Source of the DNA: Sacculina carcini
Taxonomy: Eukaryota; Arthropoda; Thecostraca; Sacculinidae
DNA length: 64,000 nucleotides
NCBI GenBank assembly: GCA_916048095.2
Contig: OU696591.1
Location: 5,659,999 to 5,723,998 of the forward strand
Reading direction: 5' to 3'
Shown: positions 1 to 64,000 of the stretch, one piece after another
Layout: the number at the start of each line of letters is the position of its first letter
Position numbering within the stretch: the stretch's first letter is position 1
Made by a program: the position numbers and the translations under genes
Notes under the pieces: generated by a model
Database searches by the model: none
Seen by the model: the letters and a program-made list of their open reading frames with translations, nothing else
Told to the model about the DNA's origin: nothing

Positions 1-957
1 TTGTTGTTGTTGATAGTTTGGTTGTTGTTGTTGATAGTTTGGTTGTTGTTGTTGTTGATAATTTTGGTTGTTGTTGTTGATAGTTTGGTTGTTGTTGTTG
101 ATAGTTTGGTTGTTGTTGTTGTTGATGGTTTGGTTGTTGTTGTTGTTGATAGTTTAGTTGTTGTTGTTGTTGATAGTTTGGTTGTTGTTGTTGATAATTT
201 GGTTGTTGTTGTTGATAGTTTGGTTGTTGTTGTTGATAGTTTGGTTGTTGTTGTTGTTGATAGTCTGGTTGTTGTTGTTGATAGTTTGGTTGTTTTTGTT
301 GATGGTTTGGTTGTTGTTGTTGATGGTTTGGTTGTTGTTGTTGATAGTTTGGTTGTTGTTGTTGTTGATAGTTTAGTTGTTGTTGTTGTTGATAGTTTGG
401 TTGTTGTTGTTGAAAGTTTGGTTGTTGTTGTTGTTGATGGTTTGGTTGTTGTTGTTGATAGTGTTGTTGTTGTTGTTGATAGTTTGGTTGTTGTTGTTGA
501 TAGTATGGTTGTTGTTGTTGTTGATAGTTTGGTTGTTGTTGTTGATAGTATGGTTGTTGTTGTTGTTGATTGTCTGGTTGTTGTTGTTGATAGTTTGGTT
601 GTTGTTGTTGATGGTTTGGTTGTTGTTGTTCATAGTTTGGTTGTCGTTGTTGATGGTTTGGTTGTTGTTGTTGATAGTTTGGTTGTTGTTGTTGTAGATA
701 GTTTGGTTGTTGTTGTTGATGGTTTGGTTGTTGTTGTTGATAGTTTGGTTGTTGTTGTTGTTGATGGTTTGGTTGTTGTTGGTGTTGTTGTTGATAGTTT
801 GGTTGTTGTTGTTGTTGATAGTTTGGTTGTTGTTGTTGTTGATAGTTTGGTTGTTGTTGATGGTTTGGTTGTTGTTGTTGTTGATAGTTTGGTTGTTGTT
901 GTTGTTGATAGTTTGGTTGTTGTTGTTGTTGATAGTTTGGTTGTTGTTGTTGTTGAT
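1..957. repeat. TTG-rich minisatellite
   Basis: Imperfect tandem repeat of an 18-24 bp unit made of TTG triplets followed by GATAGTTTGG. It runs from the left edge of the window, so its full length is unknown. All frames are open for long stretches only because the unit contains few stops; a coding role is not supported. The TTG triplets recall the 3' tail of the LINE at 45.6-48.5 kb, so the array could have grown from a LINE tail, but this is a guess. Confidence 0.9.
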
Positions 958-1504
958 AGATGTACGTATCAGTTGTTGTTGGCGGATGTACGTAGCAGTA
1001 GCACTGCTCGTAACTTGCCTGTGGCGGAGTATATTCCACCAGAGGCTGGACCAAGTATTCATTTACTTGCCAGTGGTTTGCCTCTGGCAATACATAGCTT
1101 TGCAGAGGCTGTACATAATAGTACGATGGTGCTTGGTAGTTTGCCATTGGCAGGTAGCAGTCTACCATTGGCAGCGTGTAGATCGGAGGCGCGTAGAAAT
1201 CCATGGCGATAGTTGGCGTTGAAAGATGCAACAAGACTTGTGATGAAACAACAAAGCTGTCACTTCAGTCAAGTCCACGATACAATTGATTGTACAAAGT
1301 TCATTAACCTAGCGCTCGGATAAAACATACAAATATAACGTGATATCGTTTCTAAAGGTCGCCTAGGAATATAATGATAATTTTTGTTATAAATGGTAAT
1401 TCTCAAGTCAGATGTATTTTACGATGGATGTATGCATGCACTATGCTGTATAGGTATTCCATTTCTGCACATCATAAAAGCGTAGATGCTTATGTGGAAA
1501 TATT

Positions 1505-1672
1505 CAGCAAGGGCGTAGATTAGAGTTTCGCGGGTGGGATGACAGCCATCATGCAATAGTGTTAAAAGTTGGCTCGATTGGTCAATTATATGGGATCCTC
1601 AGCTATCTTATACGCAGTCAATTACAACACACATCTCAATGAAAAGTATATTGCATATAATTGCACACAAAA
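1505..1672. repeat. Dispersed repeat R1, partial copy
   Basis: Matches the longer copies at 9.62 kb and 10.98 kb: a GGATGACAGCCATCATGCA segment, then a CAATTACAACACACA segment and AATGAAAAGTATATTGCAT. About 170 bp are recognisable. No coding capacity and no clear terminal structure were seen. The stretch between the minisatellite (957) and this copy shows nothing else recognisable. Confidence 0.6.
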
Positions 1673-1675
1673 TTA

Positions 1676-3485
1676 ATAGAACACAAAATTATCTACACAG
1701 TAGTATATTCCTGTGTATATCGCAATCGTAATAGCTGTCAAATTGGCAATATGTCTTTTTGACTTTACACCGCCATAACTTCCTTTAGGTAAAGTTTGGA
1801 AAATTACAAATTATACCGTATTGTAGAAAACAAGATTTCTAGCACGATGGTATAATTTATTTTCATGTGTAACAAATAGTTACTGAGAAATAGTAGAAAA
1901 GTGAATTAATTTTAGTCGCCCGGTGTTCAAGTGTAATTTTGGATATATTTGAGAATTTTGCCAATTTTACACGTTTTTTGTATCATTTGTTGGTATAAAT
2001 TATAGCTTATCTTGTAGAACACAAAATTATCTACACAGTACTATATTCCTGTGTAATCGCAAGTGCGCATAATAGCTGTCAAATTGGCAATATGTCCTTT
2101 TGACTTTACACCGCCGTAACTTCCTTCAGATACACTTTGGAAAATTACAAATTATACCGTATTGTAGAAAACAAGATTTCTAGCACGATGGTATAATTTA
2201 TTTTTATGTATAACAAATAGTCACTGAGAAATAGTAGAAAAAGGAATAAATTTTAGTCGCCCGGTGTTCAAGTGTAATTTTGGATGTAATTGAGAATTTT
2301 GCCAATTTTACACGTTTTTTGTATCATTTGTGGGTATAAATTATAACTTTTCTTGTAGAACAAAAAATTCTCTACACAGTAGTCTATTCTTGTGTAATCG
2401 CAAGTGCGTAAATTGTGATTGGACTTCAGTGAAATTAAATCAGTGTATATTCCTGTGTAATCGCAAGTGCGCATAATAGCTGTCAAATTGGCAACATGAC
2501 AATTTGACTTTACACCGCCGTCACTTCCTTCAGATACACTTTGGAAAATTAAGAATTATACGGTATTGTAGAAAACAAAATTTCTAGCACGATGGTATAA
2601 TTAATTTTGATGTGTGACAAATATTTCTTGAGAATTAGGTAGCAAAATTAATTAATTTTAGTCACCCGGTGTTCAAGTGTAATTTTGGATGTATTTGAGA
2701 ATTTTGCCAATTTTACACGTTTTTTGTATCACTTGTGGGTATAAATTATAACTTTTCTTGTAGAACACAAAATTATCTACAAAATAGTTAAATTTTTATA
2801 GCTGTACCATTGCTGGTTTATGAGAAATAGATAGCGGAATATTGACCAAAATATTCGCGTTTTTCAGTGCTAATTTTGCATTTTTGACTTTGTCATTTTG
2901 ACTTCACACCGCCGTAAATTTTTTTTAATACACTTTGGAAAATTTAAAATTATACCGTGTTTTAGAAAACAAAATTCCCAGCATGATGGTATTATTTATT
3001 TAGATGTGTGATACTTATTTGTTGAGAAATAGAGAAAAAAGTAAATAAAATTGGTCGCCTTAAGTTCAAATGAAATTATGAATGTAGATTGTAATTTTGT
3101 CATTTTTACATATTTTATATTTAATTTTTGGATATGAATTATAGCCTACCGAGTAGAACAGAATATTTTCTACACAGTGGTATAATCTGTTTGGCTGTAC
3201 CATTTCTGGTTTATGAGGAGTAGATGCAGGAATATTGACCAAAATTTTCGCATTTTTCAGGGTTCATTTTGTCTTTTCACCGCGATAACTTGTTTTAGTT
3301 TTATTTTTAAAATTTAAAATTTATCCTATCGTGTAGACAAGAACATTTCCAACGTAATGGTATAAATTGTTGGCGGGTACACTGAGTGGTTACCGAGTAG
3401 CAGCTTGCTGAAAATGGACCCAGGAGGGTGGGACAGACAAACAAACACACAGACAGACAGAGGATCTCTTTTATATATATAGACT
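1676..3485. repeat. Tandem array of ~340-400 bp monomers
   Basis: The anchor GTAGAACACAAAATTATCTA or a close variant recurs near 1676, 2014, 2355, 2761 and 3150, giving periods of about 340, 340, 405 and 390 bp. Each monomer also has a block ending in CACCGCC-TAACTTCCTT and one with TAGCACGATGGTATAATTTA. The array ends in a run of GACAGACAAACA repeats and TCTCTTTTATATATATAGA. No ORF of note. It may be a satellite or an internally repeated retroelement tail. Confidence 0.8.
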
Positions 3486-3950
3486 AGCATTAAAACCCGC
3501 CCGTTGTGCGGAACAATTCATGAAATGAAATTCATATTTAATTAGTAAACATATTGCAAATTAAAAAAAAAAATTAGTAAATCCATAGAAATCCTGATCA
3601 ATTGAAAAGTCTAAATTTAATTATTTTAATTTTGACAAAATATTATCCCTCAACCCGCCTCATATTTAAACCCACCCGCCGTACGGAATAATTCAGAACT
3701 CGAACACGATCCGTTCTGGACCTTGAAGCCAAATCCGTTAGTTTTGTATATGAACTCGTTTTACACGGTAAAATTATACGTTCTATTATCTATAGTTGCT
3801 GCCACGGGACATTTATATCTCATAAACATGATCCATCGCTTAGTTTACGTTTGAAGCCCCTGATCTATACCATTGAGCCCGCGCAGTTAGGTCACCTCAT
3901 ATTCAAGCATACACACACGTAAATTGATGATGGTGATAATGATGGTAATA
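3486..3950. other. AT-rich spacer with a duplicated GC-rich motif
   Basis: No gene is visible. Two similar islands, near 3498 (CCCGCCCGTTGTGCGGAACA) and 3664 (related, with CCGTACGGAATAATTCA), suggest decayed repeat DNA linked to the neighbouring array. Confidence 0.4.
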
Positions 3951-4438
3951 TTTATTTAGATGTGTCATAGTTAGTTGCTGAGAAATAGAGAAAAAAGTAC
4001 AGAAAATCGGACGCGTCGAGCTTAAATATATTTTTGAATGTAGACTGAAATTTTGTCATTTTTACATATTTTATATTTAATTTTTGGATATGAATTATAG
4101 CCTACCAAGTAGAACACAATATTCTCTACACAGTGGTATAATCTGTTTGGCTGTACCATTTCTGGTTTATGAGGAGTAGATGCAGGAATATTGACCAAAA
4201 CTTTCGCATTTTCCAGGGTTCATTTTGTCTTTTCACCGCGATAACTTTTTTTGGCTTTATTTTTACAAGTTTAAATTTATCCTATCGTGTAGACATGAAA
4301 ATTTCCAACGTAATGGTATAAATTGTTCGCGGGTACACCGAGTGGTTACCGAGTAGCAGCTTGCTGAAAATGGACCAAGGAGGGTGGGACAGACAAACAG
4401 ACACACAGACAGAGGATCTCTTTTATATATATAGATTA
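3950..4438. repeat. Isolated copy of the tandem-array monomer
   Basis: Repeats the last monomer of the array at 1.7-3.5 kb, including the AGAACACAATATTCTCTACA anchor near 4110 and the same closing segment: TTGCTGAAAATGGACC, GACAGACAAACAGACAC, then TTTTATATATATAGATTA. A shared 3' end in separate copies suggests a dispersed element ending in this tail rather than a simple satellite. Confidence 0.65.
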
Positions 4439-4491
4439 AGAACTTGGTACCAAAGTAATTGTAAGACACACATATACGCACGTGTACGCAC

Positions 4492-5674
4492 CTCAAAGAC
4501 CAGAATACTCTGCAGCATATCTGGATAGTAGAGTTTGAATAGGTTGATCAGATACTGAATGAAGCCGATATCAATGTTGGCGAAGCCAGCCTGAGCCATG
4601 TCAAAAACAATAGTGATTCTACTGCCGCGCTCTTCTCTGTGGAATAAATGAACATAACTCAGCTGTAATACGCCCGCTTGTACTAACTTACTATTAGTAT
4701 TAATTACAGGTAAATACAGTAGCATGGGGGAAGAGTGCAAGTGCACTATTACCACCCTGTGCGGTGGCCCCATGTGTACTGGAAGCTAACCAAAATATGT
4801 AGAGAGAAAGAAAGTTAAAAAAGTAAATGTTTTAGTTAAAAAGATGAAAGCTAATGAATAAAAAATCAAAAGAAATACACGATTAATCAAATAAAAATTA
4901 TCAAATCAAAACCCAACATAAAAGCCTCACTAAAACACGAAAATTGGATATGATAAAGCTGAAATACATCTTCTCGTAAGAGATATATCAAATAAGATAC
5001 CAGATAGCATACATCTACAAGATATAAGAGACAGCATGCATTTCGGAAATGATACATCAATGAAGACATGGACCAAGAACAAAATAAATGAATGATAAAA
5101 TGATAAAAATGAGCATGAAGTGAAAAATGGAAATAAAAACCAGACATTTTTTAATCTCACGCGTGTTTTATTTTTGTTTCTCAAAAACATGTTTTTTTGT
5201 TTGTAATTAAAAACAGCAATATGTGCACTTCCTCAAGTGTACAATTTAGTATACACTTGAGGGAAAAATATAAAAGTTGAATAAACAAAAAATACACAAG
5301 GAAAATATTGTCAAAACTACACTTGTATAATACACTTCACAACAGACTAAACAGAACAGACAGACACACACACAGATAACAGACAGACTGAAACTGGGCC
5401 GCATAGATAGATGGATAGATAGTTAGACTAGTTAAGCCAGTGGCGGAGTCAGGAGTTATCCTCTGAAGGGCTGAAAGACGTTAAGGAATAAGATACCAGG
5501 GTTTGACGAAATATGGCAAACCACATTCGAAATGTTCAGGATTTGTTTGGGTGGGCTCAAGAGAGATATATTTTTGGGGGGATAAACCCTCCCCCTAGCA
5601 CCGTCATTGAGTTGAATTAAACAGGATGCGACACACAGACTAGATATCAAACGGTCATGGATATTGTCTCAAGT

Positions 5675-5724
<50 letters not shown>

Positions 5725-6061
5725 TACACACTTCAGAATGGCGTTTTTATGACGCCAGTAAAAAATCACGAGAAATTTCACAAGCAAAAAACATATTTTA
5801 AATACACAAATGTATCCTATGGTGTCAACTGAAAAAACTGTTAGTGATATATCTCAAATAGTGCGAGATTATCAATGGATTCATTCAATGGACCAGACAT
5901 AAACAAAAAAGAAACACAAACACACACAGACACACAAACAGAAACTGAAACGCATCCAAAGTACACGAAAACAGACCCAGACATGAACAGTAAATAAACA
6001 AACATACACACACACACACATACACACACATACAGACTCACTGACAAACAGGGCCCAAGTT

Positions 6062-6156
<95 letters not shown>

Positions 6157-6802
6157 ATGTGCGTCAGTGTGAGGAAGAGTTTGGGACTAAAGTGAGACAG
6201 AGAGAGAGATAAGAGAGGATTGTTCCACACAGAAGTTGAAGACACTAGTAAAAAATCACAAATTTTAGCATACACAAACACAGTGAAGTCCCCAGTGCAT
6301 GCGATACAGCCTAAATAATTATTTCAATAATATAATAATAATATTAGTGAGAATATACTTGGAAAACGATCATATCAAAGCGAATAAACAAATCCGAAAT
6401 GTCAATAACAATGGAAAAAATAAAATCTACACAACTAAATATGCTGATATTAACCAAACTAATAATATTCTTAATTATAAATATTATTCCATAAATAACA
6501 ATGTAAACAATAAAATCACAATAAAGGTTTGAGTATAAAAAAATAAACTGGATAATGAAATCATGATAGTATTTTCAATATTTATAAGAATAATACTTAC
6601 CGTTCGATTTTTTCAATCCAATAAGCGAGAAATTGGCGTCCCAATTCGTACATATCGCCCGACTGCTTATAATGTAATCGTGAGTTGAACACAAACAAGC
6701 GACAGCCAACACAGTCGCGTCCATGAGAGTGTACGGCGCCAATATCGAAAAACTCCCGCCGGACGTCGCCGTACGTCAAGTCTGTTGTGTGCGCGCGTAC
6801 AT

Positions 6803-6893
<91 letters not shown>

Positions 6894-9800
6894 AAGTTTT
6901 CGACATATATGAAGAAAGAAAAGAAAACACAAACGACTGCCACTCTTTGTCAAACGTTTCGGTCTTGAGACCTTCGTCAGTGACTATAAACAGATCAGTG
7001 ACGAAGGTCTCAAGACCGAAACGTTTGACAAAGAGTGGCAGTCATTTGTGTTTTCTTTTCTTTCTTCATATATATATATATATATAAAGTAGAGTTTACT
7101 ATTAAAAATCAATAACAACTGTTTAATGCTGCTTGTATACTGGTATTTTTTGTGATTTGAAAATGTATAAAATTATTGTGTATAAGAATTATGTTTGCGT
7201 GTAATTAAATTACACATTTTTACATATTAACCCTCTAGAATCCATGTTACACATAGGTAAAATTTGTTTCATAAGTTGTTTCATAAGAGTATAGCATACT
7301 AAAGAATAATAACACTAAACAAATTCTACCACCAGAACCCAGAGTAACACCAGTGCAACATATAAATCACATCTATTGAGCAAATACGCCACTACCGCTT
7401 GCTGAGGGATGGAGGGAAACAGCTGATGCACAGGATACAGGATATCACCTTGGATTCTAGAGGGTTGAACATATTAAACATATTGAACAAAGATGTCTGA
7501 AAGAAGCCTTTGGCTTGAAATGTAATGAATGAGTTGTGTATGCTAAATGAAAAATTGTTGTTGACAAAAATATACGTCTTACGCACATACAGACAGACAG
7601 ACACACACACAGACACATGTATATATGTAAAAGACGGCGTGCATGTATGAGTGTGTCCGCATATACGCAATGTATTGGTGTGCGTGTCCTTATGAGGAAT
7701 TTCATGAACATACATGCATTGCAGCGAGCGTTTGCAAATGCACAGTGGCGTACAGAGTGCGTAGTAAAATAGAGTGTTTAATTAAGTACATCGTCGTGTA
7801 TGTGCGTGTTCCAGAAGCCTTTTTCGAGCATGTATGTGTAGCTTACCAATATTGTAATTGTAATCAACATTGGTTTTTCTATCAGTGTTTGTTTTTCACA
7901 TTGATTCTATACACTGCGTCATTCAGTTGGGCGATTGCTAGAAATTTCCCTGCGATAATATCATCGCATCATTTCTGCGAACTGTAGTTGCATCATTTTG
8001 CAACAGCTACCACACACACGCAAATACAAACACGTACACATAAACACAACGTGCGCACATAGCGTGTGTGTGTGTCCGTGTGCCAAGATTCCATGAACAT
8101 ACACATCGCACTTACACGCACATTTGTAACATCTTGAACAATTTGTATTAGTGAAGTTATGGGTGATTTACGTTTAAAATATTCATTTAAAGGCAGTGGC
8201 GGCGCTAAGGGGGGCTTGGGGTGGGGCTGGACCCCCCGGAAATCATAATCATGAACAATAAATTTCTTAACACTGTAAATGAAGTCCTGTAATTATGGTT
8301 CAAGTTCGAGGACTGAATCAGTGTGCCCCAGTGCCTTATTATTATATCATGTAGTCAGCGTTCGAGTGTAGCTCTTCATACTTCGCCAAGCCCCCTCAAC
8401 TTTTTCCTCAGCCCCCCATATGAAGAATCCCGGCGCCGCCACTGTATAATTTAATAGTTTGACAACATGTTTTTCATGATGCGTTCCAACTCAAATTGAG
8501 GTGAATATATACTGTTGTAAATTAATATAATTGTCAATTATAATTGTGGGATATCCTAGATTCTAAACAGGCCCGGCCTAGCATTCCAATTCTCGTATAC
8601 AGACAGACACACATATACATACAGACACAAATATACATACAGACGCACATACAGACAGACGCACATACAGACAGACACACATACATACAGAAACAAACTG
8701 GTATCACAAGGCGTATTCCGCCAATGATAAGATCACTATAGGTTGAAAAACAAGTTAAACATACACTAACACACACACATACATACACAAGCATGAATTA
8801 ATCAGCATATGTTCTATAAGCACAGATCTCAATCACTATGTTAGAGAAAAAAATGATCATTTTTCATCGATATTTAGCAAAATAATCGATAAATATACAC
8901 GCAATAGTAGTAATAATTATGATTATAATATAAAGACTTTATTAATTATATGCTTATAAAATATATATATCAATTTTTTATTCAGTGTCACATGTTTATC
9001 TATTTTTGGTTGAGTGAACTTAATTTGTTGTTATTTGATTCTTTTCGGCATTAATTACAAGATACAAGATGAACCCTGACGTTATAATTAGCGGTGATTA
9101 AAACTGCAAAATAGGGATCAGTTAAACATGAAAAGACACGCCGATACGAGGCTGTCTTGAATTGACCCGTGAATCTAGTTAATTTCACTATCAGACCAGT
9201 TAATTATGTCAGGGACCATTTTTACAACAATTACCTTGAACTAGGCACGTACAGATTAACCTACACATACACACAGACAGACAGACACGCATAATGTTGG
9301 CACAGATTGCCCAAAAAAGGCGATTTAAAAACCAGATACGGTCGTCACAATTGAATTAAAAAAATTACAACATATAGCATATACAATAATAAAACACAAT
9401 TAAATATTTGTCCAAGTGACAGGTCAATATGTCAGCGACGAGGTCACAAGAGGTCATTGCACCGGGCGACTGTTTTTTATAAACTTCTTGATGTTTGAAC
9501 AATGACACAGCAGAAACGACCGGCGGGTTTTTCCGCGCGTGCAATGCACAATAACCGGTTCAGCGTTGTAACCAGTTTTTTCTCTTGAGCAGCATAGCCA
9601 TGCATGAGACAACACTGAGACAACGTGTAGATTAGTGTGTCGAGGCTCGGGGGATGACAGCCATCATGCATTAGTGTTCAAAGTTGACTCAGTTCTGGAT
9701 CAATTGCATGAGACCCTCAACCATTTTATGTTTAATCAATGACAACACACACATACCTCAATGAAAAGTATATTGCATATAATTACACACACACACACAC

Positions 9801-12219
9801 ATTTGTTGTGTATTGTTACTTTTTGCTATGCCGATTTTGATCATGATATACCCAATGAACTCTGAACTCAGCAGAATTCTAGGGGAGTATAATTGCATAT
9901 TCATAGTCGCAGTCAATCTGACAGGGGGTAAATATACCCAAATACCCCCCCACAGGATCTACGCTCATGACACACTGAAGAACGCCAACAAAAATTGCAA
10001 GCTAACAAAATTGAATAAGTTCAAAATATTTAGCGTATCAAGCGTTTGACGGCAGCTTCATTGGAGGACCACAACTTGAAACAGCACGTTCTTGCTATAA
10101 CATAATTTCTGAGACACGCTATTAGAGGGATTCAGTGAGTCAGTTTCTCATGTGTTCTGTGGTTTTGTTCACCAACTCGCGTATGATTCATGTGACGTCA
10201 AGCTCTGCTTGGTCATCATTGACTGCAGTTCTAATAACATTGCTTGGTCTTGATATCTGTGCTGCAAGCAACTCGGTAGTCCACTCAGTAGTAGCCTACT
10301 TATGTGACTGTCTTGATCGTAGGTGATTTGTGATTTTTCCCATATAATAATACTTCAAACACGAAGGGTTTGATGAATTCAACGTATGGAGTTCAGTGTG
10401 TTCAATAAAATTGAGAACCACGTGTTTCACCTACCATTGACATTCATGCTGTGCCGGAATTTCACTGATTCAATCATAAAATCCAGTGCCTTGTTCTGGT
10501 CGTGATCGCAATGAGCCAGAAAGCGACGAGACCAGCGTAAATCAACCTTGGCTCGTCTAACATCACACTCGTGCACACACTCTAACATAAACACACACAC
10601 AAACACATATTTATTTCATTTTCATTGATTAAACCATTATCGCCCGTTGATCTCATATGAGATCACTTAAAAGTAAGCATATTTTGTAGTTTTTGTCTAT
10701 ATTTATTAGGAACATTTCCTTTATATTAACGCAATATTTTTCAAAGAATTGATTTAAAATATGTGATAGACAAGCTTGAAAATGTCCCCAATATAATCAT
10801 GAGAGGTAGTGGGTTAAATCATTTATATAGCGCAATGCACACACATTACGTCTCGAATACGCATGACACAAACACACACACGCATACATACATACGTTCA
10901 CATACAGGCGTATTAATTAACACATATAAATATGGGACACACACACACATACAGTAAATAGTGCCTAGTAAGTAGGGGTGAAGATGTGTGTCGAGGCTCG
11001 GGGGGATGACAGTCATCATGCATTAGTGTTCAAAGTTGACTCAGTTTGGGTCAATTACATGTAACCCTCAACTATTTTCAGCCTAGTCAATTACAACACA
11101 AACATACCTCAATGAAAAGTATATTGCGTGATATAATTCTTCACATATTTCTAATTTCATACATTTTTTGTATATTTTCATTCTCCTTCTATGCTGATTT
11201 TGATGATAAAATACCCAATGAGCTGATCTCAGCAGAATTATCGGGGGGTATAATTGCATATTCATATAACCCAGCCAATTTGTCGGGGGTATATATACCC
11301 GGTCTAGGCTAAATGTGTAAGGATTCAAGAACATTAAAAACGCAAATTTATTAAACACGCTTAAAACGCACAAAAACGTTTCTATATGTTTCATAGATTT
11401 TAGGTTAGGTTAGGTTTAGCTGGTTAGGTTAGGTTAGGTTAGGACTGAAAGAAATTCGTTAAATAAAATTTTCTAAATCTAATGTTCTTGATTCCTGACA
11501 CCTTTGGCTTCAAACTATATTCCTTTATTAATACCTATAACCTATATTTAGTTCCTTTGCTTCCTTTTCATCTGCTCTCCACAAACATCTTATCGCTTCT
11601 TCTTCTGCATAAATGCGTTTCATGTACTCTTTGCTGTTTTTTATGTTGTTACCTCTGATTGCTCTTGTTTTTCTCATGTTGTGCACGGTATGTCTTTCCT
11701 TGTGCGTGCTGTTTTACGTTTGTTTTTTCCGCAAGCTTTTATCTTTTATTATGTTTTCCGCGCCTTTGCATTTTATCGTGCGCTTTATCGAATAAACGTT
11801 GTTGTGGTTGTTGTTATATACCCCCAGGATCTACGTCCATGCTAGTGAGATAGGGAGGTGAAAAGGTGACAGACGACTCCGACACTGCCGCCGGCCGAAA
11901 CCGGATAGCGGCTCTCCTTGGACACTCATAAATTATATAATAGAAAATGCCATCTCAAACATAATAAAATCAAAGACAATAAAAAAGTTATGCACACAAG
12001 CTGTGCACAACCATTTCCTGCGTGAAAATAACAAAAAATACTCCACAATGAATAGAAGTTATCTAATGCCAATTTTATTTGTGAATTTTATAAAAATTAC
12101 AATATAAATCACTAACCTCGCATGTCCTCATCTTGAATACGAAGCAGAAACTTGTCGCTGAGAGCACGTGCGTCTTCGTCGCTGATGTCGTCTGCGTGTA
12201 TTAGAGCAGCATCCGGCAT
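4492..12219 (-). CDS. MOSPD2: MOSPD2-like CRAL-TRIO domain protein, first four exons (3' part missing)
   Basis: Four exons on the minus strand, read by eye: 12219-12117 (ATG), 10581-10435, 6781-6601 and 4636-4492. All have AG/GT borders, and the phases join to exactly 192 codons. The product begins with an acidic ~34-residue leader, then a CRAL-TRIO N-lobe segment (RWSRRFLAHCDHD) and the lipid-binding fold (FFDIGAVHSHGRD; AYWIEKIER; ITIVFDMAQAG; YYPDMLQSILVFE). From memory of the family, this order resembles MOSPD2, an ER-anchored VAP-like tether whose CRAL-TRIO domain precedes an MSP domain and a C-terminal membrane anchor. Exons for those parts were not found between 1 and 4491, so the gene is partial here. 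Another CRAL-TRIO protein is the main alternative. It lies head-to-head with the SNAPC2-like gene, 790 bp between start codons. Introns are large and repeat-filled. Confidence 0.72.
4725..4925. repeat. Dispersed repeat R2, copy 1
   Basis: About 190 bp shared with 57900-58090: GTGCAAGTGCACTAT at the start, then ATGTAGAGAGAA and a closing AATCAAAT-rich block. Divergence is considerable. It lies in intron 3 of the MOSPD2-like gene. Confidence 0.55.
4926..6600. other. Intron 3 remainder of the MOSPD2-like gene
   Basis: Holds only AT-rich DNA plus two dinucleotide tracts: CA at 5681-5719 and GT at about 6067-6156, the latter over 40 units. Long ORFs across these tracts encode Thr-His or Cys-Val repeats and are artefacts. 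No conserved exon was seen. Confidence 0.6.
6067..6156. repeat. (GT)n microsatellite
   Basis: About 45 uninterrupted GT units in intron 3 of the MOSPD2-like gene. Confidence 0.95.
6800..6890. repeat. (CA)n-(TA)n compound microsatellite
   Basis: CA units followed directly by about 27 TA units, starting some 20 bp from the 3' splice site of exon 3 of the MOSPD2-like gene and so in its polypyrimidine/branch region (minus-strand TG/TA). Confidence 0.9.
6906..7073. repeat. Foldback inverted repeat
   Basis: Two near-perfect arms of about 75 bp, each containing CCACTCTTTGTCAAACGTTT and CGGTCTTGAGACCTTCGTCA or its reverse complement, around a loop of some 20 bp (near 6979-7000). TA microsatellites border both sides. 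It lies in intron 2 of the MOSPD2-like gene. The transcript would form a long hairpin. Confidence 0.9.
7231..7464. mobile_element. piggyBac-like MITE in a MOSPD2 intron
   Basis: Ends are CCCTCTAGAATCCA and its reverse complement, flanked by TTAA (7227-7230) and TTGA (7465-7468, probably a mutated TTAA). The TTAA target and CCC ends fit the piggyBac superfamily. The interior matches a 220 bp segment present in each intergenic unit of the phosphatase array (for example 23043-23262), in reverse orientation. No transposase. Confidence 0.75.
7465..8193. other. Intron 2 of the MOSPD2-like gene, no feature
   Basis: AT-rich sequence with short CA/TG-rich runs near 7590-7670 and 8015-8080. Nothing further recognised. 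Confidence 0.4.
8194..8444. mobile_element. hAT-like MITE A, copy 1
   Basis: 251 bp element with inverted ends CAGTGGCGGCGC and GGCGCCGCCACTG. The second copy (59169-59807) has a perfect 8-bp target duplication, which assigns the family to hAT-type transposons. Here no clear duplication remains. It lies in intron 2 of the MOSPD2-like gene. Confidence 0.75.
8445..9615. other. Intron 2, AT-rich stretch
   Basis: Contains a CAGACACA-type cryptic repeat (8600-8695) and otherwise no recognisable feature. Confidence 0.4.
9620..9965. repeat. Dispersed repeat R1, long copy
   Basis: Starts near GTGTGTCGAGGCTCGGGGGA and ends with a C-rich run and CAGGATCTACG. About 345 bp are shared with 10.98-11.31 kb, and its first part with 1.5 kb. 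It includes a short CA tract (9785-9802). No ORF, no clear terminal repeats. It lies in intron 2 of the MOSPD2-like gene. Confidence 0.65.
9966..10434. other. Intron 2 end, no feature
   Basis: Sequence between repeat R1 and exon 2 of the MOSPD2-like gene. Small ORFs here have no recognisable similarity. Confidence 0.4.
10980..11310. repeat. Dispersed repeat R1, interrupted copy
   Basis: Same order of blocks as the 9.62 kb copy. Its last block (CCCCCAGGATCTACG) reappears at about 11820-11835, after some 500 bp of other DNA that includes TTAGG repeats and a LINE 3' end. The copy was therefore split by later insertion. Intron 1 of the MOSPD2-like gene. Confidence 0.6.
11400..11445. repeat. Interstitial TTAGG repeats
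   Basis: Roughly eight TTAGG units with one interruption (TTTAGCTGG). TTAGG is the usual arthropod telomere unit; short internal runs also arise by chance or by break repair. Confidence 0.8.
11548..11817 (+). mobile_element. 5'-truncated LINE 3' end
   Basis: The last ~270 bp match the 3' end of the LINE at 45.6-48.5 kb: the final ORF codons (TTCCTTTGCTTCCTTTTCAT), the 3' UTR (TTTTTATGTTGTTACCTCTG) and a TTG-rich tail. Dead on arrival. It lies in intron 1 of the MOSPD2-like gene. Confidence 0.85.
11836..12116. other. Intron 1, proximal end
   Basis: No recognised feature. It ends at the 5' splice site of exon 1 of the MOSPD2-like gene (minus strand GTTAGT). Confidence 0.4.
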
Positions 12220-13009
12220 TATAGAAAAACACCCACGAAAGCCGAGCAGAAAACACACACACACACACACACTTGTCCACAGCAACACAACGCTAAATCC
12301 CTGCTGTATCACTCCACGAACTAGAATAACGAACAAGGTTAAGAAGCAGCCGCACCAGACTTGTTCAAACACGCACCAACATATGCACCGCTTGAAACAG
12401 CGCGCAACAACAAACAAACCAACGAGCACAATGCAATGATGCCAGACTGATTCACCGCACTCACTCAAATATCGCCCTTGGCCTTAGTAACACTTTCTTC
12501 CGCTAGATAGCGCTGTGAAATCTCAGGAGCGCTAATTTCGCGCGCATTCAAACGCTTCTGCGAAAATGATCAATGCGATAAACTGTGATTATTCTTGAGA
12601 AGTGCGGTAATAATACAGGATTCCCAATACCATTGGTCATTTGATTTGAGAAAATTTAAAATTAATTTGAAGAAATTTAAAATTGATTTGACAAAAATCA
12701 AATGGGAGTTAAAAAGTGAAAATAGAGTCCAAAAAGCAAAAATGATTTTAGATGAGTGGAAATGGATTCATTATCAAACAGCTCATCAGTTTATAAATAT
12801 ACATTTATAATTTGCAATTAAAGTTTGTGCGTGCAATATGTTGTCTTTTTTCTGCTTGAGCTTTGGCGTTTTTCTATTTAGGTGTCTGGCAGCACTGGTT
12901 TGCGATGAACTTGAATTGCATGCTGAGATCACATGCTTTTAAAATTTGTTTGTTGTCTGGCGGTTTTTGGTTGCTTATTAAATTAGAATATTCAAATATC
13001 TTAGTTGTC
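12220..13009. promoter_or_regulatory. Shared intergenic region of a divergent gene pair
   Basis: 790 bp separate the two inferred start codons (MOSPD2-like minus, SNAPC2-like plus), so both promoters probably lie here. Around 12465-12570 is the least AT-rich part. A CA tract at 12253-12272 is close to the MOSPD2-like ATG. No convincing TATA box was identified. The 71-codon ORF at 12595-12810 is Lys-rich and has no support. Confidence 0.4.
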
Positions 13010-16000
13010 ATGCCTGACGAGAGGCGTTTTTCACTTCGATGGTGAGTGTATGTTTTTAGGCGATTCGCATTTCATGTTTATTGTATCGATTAACATTTAT
13101 GCAACCTACAATGTTAGATCAATTCAAAAATATGTTCACTACAATGAAAATCCGGAATGTGTGCCAGTATGTGTTGGGTTAGCGATGTAATCTGATTTGG
13201 TACGTAGCTAAGGTCTTGTATGATATGTCCTGTCCTGTATGATAGTGCATATTTTGGCCATTTTCAATTAAGCAATTATGCATGGGACATTTTTGTATTT
13301 GTTTAATTATGTTGTGCATATTAACGTTTTTGTTCTTTTATTTGTTTGTTTATGTTAATGTGTGTTTGTTTTGTGTATATATCTGGCAATTTGTGTATGT
13401 GTGTGTGTATGTGTGTTGTTGCGGCTCTAGCCTGTTGCGATCCAACAAAAACGACAAGAACAGACGTTGCCCGGACGGCGACTCGCAGACTTCACAGCGA
13501 CAAGAAGAGCAGCAGCAAGCCGGTCGCTCATGGAGTCGTCGCGAGTTGACGGCGCTGCTAACTGCTCTGCATGAGTTGGGTACGACTGATCTGAACCAGG
13601 TGGCTGCGCGGGTTCCAAGACGATCAGCACACCAGGTGCTTGCATTCTCCACGCTCTTACACACACTCTCTCTTGCTCTTCTTCTCTTTCTCTTACTTTT
13701 TTATTCGTCCTATGTTTTTTCTCTGTAATTTTTCTCTTTCTGCTCCAATCTGATTATTTTGCTATTTCACCTTTTGCCTTTCATTCTTTCATGTCCCCAG
13801 TCTATTGAGTTTCATCTATCAATCTATACTCTTCGCCACTATCGCTTCACTACTATTCCAGTCTTTTCTACTATTCCAGTCTTTCAGCCTTATATCAACC
13901 GATTTCAAGCTAAACTGTGTGTGTGTCTGTGTAGTCACCTGTTTGTACTCAGCTATTTGTTTAGCACAGGAGATTTATTACAGGAGAGTATTTCACACTA
14001 CCCGGTCTGTCTTTAAATGTTCCTACGCTATTAGCTCCTACAATATTCTCCCTTAACTGATTCCAGACATCAACACACCTGTATATGGGAAACTATACTT
14101 CTTAACATCTCTCAAACATCTAGTCCTTTTCAGTTTCTTTCCATGACCCCTCTTGCCTGAATTATCCCAAACTACACAATTATTCCTATCTAACTTTTGC
14201 ATAACCATTCTATGTCTAAAACAATAATCAAGTCGCCCCTTAGACTACGTTGTTCTAAAGATGGCAAACCAAGCACTTTTAGTCTTTCCTCATACGACTA
14301 ACTACACATGTGTTTGTGTTTGTGTGTGTGTGTGTGTCAGGTGCGCGAGTACACGCGCTATCTGCGCTGCGCCGCCAATCATATGGACATGGACGAGAAT
14401 GGCGGAGTGGCGGCGCCCGTCGACGATTGGCTGTCTCGCGTCGAGAATGTCGAGCGTCGCATGTCTGCCGGCTGGCAACATATTGCAAATCGTTCCTCCA
14501 CGCTGGCCGTGACGCTGCGAGCGGCCGCGCTGCAGGAACAAGATCGCGTGACCCCCTCCTCCGGCACATCCAACATCCCGAGAACATCAACAACATCCTG
14601 TACATCCGATACCTCAACAACATCCAGTTTATCGACGATCTCCACAACATCCAGCATCTCCGCCGTCACATCTTCAACATCCACCACATCCAACACCTCC
14701 CGAACATCCGCCATGAAACAGGGGCATTGCCGTGTCGCCAGAGGAAACGGCGGTTGCAGGGCTGCCACTCAAGATTTCAGCGGAGTTTATCTCTATCTGG
14801 CAGCATTGGCTGATAATCAGGTGAAATCTCGTGATTTGGTCGCGGCCAACCTTTTAGTGTTCAGTGATTCAATAAAAAGTTCTGCGATTGCAAATGCAAC
14901 GAGTGTCCTTAGGGTAGCACACACCCGCCTCACAAGCGAGAGGTCCGTGGTTCGAATCCCGGTGGATGAGAATTTTATGGGCGGATTCTATAATCCAACA
15001 GCCCCTGTCCACCCAGCAGTAAATGATGGTACCAGATATCAGTCATGTGTTGTGCCATGCATTCTAGTGAGGTGGTCTTCTTTAATACGTCTTCCGTCCT
15101 TGTGGCGCCATAGCGTAAGTGGCAGGCCTCAAGAGACAGCTGCTACACGGGTAGAAGTCGAGGCTTATTAACACACACAGGTGTACCCCGTGCAGCTCGC
15201 TGTCACCGCAGAACCGACCCTTTCCACGCTATGACACCACAAGGACGGAAGACGTATTAGAGAGGGCCACCTCCCCAGAATGCATGACACAACACATGAA
15301 TGATATCTGGTACCATCATTTACTGCTGGGTAGACAGGGGCTGTTGAATTATAGAATTCACCCAATGAAATTCTCCTCGGCCGGGATTTGAACCACGGAT
15401 CTCCCGCTTGTGAGGCGGGTGTGCTAACAACTGCACCACGCAGTCCAACAAGTGTATGTGCTTATTGTATGTGTTTATTGTGTAGGTGCCTCCGTCGCCT
15501 AGTGGTGATACAGCTCGGTATTTGCTGGCATTACTTCATCATCTGGCAGCTCTGGTGAAAAATATCGACACGTCGGCTTATCAACGCTGGCTGCATAATT
15601 TCGCCACCACTAACACCACCAATGACGTCACCAATGACGTCACCAATGACGTCACCAATGATGTCACCAATGACGTCACCAATGATGTCACTAATGATGT
15701 CACCAATGATGTCACTGATGACGTCACCACGGACACCAATGAAACTTCTCATGATGATACCACTTCAAAGAAGGTATCCAAAGAGAAAATGACATCGTTA
15801 TTTTATTTCTCGATGCGATAATCTCCAAAAGTAACGAGAAAACATTTTGAACATTTCATCGTGCGTATATCTTCACCTTTTATTCGGTGCGTATTGAATA
15901 AGGTGATTCTAACGTATTTAATCAGGTGATTAAATAGTTCTCAGCGAGTTGTTTTTAGCAGACAGAAGTCTCAAACACTCGTAGCTGCTGCCTTCCAGAA

Positions 16001-17538
16001 ATCATACTTTTGTGTTAAACATCTGAGTTGTGTTCTGTGGTTGACAATTTTATTAGGTAATTTATTTCAATCATCATCTATTACGCCGTATTTTACAAGC
16101 CATATTTTCGCCCCTCCATTTTAATTGTGCGTTTTTTGCAGAGCGAAACTATGATACCTCTTTAACTGCCGAAATATTTGTCTTCTATATCTGTTCTTTA
16201 TTTGTTAGGCGTCTATAAATGGCAATCAAGTATGTGTGTGTGTGTGTTATCTGTTTTTATCTATCTGTTATGCTGTTATATGTTTGTATGTATGTCTCTG
16301 TGTGTCTGTTATATTGAGTTCTGTTTTATATGTTTGTACGTCTGTCGGGTTGTGTTCTCTGTCTGTCTGTCTGTTTGTATGTATGTGTGCTTGTTGTCTT
16401 GTGTGTATATGATGTCTTTATGTGTGTAGGCTTGAACGTATAGCTGAACGTACTGCGTATTCAAAATGTCTATGTGTCTGCCGGTGTGTTTGTGTTATTG
16501 TGTGTGTGTGTGTGTTTGTGTGTGTATGTATGTATGTATGAGTCTTGTTTGTGTGTGTGTGTGTGTGTTTATGTATGTATGTGTGACTCTTGTGTGTGTG
16601 TTCATACGTTCATACGTTTATTTGTCAACACATCGTTTATATACAGGCAATTAACAAGATAACAACACAATGTTGACTATGCCCTTTAAGCCTGGGGCTT
16701 CTTTTGGGCATATGGATTTTAACGAATTCAGTGTTCAGTAATACATTTTATAACACGTTGACAACACGAGTGCTTACATGCAATGCCAAAATACAAAATA
16801 TGTAAGCATAAATATTAAAAAGTAGTTTCGGGCAATCACTAACATATTCATTCCTTTATTTGATGTGTGTGTATGTTAGGGCCGCGACATTTTCCTCGTT
16901 CCCGACGATAGTGCGGCCATTGTGGCGCAGCTAGTCAGTCCTGAATCGATCATGAACCCACTGCGCGTTCCCGATGCCATGCTAGTCAGTCCGCTGGCCA
17001 GCATATTCTCCGGCCTGGCGTGGCATCCATTAATCCCGTCATCAGCTAGTACATGTGGCATTGCCGATATGACCTCTGTGGTGGCTGATTTTGTTGGTGG
17101 AGCGGCCATTGGTGGCGTGTCGGCTGTGGCAGCGGCTGACAGTGCGACAGGTGTGCTACTTGCTACTCACACACACACACACACACACATTTCATTTCAT
17201 TTCATTTCTGGAGTCATTTGTAAAGCGCAATACACACACATCATGTCTCAATTGCGCTGATATAAACATTTAACACCACATACATTCATGTACAATCACA
17301 TGCATATTCAAATATATGTTTCGTATTTACAAAGCAACACAATACAATACAGGCAGAACACAGACACACGCACACACACGTACACGAGCTCATCGGCAAA
17401 TACCTTAGCCGGTTCATCAAGATAGCGATGACACTAATCTTACAGAGAATTCAGCCAGGTACTACCTGTACTGAGCGCACGAAAACATCATACATCACAA
17501 ACACACCGCACACCTCATATATATACAATGATGACATG

Positions 17539-17569
<31 letters not shown>

Positions 17570-19156
17570 GACAGACATACCGTAAATGCTCTTTTTATCC
17601 GACATGCCGGATTATTTTTCGACCTCCCTGCGTATGGTGCCGGATTTTTAGAGCCTGTCGGATTATTTTTTGGTCACTCCGCACGGTAGGATTGCGCCAA
17701 AAACTGCAACACAAAAATAGTGCACTAATAACAGGGACGAGGACACATATGAAGACGAATATTTCTGCTTTGATTAATGAGTGCCGGTTTATAAGAGGAT
17801 TGCTAAATAAACTGTTGCTGAACTATAACTGAATCGTGGTTGCAGTTTCAATAAGCCTTTCCAGGAAGTGGCGGATTATTAGAGCATGCCGGATTATTTT
17901 TCAACCCATACCTGAGTGTGCCGGATTATTAGAGCCTGTCGGATAAATAGAGCATTTACGGTAAGTTATGTCGGTCTAAGGCAGTGGTTCTCAACCTTTT
18001 GTTCAGTGTTGCAGCACCGTTTTTTCAAATCACCAGTCAGTTCTTGCACCGCCACCTTGTATTCTTGATATCTATGAGAAAATATAAAAATACAAACGTA
18101 ATAACAAAACTTGTATTTAATATTCATTCATACAACTCCTATATTAAGAGGATTAAGCAAAACTGCTGTTTAGGTAAAATATAATGCGTAGGGTAAACAT
18201 ATAATTTCTTTAAAGTGAATTACACGAATATTCGTACCCCTAGGGGTTTGAGCACCCCCGGTTCAAAACCGCTGCTCTTTGCTCGACGAACATTGCTGTT
18301 ATTTTGAGCTTTGTATATTTGTTTGAAATGATTATGTTGTAGAAATGTGGCGATAAATCAAATATACAAACATATTCTCTCCTACTACATAATATTTCAA
18401 CATGTGTGTGTGTGTGTGTGCTTGTGTATGTGTTTGTGTATGTATGCTTGTGTGTGTTTTTGTATGTGTGGGTGTGCTTGTTTTTTGTTTGTAGCTGCGA
18501 ACGGTTCGTCATTCAAATCGGAATCCACTTGTGACCCGGACAAGCGCCGTAACAATACTGAAGATCCACACCGCCACCATCAAGCTTCTTTGAATCAATT
18601 AACCCGTTCTTCTACCACCCCTGCGCCTCTACAGCCTCTCGATGTCTCCAGAGTGGACGGCATTTTCGGTGACTTTCTCAATGAAGCAAGCGGTTCGCGA
18701 CTTGGCCGCTTGCGCGTGTCTGACTCTGGCACCTCTGTCGACTCGGATGCCCCAGCGAGGCTCGAGACGTTTGGAGAGGCGGATGAGTGTGGCAAGCACG
18801 GTACAATTGTGGGCGATTCAAGTGTGTGCAGAAGTAATGGCGTGCCATCGATCGACGAGTTTCGGCAGTCGAGTCTTGTGGCGGCCGGCAGGTTAGATGT
18901 TGCCGACACGGATGATTTGACGGGAGATGTGTGTTCTGAAAGTGTCACCGATGATAAGTCGAGTGGCGATTCCTCGACAGCCTCTGGCGACGGAGAGGAC
19001 GCTAAATCTGTCAAAGGGTCTCCTCAGACTTCGAAAGAAAGTGGCAAGGAAGAAGGGGCAGATGTGTCCTCGACCAAAAAGAGGAAAAGACGCGTGGTCG
19101 GCAAACAGCCTGTAGCCTCTTCGTCGAGAAAGAGGTGCCGAAAAATGCGACATTGA
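13010..19156 (+). CDS. SNAPC2: SNAPC2-like snRNA-activating complex subunit, six exons
   Basis: Exons read by eye: 13010-13041, 13431-13635, 14341-14820, 15486-15773, 16880-17150, 18495-19156. All have AG/GT borders, and the total is exactly 646 codons with a TGA stop. The protein (645 aa) has a Myb/SANT-like segment (SWSRRELTALLTALHEL to REYTRYLRC, spanning the exon 2-3 junction), PVDDWLSRVENVERRM, then DFSGVYLYLAALAD and MNPLRVPDAML. These occur in the same order as comparable segments in vertebrate SNAPC2 (SNAP45), part of the complex that binds snRNA promoters for Pol II and Pol III; the comparison is from memory. Low-complexity inserts: a Ser/Thr repeat in exon 3 and nine TNDV repeats in exon 4. 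The tail is acidic/Ser-rich and ends in a basic KKRKRR and SSRKRCRK cluster, a likely nuclear signal. The start ATG is chosen because its exon ends in phase 2, as exon 2 requires. Another SANT protein is the alternative. Confidence 0.72.
13042..13430. other. Intron 1 of the SNAPC2-like gene
   Basis: Begins GTGAGT and ends in a TG-rich run before CTCTAG. No internal feature recognised. Confidence 0.5.
13636..14340. other. Intron 2 of the SNAPC2-like gene
   Basis: T/C-rich in its first third and ending in a GT microsatellite (about 14308-14338) that directly abuts the 3' splice site CAG. No repeat family recognised. Confidence 0.5.
14566..14715 (+). repeat. Coding Ser/Thr hexamer-type repeat
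   Basis: Within exon 3 of the SNAPC2-like gene, ACATCC-type units recur and encode runs such as TSTTSCTSDTSTTSS. It is probably a disordered linker grown by slippage. Confidence 0.8.
14905..15115 (+). mobile_element. tRNA-derived SINE, copy 1
   Basis: Begins with a tRNA-like head: TAGCACACACCCGCCTCACA, then GGTCCGTGGTTCGAATCCC, which is a B-box. The CAC at the anticodon position points to tRNA-Val. The body has AATGATGGTACCAGATATCA and TACGTCTTCCGTCCTTGTGG. It is truncated near the 3' end. It lies in intron 3 of the SNAPC2-like gene, with an inverted copy directly after it. The tRNA-like part is not a functional tRNA. Confidence 0.8.
15137..15446 (-). mobile_element. tRNA-derived SINE, copy 2 (inverted)
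   Basis: Most complete copy on the minus strand: head TAGCACACCCGCCTCACAAG, B-box GTGGTTCAAATCC, body as in copy 1, and a 3' part with CGAGCTGCACGGGG and CGTGTAGCAGCTGT. It lies about 20 bp from copy 1 in opposite orientation, so the intron transcript could fold into a duplex of some 200 bp. Confidence 0.8.
15618..15732 (+). repeat. Coding 12-bp minisatellite (TNDV repeat) with CRE-like cores
   Basis: Nine tandem units of ACCAATGACGTC type in exon 4 of the SNAPC2-like gene, encoding Thr-Asn-Asp-Val. Five units carry the perfect palindrome TGACGTCA (the CREB/ATF core) and four have TGATGTCA. Confidence 0.9.
15774..16879. other. Intron 4 of the SNAPC2-like gene
   Basis: Starts GTATCC and ends TATGTTAG. 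It holds TGTG/TGTA-rich stretches (16220-16620). No transposon recognised. Cys-Val-rich ORFs there are repeat artefacts. Confidence 0.5.
17580..17961. mobile_element. TA-flanked MITE (pogo/Tc1-mariner-like)
   Basis: Inverted ends CCGTAAATGCTCT and AGAGCATTTACGG, with TA on both sides (17578-17579, 17962-17963). The interior repeats a GCCGGATTATT motif in both orientations. The TA target fits the Tc1/mariner group. No transposase. 382 bp. Confidence 0.8.
17982..18274. mobile_element. hAT-like MITE with CAGTGGTTCTCAACC end
   Basis: Ends CAGTGGTTCTCAACC and GGTTCAAAACCGCTG form imperfect inverted repeats typical of hAT elements. No matching 8-bp duplication remains. 293 bp, non-coding. Confidence 0.6.
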
Positions 19157-20200
19157 GTCGTTTAACTCGGCACCGGCATGCATACAACACTAGACAGCTA
19201 CTTCTGACTCGCCAAACTGTGAGTATTGTGAAAGCCGTTTGTGGTTTACCTACAGGACTTTAGGATCTTAAGAGTTGATCCAATGTTTCTGAAGATGACT
19301 TTAGTAAAAGTCGAATGGTGCCTCTGGCTAAAATTAGTTCTCTCGTTGTTACTGATAAAATCACTTTCTGAAGACTAGAGCAAAATGGTGATACAAATAC
19401 ACACAAAACAGAAAACACTGTAGACGTCTACAGAACATGGATTTTAGGATTGTCTTTTTGTATCATTGGTTATCTCAGAAAACAAAAAAGATAGCTCTCA
19501 AATAACTTCAACTGCATTGAAATTTCGGCCACTGACAATTTTCACGGTATTTTTCTATGTAGCGCTCAGTTGTATGTGAAATTCTTCATTCACGCTTGGT
19601 TCCTTGTTCTCAGCATGGTTGCTGTTGTTTCTGCTAGATGCTTTGTTCAAGTGTTCGTCTTTCAGTATTTGGAATCTCAGCAATCCGTACACATTGATTC
19701 GATGTGGATATGATATATGATCGATTATAATGTCTGAATATACAAAACAACTGAGTGGGTTGTCTTTACAACATATTGCGAGGTGATCATTTCACTACAG
19801 TTAATTTGTCATTTATATAGCTCATCAGTATTCTCGGTGTTCAAAGTTAGTCTACCATACTGATTAATGTTTAAAGTTGCAGTTATAGTCACGCGGGAAG
19901 TCGCATTTAATACTTGTGCTGTTAAATATTTATTTCCTCGCTGTTTACCAGGAATAATTTTTACGTTAAAGGAATGTGAACGCATGTCCTGATTAAAACG
20001 ACAACTGTATTTCCCAATATGTTTTATTTTTCAAGGGGAAAGTTAATGATAAACTAAATAAGTGTTCTGTCAAGCGTATAATTACATTATGATCAATCAA
20101 CGGTAGGTTGGTTTCTTTTGGCGAACGCATTTGTCTCTGGTTTTACCACAGCATCGATTATACCGTTTTTTCATATCACACAAGCTCAGGTGTTGGCAAT
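19157..20200. other. Intergenic spacer before the phosphatase array
   Basis: Presumed 3' UTR of the SNAPC2-like gene, then AT-rich DNA. No repeat or gene recognised. Homology to the other phosphatase promoters begins at GTGTTGGCAATCTGCC near 20191. Confidence 0.5.
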
Positions 20201-20271
20201 CTGCCAATTCGCACCAATCAAACAATTAAGCAATTATTTACTGAGGTCTCCACAGGTGCTCGTCTCACGGG

Positions 20272-20278
20272 TATATAA
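20272..20278 (+). promoter_or_regulatory. TATA box of ALP1
   Basis: TATATAA lies 46 bp upstream of the ATG, inside a block of about 130 bp conserved at ALP1-ALP5 and partly at ALP6. This leaves a 5' UTR of only 15-25 nt and makes upstream in-frame start codons unlikely. Confidence 0.8.
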
Positions 20279-20324
20279 ACCCAATGCCTGTTCCTCATAT
20301 TCGTGCTTGCTTCATACTACCACA

Positions 20325-21992
20325 ATGAAGTTTCTTGTAGCTGCGTGTCTGCTGTCTCTGGCGGTCTGTGTGCCGCTCGATTCTCGTGTCGAAGATGAAG
20401 ATGAGTTGGAGATGCACGAGATGTGGGCTCCTACATACCAGGAGGTCCAGAGCAAGATGGGACTAGGCAAACGGGAGTCTCTGTCTAGATCAGGACAAGT
20501 TCTGGATGCCACCTACTGGAGAGGTATTGCCCAGGACATAATCTCCACCAAGCTGGCAGACCAGATCTACCACAAACAGGCAAAGAACGCAATTCTGTTT
20601 ATTGGTGATGGTATGTCAATTCACACGTTGGCAGCAGCTCGCAAACGCAAGGGATTGCTCGCAGGTGATGATGTGCCTGAGCACACCATGCTTTCCTGGG
20701 AAACGTTCCCTTACACCGGTCTGTCCAAGACGTACAACTGCGATCGCTGGACTGCTGATTCCGCTTCTACAGCGACGGCATACTTGACCGGAGCTAAAGG
20801 TAACTTCTTGACGGTTGGAGTAGACTGCACCGTGACCATCTGGGACTGTGATGCTGTCAACGAGAACTCATCACCGAAGTCCATCCTGCGGTATGGTGTG
20901 GAGGCAGGAAAGTGGGCTGGTCTGGTATCCACTGCTCGTATCACGCACGCTTCGCCTGCTGCCACATTCGGTCATACTGCTTACCGTACATGGGAGTCTG
21001 ACGCCGACTTCAAGGCTATGGAGTGGATGACTGGACCGGTGAAAGACTCGTGCAAGAATAATATGAAGGACTTGTCATCGCAGTTTGTTGATCGTGAAGG
21101 TATTGATCTGAATGTGGCGTTCGGAGGGGGATGGGGTAAATTCCTGCCAAAGACAGTTGAGGGTGGTACCCGCCTTGATGGACGCGATCTTATCCAGGAA
21201 TGGAAGGATAAACAAGCTTCCTTGGGACGCACGTACGCTTATCTGTCGACCAAGGAAGAGCTGAACAGTTTTGATCCTTCCTCGGCCGATTACGTTCTCG
21301 GTTTGTTCGCCCGTAGTCATATGAATTACCGAGCCTTCCAGGGAGCTGATGAAGTCAGCCTTACTGAGATGGTGACAAAAGCTTTGGAGATCATGAAGAG
21401 GGCACCAAATGGCTTTGTGATGTTCGTTGAGGGAGCAAAGATCGACCATGGTCACCACTATGGAAACGCTTACACTGCCATTGATGAGACCTTGGAGCTT
21501 GAAGAGGTGGTGCAGCATGTGATGGACAACACAGACGAGTCTGAGACTCTGCTGGTGGTGTCCTCTGACCACGCTCACACCTTCAAGATCAATGGATACC
21601 CAGAACGTAGTCTGGACATGTTTGGTCCTGCTTCGTTCTTGGCTGGCGGTATGCAGCGTGGTGGTTCTGCACCGAAGCCGGCACCGAAGCTTCCCTATCC
21701 TATCATGCAGTATTCCAACGGACCAGGAGGTGCTACCAGCTGGGAGGAGTTCAAGGAGAAGCGCGCTGCTCTCATGGACACCAGCGACTCTGCTGAATGG
21801 CGTGATCCTCACTACAAACAAGTTGCTGGAATCTACCTGCCGAAGGAGACTCACGGAGGAGACGACGTGGGAATTTTCGCTCGTGGTCCCGGAGCTCACT
21901 TGCTGCGTGGAAGTCTGGAGGAGAACGTCATCCACCACGTGATCAACTGGGCTCTGTGTCAGGGAGACCACATCACCGTTTGCGACAAATAA
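20325..21992 (+). CDS. ALP: Secreted alkaline phosphatase, copy 1
   Basis: Intronless, 555 aa. Zn/Mg phosphomonoesterase of the alkaline phosphatase family. A signal peptide (1-16) precedes an acidic segment and a dibasic GKR (48-50). Catalytic residues, by family pattern: Asp95 (FIGDGM), nucleophile Ser146 (TADSASTATA), His208 and Ser210 (ITHASPA), Arg221, Glu369, Asp374 and His378 (VEGAKIDHGHHYG), Asp415/His416 (SSDHAH) and His510 (ETHGGDD). The C-terminus ends shortly after a Cys-containing segment (LCQGDHITVCDK), without the hydrophobic GPI signal of most animal family members, so it is probably soluble. The in-frame ORF extends to 20118, but that part covers the TATA box; MKFLVAACLL at 20325 is the start. 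It has 3' flank type A, with AATAAA at 22115-22120. Ser319 variant. Outermost plus-strand copy; the only one of ALP1-ALP5 without an antisense stub upstream. Confidence 0.95.
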   Translation: MKFLVAACLLSLAVCVPLDSRVEDEDELEMHEMWAPTYQEVQSKMGLGKRESLSRSGQVLDATYWRGIAQDIISTKLADQIYHKQAKNAILFIGDGMSIHTLAAARKRKGLLAGDDVPEHTMLSWETFPYTGLSKTYNCDRWTADSASTATAYLTGAKGNFLTVGVDCTVTIWDCDAVNENSSPKSILRYGVEAGKWAGLVSTARITHASPAATFGHTAYRTWESDADFKAMEWMTGPVKDSCKNNMKDLSSQFVDREGIDLNVAFGGGWGKFLPKTVEGGTRLDGRDLIQEWKDKQASLGRTYAYLSTKEELNSFDPSSADYVLGLFARSHMNYRAFQGADEVSLTEMVTKALEIMKRAPNGFVMFVEGAKIDHGHHYGNAYTAIDETLELEEVVQHVMDNTDESETLLVVSSDHAHTFKINGYPERSLDMFGPASFLAGGMQRGGSAPKPAPKLPYPIMQYSNGPGGATSWEEFKEKRAALMDTSDSAEWRDPHYKQVAGIYLPKETHGGDDVGIFARGPGAHLLRGSLEENVIHHVINWALCQGDHITVCDK

Positions 21993-24420
21993 TTGACGTC
22001 ATTGATGGAGCCAACTATTGCTAGAACTGTCATGTTCCCAAGATGACTGAAATCCCGAAAAACATAGCGGGCATATGCTGAACATATATAGACTATTGTT
22101 TGTGACGGTTGAAGAATAAACGAACTGAAATGTGAACAATGAATTTAACAGGTGTGACTTTCACGCATTGCCATATACACTGTCGATTGAATTTAAAAAA
22201 GAATGTGGCAAATTAAATGCTGATTCATTGAGCGTTTGCGTAGTCATCACAACATGTACACAAAATCGTAAAACTTGATCAAAGCGTTCATCAAAGTTAA
22301 TTCATAGCTCCAAATCGCTCATAATGTTCGATAACAATCGATTTCACCTTGTTTATTGATCTCAATGAACCAGTTGAAATAAAAAGATCGTGGACGCCAT
22401 CAATTTCACGCTCCAATCCTCATGCACCTTGACCAGCAAGAGACACAGAGAGAAGAGCAGTAACATTCTCAAATGAAAACATACCGCACCGGAGAAATAA
22501 GGTGAAACTGAATCAGAAACGCCCACACAAGATGAACAGCTTTACCACGAACAGCAGCATGAACATTACAGGATAAGCAGAATAGAGAAGAGAGAGAAGC
22601 AAGCCAGAAACTCAACGTGACACATTTCGCTAGTGGATATACCACAGGAAGACTGGGTCCACAGCTATGGTTGGAGGTAATGCTATTTTATTGGTAATCG
22701 CACAAATGAAAAATGATGACACAACTAAACATCGGTTGAGTACACTTTCACCCCAACAATCTGAAGGAGAGTAATGGCTGTCCTGAAACAATTGAGGTTC
22801 CATTCTGTTACTCCATAAACTTTATGAGATATCATTTTGAAGATATATTAAATGTTGAGATCTCTACTGGATCAAATTGATAATATCTGACTCCTCACAA
22901 TAGCGACTCGAACTTCACAACGCAGAACAAAACGGTGCACACAACAAAGACAAATTCGACCGATAGACGGAAAATATCGTGTATTTATCCGAACAGGTTG
23001 ATGCCAACACAAATATAGCTCGAAAATGCAAGCTTTGCTTAACCCTCCAGAATCCAAGGTGATATCCTGTATCCTGTGCATCAGCTGTTTCCCTCCATCC
23101 CTCAGCAAGCTGTAGTGGCGTATTTGCTCAATAGATGTGATTTTTATGTTGCACTGGTGTTACTCTGGGTTTTGGTGGTAAATTGTTGAGTGTTAGTTTT
23201 CTTTAGTATGTTATACTCTTATGAAACAAATGTTACATATGTGTAACATGGGTTCTAAAGGGATAAGTTGTGTCTGCATGCATTTGTATCTGTGTATATT
23301 TAGCCTCTGATTAAGTGGAGATTAAGTTAAGTGGACTTAAATGGTGTGATAATGATTGAGTATGTGTGCGCGTGTGCATCTGTATATAAGTTCGCTTTTT
23401 CACATTTTTTCAACAATTATATTTCGCACGAACATACAAGAATAAAAAACACTTGTAGAATAAAAAACACATTTTAAGAGTGGGAGGAAAGCACATGTCT
23501 CAATCACTGAATTTAATTTTAACAACTTCAAATTCATGCAACTAGGAAAAATTGCTAAAATAAAATTGATGATTTAAAATATAATAAAATTTGTAAAAAT
23601 TGAGAAAATATCTACGTCACCTAATTCTAGTTATTTTGCTAGATATTTCTAAGGTTTAGTCACGTGCTAGACATCTCGCCGAAATATAACACTACATCTA
23701 TCATACATCCATAAAGGTAGAAGGTTTGAGCGGCGTTGATGGGGAAAAATTGATAGAAAACCGGCTTTTACAATAAATTATGCATAATTCTAACTTTAAT
23801 AAATAATTCATACTTCAATCAATATAATCAGCTAAACCGATTTCAACCGCGGCATCTATCAATCCTAATATTGAAGAATGAAATAATTTTGAATATTTGT
23901 TTTATGAGCAAAAACTCAACAATCGCCAACCTTTTAACAATCTGGTGACCGCTTAGAATTTCAGTCTTAGCCGGTACAAACGGATAATATTGATACAAAT
24001 AAGAAATTAAGCTTACATTTTGATTCTAAGACCAATGTTACAAAATAAAAAATATATTTATATTATCCACTTGATTTAGAAAACTTACTAAATTAATGTA
24101 TTTATTAAAAAAATGACACACCATGCTTGAATAATTCAACCACACAATTTGATGTTTTAACGTTAGGGCAACACTAAAGTTATGGCTTACAACATACAAC
24201 GTTTGATACACACCAAACCAGAAACTTGCTCAAAGAGCGAAGCGGCCTGTACCAATCTCAAAGCAAAATTTTGATTAAATCCTTCATGCCTGAAGTACTA
24301 CCAGGGACAGTGACAGGTCGATTACTGAACCACCTATACGTCTATACAGGAGAACATTCTTAACGAATGAAAATAACGTTGAAACATTAATAGTCCAGTG
24401 TACGAACAATTTTTATTAAC
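21993..24420. repeat. Intergenic unit copy I1 (A flank to B flank)
   Basis: Holds the type A 3' flank (GACGTCATTGATGGAGCCAA), a conserved ~900 bp block, a piggyBac-like MITE, and an AT-rich block ending near CCAAACACGACACACAGA. It lacks the hAT-like MITE B: at 23271-23278 the unoccupied target TCTGCATG continues straight into CATTTGTAT. The same unit recurs at 26.5-29.8, 32.3-35.3, 38.4-40.8, 42.8-49.0 and 53.9-55.4 kb. Confidence 0.85.
23043..23262. mobile_element. piggyBac-like MITE in unit I1
   Basis: Ends CCCTCCAGAATCC and GGTTCTAAAGGG, flanked by TTAA (23039-23042) and ATAA. Other copies: 27559-27778, 33689-33908, 39466-39674, 48604-48823, and a remnant ending at 53964. All occupy the same place in the unit, so it inserted before the amplification. 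Confidence 0.7.
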
Positions 24421-24593
24421 CAAACACGACACACAGACGACAGTTTACAATGCGTTTATTCAACTTGGTGATTATCTGGGTTTCGTTTGATCACAAATTA
24501 ATGAACATACCAAAACGACCAACAATTTTGCAACAAAAAATCCAAATTGGCGGTCGAGTCTGAAAAAGCAAATATCATTATCATAAAGAAATT

Positions 24594-24712
24594 ATTTATC
24601 GCAAACGGTGATGTGGTCTCCCTGACATAGAGCCCAGTTGATCACGTGGTGGATGACGCTCTCCTTCAGACTTCCACGCAGTGAGTGAGCTCCGGGACCA
24701 AGAGCGAAAATT
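24594..24712 (-). pseudogene. Antisense 3' stub of alkaline phosphatase, upstream of ALP2
   Basis: About 119 bp matching the last ~38 codons (from the IFARGPG segment to the stop) on the minus strand, with a type B 3' flank continuing leftwards. It is cut at AGCGAAAATT and fused directly to the ALP2 promoter block at GTGTTGGCAATC. It differs from the full genes at more positions than they differ among themselves, including a Cys-to-Tyr change in the LCQGD segment. Confidence 0.9.
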
Positions 24713-24794
24713 GTGTTGGCAATCTGCCAATTTGCACCAATCAAACAATTAAGCAATTATTTACTGAGGTATTCACAGGTGCTCCTCTCACGGG

Positions 24795-24801
24795 TATATA
24801 A
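24795..24801 (+). promoter_or_regulatory. TATA box of ALP2
   Basis: TATATAA, 46 bp before the ATG. The promoter block starts about 82 bp upstream, where the antisense stub ends. Confidence 0.8.
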
Positions 24802-24847
24802 ACCCGGTGCCTGCTCCTCATATTTGTGCTTACTTCATACCACCACA

Positions 24848-26515
24848 ATGAAGTTTCTAGTAGCTGCGTGTCTGCTGTCTCTGGCGGTCTGTGTGCCGCT
24901 CGATTCTCGTGTCGAAGATGAAGATGAGTTGGAGATGCACGAGATGTGGGCTCCTACATACCAGGAGGTCCAGAGCAAGATGGGACTGGGCAAACGGGAG
25001 TCTCTGTCTAGATCAGGACAAGTTCTGGACGCCACCTACTGGAGAGGAATTGCCCAGGACATAATCTCCACCAAGCTGGCAGACCAGATCTACCACAAAC
25101 AGGCAAAGAACGCAATCCTGTTTATTGGTGATGGTATGTCAATTCACACGTTGGCAGCAGCTCGCAAACGCAAGGGATTGCTCGCAGGTGATGATGTGCC
25201 TGAGCACACCATGCTTTCCTGGGAAACGTTCCCTTACACCGGTCTGTCCAAGACGTACAACTGCGATCGCTGGACTGCTGATTCCGCTTCTACAGCGACG
25301 GCATACTTGACCGGAGCTAAAGGTAACTTCTTGACGGTTGGAGTAGACTGCACCGTGACCATCTGGGACTGTGATGCTGTCAACGAGAACTCGTCACCGA
25401 AATCCATCCTGCGGTATGGTGTGGAGGCAGGAAAGTGGGCTGGTCTGGTATCCACTGCTCGTATCACGCACGCTTCGCCTGCTGCCACATTCGGTCATAC
25501 TGCTTACCGTACATGGGAATCTGACGCCGACTTCAAGGCTATGGAGTGGATGACTGGACCGGTGAAAGACTCGTGCAAGAACAATATGAAGGACTTGTCA
25601 TCGCAGTTTGTTGATCGTGAAGGTATTGATTTGAATGTGGCGTTCGGAGGAGGATGGGGTAAATTCCTGCCAAAGACAGTTGAGGGTGGTACCCGCCTTG
25701 ATGGACGCGATCTTATCCAGGAATGGAAAGATAAACAAGCTTCCCTGGGACGCACGTACGCTTATCTGTCGACCAAGGAAGAGCTGAACAGTTTTGATCC
25801 TGCTTCGGCCGATTACGTTCTCGGCTTGTTCGCCCGTAGCCATATGAATTACCGAGCTTTCCAGGGAGCTGATGAAGTCAGCCTTACTGAGATGGTTACA
25901 AAAGCTTTGGAGATCATGAAGAGGGCACCAAATGGCTTTGTGATGTTCGTTGAGGGAGCAAAGATCGACCATGGTCACCACTATGGAAACGCTTACACTG
26001 CCATTGATGAGACCTTGGAGCTTGAAGAGGTGGTGCAGCATGTGATGGACAACACAGACGAGTCTGAGACTTTGCTGGTGGTTTCCTCTGACCACGCTCA
26101 CACCTTCAAGATCAATGGATACCCAGAACGTAGTCTGGACATGTTTGGTCCTGCTTCGTTTTTGGCTGGCGGTATGCAGCGTGGTGGTTCTGCACCGAAG
26201 CCGGCACCGAAGCTTCCCTATCCTATCATGCAGTATTCCAACGGACCAGGAGGTGCTACCAGCTGGGAGGAGTTCAAGGAGAAGCGCGCTGCTCTCATGG
26301 ACACCAGCGACTCTGCTGAATGGCGTGATCCTCACTACAAACAAGTTGCTGGAATCTACCTGCCGAAGGAGACTCATGGAGGAGACGACGTGGGAATTTT
26401 CGCTCGTGGTCCCGGAGCTCACTTGCTGCGTGGAAGTCTGGAGGAGAACGTCATCCACCACGTGATCAACTGGGCTCTGTGTCAGGGAGACCACATCACC
26501 GTTTGCGACAAATAA
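24848..26515 (+). CDS. ALP: Secreted alkaline phosphatase, copy 2
   Basis: 555 aa, intact. It differs from ALP1 by Ala instead of Ser at residue 319; other changes seen are silent. 3' flank is type A, with AATAAA at 26639-26644. All catalytic residues listed for ALP1 are kept. Plus strand, followed by the longest plus-oriented intergenic unit (26.5-29.9 kb), which carries MITE B and a LINE fragment. Confidence 0.95.
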   Translation: MKFLVAACLLSLAVCVPLDSRVEDEDELEMHEMWAPTYQEVQSKMGLGKRESLSRSGQVLDATYWRGIAQDIISTKLADQIYHKQAKNAILFIGDGMSIHTLAAARKRKGLLAGDDVPEHTMLSWETFPYTGLSKTYNCDRWTADSASTATAYLTGAKGNFLTVGVDCTVTIWDCDAVNENSSPKSILRYGVEAGKWAGLVSTARITHASPAATFGHTAYRTWESDADFKAMEWMTGPVKDSCKNNMKDLSSQFVDREGIDLNVAFGGGWGKFLPKTVEGGTRLDGRDLIQEWKDKQASLGRTYAYLSTKEELNSFDPASADYVLGLFARSHMNYRAFQGADEVSLTEMVTKALEIMKRAPNGFVMFVEGAKIDHGHHYGNAYTAIDETLELEEVVQHVMDNTDESETLLVVSSDHAHTFKINGYPERSLDMFGPASFLAGGMQRGGSAPKPAPKLPYPIMQYSNGPGGATSWEEFKEKRAALMDTSDSAEWRDPHYKQVAGIYLPKETHGGDDVGIFARGPGAHLLRGSLEENVIHHVINWALCQGDHITVCDK

Positions 26516-27558
26516 TTGACATCATTGATGGAGCCAACTATTGCTAGAACTGTCATGTTCCCAAGATTACTGAAATCCAGAAAACACATCGCGGGCATAT
26601 GATGAACATATATAGACTATTGTTTGTGACGGTTGAAGAATAAACGAACTGAAATGTGAACAATGAATTTAACAGGTGTGACTTTCAGACATTGACATAT
26701 ACACTGTCGATTGAATTTAAAAAATAATGTGGCAAATTAAATGCTGATTCATTGAGCGTTTGCGTAGTCATCACAACACGTACACAAACTCGTAAAACTT
26801 GATTAACGCTTTGATCAAAGTTAATTCATAGCTGCAAATCACTCATAATGTTCGATAACAATCGATTTCGCCTTGTCTATTGATATCAATGAACCAGTTG
26901 AAATGAAGAGATCGTGGACGCCATCAATTGCATCGCTCCTATACTCATGTACCTTGACCAGCAAGAGACACAGAGATAAGAGCAGTAACATTATCAAATG
27001 AAAACATACCGTACAAGAAATCAGGTGAAACTGAATCAAAAACGCCCACACAAGATGAACAGCTTCACCACGAACAGCAGCATGAACATTACAGGATAAG
27101 CCGAATAGAGAAGGGAGAGAAGCAAGCCAGAAACTCAACGTGACACATTTCGCTAGTGGATATACCACAGGAAGACTGGGTCCACAGCTATGGCTGGAGG
27201 TAATGATATTTTATTAGTAATCCCACAAATGAAAAATGATGACACAACTAAACTTCGGTTGAGTACACTTTCACCCCAACAATCTGAAGGAGGGTAATGG
27301 CTGTCCTGAAACAATTGAGGTTCCTTTCTGTTATTCCATAAACTTCATAAGATATCATTTCGAAGATATATTAAATGTTGAGATCTCTACTGGATCAAAT
27401 TGATAATATCTGACTCTTCACAATAGCGACTCGAACTTCACACCGCAGAACAAAACGGTGCACACATCAAAGACGAATTCGACCGATAGACGGAAAATAT
27501 TGTGAATTTATCCGAACAGCCAACACAAATATAGCTCGAAAATGCAACCTCTGCTTAA

Positions 27559-27778
27559 CCCTCCAGAAGCCAAGGTGATATCCTGTATCTTGTGCATCAG
27601 CTGTTTCCCTCCATCCCTCAGCAAGCTGTAGTGGCGTATTTGCTCAATAGATGTGATTTTTATGTTGCACTGGTGTTACTCTGGGTTTTGGTGGTAAATT
27701 TTTTAGTGTTAGTTTTCTTTAGTATGTTATACTCTTATGAAACAAATGTTCCATATGTGTAACATGGGTTCTAAAGGG
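27559..27778. mobile_element. piggyBac-like MITE in unit I2
   Basis: Same element and position as 23043-23262: TTAA on the left (27555-27558), ATAA on the right. Confidence 0.7.
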
Positions 27779-27796
27779 ATAAGTTGTGTCTGTATG

Positions 27797-28034
27797 CAGA
27801 ACCGTAGCAACCGCCCCCCGTACCCCCCGGCCGGGGGGGGTTGCTTCACGTATGATATTAATATGTATCATATTTATTATGTATAGCCTTTACCTTTTTG
27901 CTCAGATGTTTTCACCTGAGCTTGTATTATGTGTTTATGTCTAATAAATGAATTCATTATTTGGTGCTTTATTTATAATGGGGGCCCCAAGTGTTGCCTT
28001 CGGGGGGGGGGCATAAGTCCTCGCAACGGCTCTG
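27797..28034. mobile_element. hAT-like MITE B, copy 1
   Basis: Starts CAGAACCGTAGCAACC and ends CGCAACGGCTCTG. Perfect 8-bp target duplication TCTGTATG (27789-27796, 28035-28042). Units I1 and I4 show the empty site. The interior is C/G-rich at both ends and AT-rich in the middle. No transposase. Confidence 0.9.
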
Positions 28035-28113
28035 TCTGTATGCATTTGTATCTGCGAATATTTAGCCTCTAATTGTGTAACTTGTGTGTATGTGTGTGTG
28101 TGTGTGTGTGTGG

Positions 28114-28152
<39 letters not shown>

Positions 28153-29023
28153 CTAGTTGCGGGCAAGTTAAGTGGACGTAAATGGTGTGATAATGTTTGA
28201 GTATGTGTTTGCGTGTGCATCTGTATATAATTTCGATTTTTCACATTTTTCAACTAGAACAATTATATTTCGCACGAACATACAAGAATAAAAAACACTT
28301 GTAAAATAAAAAACACATTTTAAGAGTGTGAGGAAAGCATCTGTCTCAATCACTGAATCTAATTTTAACAACTTCAAATTCATGCAACTAGGAAAAATTG
28401 CTAAAATAAAATTTTCATTTAAAATAAAATAAAATGCCTCAAAATTGAGAAAATATCTACGTCAGCCTAATTCTAGTTATTTTCTAGATATTTCTAAGGT
28501 TTAGTCACGTGCTAGACATCTCGCCGAAATAAAACACTGCATCTATCATACATTCATAAAGGTAAAAGGTTTTAGCGGCGTTGATTGGGAAATATTAGTG
28601 AAAACCGGCTCGTATAATTAATTATGCAGAATTCTAAATTCAATAAATATAATCAGCTAAACCGATTTCAACCGCGGCATTTATCAATCCTAATATTGAA
28701 GAAAAAAATTATTTTGAAGAATTATTTTATGAGAAAAAACTCAACAATCGCCAACCTTTTAACAATCTGGTGACCGTTTAGAATTTCAGTCTTAGCCGGT
28801 ACAAACCGATAATATTGATACAAATAAGAAATTAAGCTTACATTTTGATTCTAAGACCAATGTTACGAAATAAAAAATATATTTTTATGATCCACATGAT
28901 TTGGAAATATTACAAAATTAATGTATTAATTAAACAATGACACAACATGCTCGAACAATTCAGCCACAAATTAGATGTTTTAACGTTAAGGCAGCACTAA
29001 AGTTATGGCTTACAACATACAAC

Positions 29024-29515
29024 CGCCGTTTTGTCTTCGAACTACCCTCACGTCACGTGACTACCTCTGCTTTCCTGAAATTACTCGGCTGGCTACCGTT
29101 CAAATTAATGATTCACCACAAAATTTGCTGTTTGGCGTACAGAGCTCTTCATTCTGCCCATCCTCCTCCTTATCTCAAGAAGCTTTTCTCTGTTTCTGCA
29201 CATAATCATAACACTCACAAATCCAACTCTCTTCTAGAAATTCCCGCCGTCTCCGAATCTTCCTAGTCGTCAAAATCGTTTCAATTTTATGCTCTTCGTA
29301 TCTTCAACCAGCTTCCATCTCATATTGCGACTGCAAAATCTTACAGCTCATTCTCCTCTAAACTGCGTGAACATCTGCTTCGTTGTTATCGTGAAACATA
29401 ACCATGTGTGCATGTTGTTTCAATATTATGTGATTAATTCTATACCTCGATTGTCATTGTCTTTATATATTCGCCTGTACTTTGTTTTAAAGTGGCCATT
29501 TAAATACAAATACAA
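29024..29515 (+). mobile_element. 5'-truncated LINE fragment in unit I2
   Basis: Encodes the C-terminal part of a LINE ORF2-like protein (LLGWLPFKLMIHHKICCLAY), similar in pattern to LGWLPAPLRIRFKICCLVF near the end of the LINE at 45.6 kb but clearly another family member. Ends in AAATAC repeats. Target duplication ATACAAC (29017-29023, 29516-29522). Absent from the other units, so inserted after duplication. Confidence 0.85.
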
Positions 29516-29913
29516 ATACAACGCTTGCTATACACCAAACCAGAAACTTGCTCAAAGAGCGAAGCGGCCTATACCGATCTCAAAGCAAAATGTTGATTAA
29601 ATCCTTCATGGCTGAAGTCCTACCAGGGACAGTGACAGGTCGAATACTGATCCACCTATACGTCTATACAAGAGAACATTCTTAACGAATGAAAATAACG
29701 TTGAAACATCATTAGTCCAGTGTACGAACAATTTCTATCAACCAAACACGACACACAGAAGACAATTTTCAATGCGTTTATTCAACTTGGTGAATATCTG
29801 GGTTTCGTTTGATCACAAATAAATAAACATACCAAAACGGCCAACAATTTTGCAACACAAAATCCAAATTGGCGATCGACTCTGAAAAAGCAAATATCGT
29901 AATCATAAAGAAA

Positions 29914-30034
29914 TCATTGATCGCAAACGGTGATGTGGTCTCCCTGACATAGAGCCCAGTTGATCACGCGGTGGACGACGTTCTCCTTCAGACTTCCACG
30001 CAGTGAGTGAGCTCCGGGACCAAGAGCGAAAATT
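29914..30034 (-). pseudogene. Antisense 3' stub of alkaline phosphatase, upstream of ALP3
   Basis: Same stub as upstream of ALP2, with the same breakpoint at AGCGAAAATT/GTGTTGGC. The shared breakpoint shows that the fused stub plus promoter was copied as a unit. Confidence 0.9.
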
Positions 30035-30116
30035 GTGTTGGCAATCAGCCAATTTGCACCAATCAAACAATTAAGCAATTATTTACTGAGGTCTCCACAG
30101 GTGCTCGTCTCACGGG

Positions 30117-30123
30117 TATATAA
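30117..30123 (+). promoter_or_regulatory. TATA box of ALP3
   Basis: TATATAA at the same distance from the ATG as in ALP1 and ALP2. Confidence 0.8.
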
Positions 30124-30169
30124 ACCCGGTGCCTGCTCCTCATATTCGTGCTTACTTCATACCACCACA

Positions 30170-31837
30170 ATGAAGTTTCTTGTAGCTGCGTGTCTGCTGT
30201 CTCTCGCGGTCTGTGTGCCGCTCGATTCTCGTGTCGAAGATGAAGATGAGTTGGAGATGCACGAGATGTGGGCTCCTACATACCAGGAGGTCCAGAGCAA
30301 GATGGGACTAGGCAAACGGGAGTCTCTGTCTAGATCAGGACAAGTTCTGGACGCCACCTACTGGAGAGGTATTGCCCAGGACATTATCTCCACCAAGCTG
30401 GCAGACCAGATCTACCACAAACAGGCAAAGAACGCAATCCTGTTTATTGGTGATGGTATGTCAATTCACACACTGGCAGCAGCTCGCAAACGCAAGGGAT
30501 TGCTCGCAGGTGATGATGTGCCTGAGCACACCATGCTTTCCTGGGAAACGTTCCCTTACACCGGTCTGTCCAAGACGTACAACTGCGATCGCTGGACTGC
30601 TGATTCCGCTTCTACAGCGACGGCATACTTGACCGGAGCTAAGGGTAACTTCTTGACGGTTGGAGTAGACTGCACCGTGACCATCTGGGACTGTGATGCT
30701 GTCAACGAGAACTCGTCACCGAAATCCATCCTGCGGTATGGTGTGGAGGCAGGAAAGTGGGCTGGTCTGGTATCCACTGCTCGTATCACGCACGCTTCGC
30801 CTGCTGCCACATTCGGTCATACTGCTTACCGTACATGGGAATCTGACGCCGACTTCAAGGCTATGGAGTGGATGACTGGACCGGTGAAAGACTCGTGCAA
30901 GAACAATATGAAGGACTTGTCATCGCAGTTTGTTGATCGTGAAGGTATTGATCTGAATGTGGCGTTCGGAGGAGGATGGGGTAAATTCCTGCCAAAAACA
31001 GTTGAGGGTGGTACCCGCCTTGATGGACGCGATCTTATCCAGGAATGGAAAGATAAACAAGCTTCCCTGGGACGCACGTACGCTTATCTGTCGACCAAGG
31101 AAGAGCTGAACAGCTTTGATCCTGCTTCGGCCGATTACGTTCTCGGCTTGTTCGCCCGTAGTCATATGAATTACCGAGCCTTCCAGGGAGCTGATGAAGT
31201 CAGCCTTACTGAGATGGTGACAAAAGCTTTGGAGATCATGAAGAGGGCACCAAATGGCTTTGTGATGTTCGTTGAGGGAGCAAAGATCGACCATGGTCAC
31301 CACTATGGAAACGCTTACACTGCCATTGATGAGACCTTGGAGCTTGAAGAAGTGGTGCAGCATGTGATGGACAACACAGACGAGTCTGAGACTTTGCTGG
31401 TGGTGTCATCTGACCACGCTCACACCTTCAAGATCAATGGATACCCAGAACGTAGTCTGGACATGTTTGGTCCTGCTTCGTTCTTGGCTGGCGGTATGCA
31501 GCGTGGTGGTTCTGCACCGAAGCCGGCACCGAAGCTTCCCTATCCTATCATGCAGTATTCCAACGGACCAGGAGGTGCTACCAGCTGGGAGGAGTTCAAG
31601 GAGAAGCGCGCTGCTCTCATGGACACCAGCGACTCTGCTGAATGGCGTGATCCTCACTACAAACAAGTTGCTGGAATCTACCTGCCGAAGGAGACTCATG
31701 GAGGAGACGACGTGGGAATTTTCGCTCGTGGTCCCGGAGCTCACTTGCTGCGTGGAAGTCTGGAGGAGAACGTCATCCACCACGTGATCAACTGGGCTCT
31801 GTGTCAGGGAGACCACATCACCGTTTGCGATAAATGA
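30170..31837 (+). CDS. ALP: Secreted alkaline phosphatase, copy 3 (hybrid flanks)
   Basis: 555 aa, intact, Ala319. Its upstream block, with stub and TATA, is that of ALP2, but the sequence changes at the stop codon (GATAAATGA) to the type B 3' flank otherwise seen at ALP6 and in the stubs; AATAAA is at 31969-31974. The gene thus joins an A-type promoter to a B-type 3' end, as expected from conversion or crossover within the CDS. It converges with ALP4. Confidence 0.95.
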   Translation: MKFLVAACLLSLAVCVPLDSRVEDEDELEMHEMWAPTYQEVQSKMGLGKRESLSRSGQVLDATYWRGIAQDIISTKLADQIYHKQAKNAILFIGDGMSIHTLAAARKRKGLLAGDDVPEHTMLSWETFPYTGLSKTYNCDRWTADSASTATAYLTGAKGNFLTVGVDCTVTIWDCDAVNENSSPKSILRYGVEAGKWAGLVSTARITHASPAATFGHTAYRTWESDADFKAMEWMTGPVKDSCKNNMKDLSSQFVDREGIDLNVAFGGGWGKFLPKTVEGGTRLDGRDLIQEWKDKQASLGRTYAYLSTKEELNSFDPASADYVLGLFARSHMNYRAFQGADEVSLTEMVTKALEIMKRAPNGFVMFVEGAKIDHGHHYGNAYTAIDETLELEEVVQHVMDNTDESETLLVVSSDHAHTFKINGYPERSLDMFGPASFLAGGMQRGGSAPKPAPKLPYPIMQYSNGPGGATSWEEFKEKRAALMDTSDSAEWRDPHYKQVAGIYLPKETHGGDDVGIFARGPGAHLLRGSLEENVIHHVINWALCQGDHITVCDK

Positions 31838-32033
31838 TTTCTTTATGATAATGATATTTGCTTTTTCAGACTCGACCGCCAATTTGGATTTTTTGTTGCA
31901 AAATTGTTGGCCGTTTTGGTATGCTTATGAATTTGTGATCAAACGAAACCCGGATAATCACCAAGTTGAATAAACGCATTGGAAATTGTCTTCTGTGTAT
32001 CGTGTTTGGTTGATATAAATTTTTCGTACACTG

Positions 32034-32322
32034 TGCTAAGCAAGCGTCAAATATGATACAAAAATTCCAAAATAACACAATATTGCTGAGAAATAAAATC
32101 ACACAATATCCTGTCGGCTGCGCCATGTAATACGTGTATTCACAAAACGATACGTAAGACTGAGCTTAAGTGAATACAATAGCCAGCGAACACATACACA
32201 CCGCACACAGACATACACCAGGACGTTCCGCGAATAGATGCTGCACGGCTTGCAATATAATCTTGCAGTCTAAATCTCGCTCAAGTAACCAAGCAAAGCA
32301 TAGGCACATGTAATATGTTACG
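32034..32322 (-). mobile_element. Small LTR-type insertion downstream of ALP3
   Basis: 289 bp absent from the equivalent place in other units, flanked by CACTG on both sides (32029-32033, 32323-32327). The paralogue at 55379-55659 begins TGTAAAATAC and ends TTAGCA, giving TG...CA ends in that orientation. Presence at ALP3 and ALP6 only links those two units. Confidence 0.7.
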
Positions 32323-33325
32323 CACTGGATTAATGATGTTTCAACGTTATTTTCATTCGTTAAGAATGTTCTCCTGTATAGACGTATAAGTGGATCAGTA
32401 TTCGACCTGTCACTGTCCCTGGTAGTACTTCAGGCATGAAGGATTTCATCAATATTTTGCTTTGAGATTGGTACAGGCCGCTTCGCTCTTTGAGCAAGTT
32501 TCTGGTTTGGTGTGTACCAAGAGTTGTATGTTGTAAGCCATAACTTTAGTGATGCCTTAAAGTTAAAACATCTAATTGTGTGGCTGAATTATTTAAGTAA
32601 AATCGTATAAATATATATTCTATTTTGTAACATTGGTCTTAGAATCAAAATGTAAGCTTAATTTCTTATTTGTATCAATATTATCGGTTTGTACCGGCTA
32701 AGACTGAAATTCTAAGCGGTCACCAGATTGTTAATATCTTGGCGATTGTTGAGTTTTTGCTCATAAAACAATTCTTCAAAATAACCTCTTTCTTCAATAT
32801 AAGGATTGATAAACGCCGCGGTTGAAATCGGTTTAGCTGATTTTATTTATTGAAGCTAGAATTATGCATAATTAATTGTAAAAGCCGGTTTTCTCTCATT
32901 TTTCCACATCAACGCCGCACAAACCTTCTACCTTTATGGATGTATGATAGATGTAGTGTTTTATTTCGGCGAGATGTCTAGCACGTGACTAAATCTTAGA
33001 AATATCTAGAAAATTTCTAGAATTAGGCTGACGTAGATATTTTCTCAATTTTGAGCCATTTTATTTTATTTTAAATTATCAATTTTATTTTAGTAATATT
33101 TCCTAGTTGCATGAATTTGAAGTTATTAAAATTTAATTCAGTGATTGAGACAGATGCTTTCCTTACACTCTTAAAATGTGTTTTTTATTATTTTATGTTC
33201 GTGCGAAATATACTTGTTCTAGTTGAAAAAATGTGAAAAATCGAACTTATATAAAGATGCACACGCACACACATACTCCAACATTATCACACCATTTACG
33301 TCCACTTAACTTGCCCGCAACTAGA

Positions 33326-33357
<32 letters not shown>

Positions 33358-33408
33358 ACAAGTTACACAATTAGAGGCTAAATATACGCAGATACAAATG
33401 CATACAGA

Positions 33409-33670
33409 CAGAGCCGTTGCGAGGACTTATGCCCCTCCCCCCGAAGGCAACACTTGGGGCCCCCATTATAAATATAGCACCAAATAATGAATTCATTTAT
33501 TTGACATAAACTCATAATACAAGCTCAGGTGAAAACAAAAAGGTGAGCAAAAAGGTAAAGGCTATACATAATAAATATGATGCATATTAATATCATACGT
33601 GAAGCAACGGGGCCCCTAAGCATTCGGGGGCCCCGGCCGGGGGGTACGGGAGGCGGTTGCTTCGGCTCTG
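33409..33670. mobile_element. hAT-like MITE B, copy 2
   Basis: Inverted relative to copy 1. Target duplication CATACAGA at 33401-33408 and 33671-33678, the complement of the TCTGTATG at copy 1. It is therefore the same insertion, duplicated with the unit. Confidence 0.9.
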
Positions 33671-33688
33671 CATACAGACACAACTTAT

Positions 33689-33908
33689 CCCTTTAGAACC
33701 CATGTTACACATATGGAACATTTGTTTCATAAGAGTATAACATACTAAAGAATAATAACACTCAACAATTTACCACCAAAACCCAGAGTAACACCAGTGC
33801 AACATAAAAATCACATTTATTGAGGAAATACGCCACTACAGCTTGCTGAGGGATGGAGGGAAACAGCTGATGCACAGGATACAGGATATCACTTTGGCTT
33901 CTGGAGGG
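33689..33908. mobile_element. piggyBac-like MITE in unit I3
   Basis: Inverted copy, TTAT on the left (33685-33688) and TTAA on the right (33909-33912). Confidence 0.7.
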
Positions 33909-34014
33909 TTAAGCAGAGCTTGCATTTTCGAGCTATATTTGTGTTGGCATCAACCTGTTCGGATAAATTCACGTTATTTTCCGTCTATCGGTCGAATTCG
34001 TCTTTGATGTGTGC

Positions 34015-34352
34015 AAGGTTAAAAAAGGTTAAATGCCTAAGTGGCAGCTGCTACACGGGAAGAAGCCGAAGCTTACGAACACACAGGCGTGCCCCGTGCA
34101 GCTCGCTGCCACCGCAGACCCGACCCTCTGCACGCTATGGCGCCACAAGGACGTAAGACGTATTAGAGAGGGCCACCTCCCCAGAAGGCATGGCACAACT
34201 CATGACTGATATCTGGTACAATTTACTGCTGGGCTGACAGGGGCTGTGGGATTGTAGAATTCGCCCAATGAAATTCTCCTCCGCCGGGTTTCGAACCACG
34301 GACCTCCCGCTTGTGAGGCGAGTGTGCTAACAACTGCACCACGGAGCACCAC
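34015..34352 (-). mobile_element. tRNA-derived SINE, copy 3
   Basis: Interrupts a block that reads GATGTGTGCACCGTTTTGTT in other units. Minus-strand head with GGTCCGTGGTTCGAAACCC and the CAC anticodon-like triplet; the tail contains TTTAACC units. Near full length. Present only in unit I3, so it postdates the unit duplication. Confidence 0.85.
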
Positions 34353-35296
34353 AAAACGTTTTGTTCTGCGGTGTGAAGTTCGAGTCGCTATTGTGTGGAG
34401 TCAGATATTATCAATTTGATCCAGTAGAGATCTCAACATTTAATATATCTTCAAAATGATACCTTATAAAGTTTATGGAATAACAGAAAAGAACCTCAAT
34501 TGTTTCAGAACAGTCATTACTCTCCTTCAGATTGTTGGGGTGAAAGTTTACTCAACCGATGTTTAGTTGTGTCATCATTTTTCATTTGTGCGATTACCAA
34601 TAAAATATCATTACCTCCAGCCATAGCTGTGGACCCATTCTTCCTATGGTATATCCACTAGCGAAATGTGTCACGTTGAGTTTCTGGCCTGCTTCTCTCC
34701 CTTCTCTATTCTGCTTAACCTGTAATGTTCATGCTGCTGTTCGTGGTGAAGCTGTTCATCTTGTATTGGCGTTTCTGATTCCGTTTCACCTGATTTCTTG
34801 TGCGGTATGTTTTCATTTGAGAATGTTACTGCTCTTCTCTCTGTGCCTCTTGCTGGTCAAGGTGCATGAGGATTGGAGCGATGCAATTGATGGCGTCCAC
34901 GATCTCTTTATTTCAACTTGTTCATTGATATCAATAAACAAGGTGAAATCGATTGTTATCGAACATTATGAGTGATTTGCAGCTATGAATTAACTTTGAT
35001 TAACGCTTTGATCAAGTTTTACGATTTTGTGTACGTGTTGTGATGACTACGCAAACGCTCAATGAATCAGCATTTAATTTGCCACATTATTTTTAAAATT
35101 CAATCGACAGTGTATTTGTCAATGTGTGAGAGTCACACCTGCTAAAGTCATTGTTCACAATTCAGTTCGTTTATTCTTCAACCGTCACAACAATAGTCTA
35201 TATATGTTCAGCATATGCCCGCGATGTTTTTCTGGATTTCAGTCATCTTGGGAACATGACAGTTCTAGCAATAGTTGGCTCCATCAATGACGTCAA

Positions 35297-36964
35297 TTAT
35301 TTGTCGCAAACGGTGATGTGGTCTCCCTGACACAGAGCCCAGTTGATCACGTGGTGGATGACGTTCTCCTCCAGACTTCCACGCAGCAAGTGAGCTCCGG
35401 GACCACGAGCGAAAATTCCCACGTCGTCTCCTCCATGAGTCTCCTTCGGCAGGTAGATTCCAGCAACTTGTTTGTAGTGAGGATCACGCCATTCAGCAGA
35501 GTCGCTAGTGTCCATGAGAGCAGCGCGCTTCTCCTTGAACTCCTCCCAGCTGGTAGCACCTCCTGGTCCGTTGGAATACTGCATGATAGGATAGGGAAGC
35601 TTCGGTGCCGGCTTCGGTGCAGAACCACCACGCTGCATACCGCCAGCCAAGAACGAAGCAGGACCAAACATGTCCAGACTACGTTCTGGGTATCCATTGA
35701 TCTTGAATGTGTGAGCGTGGTCAGAGGACACCACCAGCAGAGTCTCAGATTCGTCTGTGTTGTCCATCACATGCTGCACCACCTCTTCAAGCTCCAAGGT
35801 CTCATCAATGGCAGTGTAAGCGTTTCCATAGTGGTGACCATGGTCGATCTTTGCTCCCTCAACGAACATCACAAAGCCATTTGGTGCCCTCTTCATGATC
35901 TCCAAAGCTTTTGTCACCATCTCAGTAAGGCTGACTTCATCAGCTCCCTGGAAGGCTCGGTAATTCATATGACTACGGGCGAACAAACCGAGAACATAAT
36001 CGGCCGAGGAAGGATCAAAACTGTTGAGCTCTTCCTTGGTCGACAGATAAGCGTACGTGCGTCCCAGGGAAGCTTGTTTATCTTTCCATTCCTGGATAAG
36101 ATCGCGTCCATCAAGGCGGGTACCACCCTCAACTGTCTTTGGCAGGAATTTACCCCATCCCCCTCCGAACGCCACATTCAGATCAATACCTTCACGATCA
36201 ACAAACTGCGATGACAAGTCCTTCATATTGTTCTTGCACGAGTCTTTCACCGGTCCAGTCATCCACTCCATAGCCTTGAAGTCGGCGTCAGATTCCCATG
36301 TACGGTAAGCAGTATGACCGAATGTGGCAGCAGGCGAAGCGTGCGTGATACGAGCAGTGGATACCAGACCAGCCCACTTTCCTGCCTCCACACCATACCG
36401 CAGGATGGATTTCGGTGATGAGTTCTCGTTGACAGCATCACAGTCCCAGATGGTCACGGTGCAGTCTACTCCAACCGTCAAGAAGTTACCTTTAGCTCCG
36501 GTCAAGTATGCTGTCGCTGTAGAAGCGGAATCAGCAGTCCAGCGATCGCAGTTGTACGTCTTGGACAGACCGGTGTAAGGGAACGTTTCCCAGGAAAGCA
36601 TGGTGTGCTCAGGCACATCATCGCCTGCGAGCAATCCCTTGCGTTTGCGAGCTGCTGCCAGAGTGTGAATTGACATACCATCACCAATAAACAGGATTGC
36701 GTTCTTTGCCTGTTTGTGGTAGATCTGGTCTGCCAGCTTGGTGGAGATAATGTCCTGGGCAATTCCTCTCCAGTAGGTGGCGTCCAGAACTTGTCCTGAT
36801 CTAGACAGAGACTCCCGTTTGCCTAGTCCCATCTTGCTCTGGACCTCCTGGTATGTAGGAGCCCACATCTCGTGCATCTCCAACTCATCTTCATCTTCGA
36901 CACGAGAATCGAGCGGCACACAGACCGCCAGAGACAGCAGACACGCAGCTACAAGAAACTTCAT
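35297..36964 (-). CDS. ALP: Secreted alkaline phosphatase, copy 4
   Basis: 555 aa, intact, Ser319 like ALP1. 3' flank type A, reading leftwards. First of the four minus-strand copies; ALP3 and ALP4 face each other across unit I3, forming the turn of the inverted array. Upstream is a plus-strand 3' stub (37100-37219). Confidence 0.95.
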   Translation of the reverse strand: MKFLVAACLLSLAVCVPLDSRVEDEDELEMHEMWAPTYQEVQSKMGLGKRESLSRSGQVLDATYWRGIAQDIISTKLADQIYHKQAKNAILFIGDGMSIHTLAAARKRKGLLAGDDVPEHTMLSWETFPYTGLSKTYNCDRWTADSASTATAYLTGAKGNFLTVGVDCTVTIWDCDAVNENSSPKSILRYGVEAGKWAGLVSTARITHASPAATFGHTAYRTWESDADFKAMEWMTGPVKDSCKNNMKDLSSQFVDREGIDLNVAFGGGWGKFLPKTVEGGTRLDGRDLIQEWKDKQASLGRTYAYLSTKEELNSFDPSSADYVLGLFARSHMNYRAFQGADEVSLTEMVTKALEIMKRAPNGFVMFVEGAKIDHGHHYGNAYTAIDETLELEEVVQHVMDNTDESETLLVVSSDHAHTFKINGYPERSLDMFGPASFLAGGMQRGGSAPKPAPKLPYPIMQYSNGPGGATSWEEFKEKRAALMDTSDSAEWRDPHYKQVAGIYLPKETHGGDDVGIFARGPGAHLLRGSLEENVIHHVINWALCQGDHITVCDK

Positions 36965-37010
36965 TGTGGTGGTATGAAGTAAGCACGAATATGAGGAGCA
37001 GGCACCGGGT

Positions 37011-37017
37011 TTATATA
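37011..37017 (-). promoter_or_regulatory. TATA box of ALP4
   Basis: Minus-strand TATATAA, 46 bp from the ATG at 36964. Confidence 0.8.
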
Positions 37018-37099
37018 CCCGTGAGACGAGCACCTGTGGAGACCTCAGTAAATAATTGCTTAATTGTTTGATTGGTGCAAATTGGCAGATTGCCAACAC

Positions 37100-37219
37100 A
37101 ATTTTCGCTCTTGGTCCCGGAGCTCACTCACTGCGTGGAAGTCTGAAGAGAACGTCATCCAGCGCGTGATCAACTGGGCTCTATGTCAGGGAGACCACAT
37201 CACCGTTTGCGATCAATGA
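37100..37219 (+). pseudogene. 3' stub of alkaline phosphatase, upstream of ALP4
   Basis: Mirror image of the stubs at ALP2 and ALP3, with the same breakpoint. It has a one-base deletion near 37143 relative to intact genes and several substitutions, so it is free of the homogenisation seen in the full copies. It is followed by the type B 3' flank up to the LTR insertion at 37362. Confidence 0.9.
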
Positions 37220-37361
37220 TTTCTTTATGATAATGATATTTGCTTTTTCAGAGTCGACCGCCAATTTGGGTTTTGTGTTGCAAAATTGTTGGCCGTTTTG
37301 GTATGTTAATTAATTTGTGATCAAACGAAACCCAGATAATCACCAAGTTGAATAAACGCAT

Positions 37362-37598
37362 TGTAGCCACACACATCAATTCTGTTCCATGTATGTCAAA
37401 TGTGTACACTGTTTTATTGTATTTGCATTTGCCAATTATATGAATGCCACTATATCACTGTCACTGTATTACCGCGAGTGTCATTACGTATTAATTCCGT
37501 TATATAACAATTATGTGTGCACGGTATTTGTATATGGTTTTGATTGTTATTGCTGTTTTATATATCACAAAATATTAGACGCGCATGCTCGTCAGACA

Positions 37599-37634
<36 letters not shown>

Positions 37635-37640
37635 CACACG

Positions 37641-37671
<31 letters not shown>

Positions 37672-38350
37672 ACACGCACACACAACACACACACACACAC
37701 ACATACACATTCATCATGTTGCACACGGTAGCAGTGACGTCACGTGTAACACTACACCGTACGGTTACAACGTGCGGTATATAAAGCGTGCACTTTCGGC
37801 AATAAAGGTCTCTTTCACGTCGTCGGCTCTGAGTTTGAGTGGTCTCCACGGTACCGCTGCCGCTCCCTGTACAATTAGCGAATTAACCTACGCAACATAC
37901 ATTTCGGTCTTTTTAAAGACCACATCGCCCTCACAGCGTTTTGCCAAGGATAGATTGTGCTCTGCCGCCTGTCTTGGACTGAATACCGTAGCCGGTTATT
38001 CCTCCGAGACAGACATCCATAGAGGTGGGCTTGAGCACATTTGATTCTGAGGCATCAGACGTTCGCTTTAAACCGTCGAGTGTGGCTAGTGTCACTTAGC
38101 GGTGCACTCCCAGCTCGGACGTCTCTTAGCAAGACGGAAGGTTTTTATACCGAGCGTCGCGCTGTAGGGTAGTCGATTTCGGGTCGACAGACAGGGCACA
38201 GCCTGTCGTTCCAGTGCGCTGCAGTTGGCGTTAGTGAGTGACTGGGTCTCACACCCTCCGTCACTCGTACACTACGCCACTGGTTCACGGCACACCTGCT
38301 GCCACAGCCACTGGGACTGATCGCTAGCGGCATCATGCCCATCAGCGACA
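37362..38350 (+). mobile_element. Candidate solo LTR, 989 bp
   Basis: Starts TGTAGCC and ends GCGACA, flanked by GCAT on both sides (37358-37361, 38351-38354); other units read GCATTGTAAACTG without interruption. It contains a TATA box (TATATAAA, 37778-37785), AATAAA (37801-37806) and a long CA tract (37600-37710). These traits fit an LTR left by recombination. No coding sequence. Confidence 0.7.
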
Positions 38351-38358
38351 GCATTGTA

Positions 38359-40771
38359 AACTGTCGTCTGTGTGTCGTGTTTGGTTGATAGAAATTGTTC
38401 GTACGCTGGACTATGAATGTTTCAACATTATTTTCATTCGTTAAGAATGTTCTCCTGTATAGACGCATAAGTGGATCAGTATTCGACCTGTCACTGTCCC
38501 TGGTAGGACTTCAGGCATGAAGGATTTGATCAACATTTTGCTTTGAGATTGGTATAGGCCGCTTCGCTCTTTGAGCAAGTTTCTGGTTTGGTGTGTAGCA
38601 AGGGTTGTATGTTGTAAGCCATAACTTTAGTGTTGCATTAACGTTAAAACATCTAATTGTGTGGCTGAATTATTTAAGTAAAATCGTATAAATATATATT
38701 CTATTTTGTAACATTGGTCTTAGAATCAAAATGTAAGCTTAATTTCTTATTTGTATCAATATTATCGGTTTATACCGGCTAAGACTGAAATTCTAAGCGG
38801 TCACCAGATTGTTAAAAGGTTGGCGATTGTTGAGTTTTTGCTCATAAAACAATTCTTCAAAATAACTTCTTTCTTCAATATTAGGATTGATAAATGCCGC
38901 GGTTGAAATCGGTTTAGCTGATTTTATTTATTGAAGTTAGAATTATGCATAATTTATAGTATGAGCTGGTTTTCTCTTATTTTTCCCCATCAACTCCGCT
39001 CAAACCTTCTACCTTTATGGATATATGATAGATGTAGTGTTTTATTTCGGCGAGATGTCTAGCACGTGACTAAACCTTAGAAATATCTAGAAAATTACTA
39101 GAATTAGGCTGACGTAGATATTTTCTCAATTTTGAGCCATTTTATTTTATTTTAAATTAACAATTTTATTTTAGTAATTTCTCCTAGTTGCATGAATTTG
39201 AAGTTATTAAAATTTAATTCAGTGATTGAGACAGATGCTTTCCTCACACTCTTAAAATGTGTTTTTTATTTTACAAGTGTTTTTATTCTTGTATGTTCGT
39301 GCGAAATATAATTGTTGAAAAAATGTGAAAAAGCGAACTTATATACAGATGCACACGCGCACACATACTCAATCATTATCACACCATTTAAGTCCACTTA
39401 ACTTAATCTCCACTTAATCAGAGGCGAAATATACACAGATACAAATGCATGCAGACACAACTTATCCCTTTAGAACCCATGTTACACATATGTAACATTT
39501 GTTTCATAAGAGTATAACATACTAAAGAAAACTAACACTCAACAATTTACCACCAAAACCCAGAGTAACATAAAAATCACATCTATTGAGCAAATACGCC
39601 ATTACAGCTTGCTGAGGGATACAGGGAAACAGCTGATGCACAGGATACAGGATATCACCATGACTTCTGGAGGGTTAAGCAGAGCTTGCAATTTCGAGCT
39701 ATATTTGTGTTGGCTGTTCGGATAAATTCACAATATTCTCCGTCTATCGGTCGAATTCGTCTTTGATGTGTGCACCGTTTTGTTCTGCGGTGTGAAGTTC
39801 GAGTCGCTATTGTGAGGAGTCAGATATTATCAATTTGATCCAGTAGAGATCTCAACATTTAATATATCTTCGAAATGATATCTTATGAAGTTTATGGAAT
39901 AATAGAAAGGAACCTCAATTGTTTAAGCAGCCATTACTCTCCTTCAGATTGTTGGGGTGAAAGTGTACTCGCTAGGTTGTTCGGTGTTATTTTGTTTAAA
40001 ATGTGACACCACGTGACAATAAGACTCAACCGATGCTTAGTTGTGTCATCATTTTTCATTTGTGGGATTACTAATAAAATATCATTACCTCCAGCCATAG
40101 CTGTGGACCCAGTCTTCCTGTGGTATAGCCACTATCGAAATGTGTCACGTTGAGTTTCTGGCTTGCTTCTCTCCCTTCTCTATTCGGCTCATCCTGTAAT
40201 GTTCATGTTGCTGTTCGTGGTGAAGCTGTTCATCTTGTGTGGGCGTTTCTGATTCAGTTTCACCTGATTTCTTGTGCGGTATGTTTTCATTTGATAATGT
40301 TACTGCTCTTCTCTCTGTGCCTCTTGCTGGTCAAGGTACATGAGGATTGGAGCGATGCAATTGATGGCGTCCACGATCTCTTTATTTCAACTGGTTCATT
40401 AAATCAATAGACAAGGCGAAATCGATTGTTATCGAACATTATGAGCGATTTGGAGCTATGAATTAACTTTGATCAACGCTTTGATCAAGTTTTACGATTT
40501 TGTGTACGTGTTGTGATGACTACGCAAACGCTCAATGAATCAGCATTTAATTTGCCACATTCTTTTTTAAATTCAATCGACAGTGTATATGGCAATGTGT
40601 GAAAGTCACACCTGTTAAATTCATTGTTCACAATTCAGTTCGTTTATTCTTCAACCGTCACAAACAATAGTCTATATATGTTCAGCATATGCCCGCGATG
40701 TTTTTTCTGGATTTCAGTCATCTTGGGAACATGGCAGTTCTAGCAATAGTTGGCTCCATCAATGACGTCAA
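38359..40771. repeat. Intergenic unit copy I4 (inverted)
   Basis: Lacks MITE B (the site near 39446-39455 reads straight through), LINE and SINE insertions, and so resembles I1. It contains the piggyBac-like MITE at 39466-39674. The open frame seen in I2 and I3 is cut short here (40150-40410) and has no ATG. Confidence 0.85.
39466..39674. mobile_element. piggyBac-like MITE in unit I4
   Basis: TTAT on the left (39462-39465), TTAA on the right (39675-39678). About 10 bp shorter than the others because of a small internal deletion. Confidence 0.7.
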
Positions 40772-42439
40772 TTATTTGTCGCAAACGGTGATGTGGTCTC
40801 CCTGACACAGAGCCCAGTTGATCACGTGGTGGATGACGTTCTCCTCCAGACTTCCACGCAGCAAGTGAGCTCCGGGACCACGAGCGAATATTCCCACGTC
40901 GTCTCCTCCGTGAGTCTCCTTCGGCAGGTAGATTCCAGCAACTTGTTTGTAGTGAGGATCACGCCATTCAGCAGAGTCACTGGTGTCCATGAGAGCAGCG
41001 CGCTTCTCCTTGAACTCCTCCCAGCTGGTAGCACCTCCTGGTCCGTTGGAATACTGCATGATAGGATAGGGAAGCTTCGGTGCCGGCTTCGGTGCAGAAC
41101 CACCACGCTGCATACCGCCAGCCAAGAACGAAGCAGGACCAAACATGTCCAGACTACGTTCTGGGTATCCATTGATCTTGAAGGTGTGAGCGTGGTCAGA
41201 GGACACCACCAGCAGAGTCTCAGACTCGTCTGTGTTGTCCATCACATGCTGCACCACCTCTTCAAGCTCCAAGGTCTCATCAATGGCAGTGTAAGCGTTT
41301 CCATAGTGGTGACCATGGTCGATCTTTGCTCCCTCAACGAACATCACAAAGCCATTTGGTGCCCTCTTCATGATCTCCAAAGCTTTTGTCACCATCTCAG
41401 TAAGGCTGACTTCATCAGCTCCCTGGAAGGCTCGGTAATTCATATGACTACGGGCGAACAAACCGAGAACGTAATCGGCCGAAGCAGGATCAAAACTGTT
41501 GAGCTCTTCCTTGGTCGTCAGATAAGCGTACGTGCGTCCCAGGGAAGCTTGTTTATCTTTCCATTCCTGGATAAGATCGCGTCCATCAAGGCGGGTACCA
41601 CCCTCAACTGTCTTTGGCAGGAATTTACCCCATCCTCCCCCGAACGCCACATTCAGATCAATACCTTCACGATCAACAAACTGCGATGACAAGTCCTTCA
41701 TATTGTTCTTGCACGAGTCTTTCACCGGTCCAGTCATCCACTCCATAGCCTTGAAGTCGGCGTCAGATTCCCATGTACGGTAAGCAGTATGACCGAATGT
41801 GGCAGCAGGCGAAGCGTGCGTGATACGAGCAGTGGATACCAGACCAGCCCACTTTCCTGCCTCCACACCATACCGCAGGATGGATTTCGGTGATGAGTTC
41901 TCGTTGACAGCATCACAGTCCCAGATGGTCACGGTGCAGTCTACTCCAACCGTCAAGAAGTTACCTTTAGCTCCGGTCAAGTATGCCGTCGCTGTAGAAG
42001 CGGAATCAGCAGTCCAGCGATCGCAGTTGTACGTCTTGGACAGTCCGGTGTAAGGGAACGTTTCCCAGGAAAGCATGGTGTGCTCAGGCACATCATCACC
42101 TGCGAGCAATCCCTTGCGTTTGCGAGCTGCTGCCAGAGTGTGAATTGACATACCATCACCAATAAACAGGATTGCGTTCTTTGCCTGTTTGTGGTAGATC
42201 TGGTCTGCCAGCTTGGTGGAGATTATGTCCTGGGCAATACCTCTCCAGTAGGTGGCGTCCAGAACTTGTCCTGATCTAGACAGAGACTCCCGTTTGCCTA
42301 GTCCCATCTTGCTCTGGACCTCCTGATATGTAGGAGCCCACATCTCGTGCATCTCCAACTCATCTTCATCTTCGACACGAGAATCGAGCGGCACACAGAC
42401 CGCCAGAGATAGCAGACACGCAGCTACAAGAAACTTCAT
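40772..42439 (-). CDS. ALP: Secreted alkaline phosphatase, copy 5
   Basis: 555 aa, intact. Differences from ALP1: Thr308 for Ser and Ala319. 3' flank type A. Upstream stub at 42575-42686. The in-frame region upstream of the MKF start is again promoter sequence. Confidence 0.95.
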   Translation of the reverse strand: MKFLVAACLLSLAVCVPLDSRVEDEDELEMHEMWAPTYQEVQSKMGLGKRESLSRSGQVLDATYWRGIAQDIISTKLADQIYHKQAKNAILFIGDGMSIHTLAAARKRKGLLAGDDVPEHTMLSWETFPYTGLSKTYNCDRWTADSASTATAYLTGAKGNFLTVGVDCTVTIWDCDAVNENSSPKSILRYGVEAGKWAGLVSTARITHASPAATFGHTAYRTWESDADFKAMEWMTGPVKDSCKNNMKDLSSQFVDREGIDLNVAFGGGWGKFLPKTVEGGTRLDGRDLIQEWKDKQASLGRTYAYLTTKEELNSFDPASADYVLGLFARSHMNYRAFQGADEVSLTEMVTKALEIMKRAPNGFVMFVEGAKIDHGHHYGNAYTAIDETLELEEVVQHVMDNTDESETLLVVSSDHAHTFKINGYPERSLDMFGPASFLAGGMQRGGSAPKPAPKLPYPIMQYSNGPGGATSWEEFKEKRAALMDTSDSAEWRDPHYKQVAGIYLPKETHGGDDVGIFARGPGAHLLRGSLEENVIHHVINWALCQGDHITVCDK

Positions 42440-42485
42440 TGTGGTGGTATGAAGTAAGCACGAATATGAGGAGCAGGCACCGGGT

Positions 42486-42492
42486 TTATATA
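42486..42492 (-). promoter_or_regulatory. TATA box of ALP5
   Basis: Minus-strand TATATAA in the common promoter block, 46 bp from the ATG. Confidence 0.8.
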
Positions 42493-42574
42493 CCCGTGAG
42501 ACGAGCACCTGTGGAGACCTCAGTCAATAATTGCTTAATTGTTTGATTGTTGCGAATTGGCTGATTGCCAACAC

Positions 42575-42686
42575 AATTTTCGCTCTTGGTCCCGGAGCTC
42601 ACTCACTGCGTGGAAGTCTCAAGGAGAGCGTCATCCACCACGTGATCAACTGGGCTCTATGTCAGGGAGACCACATCACCGTTTGA
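42575..42686 (+). pseudogene. 3' stub of alkaline phosphatase, upstream of ALP5
   Basis: Same breakpoint as the other stubs. About ten bases around the former stop codon are deleted: the text jumps from CCGTTTG to ATAATGATATTTGC. Confidence 0.9.
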
Positions 42687-43618
42687 TAATGATATTTGCT
42701 TTTTCAGAGTCGACCGCCAATTTGGATTTTGTGTTGCAAAATTGTTGGTCGTTTTGGTATGTTCATTAATTTGTGATCAAACGAAACCCAGATAATCACC
42801 AAGTTGAATAAACGCATTGTAAACTGTCGTCTGTGTGTCGTGTTTGGTTAATAGAAATTGTTCGTACACTGGACTATTAATGTTTCAACGTTATTTTCAT
42901 TCGTTAAGAATGTTCTCCTGTATAGACGTATAAGTGGATCAGTATTCGACCTGTCACTGTCCCTGGTAGGACTTCAGGCATGAAGGATTTCATCAACATT
43001 TTGCTTTGAGATTGGTATAGGCCGCTTCGCTCTTTGAGCAAGTTTCTGGTTTGGTGTGTAGCAAGGGTTGTATGTTGTAAGCCATAACTTTAGTGTTGAC
43101 TTAACGTTAAAACATCTAATTGTGTGGTTGAATTATTCAAGCATGGTGTGTCATTTGTATAATAGATACATTAATTTTTTAACATTTCTAAATCATGTGG
43201 ATAATATAAATATATATTCTATTTTGTAACATTGGTCTTAGAATCAAAACGTAAGCTTAATTTCTTATTTGTATCAATATTATCGGTTTGTACCGGCTAA
43301 GACTGAAATTCTAAGCGGTCAACAGATTGTTAAAAGGTTGGCGATTGTTGAGTTTTTGCTTATAAAACAATTCTTCAAAATAACTTCATTCTTCAATATT
43401 AGGATTGATCAATGCCGCGGTTGAAATCGGTTTAGCTGATATTATTTATTGAAGTTAGAATTATGCATAATTAATTGTACGAGCCGGTTTTCTCTAATTT
43501 TTCCCCATCAACGCCGCTCAAACCTTCTACCTTTATGGATATATGATAGACGTAGTGTTTTATTTCGGCGATATGTCTAGCACGTGACTAAACCTTAGAA
43601 ATATCTAGAAAATAACTA

Positions 43619-44981
43619 TACCATTCACAAGTCAATTTGGCAAAAGTGAAAATCAATTTGGCAAAAGTGAAATTCAATTTGGCAAAAGTGAAAATCAATT
43701 TGGCAAAAGTGAAAATCAATTTGGTAATTCTTACAAATTTAGGTGGTAGTCGCATTGATAATGCATAATCATATTGTTTATTAGTGTTTTAGTAACAAGT
43801 TTATTACTCATGCAAATGATATCAATTAATGTTTTATGTTTAAGAATATATATAGTTTAAGAAGCTGTCATGTAGGGATATATTTGTTGATGAAGTCCAT
43901 TATATTAGCATCAAAATGATCTATTAAGTGATTGGGCTTAGCTCCGATTCAAGGTTAATAATAAAATAAACTATACTTTTTACGATTTCATTTGTCCCAA
44001 TTGAAATCAAAATTGTCCCAGTTAGAACCAAAATGTATGTTATTCATTTGACATTAAATATCAAACTTAATTGTTATCAGTAAATTTTATTGTATTTCAC
44101 ATGAACAATTTAGCATTAGTCGTAAAACACAGATATGTACTACTTACTATGTACTATACAATTATGTGCTATGGTATGTACTACAATTACAATGCAGATA
44201 TGTACCGTATGTACTTACTTTATGAGGAACTCTATCAGCCAATATAGCAATGTCAGCGTATATACCACCAGCGCGTGTACTTAAATTCTAGCAACAAAGC
44301 AATATATCACAACTCAACACAATCACAACGCAACATGGCCCACTGAAACACATTCACTAACAAACACGCACAAACGTTCTGCGCAAACAACTGCCCTATG
44401 GCGCGCACTGCCCTATGGCGCGCACTGCCCCACCCCCTGTATCCCCCTGCTCGCTCATAGCACGTGCATACAACATACACACTACCTACACACACACTCA
44501 CACTACCTCGAACACACAAATGGACACCATATACAAAATATAGACCGTACAATATTAAACATAGTACAGATGGCTAGCAACGACAAGCGCTATACACACG
44601 TGATGCCTGAACACTTGCCATAAGACGGAATGTACCGTCTCTGAAAGTGTGATGTTTCTGTAGATGTGTGTGTGTGTGTGTGCACGATTTGCTCGCGAGT
44701 GCTCTCCGAGAACAGTGACTATACGCTGACACTGATATATTGGCTGATAGAGTGCGCGCCATAGGGCAGTTGTTTGCACAGAAGAATATATATATTTTCT
44801 TGAACATAAAACATTAATTGATATCATTTGCATGAGTAATATATTTGTTACTAAACACTAATAAACAATATGATTATGCATTATCAATGCGACTACCACC
44901 TAAATTTGTAAGAATTACCAAATTTATTTTCAATTTTGCCAAATTGATTTTCACTTTTGCCAAATTGACTTGTGAATGGTA
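43619..44981. mobile_element. 1.36 kb TA-flanked element with long inverted ends
   Basis: Inverted ends of about 230 bp starting TACCATTCACAAGTCAATTT, with five subterminal copies of CAATTTGGCAAAAGTGAAA on the left and about three at the right. TA is duplicated (43617-43618, 44982-44983) and the empty site ACTAGAATTAGG is visible at 39098. The interior has a second inverted pair around GCCCTATGGCGCGCACT. No transposase ORF. Non-autonomous, perhaps Tc1/mariner-like or a foldback element. Confidence 0.85.
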
Positions 44982-45565
44982 TAGAATTAGGCTGACGTAG
45001 ATATTTTCTCAATTTTTACAAGTTTTATTGTATTTTAAATTTTCAATTTTATTTTAGCAATTTTTCCTAGTTGCATGAATTTGAAGTTGTTGAAATTAAA
45101 TTCAGTGCTTGAGACAGATGCTTTCCTTACACTCTTAAAATGTGTTTTTTATTCTATGGTCGTGCGAAATATACTTGTTCTAGTTGAAAAAATGTGAAAA
45201 ATCGAACTTGTATACAGATGCACACGCACACACATACTCAATCATTGTCACACCATTTACGTCCACTTAACTTGCCCGCAACTAGAACCCACACACTGAC
45301 ACACACACACACACATACACACTTAAGTTACACAATTAGAGGCTAAATATTCGCAGATACAAATGCATACAGACAGAGCCGTTACGAGGACTTATGCCCC
45401 CCCCCGAAGGCAACACTTGAGGCCCCCATTATAAATAAAGCACCAAATAATGAATTCATTTATTAGACATAATCACATAATACAAGCTCAAGTGAAAATA
45501 TCTGAGCAAAAAGGTAAAGGCTATACATAATAAATATGATAAATTTTAATATCATACGTGAAGCA

Positions 45566-48514
45566 CAATTGCACAATTTTAATGCACAATTGAAAAATTG
45601 AAAAATTAATTGCATTATTACAAATTGCACAATTGCAAAATTTTAATTTTAATGCACAATTGCCTTCCAACATGAAATTCCTTCATAAATCTCGCTCGGC
45701 CAGTTCTTCTAAAGCTAATGGTGGTGGTGTCGGTGTTATTTTTTATTCTTCTGTGAATCTATCTATGATTCCTGATTATTTGTGCTCTTGTATATCTTTT
45801 GAATTTTTTGGTTTTTCATTGTCTCTCCCTTCACTTCCCAAAGTGGGTATAGCTCTGATTTATCGCCATAATCACCGCGGCTCAGCTCCTCATTTTCTAA
45901 CGGATTTTGATGATTTAGTTTCACGACTTAATGAGCTTTTCTCGGACAACTTTGTGATTATTGGCGACTTCAACATATGGGTAGACTCTCCCTCCTCTCA
46001 TGATCTTGCATCTGATTTCATCCACCTTCTGAGTTCATGGGATCTAAATATAGTCAATGATGAACCTACGCACTTATCTGGCCACACTCTTGACCTTGTA
46101 ATTTGCACACCAACTTCTGCTAAACGCTTCTCACCTAGAATTTTTACTTATCCACCTGACTCTCTTCTATCGGACCACAGTCTTATCACAACTCAACTTA
46201 ATCTCACATCTGCACCCAAGCCGCCCTCTAGAAAATACCGCTTATCCAGAAACTTCAAAAACTTTGACTCCTCCAAATTTAGCTTTCTCGTTAACTCCCT
46301 TTTATCTCCTTCCGATTATCAATTTCTCTCTCCGTCCTCTCTTCACACATTCTTAACTGACACTCTCTCTTGTATAAATGATCAAATTTTTCCCCTGTGT
46401 CAACATATTGTGCGCTCTATGAACCCTCCTCCTCCTTGGTGGTCTTCTAAATTGCAAAGCCTGCGAGCGGAGTGTCGCGCGCGTGAGCGCTCCTGGCGAC
46501 GCCTTCGCAACTCTTCTTCCTGGAATCACTTCTGTACTACTCGTAAACTGTTTCTCACTGAAGTAGCTTCATCTAAATCCTCGTTTTTCCAATATAAATT
46601 ACACAACTTAAAAACTCACCCTCATTCTCGCTGGTCCACACTGAAAGCCCTCTCAGGCCGTAACACCCGGGAGTCTTGCCAAATCACTGCTGATCAATTC
46701 GCGTCCTTCTTCTCTCAGAAAATTGCCACTCTACACTCCAAAATACCAGTAGTCTCACAACCTCTCTCCTTTTCCTCCTCTGGTAATGCACTCACATCCT
46801 TTTATTTTCTTACACCGTACAAAGTCGCTCGTCTTCTATCCAAACTCCAACACACTAATTGTCCTTCTGACCCCATTAAATACTCTGCCCTCCACGATTC
46901 CATTATTCTACTTGCGCCATTCTTCACACACCTAATTAATTCGTCCTTCCTTCACGGAGAATTTTTGGCCTCTAAACATGCTGTCATTTCCCCTATCCTC
47001 AAAAGACCGGGTTTGGACTCATCTTCTCCCTGTAATTATCGTCCTATCTCTATCCTTACACTTGCTTCCAAACTTCTCGAATCCGCCATCCGCGATCAAC
47101 TCCTCCCTATCATTTCTGGTGCTCTAGATCCGTGCCAATCAGGATTTGTTGCCAAACATTCCACGGAAACACTCCTCCTCTGTCTCCAAAATGATATTTT
47201 CTCTAATTTTGCTTTCGGTGACTCTGTTCTCCTCATATCACTTGATTTTTCCTCCGCTTTTGACCTAGTTGATCACTCTATTCTTTGTCGGGATCTCGCA
47301 CATGCCGGTCTCTCTTCTACTGCACTCTCTCTTCTATCTTCGTATCTCAGTAACCGTTCCTACTCTGTTCGCTGTAACTCCGCACTGTCTGATTCTGCAA
47401 ATATGACTTCTGGTGTTCCACAAGGCTCTCTCCTTGGTCCTCTCTTGTTCAACCTGTATGTATCTTCACTTTGCCCTCTTCTTCGTTCTTATCCTCTGTC
47501 CTTTCATATTTATGCGGATGACGTGCAACTATACTTCCCTATCTCACATACTTCTTCCTCTCTTGCTCATGACCTAATCACGCACATCTCATCTTGGTCC
47601 TCATCAAGGCGGCTCCTTTTGAACCCGGACAAGACTGAGTTCATGGTCTTTCATCCCCCCAGGCTCACTCCTCCAACTCTCAATTTATCACTCGCCTCAC
47701 ACATTCGGAACCTGGGTGTAGTATTTGACCCCACACTCTCTTTCACCCGAAATTTTTCACTCATCACTCGCTCTTGTCGCTTTGTTCTACGAAATTTTTT
47801 TCCTATCCGGTCTCTCATCGATGAATCATCTGCAATTCTTCTCGTTAACGCATATATCTTCTCTCGTCTGGACTACTGTAATTCGTTATTTCTTCACTTG
47901 CCTCTCAAGACGATTCGCCAACTTCAATCTGTCATTAATCTTTCATGCCGCTTTGTTCTGAGACTTCCTCCAAGAACGCCGACTTCCTCTTACATCCGTC
48001 AACTTGGCTGGCTCCCTGCTCCCCTCAGAATTCGCTTCAAAATTTGCTGTTTAGTTTTCAAAATTATTAAGTCTCCATCTTCCCCATCTTACCTACGTGA
48101 ACTCCTGTCACCTCAAGTACGACCCTCATCTCGATACCCTGTCCCACTCTTCTGCCCTCCCGCCATCAACGAGTCCACCTGGTCGGCCAAGTCCTTCTAC
48201 TTTTCTGCCCCTCGCCTCTACAACTCTCTACCTCCTCAGCTTCATCAAATTAGTTCCTTTGCTTCCTTTTCATCTGCTCTCCACAAACATCTTCTTGCTC
48301 CTTCTTCTGAATAAATGCGTTTCTTGAACTCTTTGCAGTTTTTTATGTTGTTACCTCTGATTGTTCTTGTTTTTCTCATGTTGTGCACGGTATGTCTTTC
48401 CTTGTGCGTGCTGTTTTACGTTTGTTTTTTCCACTAGCTTTTATCTTTTATCATGTTTTTCGCGCCTTTGCATTTTATCGTGCGCTATATTAAATATATG
48501 TTGTTGTTGTTGTT
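45566..48514 (+). mobile_element. L2/CR1-like LINE, 5'-truncated
   Basis: Inserted in MITE B with target duplication GAAGCA (45560-45565, 48515-48520). The first ~98 bp are AT-rich filler with repeated GCACAATTG. Then comes an endonuclease-reverse transcriptase ORF, a short 3' UTR and a TTG tail. A related 3' end lies at 11548-11817. Confidence 0.9.
45672..48314 (+). CDS. LINE endonuclease-reverse transcriptase (N-terminus truncated)
   Basis: About 880 codons, open throughout. The AP-endonuclease lacks its first ~60 residues but retains GDFNIWVDSPSSHD (~98), HTLDLVICTP (~138) and SDHSLI (~167). The reverse transcriptase has LDFSSAFDLVDH (~523), GVPQGSLLGPLLF and the active-site IYADDVQLYF (~613). 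The motif pattern fits the L2/CR1 group. With its endonuclease start missing and no ORF1 or promoter it cannot move by itself, but the uninterrupted frame means the insertion is young. The first in-frame ATG is in LINE sequence; the true start was lost. Confidence 0.9.
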   Translation: MKFLHKSRSASSSKANGGGVGVIFYSSVNLSMIPDYLCSCISFEFFGFSLSLPSLPKVGIALIYRHNHRGSAPHFLTDFDDLVSRLNELFSDNFVIIGDFNIWVDSPSSHDLASDFIHLLSSWDLNIVNDEPTHLSGHTLDLVICTPTSAKRFSPRIFTYPPDSLLSDHSLITTQLNLTSAPKPPSRKYRLSRNFKNFDSSKFSFLVNSLLSPSDYQFLSPSSLHTFLTDTLSCINDQIFPLCQHIVRSMNPPPPWWSSKLQSLRAECRARERSWRRLRNSSSWNHFCTTRKLFLTEVASSKSSFFQYKLHNLKTHPHSRWSTLKALSGRNTRESCQITADQFASFFSQKIATLHSKIPVVSQPLSFSSSGNALTSFYFLTPYKVARLLSKLQHTNCPSDPIKYSALHDSIILLAPFFTHLINSSFLHGEFLASKHAVISPILKRPGLDSSSPCNYRPISILTLASKLLESAIRDQLLPIISGALDPCQSGFVAKHSTETLLLCLQNDIFSNFAFGDSVLLISLDFSSAFDLVDHSILCRDLAHAGLSSTALSLLSSYLSNRSYSVRCNSALSDSANMTSGVPQGSLLGPLLFNLYVSSLCPLLRSYPLSFHIYADDVQLYFPISHTSSSLAHDLITHISSWSSSRRLLLNPDKTEFMVFHPPRLTPPTLNLSLASHIRNLGVVFDPTLSFTRNFSLITRSCRFVLRNFFPIRSLIDESSAILLVNAYIFSRLDYCNSLFLHLPLKTIRQLQSVINLSCRFVLRLPPRTPTSSYIRQLGWLPAPLRIRFKICCLVFKIIKSPSSPSYLRELLSPQVRPSSRYPVPLFCPPAINESTWSAKSFYFSAPRLYNSLPPQLHQISSFASFSSALHKHLLAPSSE

Positions 48515-48603
48515 GAAGCAACGGGACCCCTCAACATTCGGGCCCCTCCGGCCGGGGGGTATGGGGAGCGGTTGCTACGGCTCTGCATACAGACACAACT
48601 TAT

Positions 48604-48823
48604 CCCTTCAGAACCCATGTTACACATATGTAACATTTGTTTCATAAGAGTATAACATACTAAATATAACTAACACTAAAAAATTTACCACCAAAACCCA
48701 GAGTAACACCAGTGCAACATAAAAATAACATCTATTGAGGAAATTCGCCACTACAGCTTGCTGAGGGATGCAGGGAAACAGCTGATGCACAGGATACAGG
48801 ATATCACCTTGGATTCTGGAGGG
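48604..48823. mobile_element. piggyBac-like MITE in unit I5
   Basis: TTAT left, TTAA right (48824-48827), same position in the unit as the other copies. Confidence 0.7.
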
Positions 48824-49033
48824 TTAAGCAGAGCTTGCATTTTCGAGCTATATTTGTGTTGGCATCAACCTGTTCGGATAAATTCACGATATTTTCCGTC
48901 TATCGGTCTAATTCGTCTTTGATGTGTGCACCGCTTTGTTCTGCGGTGTGAAGTTCGAGTCGCTATTGTGAGGAGTCAGATATGGTAAATTTGATCCAGT
49001 AGATATCTCAACATTTAATATATCTTCAAAATG

Positions 49034-49393
49034 TGTAGTTTTAAGATGTATTAGATGACCGAATACGAATGAGGTTGAACAATGCGATGAGACAGAAAAC
49101 AAACAATTAATACAATAAAAACTTCACCTGCAAATTCTCACAATTCAACAGCTCAAAGCGCTCCACGCTCGCAACAATAACCGCTCCACGCTCACGCCAC
49201 ACACTCCACCACCGCACTCCCCATTACTTCTCCTCGCACCCTCTAAGCCCGCCCATTGATCACATACATATAATCAGCTAACACACTGGTATCGCCATCT
49301 AACGACAATATACACAAACAACGTGTCTCCTCATCACTCTATACATAAACACAAATAGTCATATAAACAAAGCGTCTACACGGCAAAACCACA
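49034..49393 (-). repeat. 3' LTR of the gypsy-like element
   Basis: 360 bp, nearly identical to 53050-53924 after removal of the insertion there. The left edge reads TGTAGTTTTAAG against TGTGGTTTTGAG in the partner. Confidence 0.85.
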
Positions 49394-49415
49394 CCTCCCC
49401 TTGATCTAAAGATCA

Positions 49416-52357
49416 CTACGCCGTGTAGTCGCTCATCCACTCAGGAGCCCGCCTTTCTCTTCCGGATCGACGAGGAAGTCGATCACTTTCCGGCTCATGG
49501 TCAACCTGTTCACCTCCGACACCTTGATCTTCGTCTTCAGTTTCGCCGATCGACTCAACAACAACATGACGTATATCCAAAACATGACGTGGAATGCCGA
49601 CACAACACACATCCGACACATCATTCCGCGAATGAACACCAGTCACGGTACCCCTGTTCCATTGTGAAGTGCACCGTCCGTCCGCCGGCTTCACCCAGAC
49701 TTCTTCACCAATTTCCACCGAACATCTCTCTTGGCTGCTCTCTGATGTAGTCTCTATGCATGGATGCCGCCACTCATAGTTATGCACATTACGATGAGGA
49801 ATAGACGTGGGCTCCACACCAACTCTGGGTGACACATTGTACAAAAACACGGCCGTTGTTGGTGGTACCTGTGCTCTCTCAGCAAGCGCTTTTATGGTGC
49901 GGTGATGGCGCTCGACGATACCATTGCCGCTTGGGTGGTATGCAACGCGATAAAATGGCATGATTTTCCACCGCCTCATCAGCTGCTGCATTTGTTGAGA
50001 CCGAAACACACTGCTATTGTCCATGAGTAATTCACATACGGGTCCTCTCTCACGAAACACTTCATCAATATTTTTGCAAACCTGTTCAGCTGTGTCATTA
50101 CGAAGTTCACGCTAGACTGCGAACCTGCCAGGACCGCAATCCACCATAGAAAAGTATTCACGGACACGATAGTGTGTCACATCAATTGCCAATCTTCGCC
50201 AAGGCTCACTTAGGTTCAGATGGCCTGGTGTATGAACCGCGGGTGCTGGGTCGATCGATTGGCATCGCTGACACCCTCGCACAACCCGCCGGACAACTTC
50301 TCGCGATACAGTGGGATCCACCTGTCGTGCCAAGAACAATGTGCGGTCAACTCCCATGTGATGCATGTTGTGCATTTCCCTCACGTCGTTCACAGATGTC
50401 ATGCACACATTCACGTTATCTTCAGGACTGCGCGACGTATTTCTCGACCGCACCGCCGGCAATCCTAACCACTGCTTTTCAACGCGAGTTAGTGTATCCG
50501 CTTTATTTGCTGTCGTTGGAACACTGGTCACACTAACTCTCAATCCCAGCTCCGAAATCAAGTCACTCAGTATACCTAACCGTCGTTTCACGAGGATTTA
50601 GGCTGCACCCTTGCTCTTAACTCTTCTTTCTTTAGTCAACAGTATACCGACCCATCCAGCTACTGTAGCGGAATCTGTCCGAATCTCAATTTCCTCGAGC
50701 TTCCATTTCACTGCCAGATTCACTCCTTTCAACACAGCTTCTAATTCTGCAACATTGATGTGATGCACATCTTCCTTCTTCCTCTGCCACGATGCGTCCT
50801 CGACAATATTTCCGTCAATTTCTATCGCTGCACCAATGGCAAGCATGCTGGCGTCACACCACACAATACCGTCATTAGTTTTTCGAACATGCCATGTTCC
50901 CCCTCTGGGTCATTCGCTGTCACCCTCTCAACCATATCTTTTGTCAAACGCAACACGTTATCCCCTACAACATCATCCCACTCGACACAATCCGCATGAC
51001 GCTTGAGGTAGCTGCAAGCGGGCCTCAGCCATCCGGCGACGGGGTAGTGGCCGATCAACTTGCCACAAAGTGAGAACAATTGGCGTTTCGTCATATCGTC
51101 CGGTACGGCAGGTACTACGTTCCCTCTGCGGTACACCAAATGCCCCTGCTCGCTCTTTTGCAGTTGCAACCCAAGAACAGCACCTTGCTCAATCGGCACC
51201 GGTTATTTGGCTTTCAGCCCATACTTGGCTAGATGGTCAACTACCGCTGCACCTGACACTATCGACTCTTGCACAACGATATCGTCTATGTACGAATCAG
51301 TTGCTTTTTTAACCAGTGACGCTTGCTGTAGGACCGTACGCACAATTCGGGCCATGGCTTTAGGCACAGAACTCAGCCCAAACCCCATTCTAGTCAGACA
51401 GTATATATTTCCATCATATTTCACTAATTGGTGTTTCCACAATTTTTCTGCTACGTGAACCTGGAGGTACACAACCTTCAAATCCACGATCGATACTGGT
51501 CCTTCTATACGTCTCCATTCTCTTAACTTTTCCCCGCATACATCAATAAAATCATCTCCAGTGTGACTGTGCAAAAAAGAGTTAAGCTCGCGGAAGTCCA
51601 ATACTGGTCTAACTTTGTTCTTAGTAGGTTGAACGACCGCTAGCAATGGCAATATACCCACATTTTGCGTACCCGTCCAAGGCACCAAAATCTTCTCGTC
51701 AACCCACCTACGCACCTCGGCATCAAATTCTTCCCTCACAGCATCATCAAGTGTCCTCTCGTAACAACCAATTTTCTTTGTTAGTACCGGATTCTGCAAT
51801 TTCGTTAACCATTCGACTTCCCACCTTTCACCATCAAACGACGCGCGAAAATCTGGATCCTCGTTGCTCAGATTTTGCGGACCATCATTTCTACTGTTTT
51901 TCTCACGCACATTTGGTACTGGCACGCTGTCACACTTCATCTCCATTGCACAACATGACTGTTGTCCGAATCGAACAGATTTCCCACTCACAGTCACTCC
52001 ACCCAAATGATTGATCAAATCCATTCCAACCACAATATCAATGTTGCTAACAAGCTCATCAACCACTATGGTCTTCACTTTCACATACTCATTCTGTACT
52101 CCCACTGTAATCCACGCTTCACCTCTACACTGCACTTGTCTACCATCAAACGCGAGCATCACACATTCACCGTCAATATATTTTACAAAGCTCGTTTTTA
52201 CGACCACAGCTGAACAACCAGTATCAATCAATGCCTTCGCCTTCATCTCATCTATCGTTACGTCAATAATTGGCAGGCCTGACGATTGCGCCATTATTGG
52301 CTCATTGGAGTGACTGCTGGCGCACAAGCCACCCCACTCAAGTTTTCCGACTTGCAT
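49416..52357 (-). pseudogene. Broken gypsy-like pol (protease, RT, RNase H, integrase)
   Basis: Five open blocks in element order: 52357-51203 (protease with ALIDTGCSAVVV; RT with VLDFRELNSF and SYIDDIVV), 51199-50822 (RT thumb/connection), 50864-50598 (RNase H with MWCDAS, NVAELEAVL and IRTDSATVAGW), 50591-50112 (integrase zinc finger HNMHHMG...CQRC and first catalytic Asp in LAIDVTHY) and 50060-49416 (MDNSSVF, then HPSGNGIVERHH with the catalytic Glu, then a chromatin-side tail). In-frame stops near 51200, 50595 and 50112 and a frame change near 50850 separate them. It is inactive. Confidence 0.88.
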
Positions 52358-53034
52358 TCAAATGACTTGTGTACGTCTTTTCCGCACCGATAACACACGA
52401 TTGGTTTACATTTGCTACAGTAGCGTGCCATGTGAGGCCCTCCACACACGAAGCATCGTCCGGTGAATCTTCGCGGAGCAGCATTATCTCGCAGCTGTGA
52501 TTCCCTGCTCCCACTGACCGCTTCACCGGCGGCCACCACATTCACGGCTCTATTAGCAGCCAACACACGGGCATGGGCAATCAGCTCGCTGGTCGTCATC
52601 TTTAGAACATTCGGTAAACGCTGAAGCGTGACTCTGATGTCGGCAGGAAATCCATTCACAAACGCGAGTCTCGTTGCATGCTCATCACCTGCATTATCGA
52701 AACTGGCCAGTCCAGCCAACCTTCTGATCTCATTGGCATATACATCAACAGATTCGCCGCTCCATCTTTTCTCACACAACTTTCTATGCGCCGTGAACGC
52801 ATCATCCGTGAATGCTCCAATCAGCATTTGCTGAATCTGATCAGCATTGTCCTGGGCCTCTTCAGGCAGCTCTAAATATAGCGCTAACGCATCCCCCTCA
52901 AGATACAGCGGAATGAAACTGGCTAGGTCAGATACACCTTGCAGTTTTGCTACCAACGTTGCTTTCTTCAACCACGCCACAACGTCTCCATCGCCGGCAA
53001 ACGCCCTGATCATATCGTGAGATATTTTTGCCAT
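52294..53034 (-). CDS. Gypsy-like Gag with two zinc knuckles
   Basis: 246 aa, open. It has a capsid-like region (YLEGDALALYLELPEE; FTDDAFTAHRKLCEK) and two CCHC knuckles near residues 194 and 212. The second (CYRCGKDVHKSFEC) has standard spacing; the first (CFVCGGPHMARYC) is one residue short before His. It overlaps the start of pol by ~60 bp in another frame, as expected for frameshift expression. Confidence 0.85.
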   Translation of the reverse strand: MAKISHDMIRAFAGDGDVVAWLKKATLVAKLQGVSDLASFIPLYLEGDALALYLELPEEAQDNADQIQQMLIGAFTDDAFTAHRKLCEKRWSGESVDVYANEIRRLAGLASFDNAGDEHATRLAFVNGFPADIRVTLQRLPNVLKMTTSELIAHARVLAANRAVNVVAAGEAVSGSRESQLRDNAAPRRFTGRCFVCGGPHMARYCSKCKPIVCYRCGKDVHKSFECKSENLSGVACAPAVTPMSQ

Positions 53035-53049
53035 TGTGGCCGGTTAGAT

Positions 53050-53924
53050 TGTGGTTTTGAGATGTATTAGATCAGTGGTCCCCAACCCCCGGGCCGAGGA
53101 CCGGTACCGGTCCGTGGGTCGTTTGGTGCCGGGCCGCACAGAAATAATAAATGACTTACATTGCTTCCGTTTTATTGATTTCGGAATCTGAACGATGTTT
53201 TATTTTGAAAAATTACCCGATTCTCTGTAACATCCGTCTATGTCACTTTTGACGCAGGTCAAGGCGCTCTTCTCGGTCACGTGAAACCCAGGAGCCAGCA
53301 AAATGAGTAAAAAACAAACGTCTTTGGAAAGTTTCTTTGCGAAGGGAAAAGACAGAAGACAGAGACAGAAGAGCCCAGCCATGAGACAGAAGAGGAGCCT
53401 ACGACTTCCAAGAAAAAGAAAGCTACATTTAGCGTTATATTTAGAAAATACAACAGTTTTCATGCAGGTCATATCATGTTATTTTGTTGTATTTATGCGC
53501 CACACCTCAAAGGCCGGTCCCTGAAAATATTGTCTGACATTAAACCGGTCCGTGGCGCAAAAAAAGTTGGGGACCGCTGTATTAGATGACCGAATACGAA
53601 TGAGGTTGAACAATGCGATGAGACAGAAAACAAACAATTAATACAATAAAAACCTCACCTGCAAATTCTCACAATTCAACAGCTCAAAGCGCTCCACGCT
53701 CGCAACAATAACCGTTCCACGCTCACGCCACACACTCCACCACCGCACTCCCCATTACTTCTCCTCGCACCCTCTAAGCCCGCCCATTGATCACATACAT
53801 ATAATCAGCTAACACACTGGTAACGCCATCTAACGACAATATACACAAACAACGTGTCTCCTCATCACTCTATACATAAACACAAATAGTCATATAAACA
53901 AAGCGTCTACACGGCAAAACCACA
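53050..53924 (-). repeat. 5' LTR of the gypsy-like element, interrupted
   Basis: LTR sequence 53050-53072 and 53588-53924 around a hAT element with its target duplication. Together it equals the 360 bp of the 3' LTR. Confidence 0.8.
53073..53579. mobile_element. hAT element remnant inside the LTR
   Basis: Inverted ends CAGTGGTCCCCAACCCC and GTTGGGGACCGCTG, with a perfect 8-bp duplication TATTAGAT (53065-53072, 53580-53587). 507 bp. The plus strand at 53303 opens with MSKKQTSLESFF, like the start of many hAT (ZBED-type) transposases, then loses frame. The CAGTGGTCCCCAACC / ACCGGTACCGGTCCGTGG sequence recalls widespread animal hAT ends (from memory). Non-autonomous. Confidence 0.9.
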
Positions 53925-55378
53925 GAAACAAATGTTCCATATGTGTAACATGGGTTCTAAAGGGATAATTTGTGTCTGTATGCAGAGCCGTAGCAACCGC
54001 TCCCCGTACCCCCCGGCCGGGGAGCCCCGAATGTTTAGTGTTTTGTTTGTTTTGTTTTGTTTTGTTTTGTTTTTATTCACAGTGTTTCATTCACAAACAT
54101 TCACAGTGTTTTTATTCCCCGTTCCTTCACGTATGATATTAAAATTTATCATATTTATTATGTATAGTCTTTACCTTTTTGCTCAGATGTTTTCACCTGA
54201 GCTTTTATTATGTGATTATGTCTAATAAATGAATTCATTATTTGGTGCTTTATTTATAATGGGGCCCCCAAGTGTTGCCTTCGGGGGGCCTCATAAGTCC
54301 TCGCAACGGCTCTGTCTGTATGCATTTGTATCTGCGTATATTTACCCTCTAATTGTGTAACTTGTGTGTATGTGTGTATGTGTGTTCTAGTTGCGGGCAA
54401 GTTAAGTGGACGTAAATGGTGTGATAATGATTGAGTATGTGTGTGCGTGTGCATCTGTATATAAGTTCGCTTTTTCACATTTTTTCAACTAGAACAAGTA
54501 TATTTCGCACGAACATAGAATAAAAAACACATTTTAAGAGTGTAAGGAAAGCATCTGTCTCAATCACTGAATAAAATTTTAACAACTTCAAATTCATGCA
54601 ACTAGGAAAAATTGCTAAAACAAAATTGATGATTTAAAATATAATCAAAATTGTAAAAATTGAGAAAATATCTACGTCACCTAATTCTAGTTATTTTGCT
54701 AGTTATTTCTAAGGTTTAGTCACGTGCTATACATCTCGCCGAAATATAACACTATCATACATTCATAAAGGTAAAAGGTTTGAGCGGCGTTGATTGGGAA
54801 ATATTAGAGAAAACCGGCTTGTACAATTAATTATGCATAATTCTAGCTTCAATAAATATAATCAGCTAAACCGATTTCAACCGCGGCATTTATCAATCTT
54901 AATATTGAAGAATGAAATTATTTTGAAGAATTGTTTTATGAGCAAAAACTCAACAATCGCCAACTTTTTAACAATCTGGTGACCGCTTAGAATTTCAGTC
55001 TTAGCCGGTACAAACCGATAATATTGATACAAATAAGAAATTAAGCGTACATTTTAATTCTAAGACCAATGTTACAAAATAGAATATATATTTATACGAT
55101 TTTACTTAAATAATTCAGCCATACAATTGATGTTTCAACGTTAGGGCAACACTAAAGTTATGGCTTACAAAATACAACGCTTGCTACACACCAAACCAGA
55201 AACTTGCTCAAAGAGCGAAGCGGCCTATACCAATCTCAAAGCAAAATGTTGATGAAATCCTTCATGGCTGAAGTACTACCAGGGACAGTGACAGGTCGAA
55301 TACTGAACCACCTATACGTCTATACAGGAGAACATTCTTAACGAATGAAAATAACGTTGAAACATCATTAATCCAGTG
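53925..55378. repeat. Intergenic unit copy I5, plus-oriented part
   Basis: Starts abruptly at the LTR edge inside the piggyBac-like MITE (only its last 40 bp, to 53964) and continues with MITE B copy 4 and the AT-rich end of the unit, in the orientation of I1 and I2. Confidence 0.85.
53983..54314. mobile_element. hAT-like MITE B, copy 4
   Basis: CAGAGCCGTAGCAACC start, CGCAACGGCTCTG end, duplication TCTGTATG at 53975-53982 and 54315-54322. It holds an extra TTTTGT-rich stretch near 54040-54075. Confidence 0.9.
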
Positions 55379-55659
55379 TGTAAAATACTACATGTGCCTA
55401 TACTTCGCTTGGTTACTTGAGCACTGCAATATTATATTGCAAGCCGTGCAGCGTCTATTAGCGGAACGTCCTGGTGTATGTCTGTGTGCGGTGTGTATGT
55501 GTTCGCTGGCTATTGTGTTCACTTAAGCTCAGTCTTACGTATCGTTTTGTGAATACACGTATTACATGGCGCAGCCGACAGGATATTGTGTGATCTTATT
55601 TCTCAGCAATATTGTGTTATTTTGGAATTTTTTGTATCATATTTGACGCTTGCTTAGCA
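55379..55659 (+). mobile_element. Small LTR-type insertion downstream of ALP6
   Basis: 281 bp, starts TGTAAAATACTACA, ends GCTTAGCA, duplication CAGTG (55374-55378, 55660-55664). TGGCGCAGCC at 55567 directly after TTACA could be a primer-binding site, meaning a ~188 bp LTR plus leader remnant; a solo LTR is the alternative. The paralogue is at 32034-32322. Confidence 0.65.
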
Positions 55660-55855
55660 CAGTGTACGAAAAATGTATATCAACCAAACACGATACACAG
55701 AAGACAATTTCCAATGCGTTTATTCAACTTGGTGATTATCCGGGTTTCGTTTGATCACAAATTCATAAGCATACCAAAACGGCCAACAATTTTGCAACAA
55801 AAAATCCAAATTGGTGGTCGAGTCTGAAAAAGTAAATATCATTATCATAAAGAAA

Positions 55856-57523
55856 TTATTTATCGCAAACGGTGATGTGGTCTCCCTGACACAGAGCCCA
55901 GTTGATCACGTGGTGGATGACGTTCTCCTCCAGACTTCCACGCAGCAAGTGAGCTCCGGGACCACGAGCGAAAATTCCCACGTCGTCTCCTCCATGAGTC
56001 TCCTTCGGCAGGTAGATTCCAGCAACTTGTTTGTAGTGAGGATCACGCCATTCAGCAGAGTCGCTGGTGTCCATGAGAGCAGCGCGCTTCTCCTTGAACT
56101 CCTCCCAGCTGGTAGCACCTCCTGGTCCGTTGGAATACTGCATGATAGGATAGGGAAGCTTCGGTGCCGGCTTCGGTGCAGAACCACCACGCTGCATACC
56201 GCCAGCCAAGAACGAAGCAGGACCAAACATGTCCAGACTACGTTCTGGGTATCCATTGATCTTGAAGGTGTGAGCGTGGTCAGAGGACACCACCAGCAGA
56301 GTCTCAGACTCGTCTGTGTTGTCCATCACATGCTGCACCACCTCTTCAAGCTCCAAGGTCTCATCAATGGCAGTGTAAGCGTTTCCATAGTGGTGACCAT
56401 GGTCGATCTTTGCTCCCTCAACAAACATCACAAAGCCATTTGGTGCCCTCTTCATGATCTCCAAAGCTTTTGTCACCATCTCAGTAAGGCTGACTTCATC
56501 AGCTCCCTGGAAAGCTCGGTAATTCATATGACTACGGGCGAACAAACCGAGAACATAATCGGCCGAGGAAGGATCAAAACTGTTCAGCTCTTCTTTGGTC
56601 GACAGATATGCGTACGTGCGTCCCAGGGAAGCTTGTTTATCTTTCCATTCCTGGATAAGATCGCGTCCATCAAGGCGGGTACCACCCTCAACTGTCTTTG
56701 GCAGGAATTTACCCCATCCCCCTCCGAACGCCACATTCAGATCAATACCTTCACGATCAACAAACTGCGATGACAAGTCCTTCATATTGTTCTTGCACGA
56801 GTCTTTCACCGGTCCAGTCATCCACTCCATAGCCTTGAAGTCGGCGTCAGATTCCCATGTACGATAAGCAGTATGACCGAATGTGGCAGCAGGCGAAGCG
56901 TGCGTGATACGAGCAGTGGATACCAGACCAGCCCACTTTCCTGCCTCCACACCATACCGCAGGATGGATTTCGGTGATGAGTTCTCGTTGACAGCATCAC
57001 AGTCCCAGATGGTCACGGTGCAGTCTACTCCAACCGTCAAGAAGTTACCCTTAGCTCCGGTCAAGTATGCCGTCGCTGTAGAAGCGGAATCAGCAGTCCA
57101 GCGATCGCAGTTGTACGTCTTGGACAGACCGGTGTAAGGGAACGTTTCCCAGGAAAGCATGGTGTGCTCAGGCACATCATCACCTGCGAGCAATCCCTTG
57201 CGTTTGCGAGCTGCTGCCAACGTGTGAATTGACATACCATCACCAATAAACAGGATTGCGTTCTTTGCCTGTTTGTGGTAGATCTGGTCTGCCAGCTTGG
57301 TGGAGATTATGTTCTGGGCAATACCTCTCCAGTAGGTGGCATCCAGAACTTGTCCTGATCTAGACAGAGACTCCCTTTTGCCCAGTCCCATCTTGCTCTG
57401 GACCTCCTGGTATGTAGGAGCCCACATCTCGTGCATCTCCAACTCATCTTCATCTTCGACACGAGAATCGAGCGGCACACAGACCGCCAGAGACAGCAGA
57501 CACGCAGCTACAAGAAACTTCAT
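55856..57523 (-). CDS. ALP: Secreted alkaline phosphatase, copy 6
   Basis: 555 aa, intact, with Asn71 instead of Asp and Ser319. 3' flank type B. The promoter matches ALP1-ALP5 for about 115 bp upstream of the ATG, then diverges near 57632; there is no stub upstream. It may be the intact relative of the B-type genes that elsewhere survive only as stubs. Confidence 0.95.
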   Translation of the reverse strand: MKFLVAACLLSLAVCVPLDSRVEDEDELEMHEMWAPTYQEVQSKMGLGKRESLSRSGQVLDATYWRGIAQNIISTKLADQIYHKQAKNAILFIGDGMSIHTLAAARKRKGLLAGDDVPEHTMLSWETFPYTGLSKTYNCDRWTADSASTATAYLTGAKGNFLTVGVDCTVTIWDCDAVNENSSPKSILRYGVEAGKWAGLVSTARITHASPAATFGHTAYRTWESDADFKAMEWMTGPVKDSCKNNMKDLSSQFVDREGIDLNVAFGGGWGKFLPKTVEGGTRLDGRDLIQEWKDKQASLGRTYAYLSTKEELNSFDPSSADYVLGLFARSHMNYRAFQGADEVSLTEMVTKALEIMKRAPNGFVMFVEGAKIDHGHHYGNAYTAIDETLELEEVVQHVMDNTDESETLLVVSSDHAHTFKINGYPERSLDMFGPASFLAGGMQRGGSAPKPAPKLPYPIMQYSNGPGGATSWEEFKEKRAALMDTSDSAEWRDPHYKQVAGIYLPKETHGGDDVGIFARGPGAHLLRGSLEENVIHHVINWALCQGDHITVCDK

Positions 57524-57569
57524 TGTGGTGGTATGAAGTAAGCACGAATATGAGGAGCAGGCACCGGGT

Positions 57570-57576
57570 TTATATA
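57570..57576 (-). promoter_or_regulatory. TATA box of ALP6
   Basis: Minus-strand TATATAA in the common promoter core. Confidence 0.8.
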
Positions 57577-57899
57577 CCCGTGAGACGAGCACCTGTGTAG
57601 ACCTCAGTAAATAATTGCTTAATTGTTTGATTTGTGTGGGCAGTGATTGGTGACACCTGAGCTTATTTCTTTGTAGAACGTGTGTTATGTATTATCACTG
57701 CATCATCTTAACAAAGGCGTTCACCAAAGCGGTGCATTGCTATTTCTTGTTTTTTGCTTTTTGTTTCATTTTTCCACACACTTAACGACAATTTTGAAGT
57801 GCCATATTTGCCAATTCAGTGGGGGTCTGGAATCATCGGAAACAATCAGAATTAGTATCATTATTAATATTATTAATTACAGACAAATCCTGTAGTATT

Positions 57900-58090
57900 T
57901 GGTAGGTGCAAGTGCACTATCACCCTGCACTGTTACCTCATGCACTGGAAACGCCCAAAACATGTAGAGAGAACGAGGGTTAGAAAAGTTAAGCTTTTGT
58001 CAGCAAGATGACAGCTAACGAAGAAAGAATCAATAGAAATAATCGAGGAATCAAATGGATTATTAAATCAAAAGACAAAATAAATGAGCC
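57900..58090. repeat. Dispersed repeat R2, copy 2
   Basis: Partner of 4725-4925, better preserved in its middle (ATGTAGAGAGAACGAGGGTT, then ATGACAGCTAACGAAGAAAG). Family unknown. Confidence 0.55.
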
Positions 58091-58198
58091 TCTGGTCTAA
58101 CACATTCCCTTCCACAGTTATATGTTTCACACATAATTTGTTTGTGATAGATATTGTGTGTTTTATTTGTTTGTTGTGTTTATTAATTAGCTCTGCGT

Positions 58199-58298
<100 letters not shown>

Positions 58299-58683
58299 AA
58301 AATGGATGAGGAAGTTGTTCCGCAAATGAAATAAGGCGATTATATCGAAAGATTCATTACAACGAGCAAATTTTAACAAAAGATGGAAAACCTGAATTTA
58401 CTTATATTATATTATAATCTAGCGAACAACAAACCAATAGGGTTGATATCTTTATCGAATATACGTGGTGCATCGGTGTGGCAATTTGATTCTTCAAACC
58501 GAATTGTGGAGCTTGGTAGCCATGGAGCTATACAATTGAACAACGTGAGTGCTTTGGACCGACTGTATTTACACTCACAGACACAGGACGAACCGGACAC
58601 GTACAAACAAGATCACGCATACATGGTCCAACAACACATACACAATGACACGGACAAACATGGCACACAAACATACACACAAA

Positions 58684-58970
58684 CCCGGCGGAGCAGAATT
58701 TCATTGGGCGAATTCTACAATACCACAGCCCCTGTCCACCCAGCAGAAAATGATGGTACCAGATATCAGTCATGAGTTGTGCCATGCATTCTGGGGAGGT
58801 GGCCCTCTCTAATACGTCTTACGTCCTTGTGGCGCCATAGCGTGGAGAGGGTCGGTTCTGCGGTGGCAGCGAGCTGCACGGGGCACACCTGTGTGTTCAT
58901 AAGCTTCGTCTTCTTCCCGTGTAGCAGCTGTCACTTAGGTATTTAACCATTTAACCATTTAACCGACATA
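58684..58970 (+). mobile_element. tRNA-derived SINE, copy 4 (head missing)
   Basis: Starts at CCCGGCGGAGCAGAATTTCA, just after where the B-box would be, so the Pol III promoter is lost. Complete 3' part with ATTTAACC repeats as tail. Confidence 0.85.
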
Positions 58971-59168
58971 CACAGAGCTGGTAGGGTTGCCAGGTAGCGC
59001 AAAAGGAAATGTGTGTCGCACCACAAAATCATCATACTTGTCTTTCTCCATTCAGACCTACAGTGAATTTCATCGAAAATCAGACGCAGACACATATATA
59101 CGGAACTAATCGACGAAGAAGATCCGAGCCAAACGGGAACATTGTAGAGAGGAAGATTTTCTTCACCT

Positions 59169-59807
59169 TAGTGGCGGCGCCAAGGGGGGGGGGGGGGGGG
59201 GGGGGGGTGAACCCCCTCCCCCAAAATATGCCAAGCCCCTCCCCTAAGCCCATCCAAATCATAATCATGGACATTACAATATCTTACCACTGTACATTAA
59301 GTCGTATAATTTTGGTTCAAGTTCGAGGACTGAATCAGTTTGCCCCAGTCCCTTATTATATTATGTAGTCAGCGTTCGAGTGTAGCTCTTCATGTTTCGC
59401 CAAGCCCCCTCAACTTTTTGCTTAGCCCCCCTTAAGCCAGAGCCGTAGCAACCGCCCCCCGTACCCCCCGGCCGGGGGGGCAAGTGTTGAGGGGCCCCGT
59501 TGCTTCACGTATGACATTAAAATTTATCATATTATGTATAGCCTTTACCTTTTTGCTCAGATGTTTTCACCTGAGCTTGTATTATGTGATTATGTAAAAT
59601 AAATAAATCCATTATTTTATGGTTTATATATAATGGGGGGCCCCAAGTGTTGCCTTCGGGGGGGCCCAAGTGTTGCCTTCGGGAGGGCCCCAAGTGTTGC
59701 CTTCGGGAGGGCCCCAAGTGTTGCCTTCTGGGGGGGGCCTCATAAGTCCTCGCAACGGCTCTGCCTTCAGCCCCCCCCCCATCGGAAGGCTCCTGGCATC
59801 GCCACTG
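59169..59807. mobile_element. hAT-like MITE A, copy 2
   Basis: Ends TAGTGGCGGCGCC and GCATCGCCACTG, with a perfect 8-bp duplication CTTCACCT (59161-59168, 59808-59815). It hosts MITE B copy 5. A poly-G run of about 20 bases near 59186-59206 may be hard to sequence. Confidence 0.9.
59438..59763. mobile_element. hAT-like MITE B, copy 5, nested in MITE A
   Basis: Duplication CCTTAAGC/CCTTCAGC (7 of 8). The end contains four tandem copies of a ~29 bp unit (CCCCAAGTGTTGCCTTCGGG) where other copies have one. Independent insertion, showing the family is dispersed and not confined to the unit. Confidence 0.88.
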
Positions 59808-60330
59808 CTTCACCTCATCCGAAGTTGCAAGAAAGGAAAATTATAATGTGTTCTTCTAATGGTGGTGATCAATGTTGACCAGCGTGCAATGCGTTCTTCA
59901 TTTCTATCAAGCTTAATTTCGCTGCAAAGAAAAACACATTCCTGGATGTTGTAAGCTGTGGAGTAATGTAGCTCGTGCGTTGGATACATTTACCATTTCT
60001 CAATTGGCGTCTGCACAACAATTAATCATCGTTATTTGCTGAATCATTGGAATCATCACCATTGGAATTGAAGCAATTATTGTTTGAGTATGTGATAAAT
60101 GTGACAGACGGTCAAATTATGGCAAAGTCTAAGTGAAAAGCTCGTGGGAGACAAATGGCTTAATGTTCTAGGTCCTGGCGTTTAATCTGGCTCAGGTAAA
60201 TTGCCAGATAGCTGCACTGGCAACTTGACCCGGAACATTTCCTACGAGAATCAGTACAATAAATAGATCAGCACTAATTTTCCTGTGTGCTACAAGGAAT
60301 TTGCCCGACTGATATTCCAGTTTTTGCCAC

Positions 60331-60359
60331 ACACACACAAACTCACACACACACACACA

Positions 60360-60433
<74 letters not shown>
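60331..60433. repeat. (CA)n microsatellite
   Basis: About 50 CA units with two early TCA interruptions. Confidence 0.95.
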
Positions 60434-60434
<1 letters not shown>

Positions 60435-60616
60435 GTCTGGTTTCACCTAGTCAGTCACGCTTGAATGTCATCAAATTGAAAACAATGCGCCGGGCCAATG
60501 CGTAAATATACGCTCAAATGACGCGTGCCCAAATGCTGGCTCCAGTAGTAGCCGGCGGTCTCGGCTGCATCAAGTGGTCCGTGCAGCACAACTGGACTGG
60601 TTGTGGCCGTGTGTGT

Positions 60617-60617
<1 letters not shown>

Positions 60618-60708
<91 letters not shown>

Positions 60709-60718
60709 GTGTGTGTGG
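60618..60718. repeat. (GT)n microsatellite
   Basis: About 48 GT units, some 185 bp from the CA tract and complementary to it, so the two tracts could pair. Confidence 0.95.
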
Positions 60719-61571
60719 AGCGCTATCAGACGATCATTGCACTACTTTCCACTGCACACTGCATAAGCGGATCCAGGTTCCCCCTCCCCACCATCCCCAG
60801 CGAAATCGAGCCAAATACTGTGAATAGTTGTTCTTTTTTAAAGGTATTTAATTCCTGGTACGTATGTATCCTAGTTTGTCATCTAATTGTATAACAGAAG
60901 TGTTTGCCTGACATGTCATAATTGCCATATGTCATCATTGGGATGCAGCAACGCATCAACTTGGCTGTTTTCAATTAGAACAGTGTGTGGGTGTGTCTGT
61001 TTTTTCTTTTTTTATTCGTCGACGGTTTTCGCTGTCTGTCTGTAGCAGTTGTGGTGATACGAGTACTATTAATGCCCAACTGTTTGCGCTTGGGTGCTAA
61101 TGACCACAGCAACAACTCACTGAGACCAACACTTTTGACTGGCATGACGTCCAACCACAGGTTACCAGCTCCTTTCAAACCGGTTCACCTGAGCGCATTT
61201 TCCTCTGCTGTTGGGAGCGCATCATTCAGAATGGTATCATTTTCTAAAGCAGAAATAGGGTTATTACAAGCCAAACATAATCCATTGGTATTTTGTACTT
61301 TGCTATGTCTGATAATGTCCCTTTATATCTGACCACGGTTGGGTGATTTACGAGTATCGTGATAACCAACTAATTCTTTCTGTTTTCTTGCTTTTTCACG
61401 CATTTCGGTTGAAATCTCATTTTTTCTGAAGATATATGAAACAATCACGTTGGCAGTTCAAACTCTATTTATTACAGCAATTATTTTAAATGCATTTCTG
61501 CTCCACCACCAATCTTCCAGTGTTAGTCCATGATAAGTGTAATTATTTAGATAACATCCTTTCAGTTTTGG

Positions 61572-63239
61572 TTATTTGTCGCAAACGGTGATGTGGTCTC
61601 CCTGACACAGAGCCCAGTTGATCACGTGGTGGATGACGTTCTCCTCCAGACTTCCACGCAGCAAGTGAGCTCCGGGACCACGAGCGAAAATTCCCACGTC
61701 GTCTCCTCCGTGAGTCTCCTTCGGCAGGTAGATTCCAGCAACTTGTTTGTAGTGAGGATCACGCCATTCAGCAGAGTCGCTGGTGTCCATGAGAGCAGCG
61801 CGCTTCTCCTTGAACTCCTCCCAGCTGGTAGCACCTCCTGGTCCGTTGGAATACTGCATGATAGGATAGGGAAGCTTCGGTGCCGGCTTCGGTGCAGAAC
61901 CACCACGCTGCATACCGCCAGCCAAGAACGAAGCAGGTCCAAACATGTCCAGACTACGTTCTGGGTATCCATTGATCTTGAAGGTGTGAGCGTGGTCAGA
62001 GGACACCACCAGCAGAGTCTCAGACTCGTCTGTGTTGTCCATCACATGCTGCACCACCTCTTCAAGCTCCAAGGTCTCATCAATGGCAGTGTAAGCGTTT
62101 CCATAGTGGTGACCATGGTCGATCTTTGCTCCCTCAACGAACATCACAAAGCCATTTGGTGCCCTCTTCATGATCTCCAAAGCTTTTGTCACCATCTCAG
62201 TAAGGCTGACTTCATCAGCTCCCTGGAAGGCTCGGTAATTCATATGACTACGGGCGAACAAACCGAGAACGTAATCGGCCGAGGAAGGATCAAAACTGTT
62301 CAGCTCTTCCTTGGTCGACAGATAAGCGTACGTGCGTCCCATGGAAGCTTGTTTATCTTTCCATTCCTGGATAAGATCGCGTCCATCAAGGCGGGTACCA
62401 CCCTCAACTGTCTTTGGCAGGAATTTACCCCATCCTCCTCCGAACGCCACATTCAGATCAATACCTTCACGATCAACAAACTGCGATGACAAGTCCTTCA
62501 TATTGTTCTTGCACGAGTCTTTCACCGGTCCAGTCATCCACTCCATAGCCTTGAAGTCGGCGTCAGACTCCCATGTACGGTAAGCAGTATGACCGAATGT
62601 GGCAGCAGGCGAAGCGTGCGTGATACGAGCAGTGGATACCAGACCAGCCCACTTTCCTGCCTCCACACCATACCGCAGGATGGATTTCGGTGATGAGTTC
62701 TCGTTTACAGCATCACAGTCCCAGATGGTCACGGTACAGTCTACTCCAACCGTCAAGAAGTTACCCTTAGCTCCGGTCAAGTATGCCGTCGCTGTAGAAG
62801 CGGAATCAGCAGTCCAGCGATCGCAGTTGTACGTCTTGGACAGACCGGTGTAAGGGAACGTTTCCCAGGAAAGCATGGTGTGCTCAGGCACATCATCACC
62901 TGCGAGCAATCCCTTGCGTTTGCGAGCTGCTGCTAGCGTGTGAATTGACATACCATCACCAATAAACAGGATTGCGTTCTTTGCCTGTTTGTGGTAGATC
63001 TGGTCTGCCAGCTTGGTGGAGATTATGTCCTGGGCAATACCTCTCCAGTAGGTGGCGTCCAGAACTTGTCCTGATCTAGACAGAGACTCCCGTTTGCCCA
63101 GTCCCATCTTGCTCTGGACCTCCTGGTATGTAGGAGCCCACATCTCGTGCATCTCCAACTCATCTTCATCTTCGACACGAGAATCGAGCGGCACACAGAC
63201 CGCCAGAGACAGCAGACACGCAGCTACAAGAAACTTCAT
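61572..63239 (-). CDS. ALP: Secreted alkaline phosphatase, copy 7 (unrelated flanks)
   Basis: 555 aa, intact, Met300 instead of Leu, Ser319. The CDS matches the other copies, but identity stops within a few bases of the ATG and of the stop codon. The 3' flank is a third type (C) and the promoter is different. Outermost minus-strand copy. It could be the source locus, or a copy whose CDS was overwritten by conversion. Confidence 0.95.
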   Translation of the reverse strand: MKFLVAACLLSLAVCVPLDSRVEDEDELEMHEMWAPTYQEVQSKMGLGKRESLSRSGQVLDATYWRGIAQDIISTKLADQIYHKQAKNAILFIGDGMSIHTLAAARKRKGLLAGDDVPEHTMLSWETFPYTGLSKTYNCDRWTADSASTATAYLTGAKGNFLTVGVDCTVTIWDCDAVNENSSPKSILRYGVEAGKWAGLVSTARITHASPAATFGHTAYRTWESDADFKAMEWMTGPVKDSCKNNMKDLSSQFVDREGIDLNVAFGGGWGKFLPKTVEGGTRLDGRDLIQEWKDKQASMGRTYAYLSTKEELNSFDPSSADYVLGLFARSHMNYRAFQGADEVSLTEMVTKALEIMKRAPNGFVMFVEGAKIDHGHHYGNAYTAIDETLELEEVVQHVMDNTDESETLLVVSSDHAHTFKINGYPERSLDMFGPASFLAGGMQRGGSAPKPAPKLPYPIMQYSNGPGGATSWEEFKEKRAALMDTSDSAEWRDPHYKQVAGIYLPKETHGGDDVGIFARGPGAHLLRGSLEENVIHHVINWALCQGDHITVCDK

Positions 63240-63292
63240 TGTTCTCAGTGGCTCTGCTTGTCGTGTAGTGACAGTCCTTCATGAAACCGGGG

Positions 63293-63298
63293 TTTATA
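63293..63298 (-). promoter_or_regulatory. TATA box of ALP7
   Basis: Minus-strand TATAAA in CGTGGGATATAAACCCC, about 54 bp from the ATG. The surrounding sequence is unrelated to the other promoters except for the CCC that follows, so regulation may differ. Confidence 0.65.
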
Positions 63299-63299
63299 T

Positions 63300-64000
63300 C
63301 CCACGTGGAACACTTGTGTGAGAGAGATAATTCATTTCTGATTGGTTAATGACCATGATTGGTTTGGCTATAATTGGCTGTTGTTATTATTCACCACACA
63401 TATAATTGCTTCGATTTTTGTGTTTATGCTTTTGCTGTTATTCGCAGTAATTTGTTTTTCATATGGTATAATTTTAGTTTTTGCATTATTCGTTTGGGTT
63501 TTAATTGATAAGAATGCCCACTCTGGTGAAGTGATTCTACATAGTGATGTTCCATGTAAAACACGACAGCGTCCGAAAATTGACAGAAGTTTGAATTTTG
63601 AAAAAATACAGTATAAAAATAGTGAAGTATAGCTGAACAACGAACAGGCAGAATTCTGAAAACACTAATAAAACTTCTACGGAAGGTTGAAATTTCCACA
63701 GGATATGTTGGATATTACGCAAAATATGAAACAATTAAATCAAACAAACGGGTGGAGTTTAATAAAATAACCGTTACTTTTGCGAGAATCATAGTTTGTT
63801 GTCAGTACGACATTATTATTCATTTTTATTTTGTATGGCGATGCCAGACTGTAATCGAGAGTGCGAGCTGATCCCATAAGAGGGATATCCGTCCACCCGA
63901 CGCAGCGCGAGGAATGGTAAATAATTTAGTCTATTGAGGAGGTTGGACTCAGTATTTGGGCGTTGAGGTTGGACTCAGTTTTTGGCTCCAACCTTTCCTC
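63300..64000. other. Right flank of the array
   Basis: AT-rich, no homology to the unit seen. An open frame from ATG 63426 to 63632 encodes ~68 residues with a hydrophobic start, unsupported. Near the edge GAGGTTGGACTCAGT occurs twice (63939, 63965). Confidence 0.4.

Follow-up and report, generated by a model that had tools for sequence, protein, structure and literature searches.

Concerted evolution is already known for gene arrays, for example those encoding amylase and hsp70 in Drosophila. The hsp70 genes are intronless, as are the genes described here, but they encode an intracellular chaperone, whereas the product of the present array is a predicted secreted enzyme. In the silkworm, genes for a soluble and a membrane-bound alkaline phosphatase lie in tandem as two diverged genes; our array resembles that pair in having neighbouring genes and a soluble product, but the silkworm genes are not near-identical. 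The Drosophila Amy-p/Amy-d amylase genes (PMC3924832) are comparable to our array as concertedly evolving coding sequences, but they belong to another enzyme family and form small clusters (pairs), whereas here there are seven intact genes and four fragments. The hsp70 genes of Stratiomys singularior (PMC3071340) and the Drosophila genes Hsp70Aa/Ab and Ba/Bb (PMC3924832) are, like our array, linked clusters with inverted copies, in which conversion homogenises the coding regions and the 3′ regions less so (PMC3071340, PMC3924832); the Stratiomys cluster also shares with ours transposon insertions and rearrangements between copies (PMC3071340). In Stratiomys, 5′ homology is evident within ~200 bp and the 3′-UTRs fit one tree (PMC3071340), whereas the three types of 3′ flank in our array are not significantly alignable with one another. 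Among the open-licence PMC articles listed, judged by titles and abstract openings, we found no such alkaline phosphatase array, although this does not establish that it is unpublished.

The window, by which we mean the whole 64-kb stretch of DNA analysed, contains seven intact alkaline phosphatase (ALP) ORFs within positions 20325-63239, three on the plus strand followed by four on the minus strand, confirming the arrangement of near-identical copies described in the earlier note. Each ORF is intronless, with 1668 bp, 555 codons (555 aa) and a single stop.
20325-21992, plus strand: c1, intact ALP ORF, 3′ flank type A
24848-26515, plus strand: c2, intact ALP ORF, 3′ flank type A
30170-31837, plus strand: c3, intact ALP ORF, 3′ flank type B, stop codon TGA
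35297-36964, minus strand: c4, intact ALP ORF, 3′ flank type A
40772-42439, minus strand: c5, intact ALP ORF, 3′ flank type A
55856-57523, minus strand: c6, intact ALP ORF, 3′ flank type B, with its own upstream sequence beyond about -115
61572-63239, minus strand: c7, intact ALP ORF, flanks type C, right edge of the array
Across the seven ORFs, 58 of 1668 positions vary, 57 of them in sense codons and the remaining one in the c3 stop codon. Amino-acid variation is limited to codons 71, 300, 308 and 319, the same four residues that had been noticed before.

With c1 as query, the encoded protein matched Pfam PF00245 at 6e-106 over profile positions 1-422 of 423. The best PDB chains were those of animal enzymes, led by the placental enzyme 1zeb (4.9e-90) and including, among others, 1k7h (1.2e-87), which we take to be shrimp alkaline phosphatase. 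Bacterial-type alkaline phosphatases in PDB scored 1.3e-24 or weaker; a bacterial origin of the intronless gene is not supported, since the animal enzymes score far above the bacterial ones. The array protein shares with 1zeb and 1k7h the whole catalytic domain and the Zn/Mg ligand and nucleophile positions: D95, S146, H208, S210, R221, E369, D374, H378, D415, H416 and H510 align with placental D42, S92, H153, S155, R166, E311, D316, H320, D357, H358 and H432, presumably the nucleophile serine, the Zn and Mg ligands and the phosphate-binding arginine. The earlier note had all metal and catalytic residues present; this stands for the Zn, Mg and catalytic residues, but not for the fourth (calcium) site of vertebrates, which we take to consist of placental E216, F269, E270 and D285. 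There, E270 is replaced by A329, E216 by K272 (an uncertain alignment) and D285 by E343, and F269 is retained as F328. Unlike 1zeb and 1k7h, the array protein carries ~44 acidic-rich residues, with a GKR site at residues 48-50, between signal peptide and domain, and unlike the placental enzyme it lacks a GPI tail.

Secretion, as previously claimed, is supported by hydropathy. The five most hydrophobic 15-mers begin at residues 1-5 (values 2.15-2.64), indicating an N-terminal signal peptide, and no GPI-anchor signal was found at the C-terminus, where the ORF ends CDK-stop and the last twenty 15-mers range from -0.39 to 0.82. With the Zn, Mg and catalytic residues present, the product is likely an active enzyme, and would act extracellularly as an ordinary Zn/Mg alkaline phosphatase. 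A single-sequence structure model was uninformative (mean pLDDT 34.5). A scan of genome contigs with six peptide patterns matched 47 stretches and gave no relatives at E 1e-3, with a single-protein query that reaches close relatives only, so that more distant bacterial ones may have escaped it.

The array also includes truncated gene ends, three types of 3′ flank and retroelements, all absent from the earlier note. Four truncated ALP 3′ ends (f2-f5), with 111-121 matching bp and all starting at CDS nt 1548, sit immediately upstream of c2-c5 in opposite orientation. The 3′ flanks are of type A (c1, c2, c4, c5), type B (c3, c6 and the fragments) or type C (c7). The building block is a tail-to-tail pair, in which a gene with 3′ flank A faces a gene with 3′ flank B; such pairs are repeated in both orientations, and of the six genes of type B, four are truncated at one common point, CDS nt 1548.
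21993-24591: tail-to-tail spacer, c1 A flank (21993-23282) facing f2 B flank (to 24591)
24592-24712, minus strand: f2, truncated ALP 3′ end, CDS nt 1548-1668
26516-29913: tail-to-tail spacer, c2 A flank facing f3 B flank
29914-30034, minus strand: f3, truncated ALP 3′ end from CDS nt 1548
31838-35296: tail-to-tail spacer, c3 B flank (31838-33612) facing c4 A flank (33669-35296), with a tRNA-like repeat within
37100-37219, plus strand: f4, truncated and frameshifted ALP 3′ end starting at CDS nt 1548
37220-40771: tail-to-tail spacer, f4 B flank facing c5 A flank
42575-42695, plus strand: f5, truncated ALP 3′ end from CDS nt 1548; the match stops at 42685 and the final codons are missing
42684-49033: f5 B flank (to 45563) and a distal A-flank remnant without a gene (48584-49033, minus strand), with a LINE between them
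53925-55855: 60-bp distal A-flank remnant (plus strand) and c6 B flank
The retroelements (the LINE and an LTR element) are confined to the interval between c5 and c6; together with the protein family, they are the grounds for reading the DNA as animal. Rfam (two matches) and ARAGORN (one) returned only tRNA-like sequences inside repeats, and AATAAA occurs at +99 to +132 in all seven genes.

Homology between A and B genes breaks 2 nt past the stop codon, and blastn homology between c7 and c1 covers 61572-63242, from the stop codon to 3 nt before the ATG. In six cross-type comparisons of 3′ flanks (250 bp each), 53, 41, 179, 111, 15 and 11 of 200 shuffles reached the observed score. The two borderline comparisons (11 and 15 of 200) were both of A with B; A and B 3′ flanks may retain a trace of similarity. 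Upstream of the ORFs, a promoter block is common to c1-c6.
20190-20324, plus strand: c1 promoter block, 135 bp, with TATATAAA at -53
24713-24847 and 30035-30169, plus strand: same 135-bp promoter block
36965-37099 and 42440-42574, minus strand: same 135-bp promoter block
57524-57636, minus strand: last 113 bp of the promoter block (c6)
63240-63359, minus strand: c7 promoter, similar to that of the other genes over only ~40 bp around TATAAACC (-59)
TATAAACC lies at -51 in c1-c6 and at -59 in c7, and the ~40-bp likeness of the c7 promoter beat all 200 shuffles against each of the three genes compared, out of the other six (c1, c3 and c6). The gene c3 is a hybrid: its 3′ flank is of type B, but its promoter block and fragment junction are like those of c2, c4 and c5. 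A separate retrocopy origin for each copy was rejected as the source of the array, given the promoter sequence common to c1-c6; one founding retrocopy is possible.

The flank types leave no imprint on the silent divergence of the coding sequence. The earlier note had proposed comparing dN and dS between copies; over all 21 ORF pairs, dS is 0.034-0.061 and dN 0-0.0023, and mean dS is 0.0539 within flank types (7 pairs) versus 0.0505 between types (14 pairs). That three flank types coexist with coding silent divergence independent of type points to gene conversion. Silent variants are, moreover, shuffled among copies, with four-gamete conflicts at 86 of 153 pairs of informative sites. None of 2000 recombination-free simulations reached 86 conflicts, nor did any of a further 1000 with equal rates, and 1, 3 and 16 of 1000 did so with gamma alpha 1, 0.5 and 0.3, respectively; the simulated data held 11-13 informative sites versus 18 observed. 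A run-length test for conversion tracts, a weak test here, gave a global P of 0.032, with two of 21 pairs below 0.05 (c1-c5, 0.0068; c1-c7, 0.0204; uncorrected). Variants conflict in the A flank of the four copies that carry it as well (the three groupings having 2, 7 and 4 sites), which shows that shuffling extends beyond the ORF. At codon 554, c3 and c6 read GAT and the A and C genes read GAC; type identity is thus preserved in the final nucleotides, as would be expected where a tract ends. One interior site (474) also splits A from B and C, a point against this reading. Variable sites number 6 in the first 150 bp, 48 in the middle 1365 and 3 in the last 150. The edges of the c7 ORF have no excess of differences, which counts against conversion, since fading might be expected there. 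The departure of the tree from a pure star, with local support of 0.900 for c2+c3, is a further point against.

We conclude, with a probability of roughly 0.77, that these genes for a secreted alkaline phosphatase of animal type form a cluster undergoing concerted evolution, in which ectopic gene conversion homogenises the coding sequence. Old tail-to-tail gene pairs would later have been amplified, A, B and C being older paralogues whose flanks have diverged past recognition; among types, ~40 bp of the c7 promoter shows likeness, and homology of the 3′ flanks is what we infer. Ectopic conversion among closely linked copies, several of them inverted, would spread sequence across the stretch that still matches (the ORF and, among c1-c6, 110-135 bp of promoter as well) and would stop where homology ends. 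An ectopic crossover of c3 with an inverted B gene may have flipped the c4-c5 segment, and the same event would have given c3 its combination of A promoter and B tail; before this flip, c6 and c7 would already have lain on the minus strand. It is doubtful, on our assessment, that the ORF itself is the transfer unit, with transcript or cDNA rather than ordinary DNA conversion as template. That idea draws on C-type homogenisation spanning ATG-3 to the stop, on A/B exchange ending 2 nt after the stop and on the little fading at the edges, and such templating would also account for the missing introns. However, the 110-135 bp of promoter common to c1-c6 extends upstream of the TATA box, which speaks against it as the sole mechanism.

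Explanations that dispense with conversion have to account for the same observations. A recent burst of duplication from one ancestor ~5% of silent divergence ago, with B and C flanks arising from breakpoints at the ORF ends, fits the tree, which is close to a star, each copy bearing 5-7 private changes, and large rearrangements are evident in the array. Units of the same flank type also differ about as much as silent sites do: A-type 3′ flanks by 3.9-5.4%, and the B-type pair by 5.5% (1481 positions). Nevertheless, such a burst requires three breakpoints to have fallen within ~3 nt of where an ORF begins or ends, one just past the stop in A/B and one on each side of c7. It does not predict the four-gamete conflicts, nor does it readily explain why c7 retains the shared core promoter in diverged form, something a random new flank would hardly provide. 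We consider it unlikely. Purifying selection alone, keeping old paralogues alike without conversion, would agree with the very low dN in 21 of 21 pairs, but protein constraint would not keep silent divergence near 0.05 between genes whose 3′ flanks fail to align, and codon bias is not extreme (GC3 0.557-0.568); we regard this as barely credible.

The array might instead be an assembly artefact, with stacked haplotypes or fold-back reads giving one or two genes the appearance of many. Silent divergence of ~5% between haplotypes is possible in highly heterozygous marine animals and is in the range seen here, and the array is partly palindromic around 33.6 kb. Against this, the 64-kb window contains no N, seven nearly equidistant copies are more than two haplotypes can supply, the flanks of c7 are unlike all others, and a LINE and an LTR element lie only between c5 and c6. 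Same-type flanks differ by 3.9-5.5% and carry indels, unequal insertions and different junctions, whereas fold-back copies would be near-identical. Assembly duplication, which the earlier note had named as the result that would overturn it, is hence not supported, and we hold an artefact to be very improbable.

All seven copies appear to be under purifying selection, which is the best reading of their substitutions. Of the 40 changes private to one copy, 37 are silent and 3 are replacements (P = 2.7e-17), and each copy alone leans silent (uncorrected P 0.00054 to 0.026; c6 and c7 fail correction for seven tests). Over ~40 codons, replacement or terminus differences number 4 in fragment f2, 6 in f3 and 10 in f5, those of f5 mostly from its missing last codons, and f4 is frameshifted there; the intact copies have no amino-acid change over the equivalent stretch. 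The silent bias of private changes, shared by each copy, indirectly supports dosage as the likely benefit of seven copies, and dosage would be the simplest reason for selection to maintain seven working copies of one secreted enzyme. The dosage amplification claimed earlier thus gains support from the private changes, but plain amplification is incomplete as an account, since coding silent divergence ignores the three flank types.

If conversion of this kind is the true history, the array would clearly exemplify concerted evolution restricted to coding sequence in an alkaline phosphatase family. The three 3′ flanks serve as fixed labels, making the reach of conversion measurable to a few nucleotides, and the four dead gene ends provide a built-in contrast without constraint. 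Short-read assemblies could collapse arrays of this kind into one gene. Selection on seven copies would imply that the animal uses the dosage, making the enzyme a candidate bulk secretory product, for which gut, egg or mineral roles are possible.

Seven intact ORFs (c1–c7), each of 1668 bp, lie in the window in the strand order + + + - - - -, bearing out the earlier note's count of seven intact copies, three plus then four minus. Across them, 58 of 1668 nucleotides vary and 4 of 555 codons carry an amino-acid change: D71N in c6, L300M in c7, S308T in c5, and S/A319, with A in c2, c3 and c5. These are the only residues at which variation had been reported. The array genes are alkaline phosphatase (ALP) genes by the features tested, and their product is an animal-type ALP. 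The N-terminus is hydrophobic, and the ~44 residues between it and the domain are rich in acidic residues and include a GKR site; the protein has a single N-glycosylation motif and lacks a hydrophobic tail. Aligned with the placental enzyme, it keeps the catalytic, Zn and Mg positions but not the calcium site, so the earlier claim that all metal and catalytic residues are present holds for the former and fails for the latter. We take the ligand roles of the aligned positions to be those of the placental enzyme.

The 3′ flanks, which start at the stop codon, are of types A (c1, c2, c4, c5), B (c3, c6) and C (c7). Six comparisons between types, each against 200 shuffles, gave no significant alignment: the observed score was reached by 53 (c1–c3), 41 (c1–c6), 179 (c1–c7) and 111 shuffles (c3–c7), with c4–c6 (15) and c5–c3 (11) borderline. 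Outside 61572–63242, blastn found no match between c7 and the other copies; by local alignment, ~40 bp round the c7 TATA box resembles the others, beating 200 of 200 shuffles against each of the three tested (c1, c3, c6). Silent divergence averages 0.0539 for the 7 pairs of like flank type and 0.0505 for the 14 pairs of unlike type. Since same-type flanks differ by 3.9–5.5%, the whole unit was duplicated within a type. Between types, the copies have remained alike only in coding sequence, plus the near promoter among c1–c6.

All four combinations occur at 86 of 153 pairs of informative sites, compared with a mean of 12.7 conflicts and a maximum of 80 in 2000 recombination-free simulations of silent changes on the FastTree topology. 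Further simulations, with 1000 runs per setting, reached 86 conflicts 0 times with equal rates, and 1, 3 and 16 times with gamma alpha of 1, 0.5 and 0.3; the conflict counts compare inexactly, since simulated data held 11–13 informative sites and real data 18. A longest-run test was no more than suggestive, with a global P of 0.032 and an uncorrected P < 0.05 in 2 of 21 pairs. Sites that split the four A copies two against two are in conflict in the ORF (3, 3 and 2 for the three groupings) as well as in the 740-bp flank (2, 7 and 4, same order), and shuffling therefore reaches same-type flanks too. Only two ORF sites, 474 and 1662, separate A from B genes. Site 1662 lies in codon 554, which reads GAT in both B-type genes and GAC in those of types A and C; the truncated ends f2, f3 and f4 likewise read GAT. 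The last nucleotides beside unlike DNA retain their origin.

Searches with tblastn and blastn located four gene pieces besides c1–c7. Each (f2–f5) is an ORF 3′ end starting at nt 1548, with 111–121 matching bp, oriented opposite to the adjoining c2, c3, c4 or c5, abutting the 135-bp promoter block and followed by the kind of 3′ flank seen after c3 and c6. We therefore conclude that the array is built from tail-to-tail pairs:

c1 (A) with f2 (B)
c2 (A) with f3 (B)
c3 (B) with c4 (A)
f4 (B) with c5 (A)
f5 (B) with an A remnant
an A remnant with c6 (B)

c7 stands outside this scheme, with flanks of its own, and the array may extend past the window edge.

Upstream, c3 has the fragment–promoter junction of c2, c4 and c5; downstream it has a B flank, past which array polarity flips. 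A single crossover joining the c3 ORF to an intact B gene that lay inverted on its right would yield c3 with a B tail, followed by c4 and c5 in inverted orientation along with their fragments, and after these an A flank with its gene to the right; c6 and c7 would already have been on the minus strand. The map agrees with this product as far as 49033. The gene predicted right of the A flank there is missing, and an LTR element is bordered by two A-flank remnants pointing in opposite directions, so a deletion probably accompanied insertion of the element. Mobile elements, repeats and other frames are as follows:

45594–48314, +: LINE reading frame, 906 aa uninterrupted, with an endonuclease domain (Pfam Exo_endo_phos 2.3e-08) and a reverse transcriptase domain (Pfam RVT_1 1.2e-28)
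48250–48515: LINE 3′ region, with a second copy at 11548–11813 (93%)
49047–53924: LTR retroelement, ORFs on the minus strand
34023–34354, 14920–15451 and 58681–58952: related repeats
23041–23266, 33685–33910 and 48600–48825: distal A flanks (examples)
7227–7466: 240-bp sequence outside the array, 81–88% like the distal A flank
1–952: minisatellite, a 21-bp unit repeated 43.6 times, with both strands open
1677–2411: 341-bp tandem repeat
13246–19156, +: open frames left of the array, with a basic C-terminus by eye
13246–13728: candidate Myb/SANT-like stretch, by eye

The LTRs of the retroelement differ at 3 of 347 positions, and no target-site duplication was obvious within 15–16 nt each side. 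Its integrase has a weak Pfam match that falls short of the curated cut-off (rve 6.5e-05); frames resembling CCHC gag and protease/RT were recognised by eye, with no Pfam match. The three related repeats, two of which have Rfam tRNA matches (34276–34348, 15380–15439), are probably a tRNA-derived SINE family. The likeness of 7227–7466 to the distal A flank suggests that this end of the flank is probably a dispersed repeat. The frames at 13246–19156 are perhaps exons of an ordinary multi-exon gene; the two searched (14302–15171 and 18332–19156) gave no Pfam match.

The amylase genes of Drosophila form a palindrome in which concerted evolution is confined to coding sequence (PMC3924832), and hsp70 clusters have inverted copies and gene conversion, with 3′ regions homogenised less (PMC3071340, PMC3924832). 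The ALP array behaves like both. Of four listed marks of concerted evolution it shows two, shared variants that conflict with one tree and coding likeness that does not follow flank type, and the longest-run test for conversion tracts is suggestive.

Private changes number 5, 6, 6, 5, 7, 6 and 5 in c1–c7; 37 of the 40 are silent, against ~28% expected under neutrality (P = 2.7e-17). Uncorrected single-copy P values are 0.0019, 0.00054, 0.00054, 0.0019, 0.0029, 0.0087 and 0.026, of which those for c6 and c7 fail if corrected for seven tests. Among the truncated ends, f4 is frameshifted, and differences that replace a residue or affect the terminus number 4, 6 and 10 in f2, f3 and f5 (in f5 mainly because its final codons are absent); three changes are common to f2, f3 and f5 and were therefore inherited. 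Given the silent bias of private changes and the degraded truncated ends, seven working genes seem to be maintained by selection, and dosage would be the simplest reason for keeping them.
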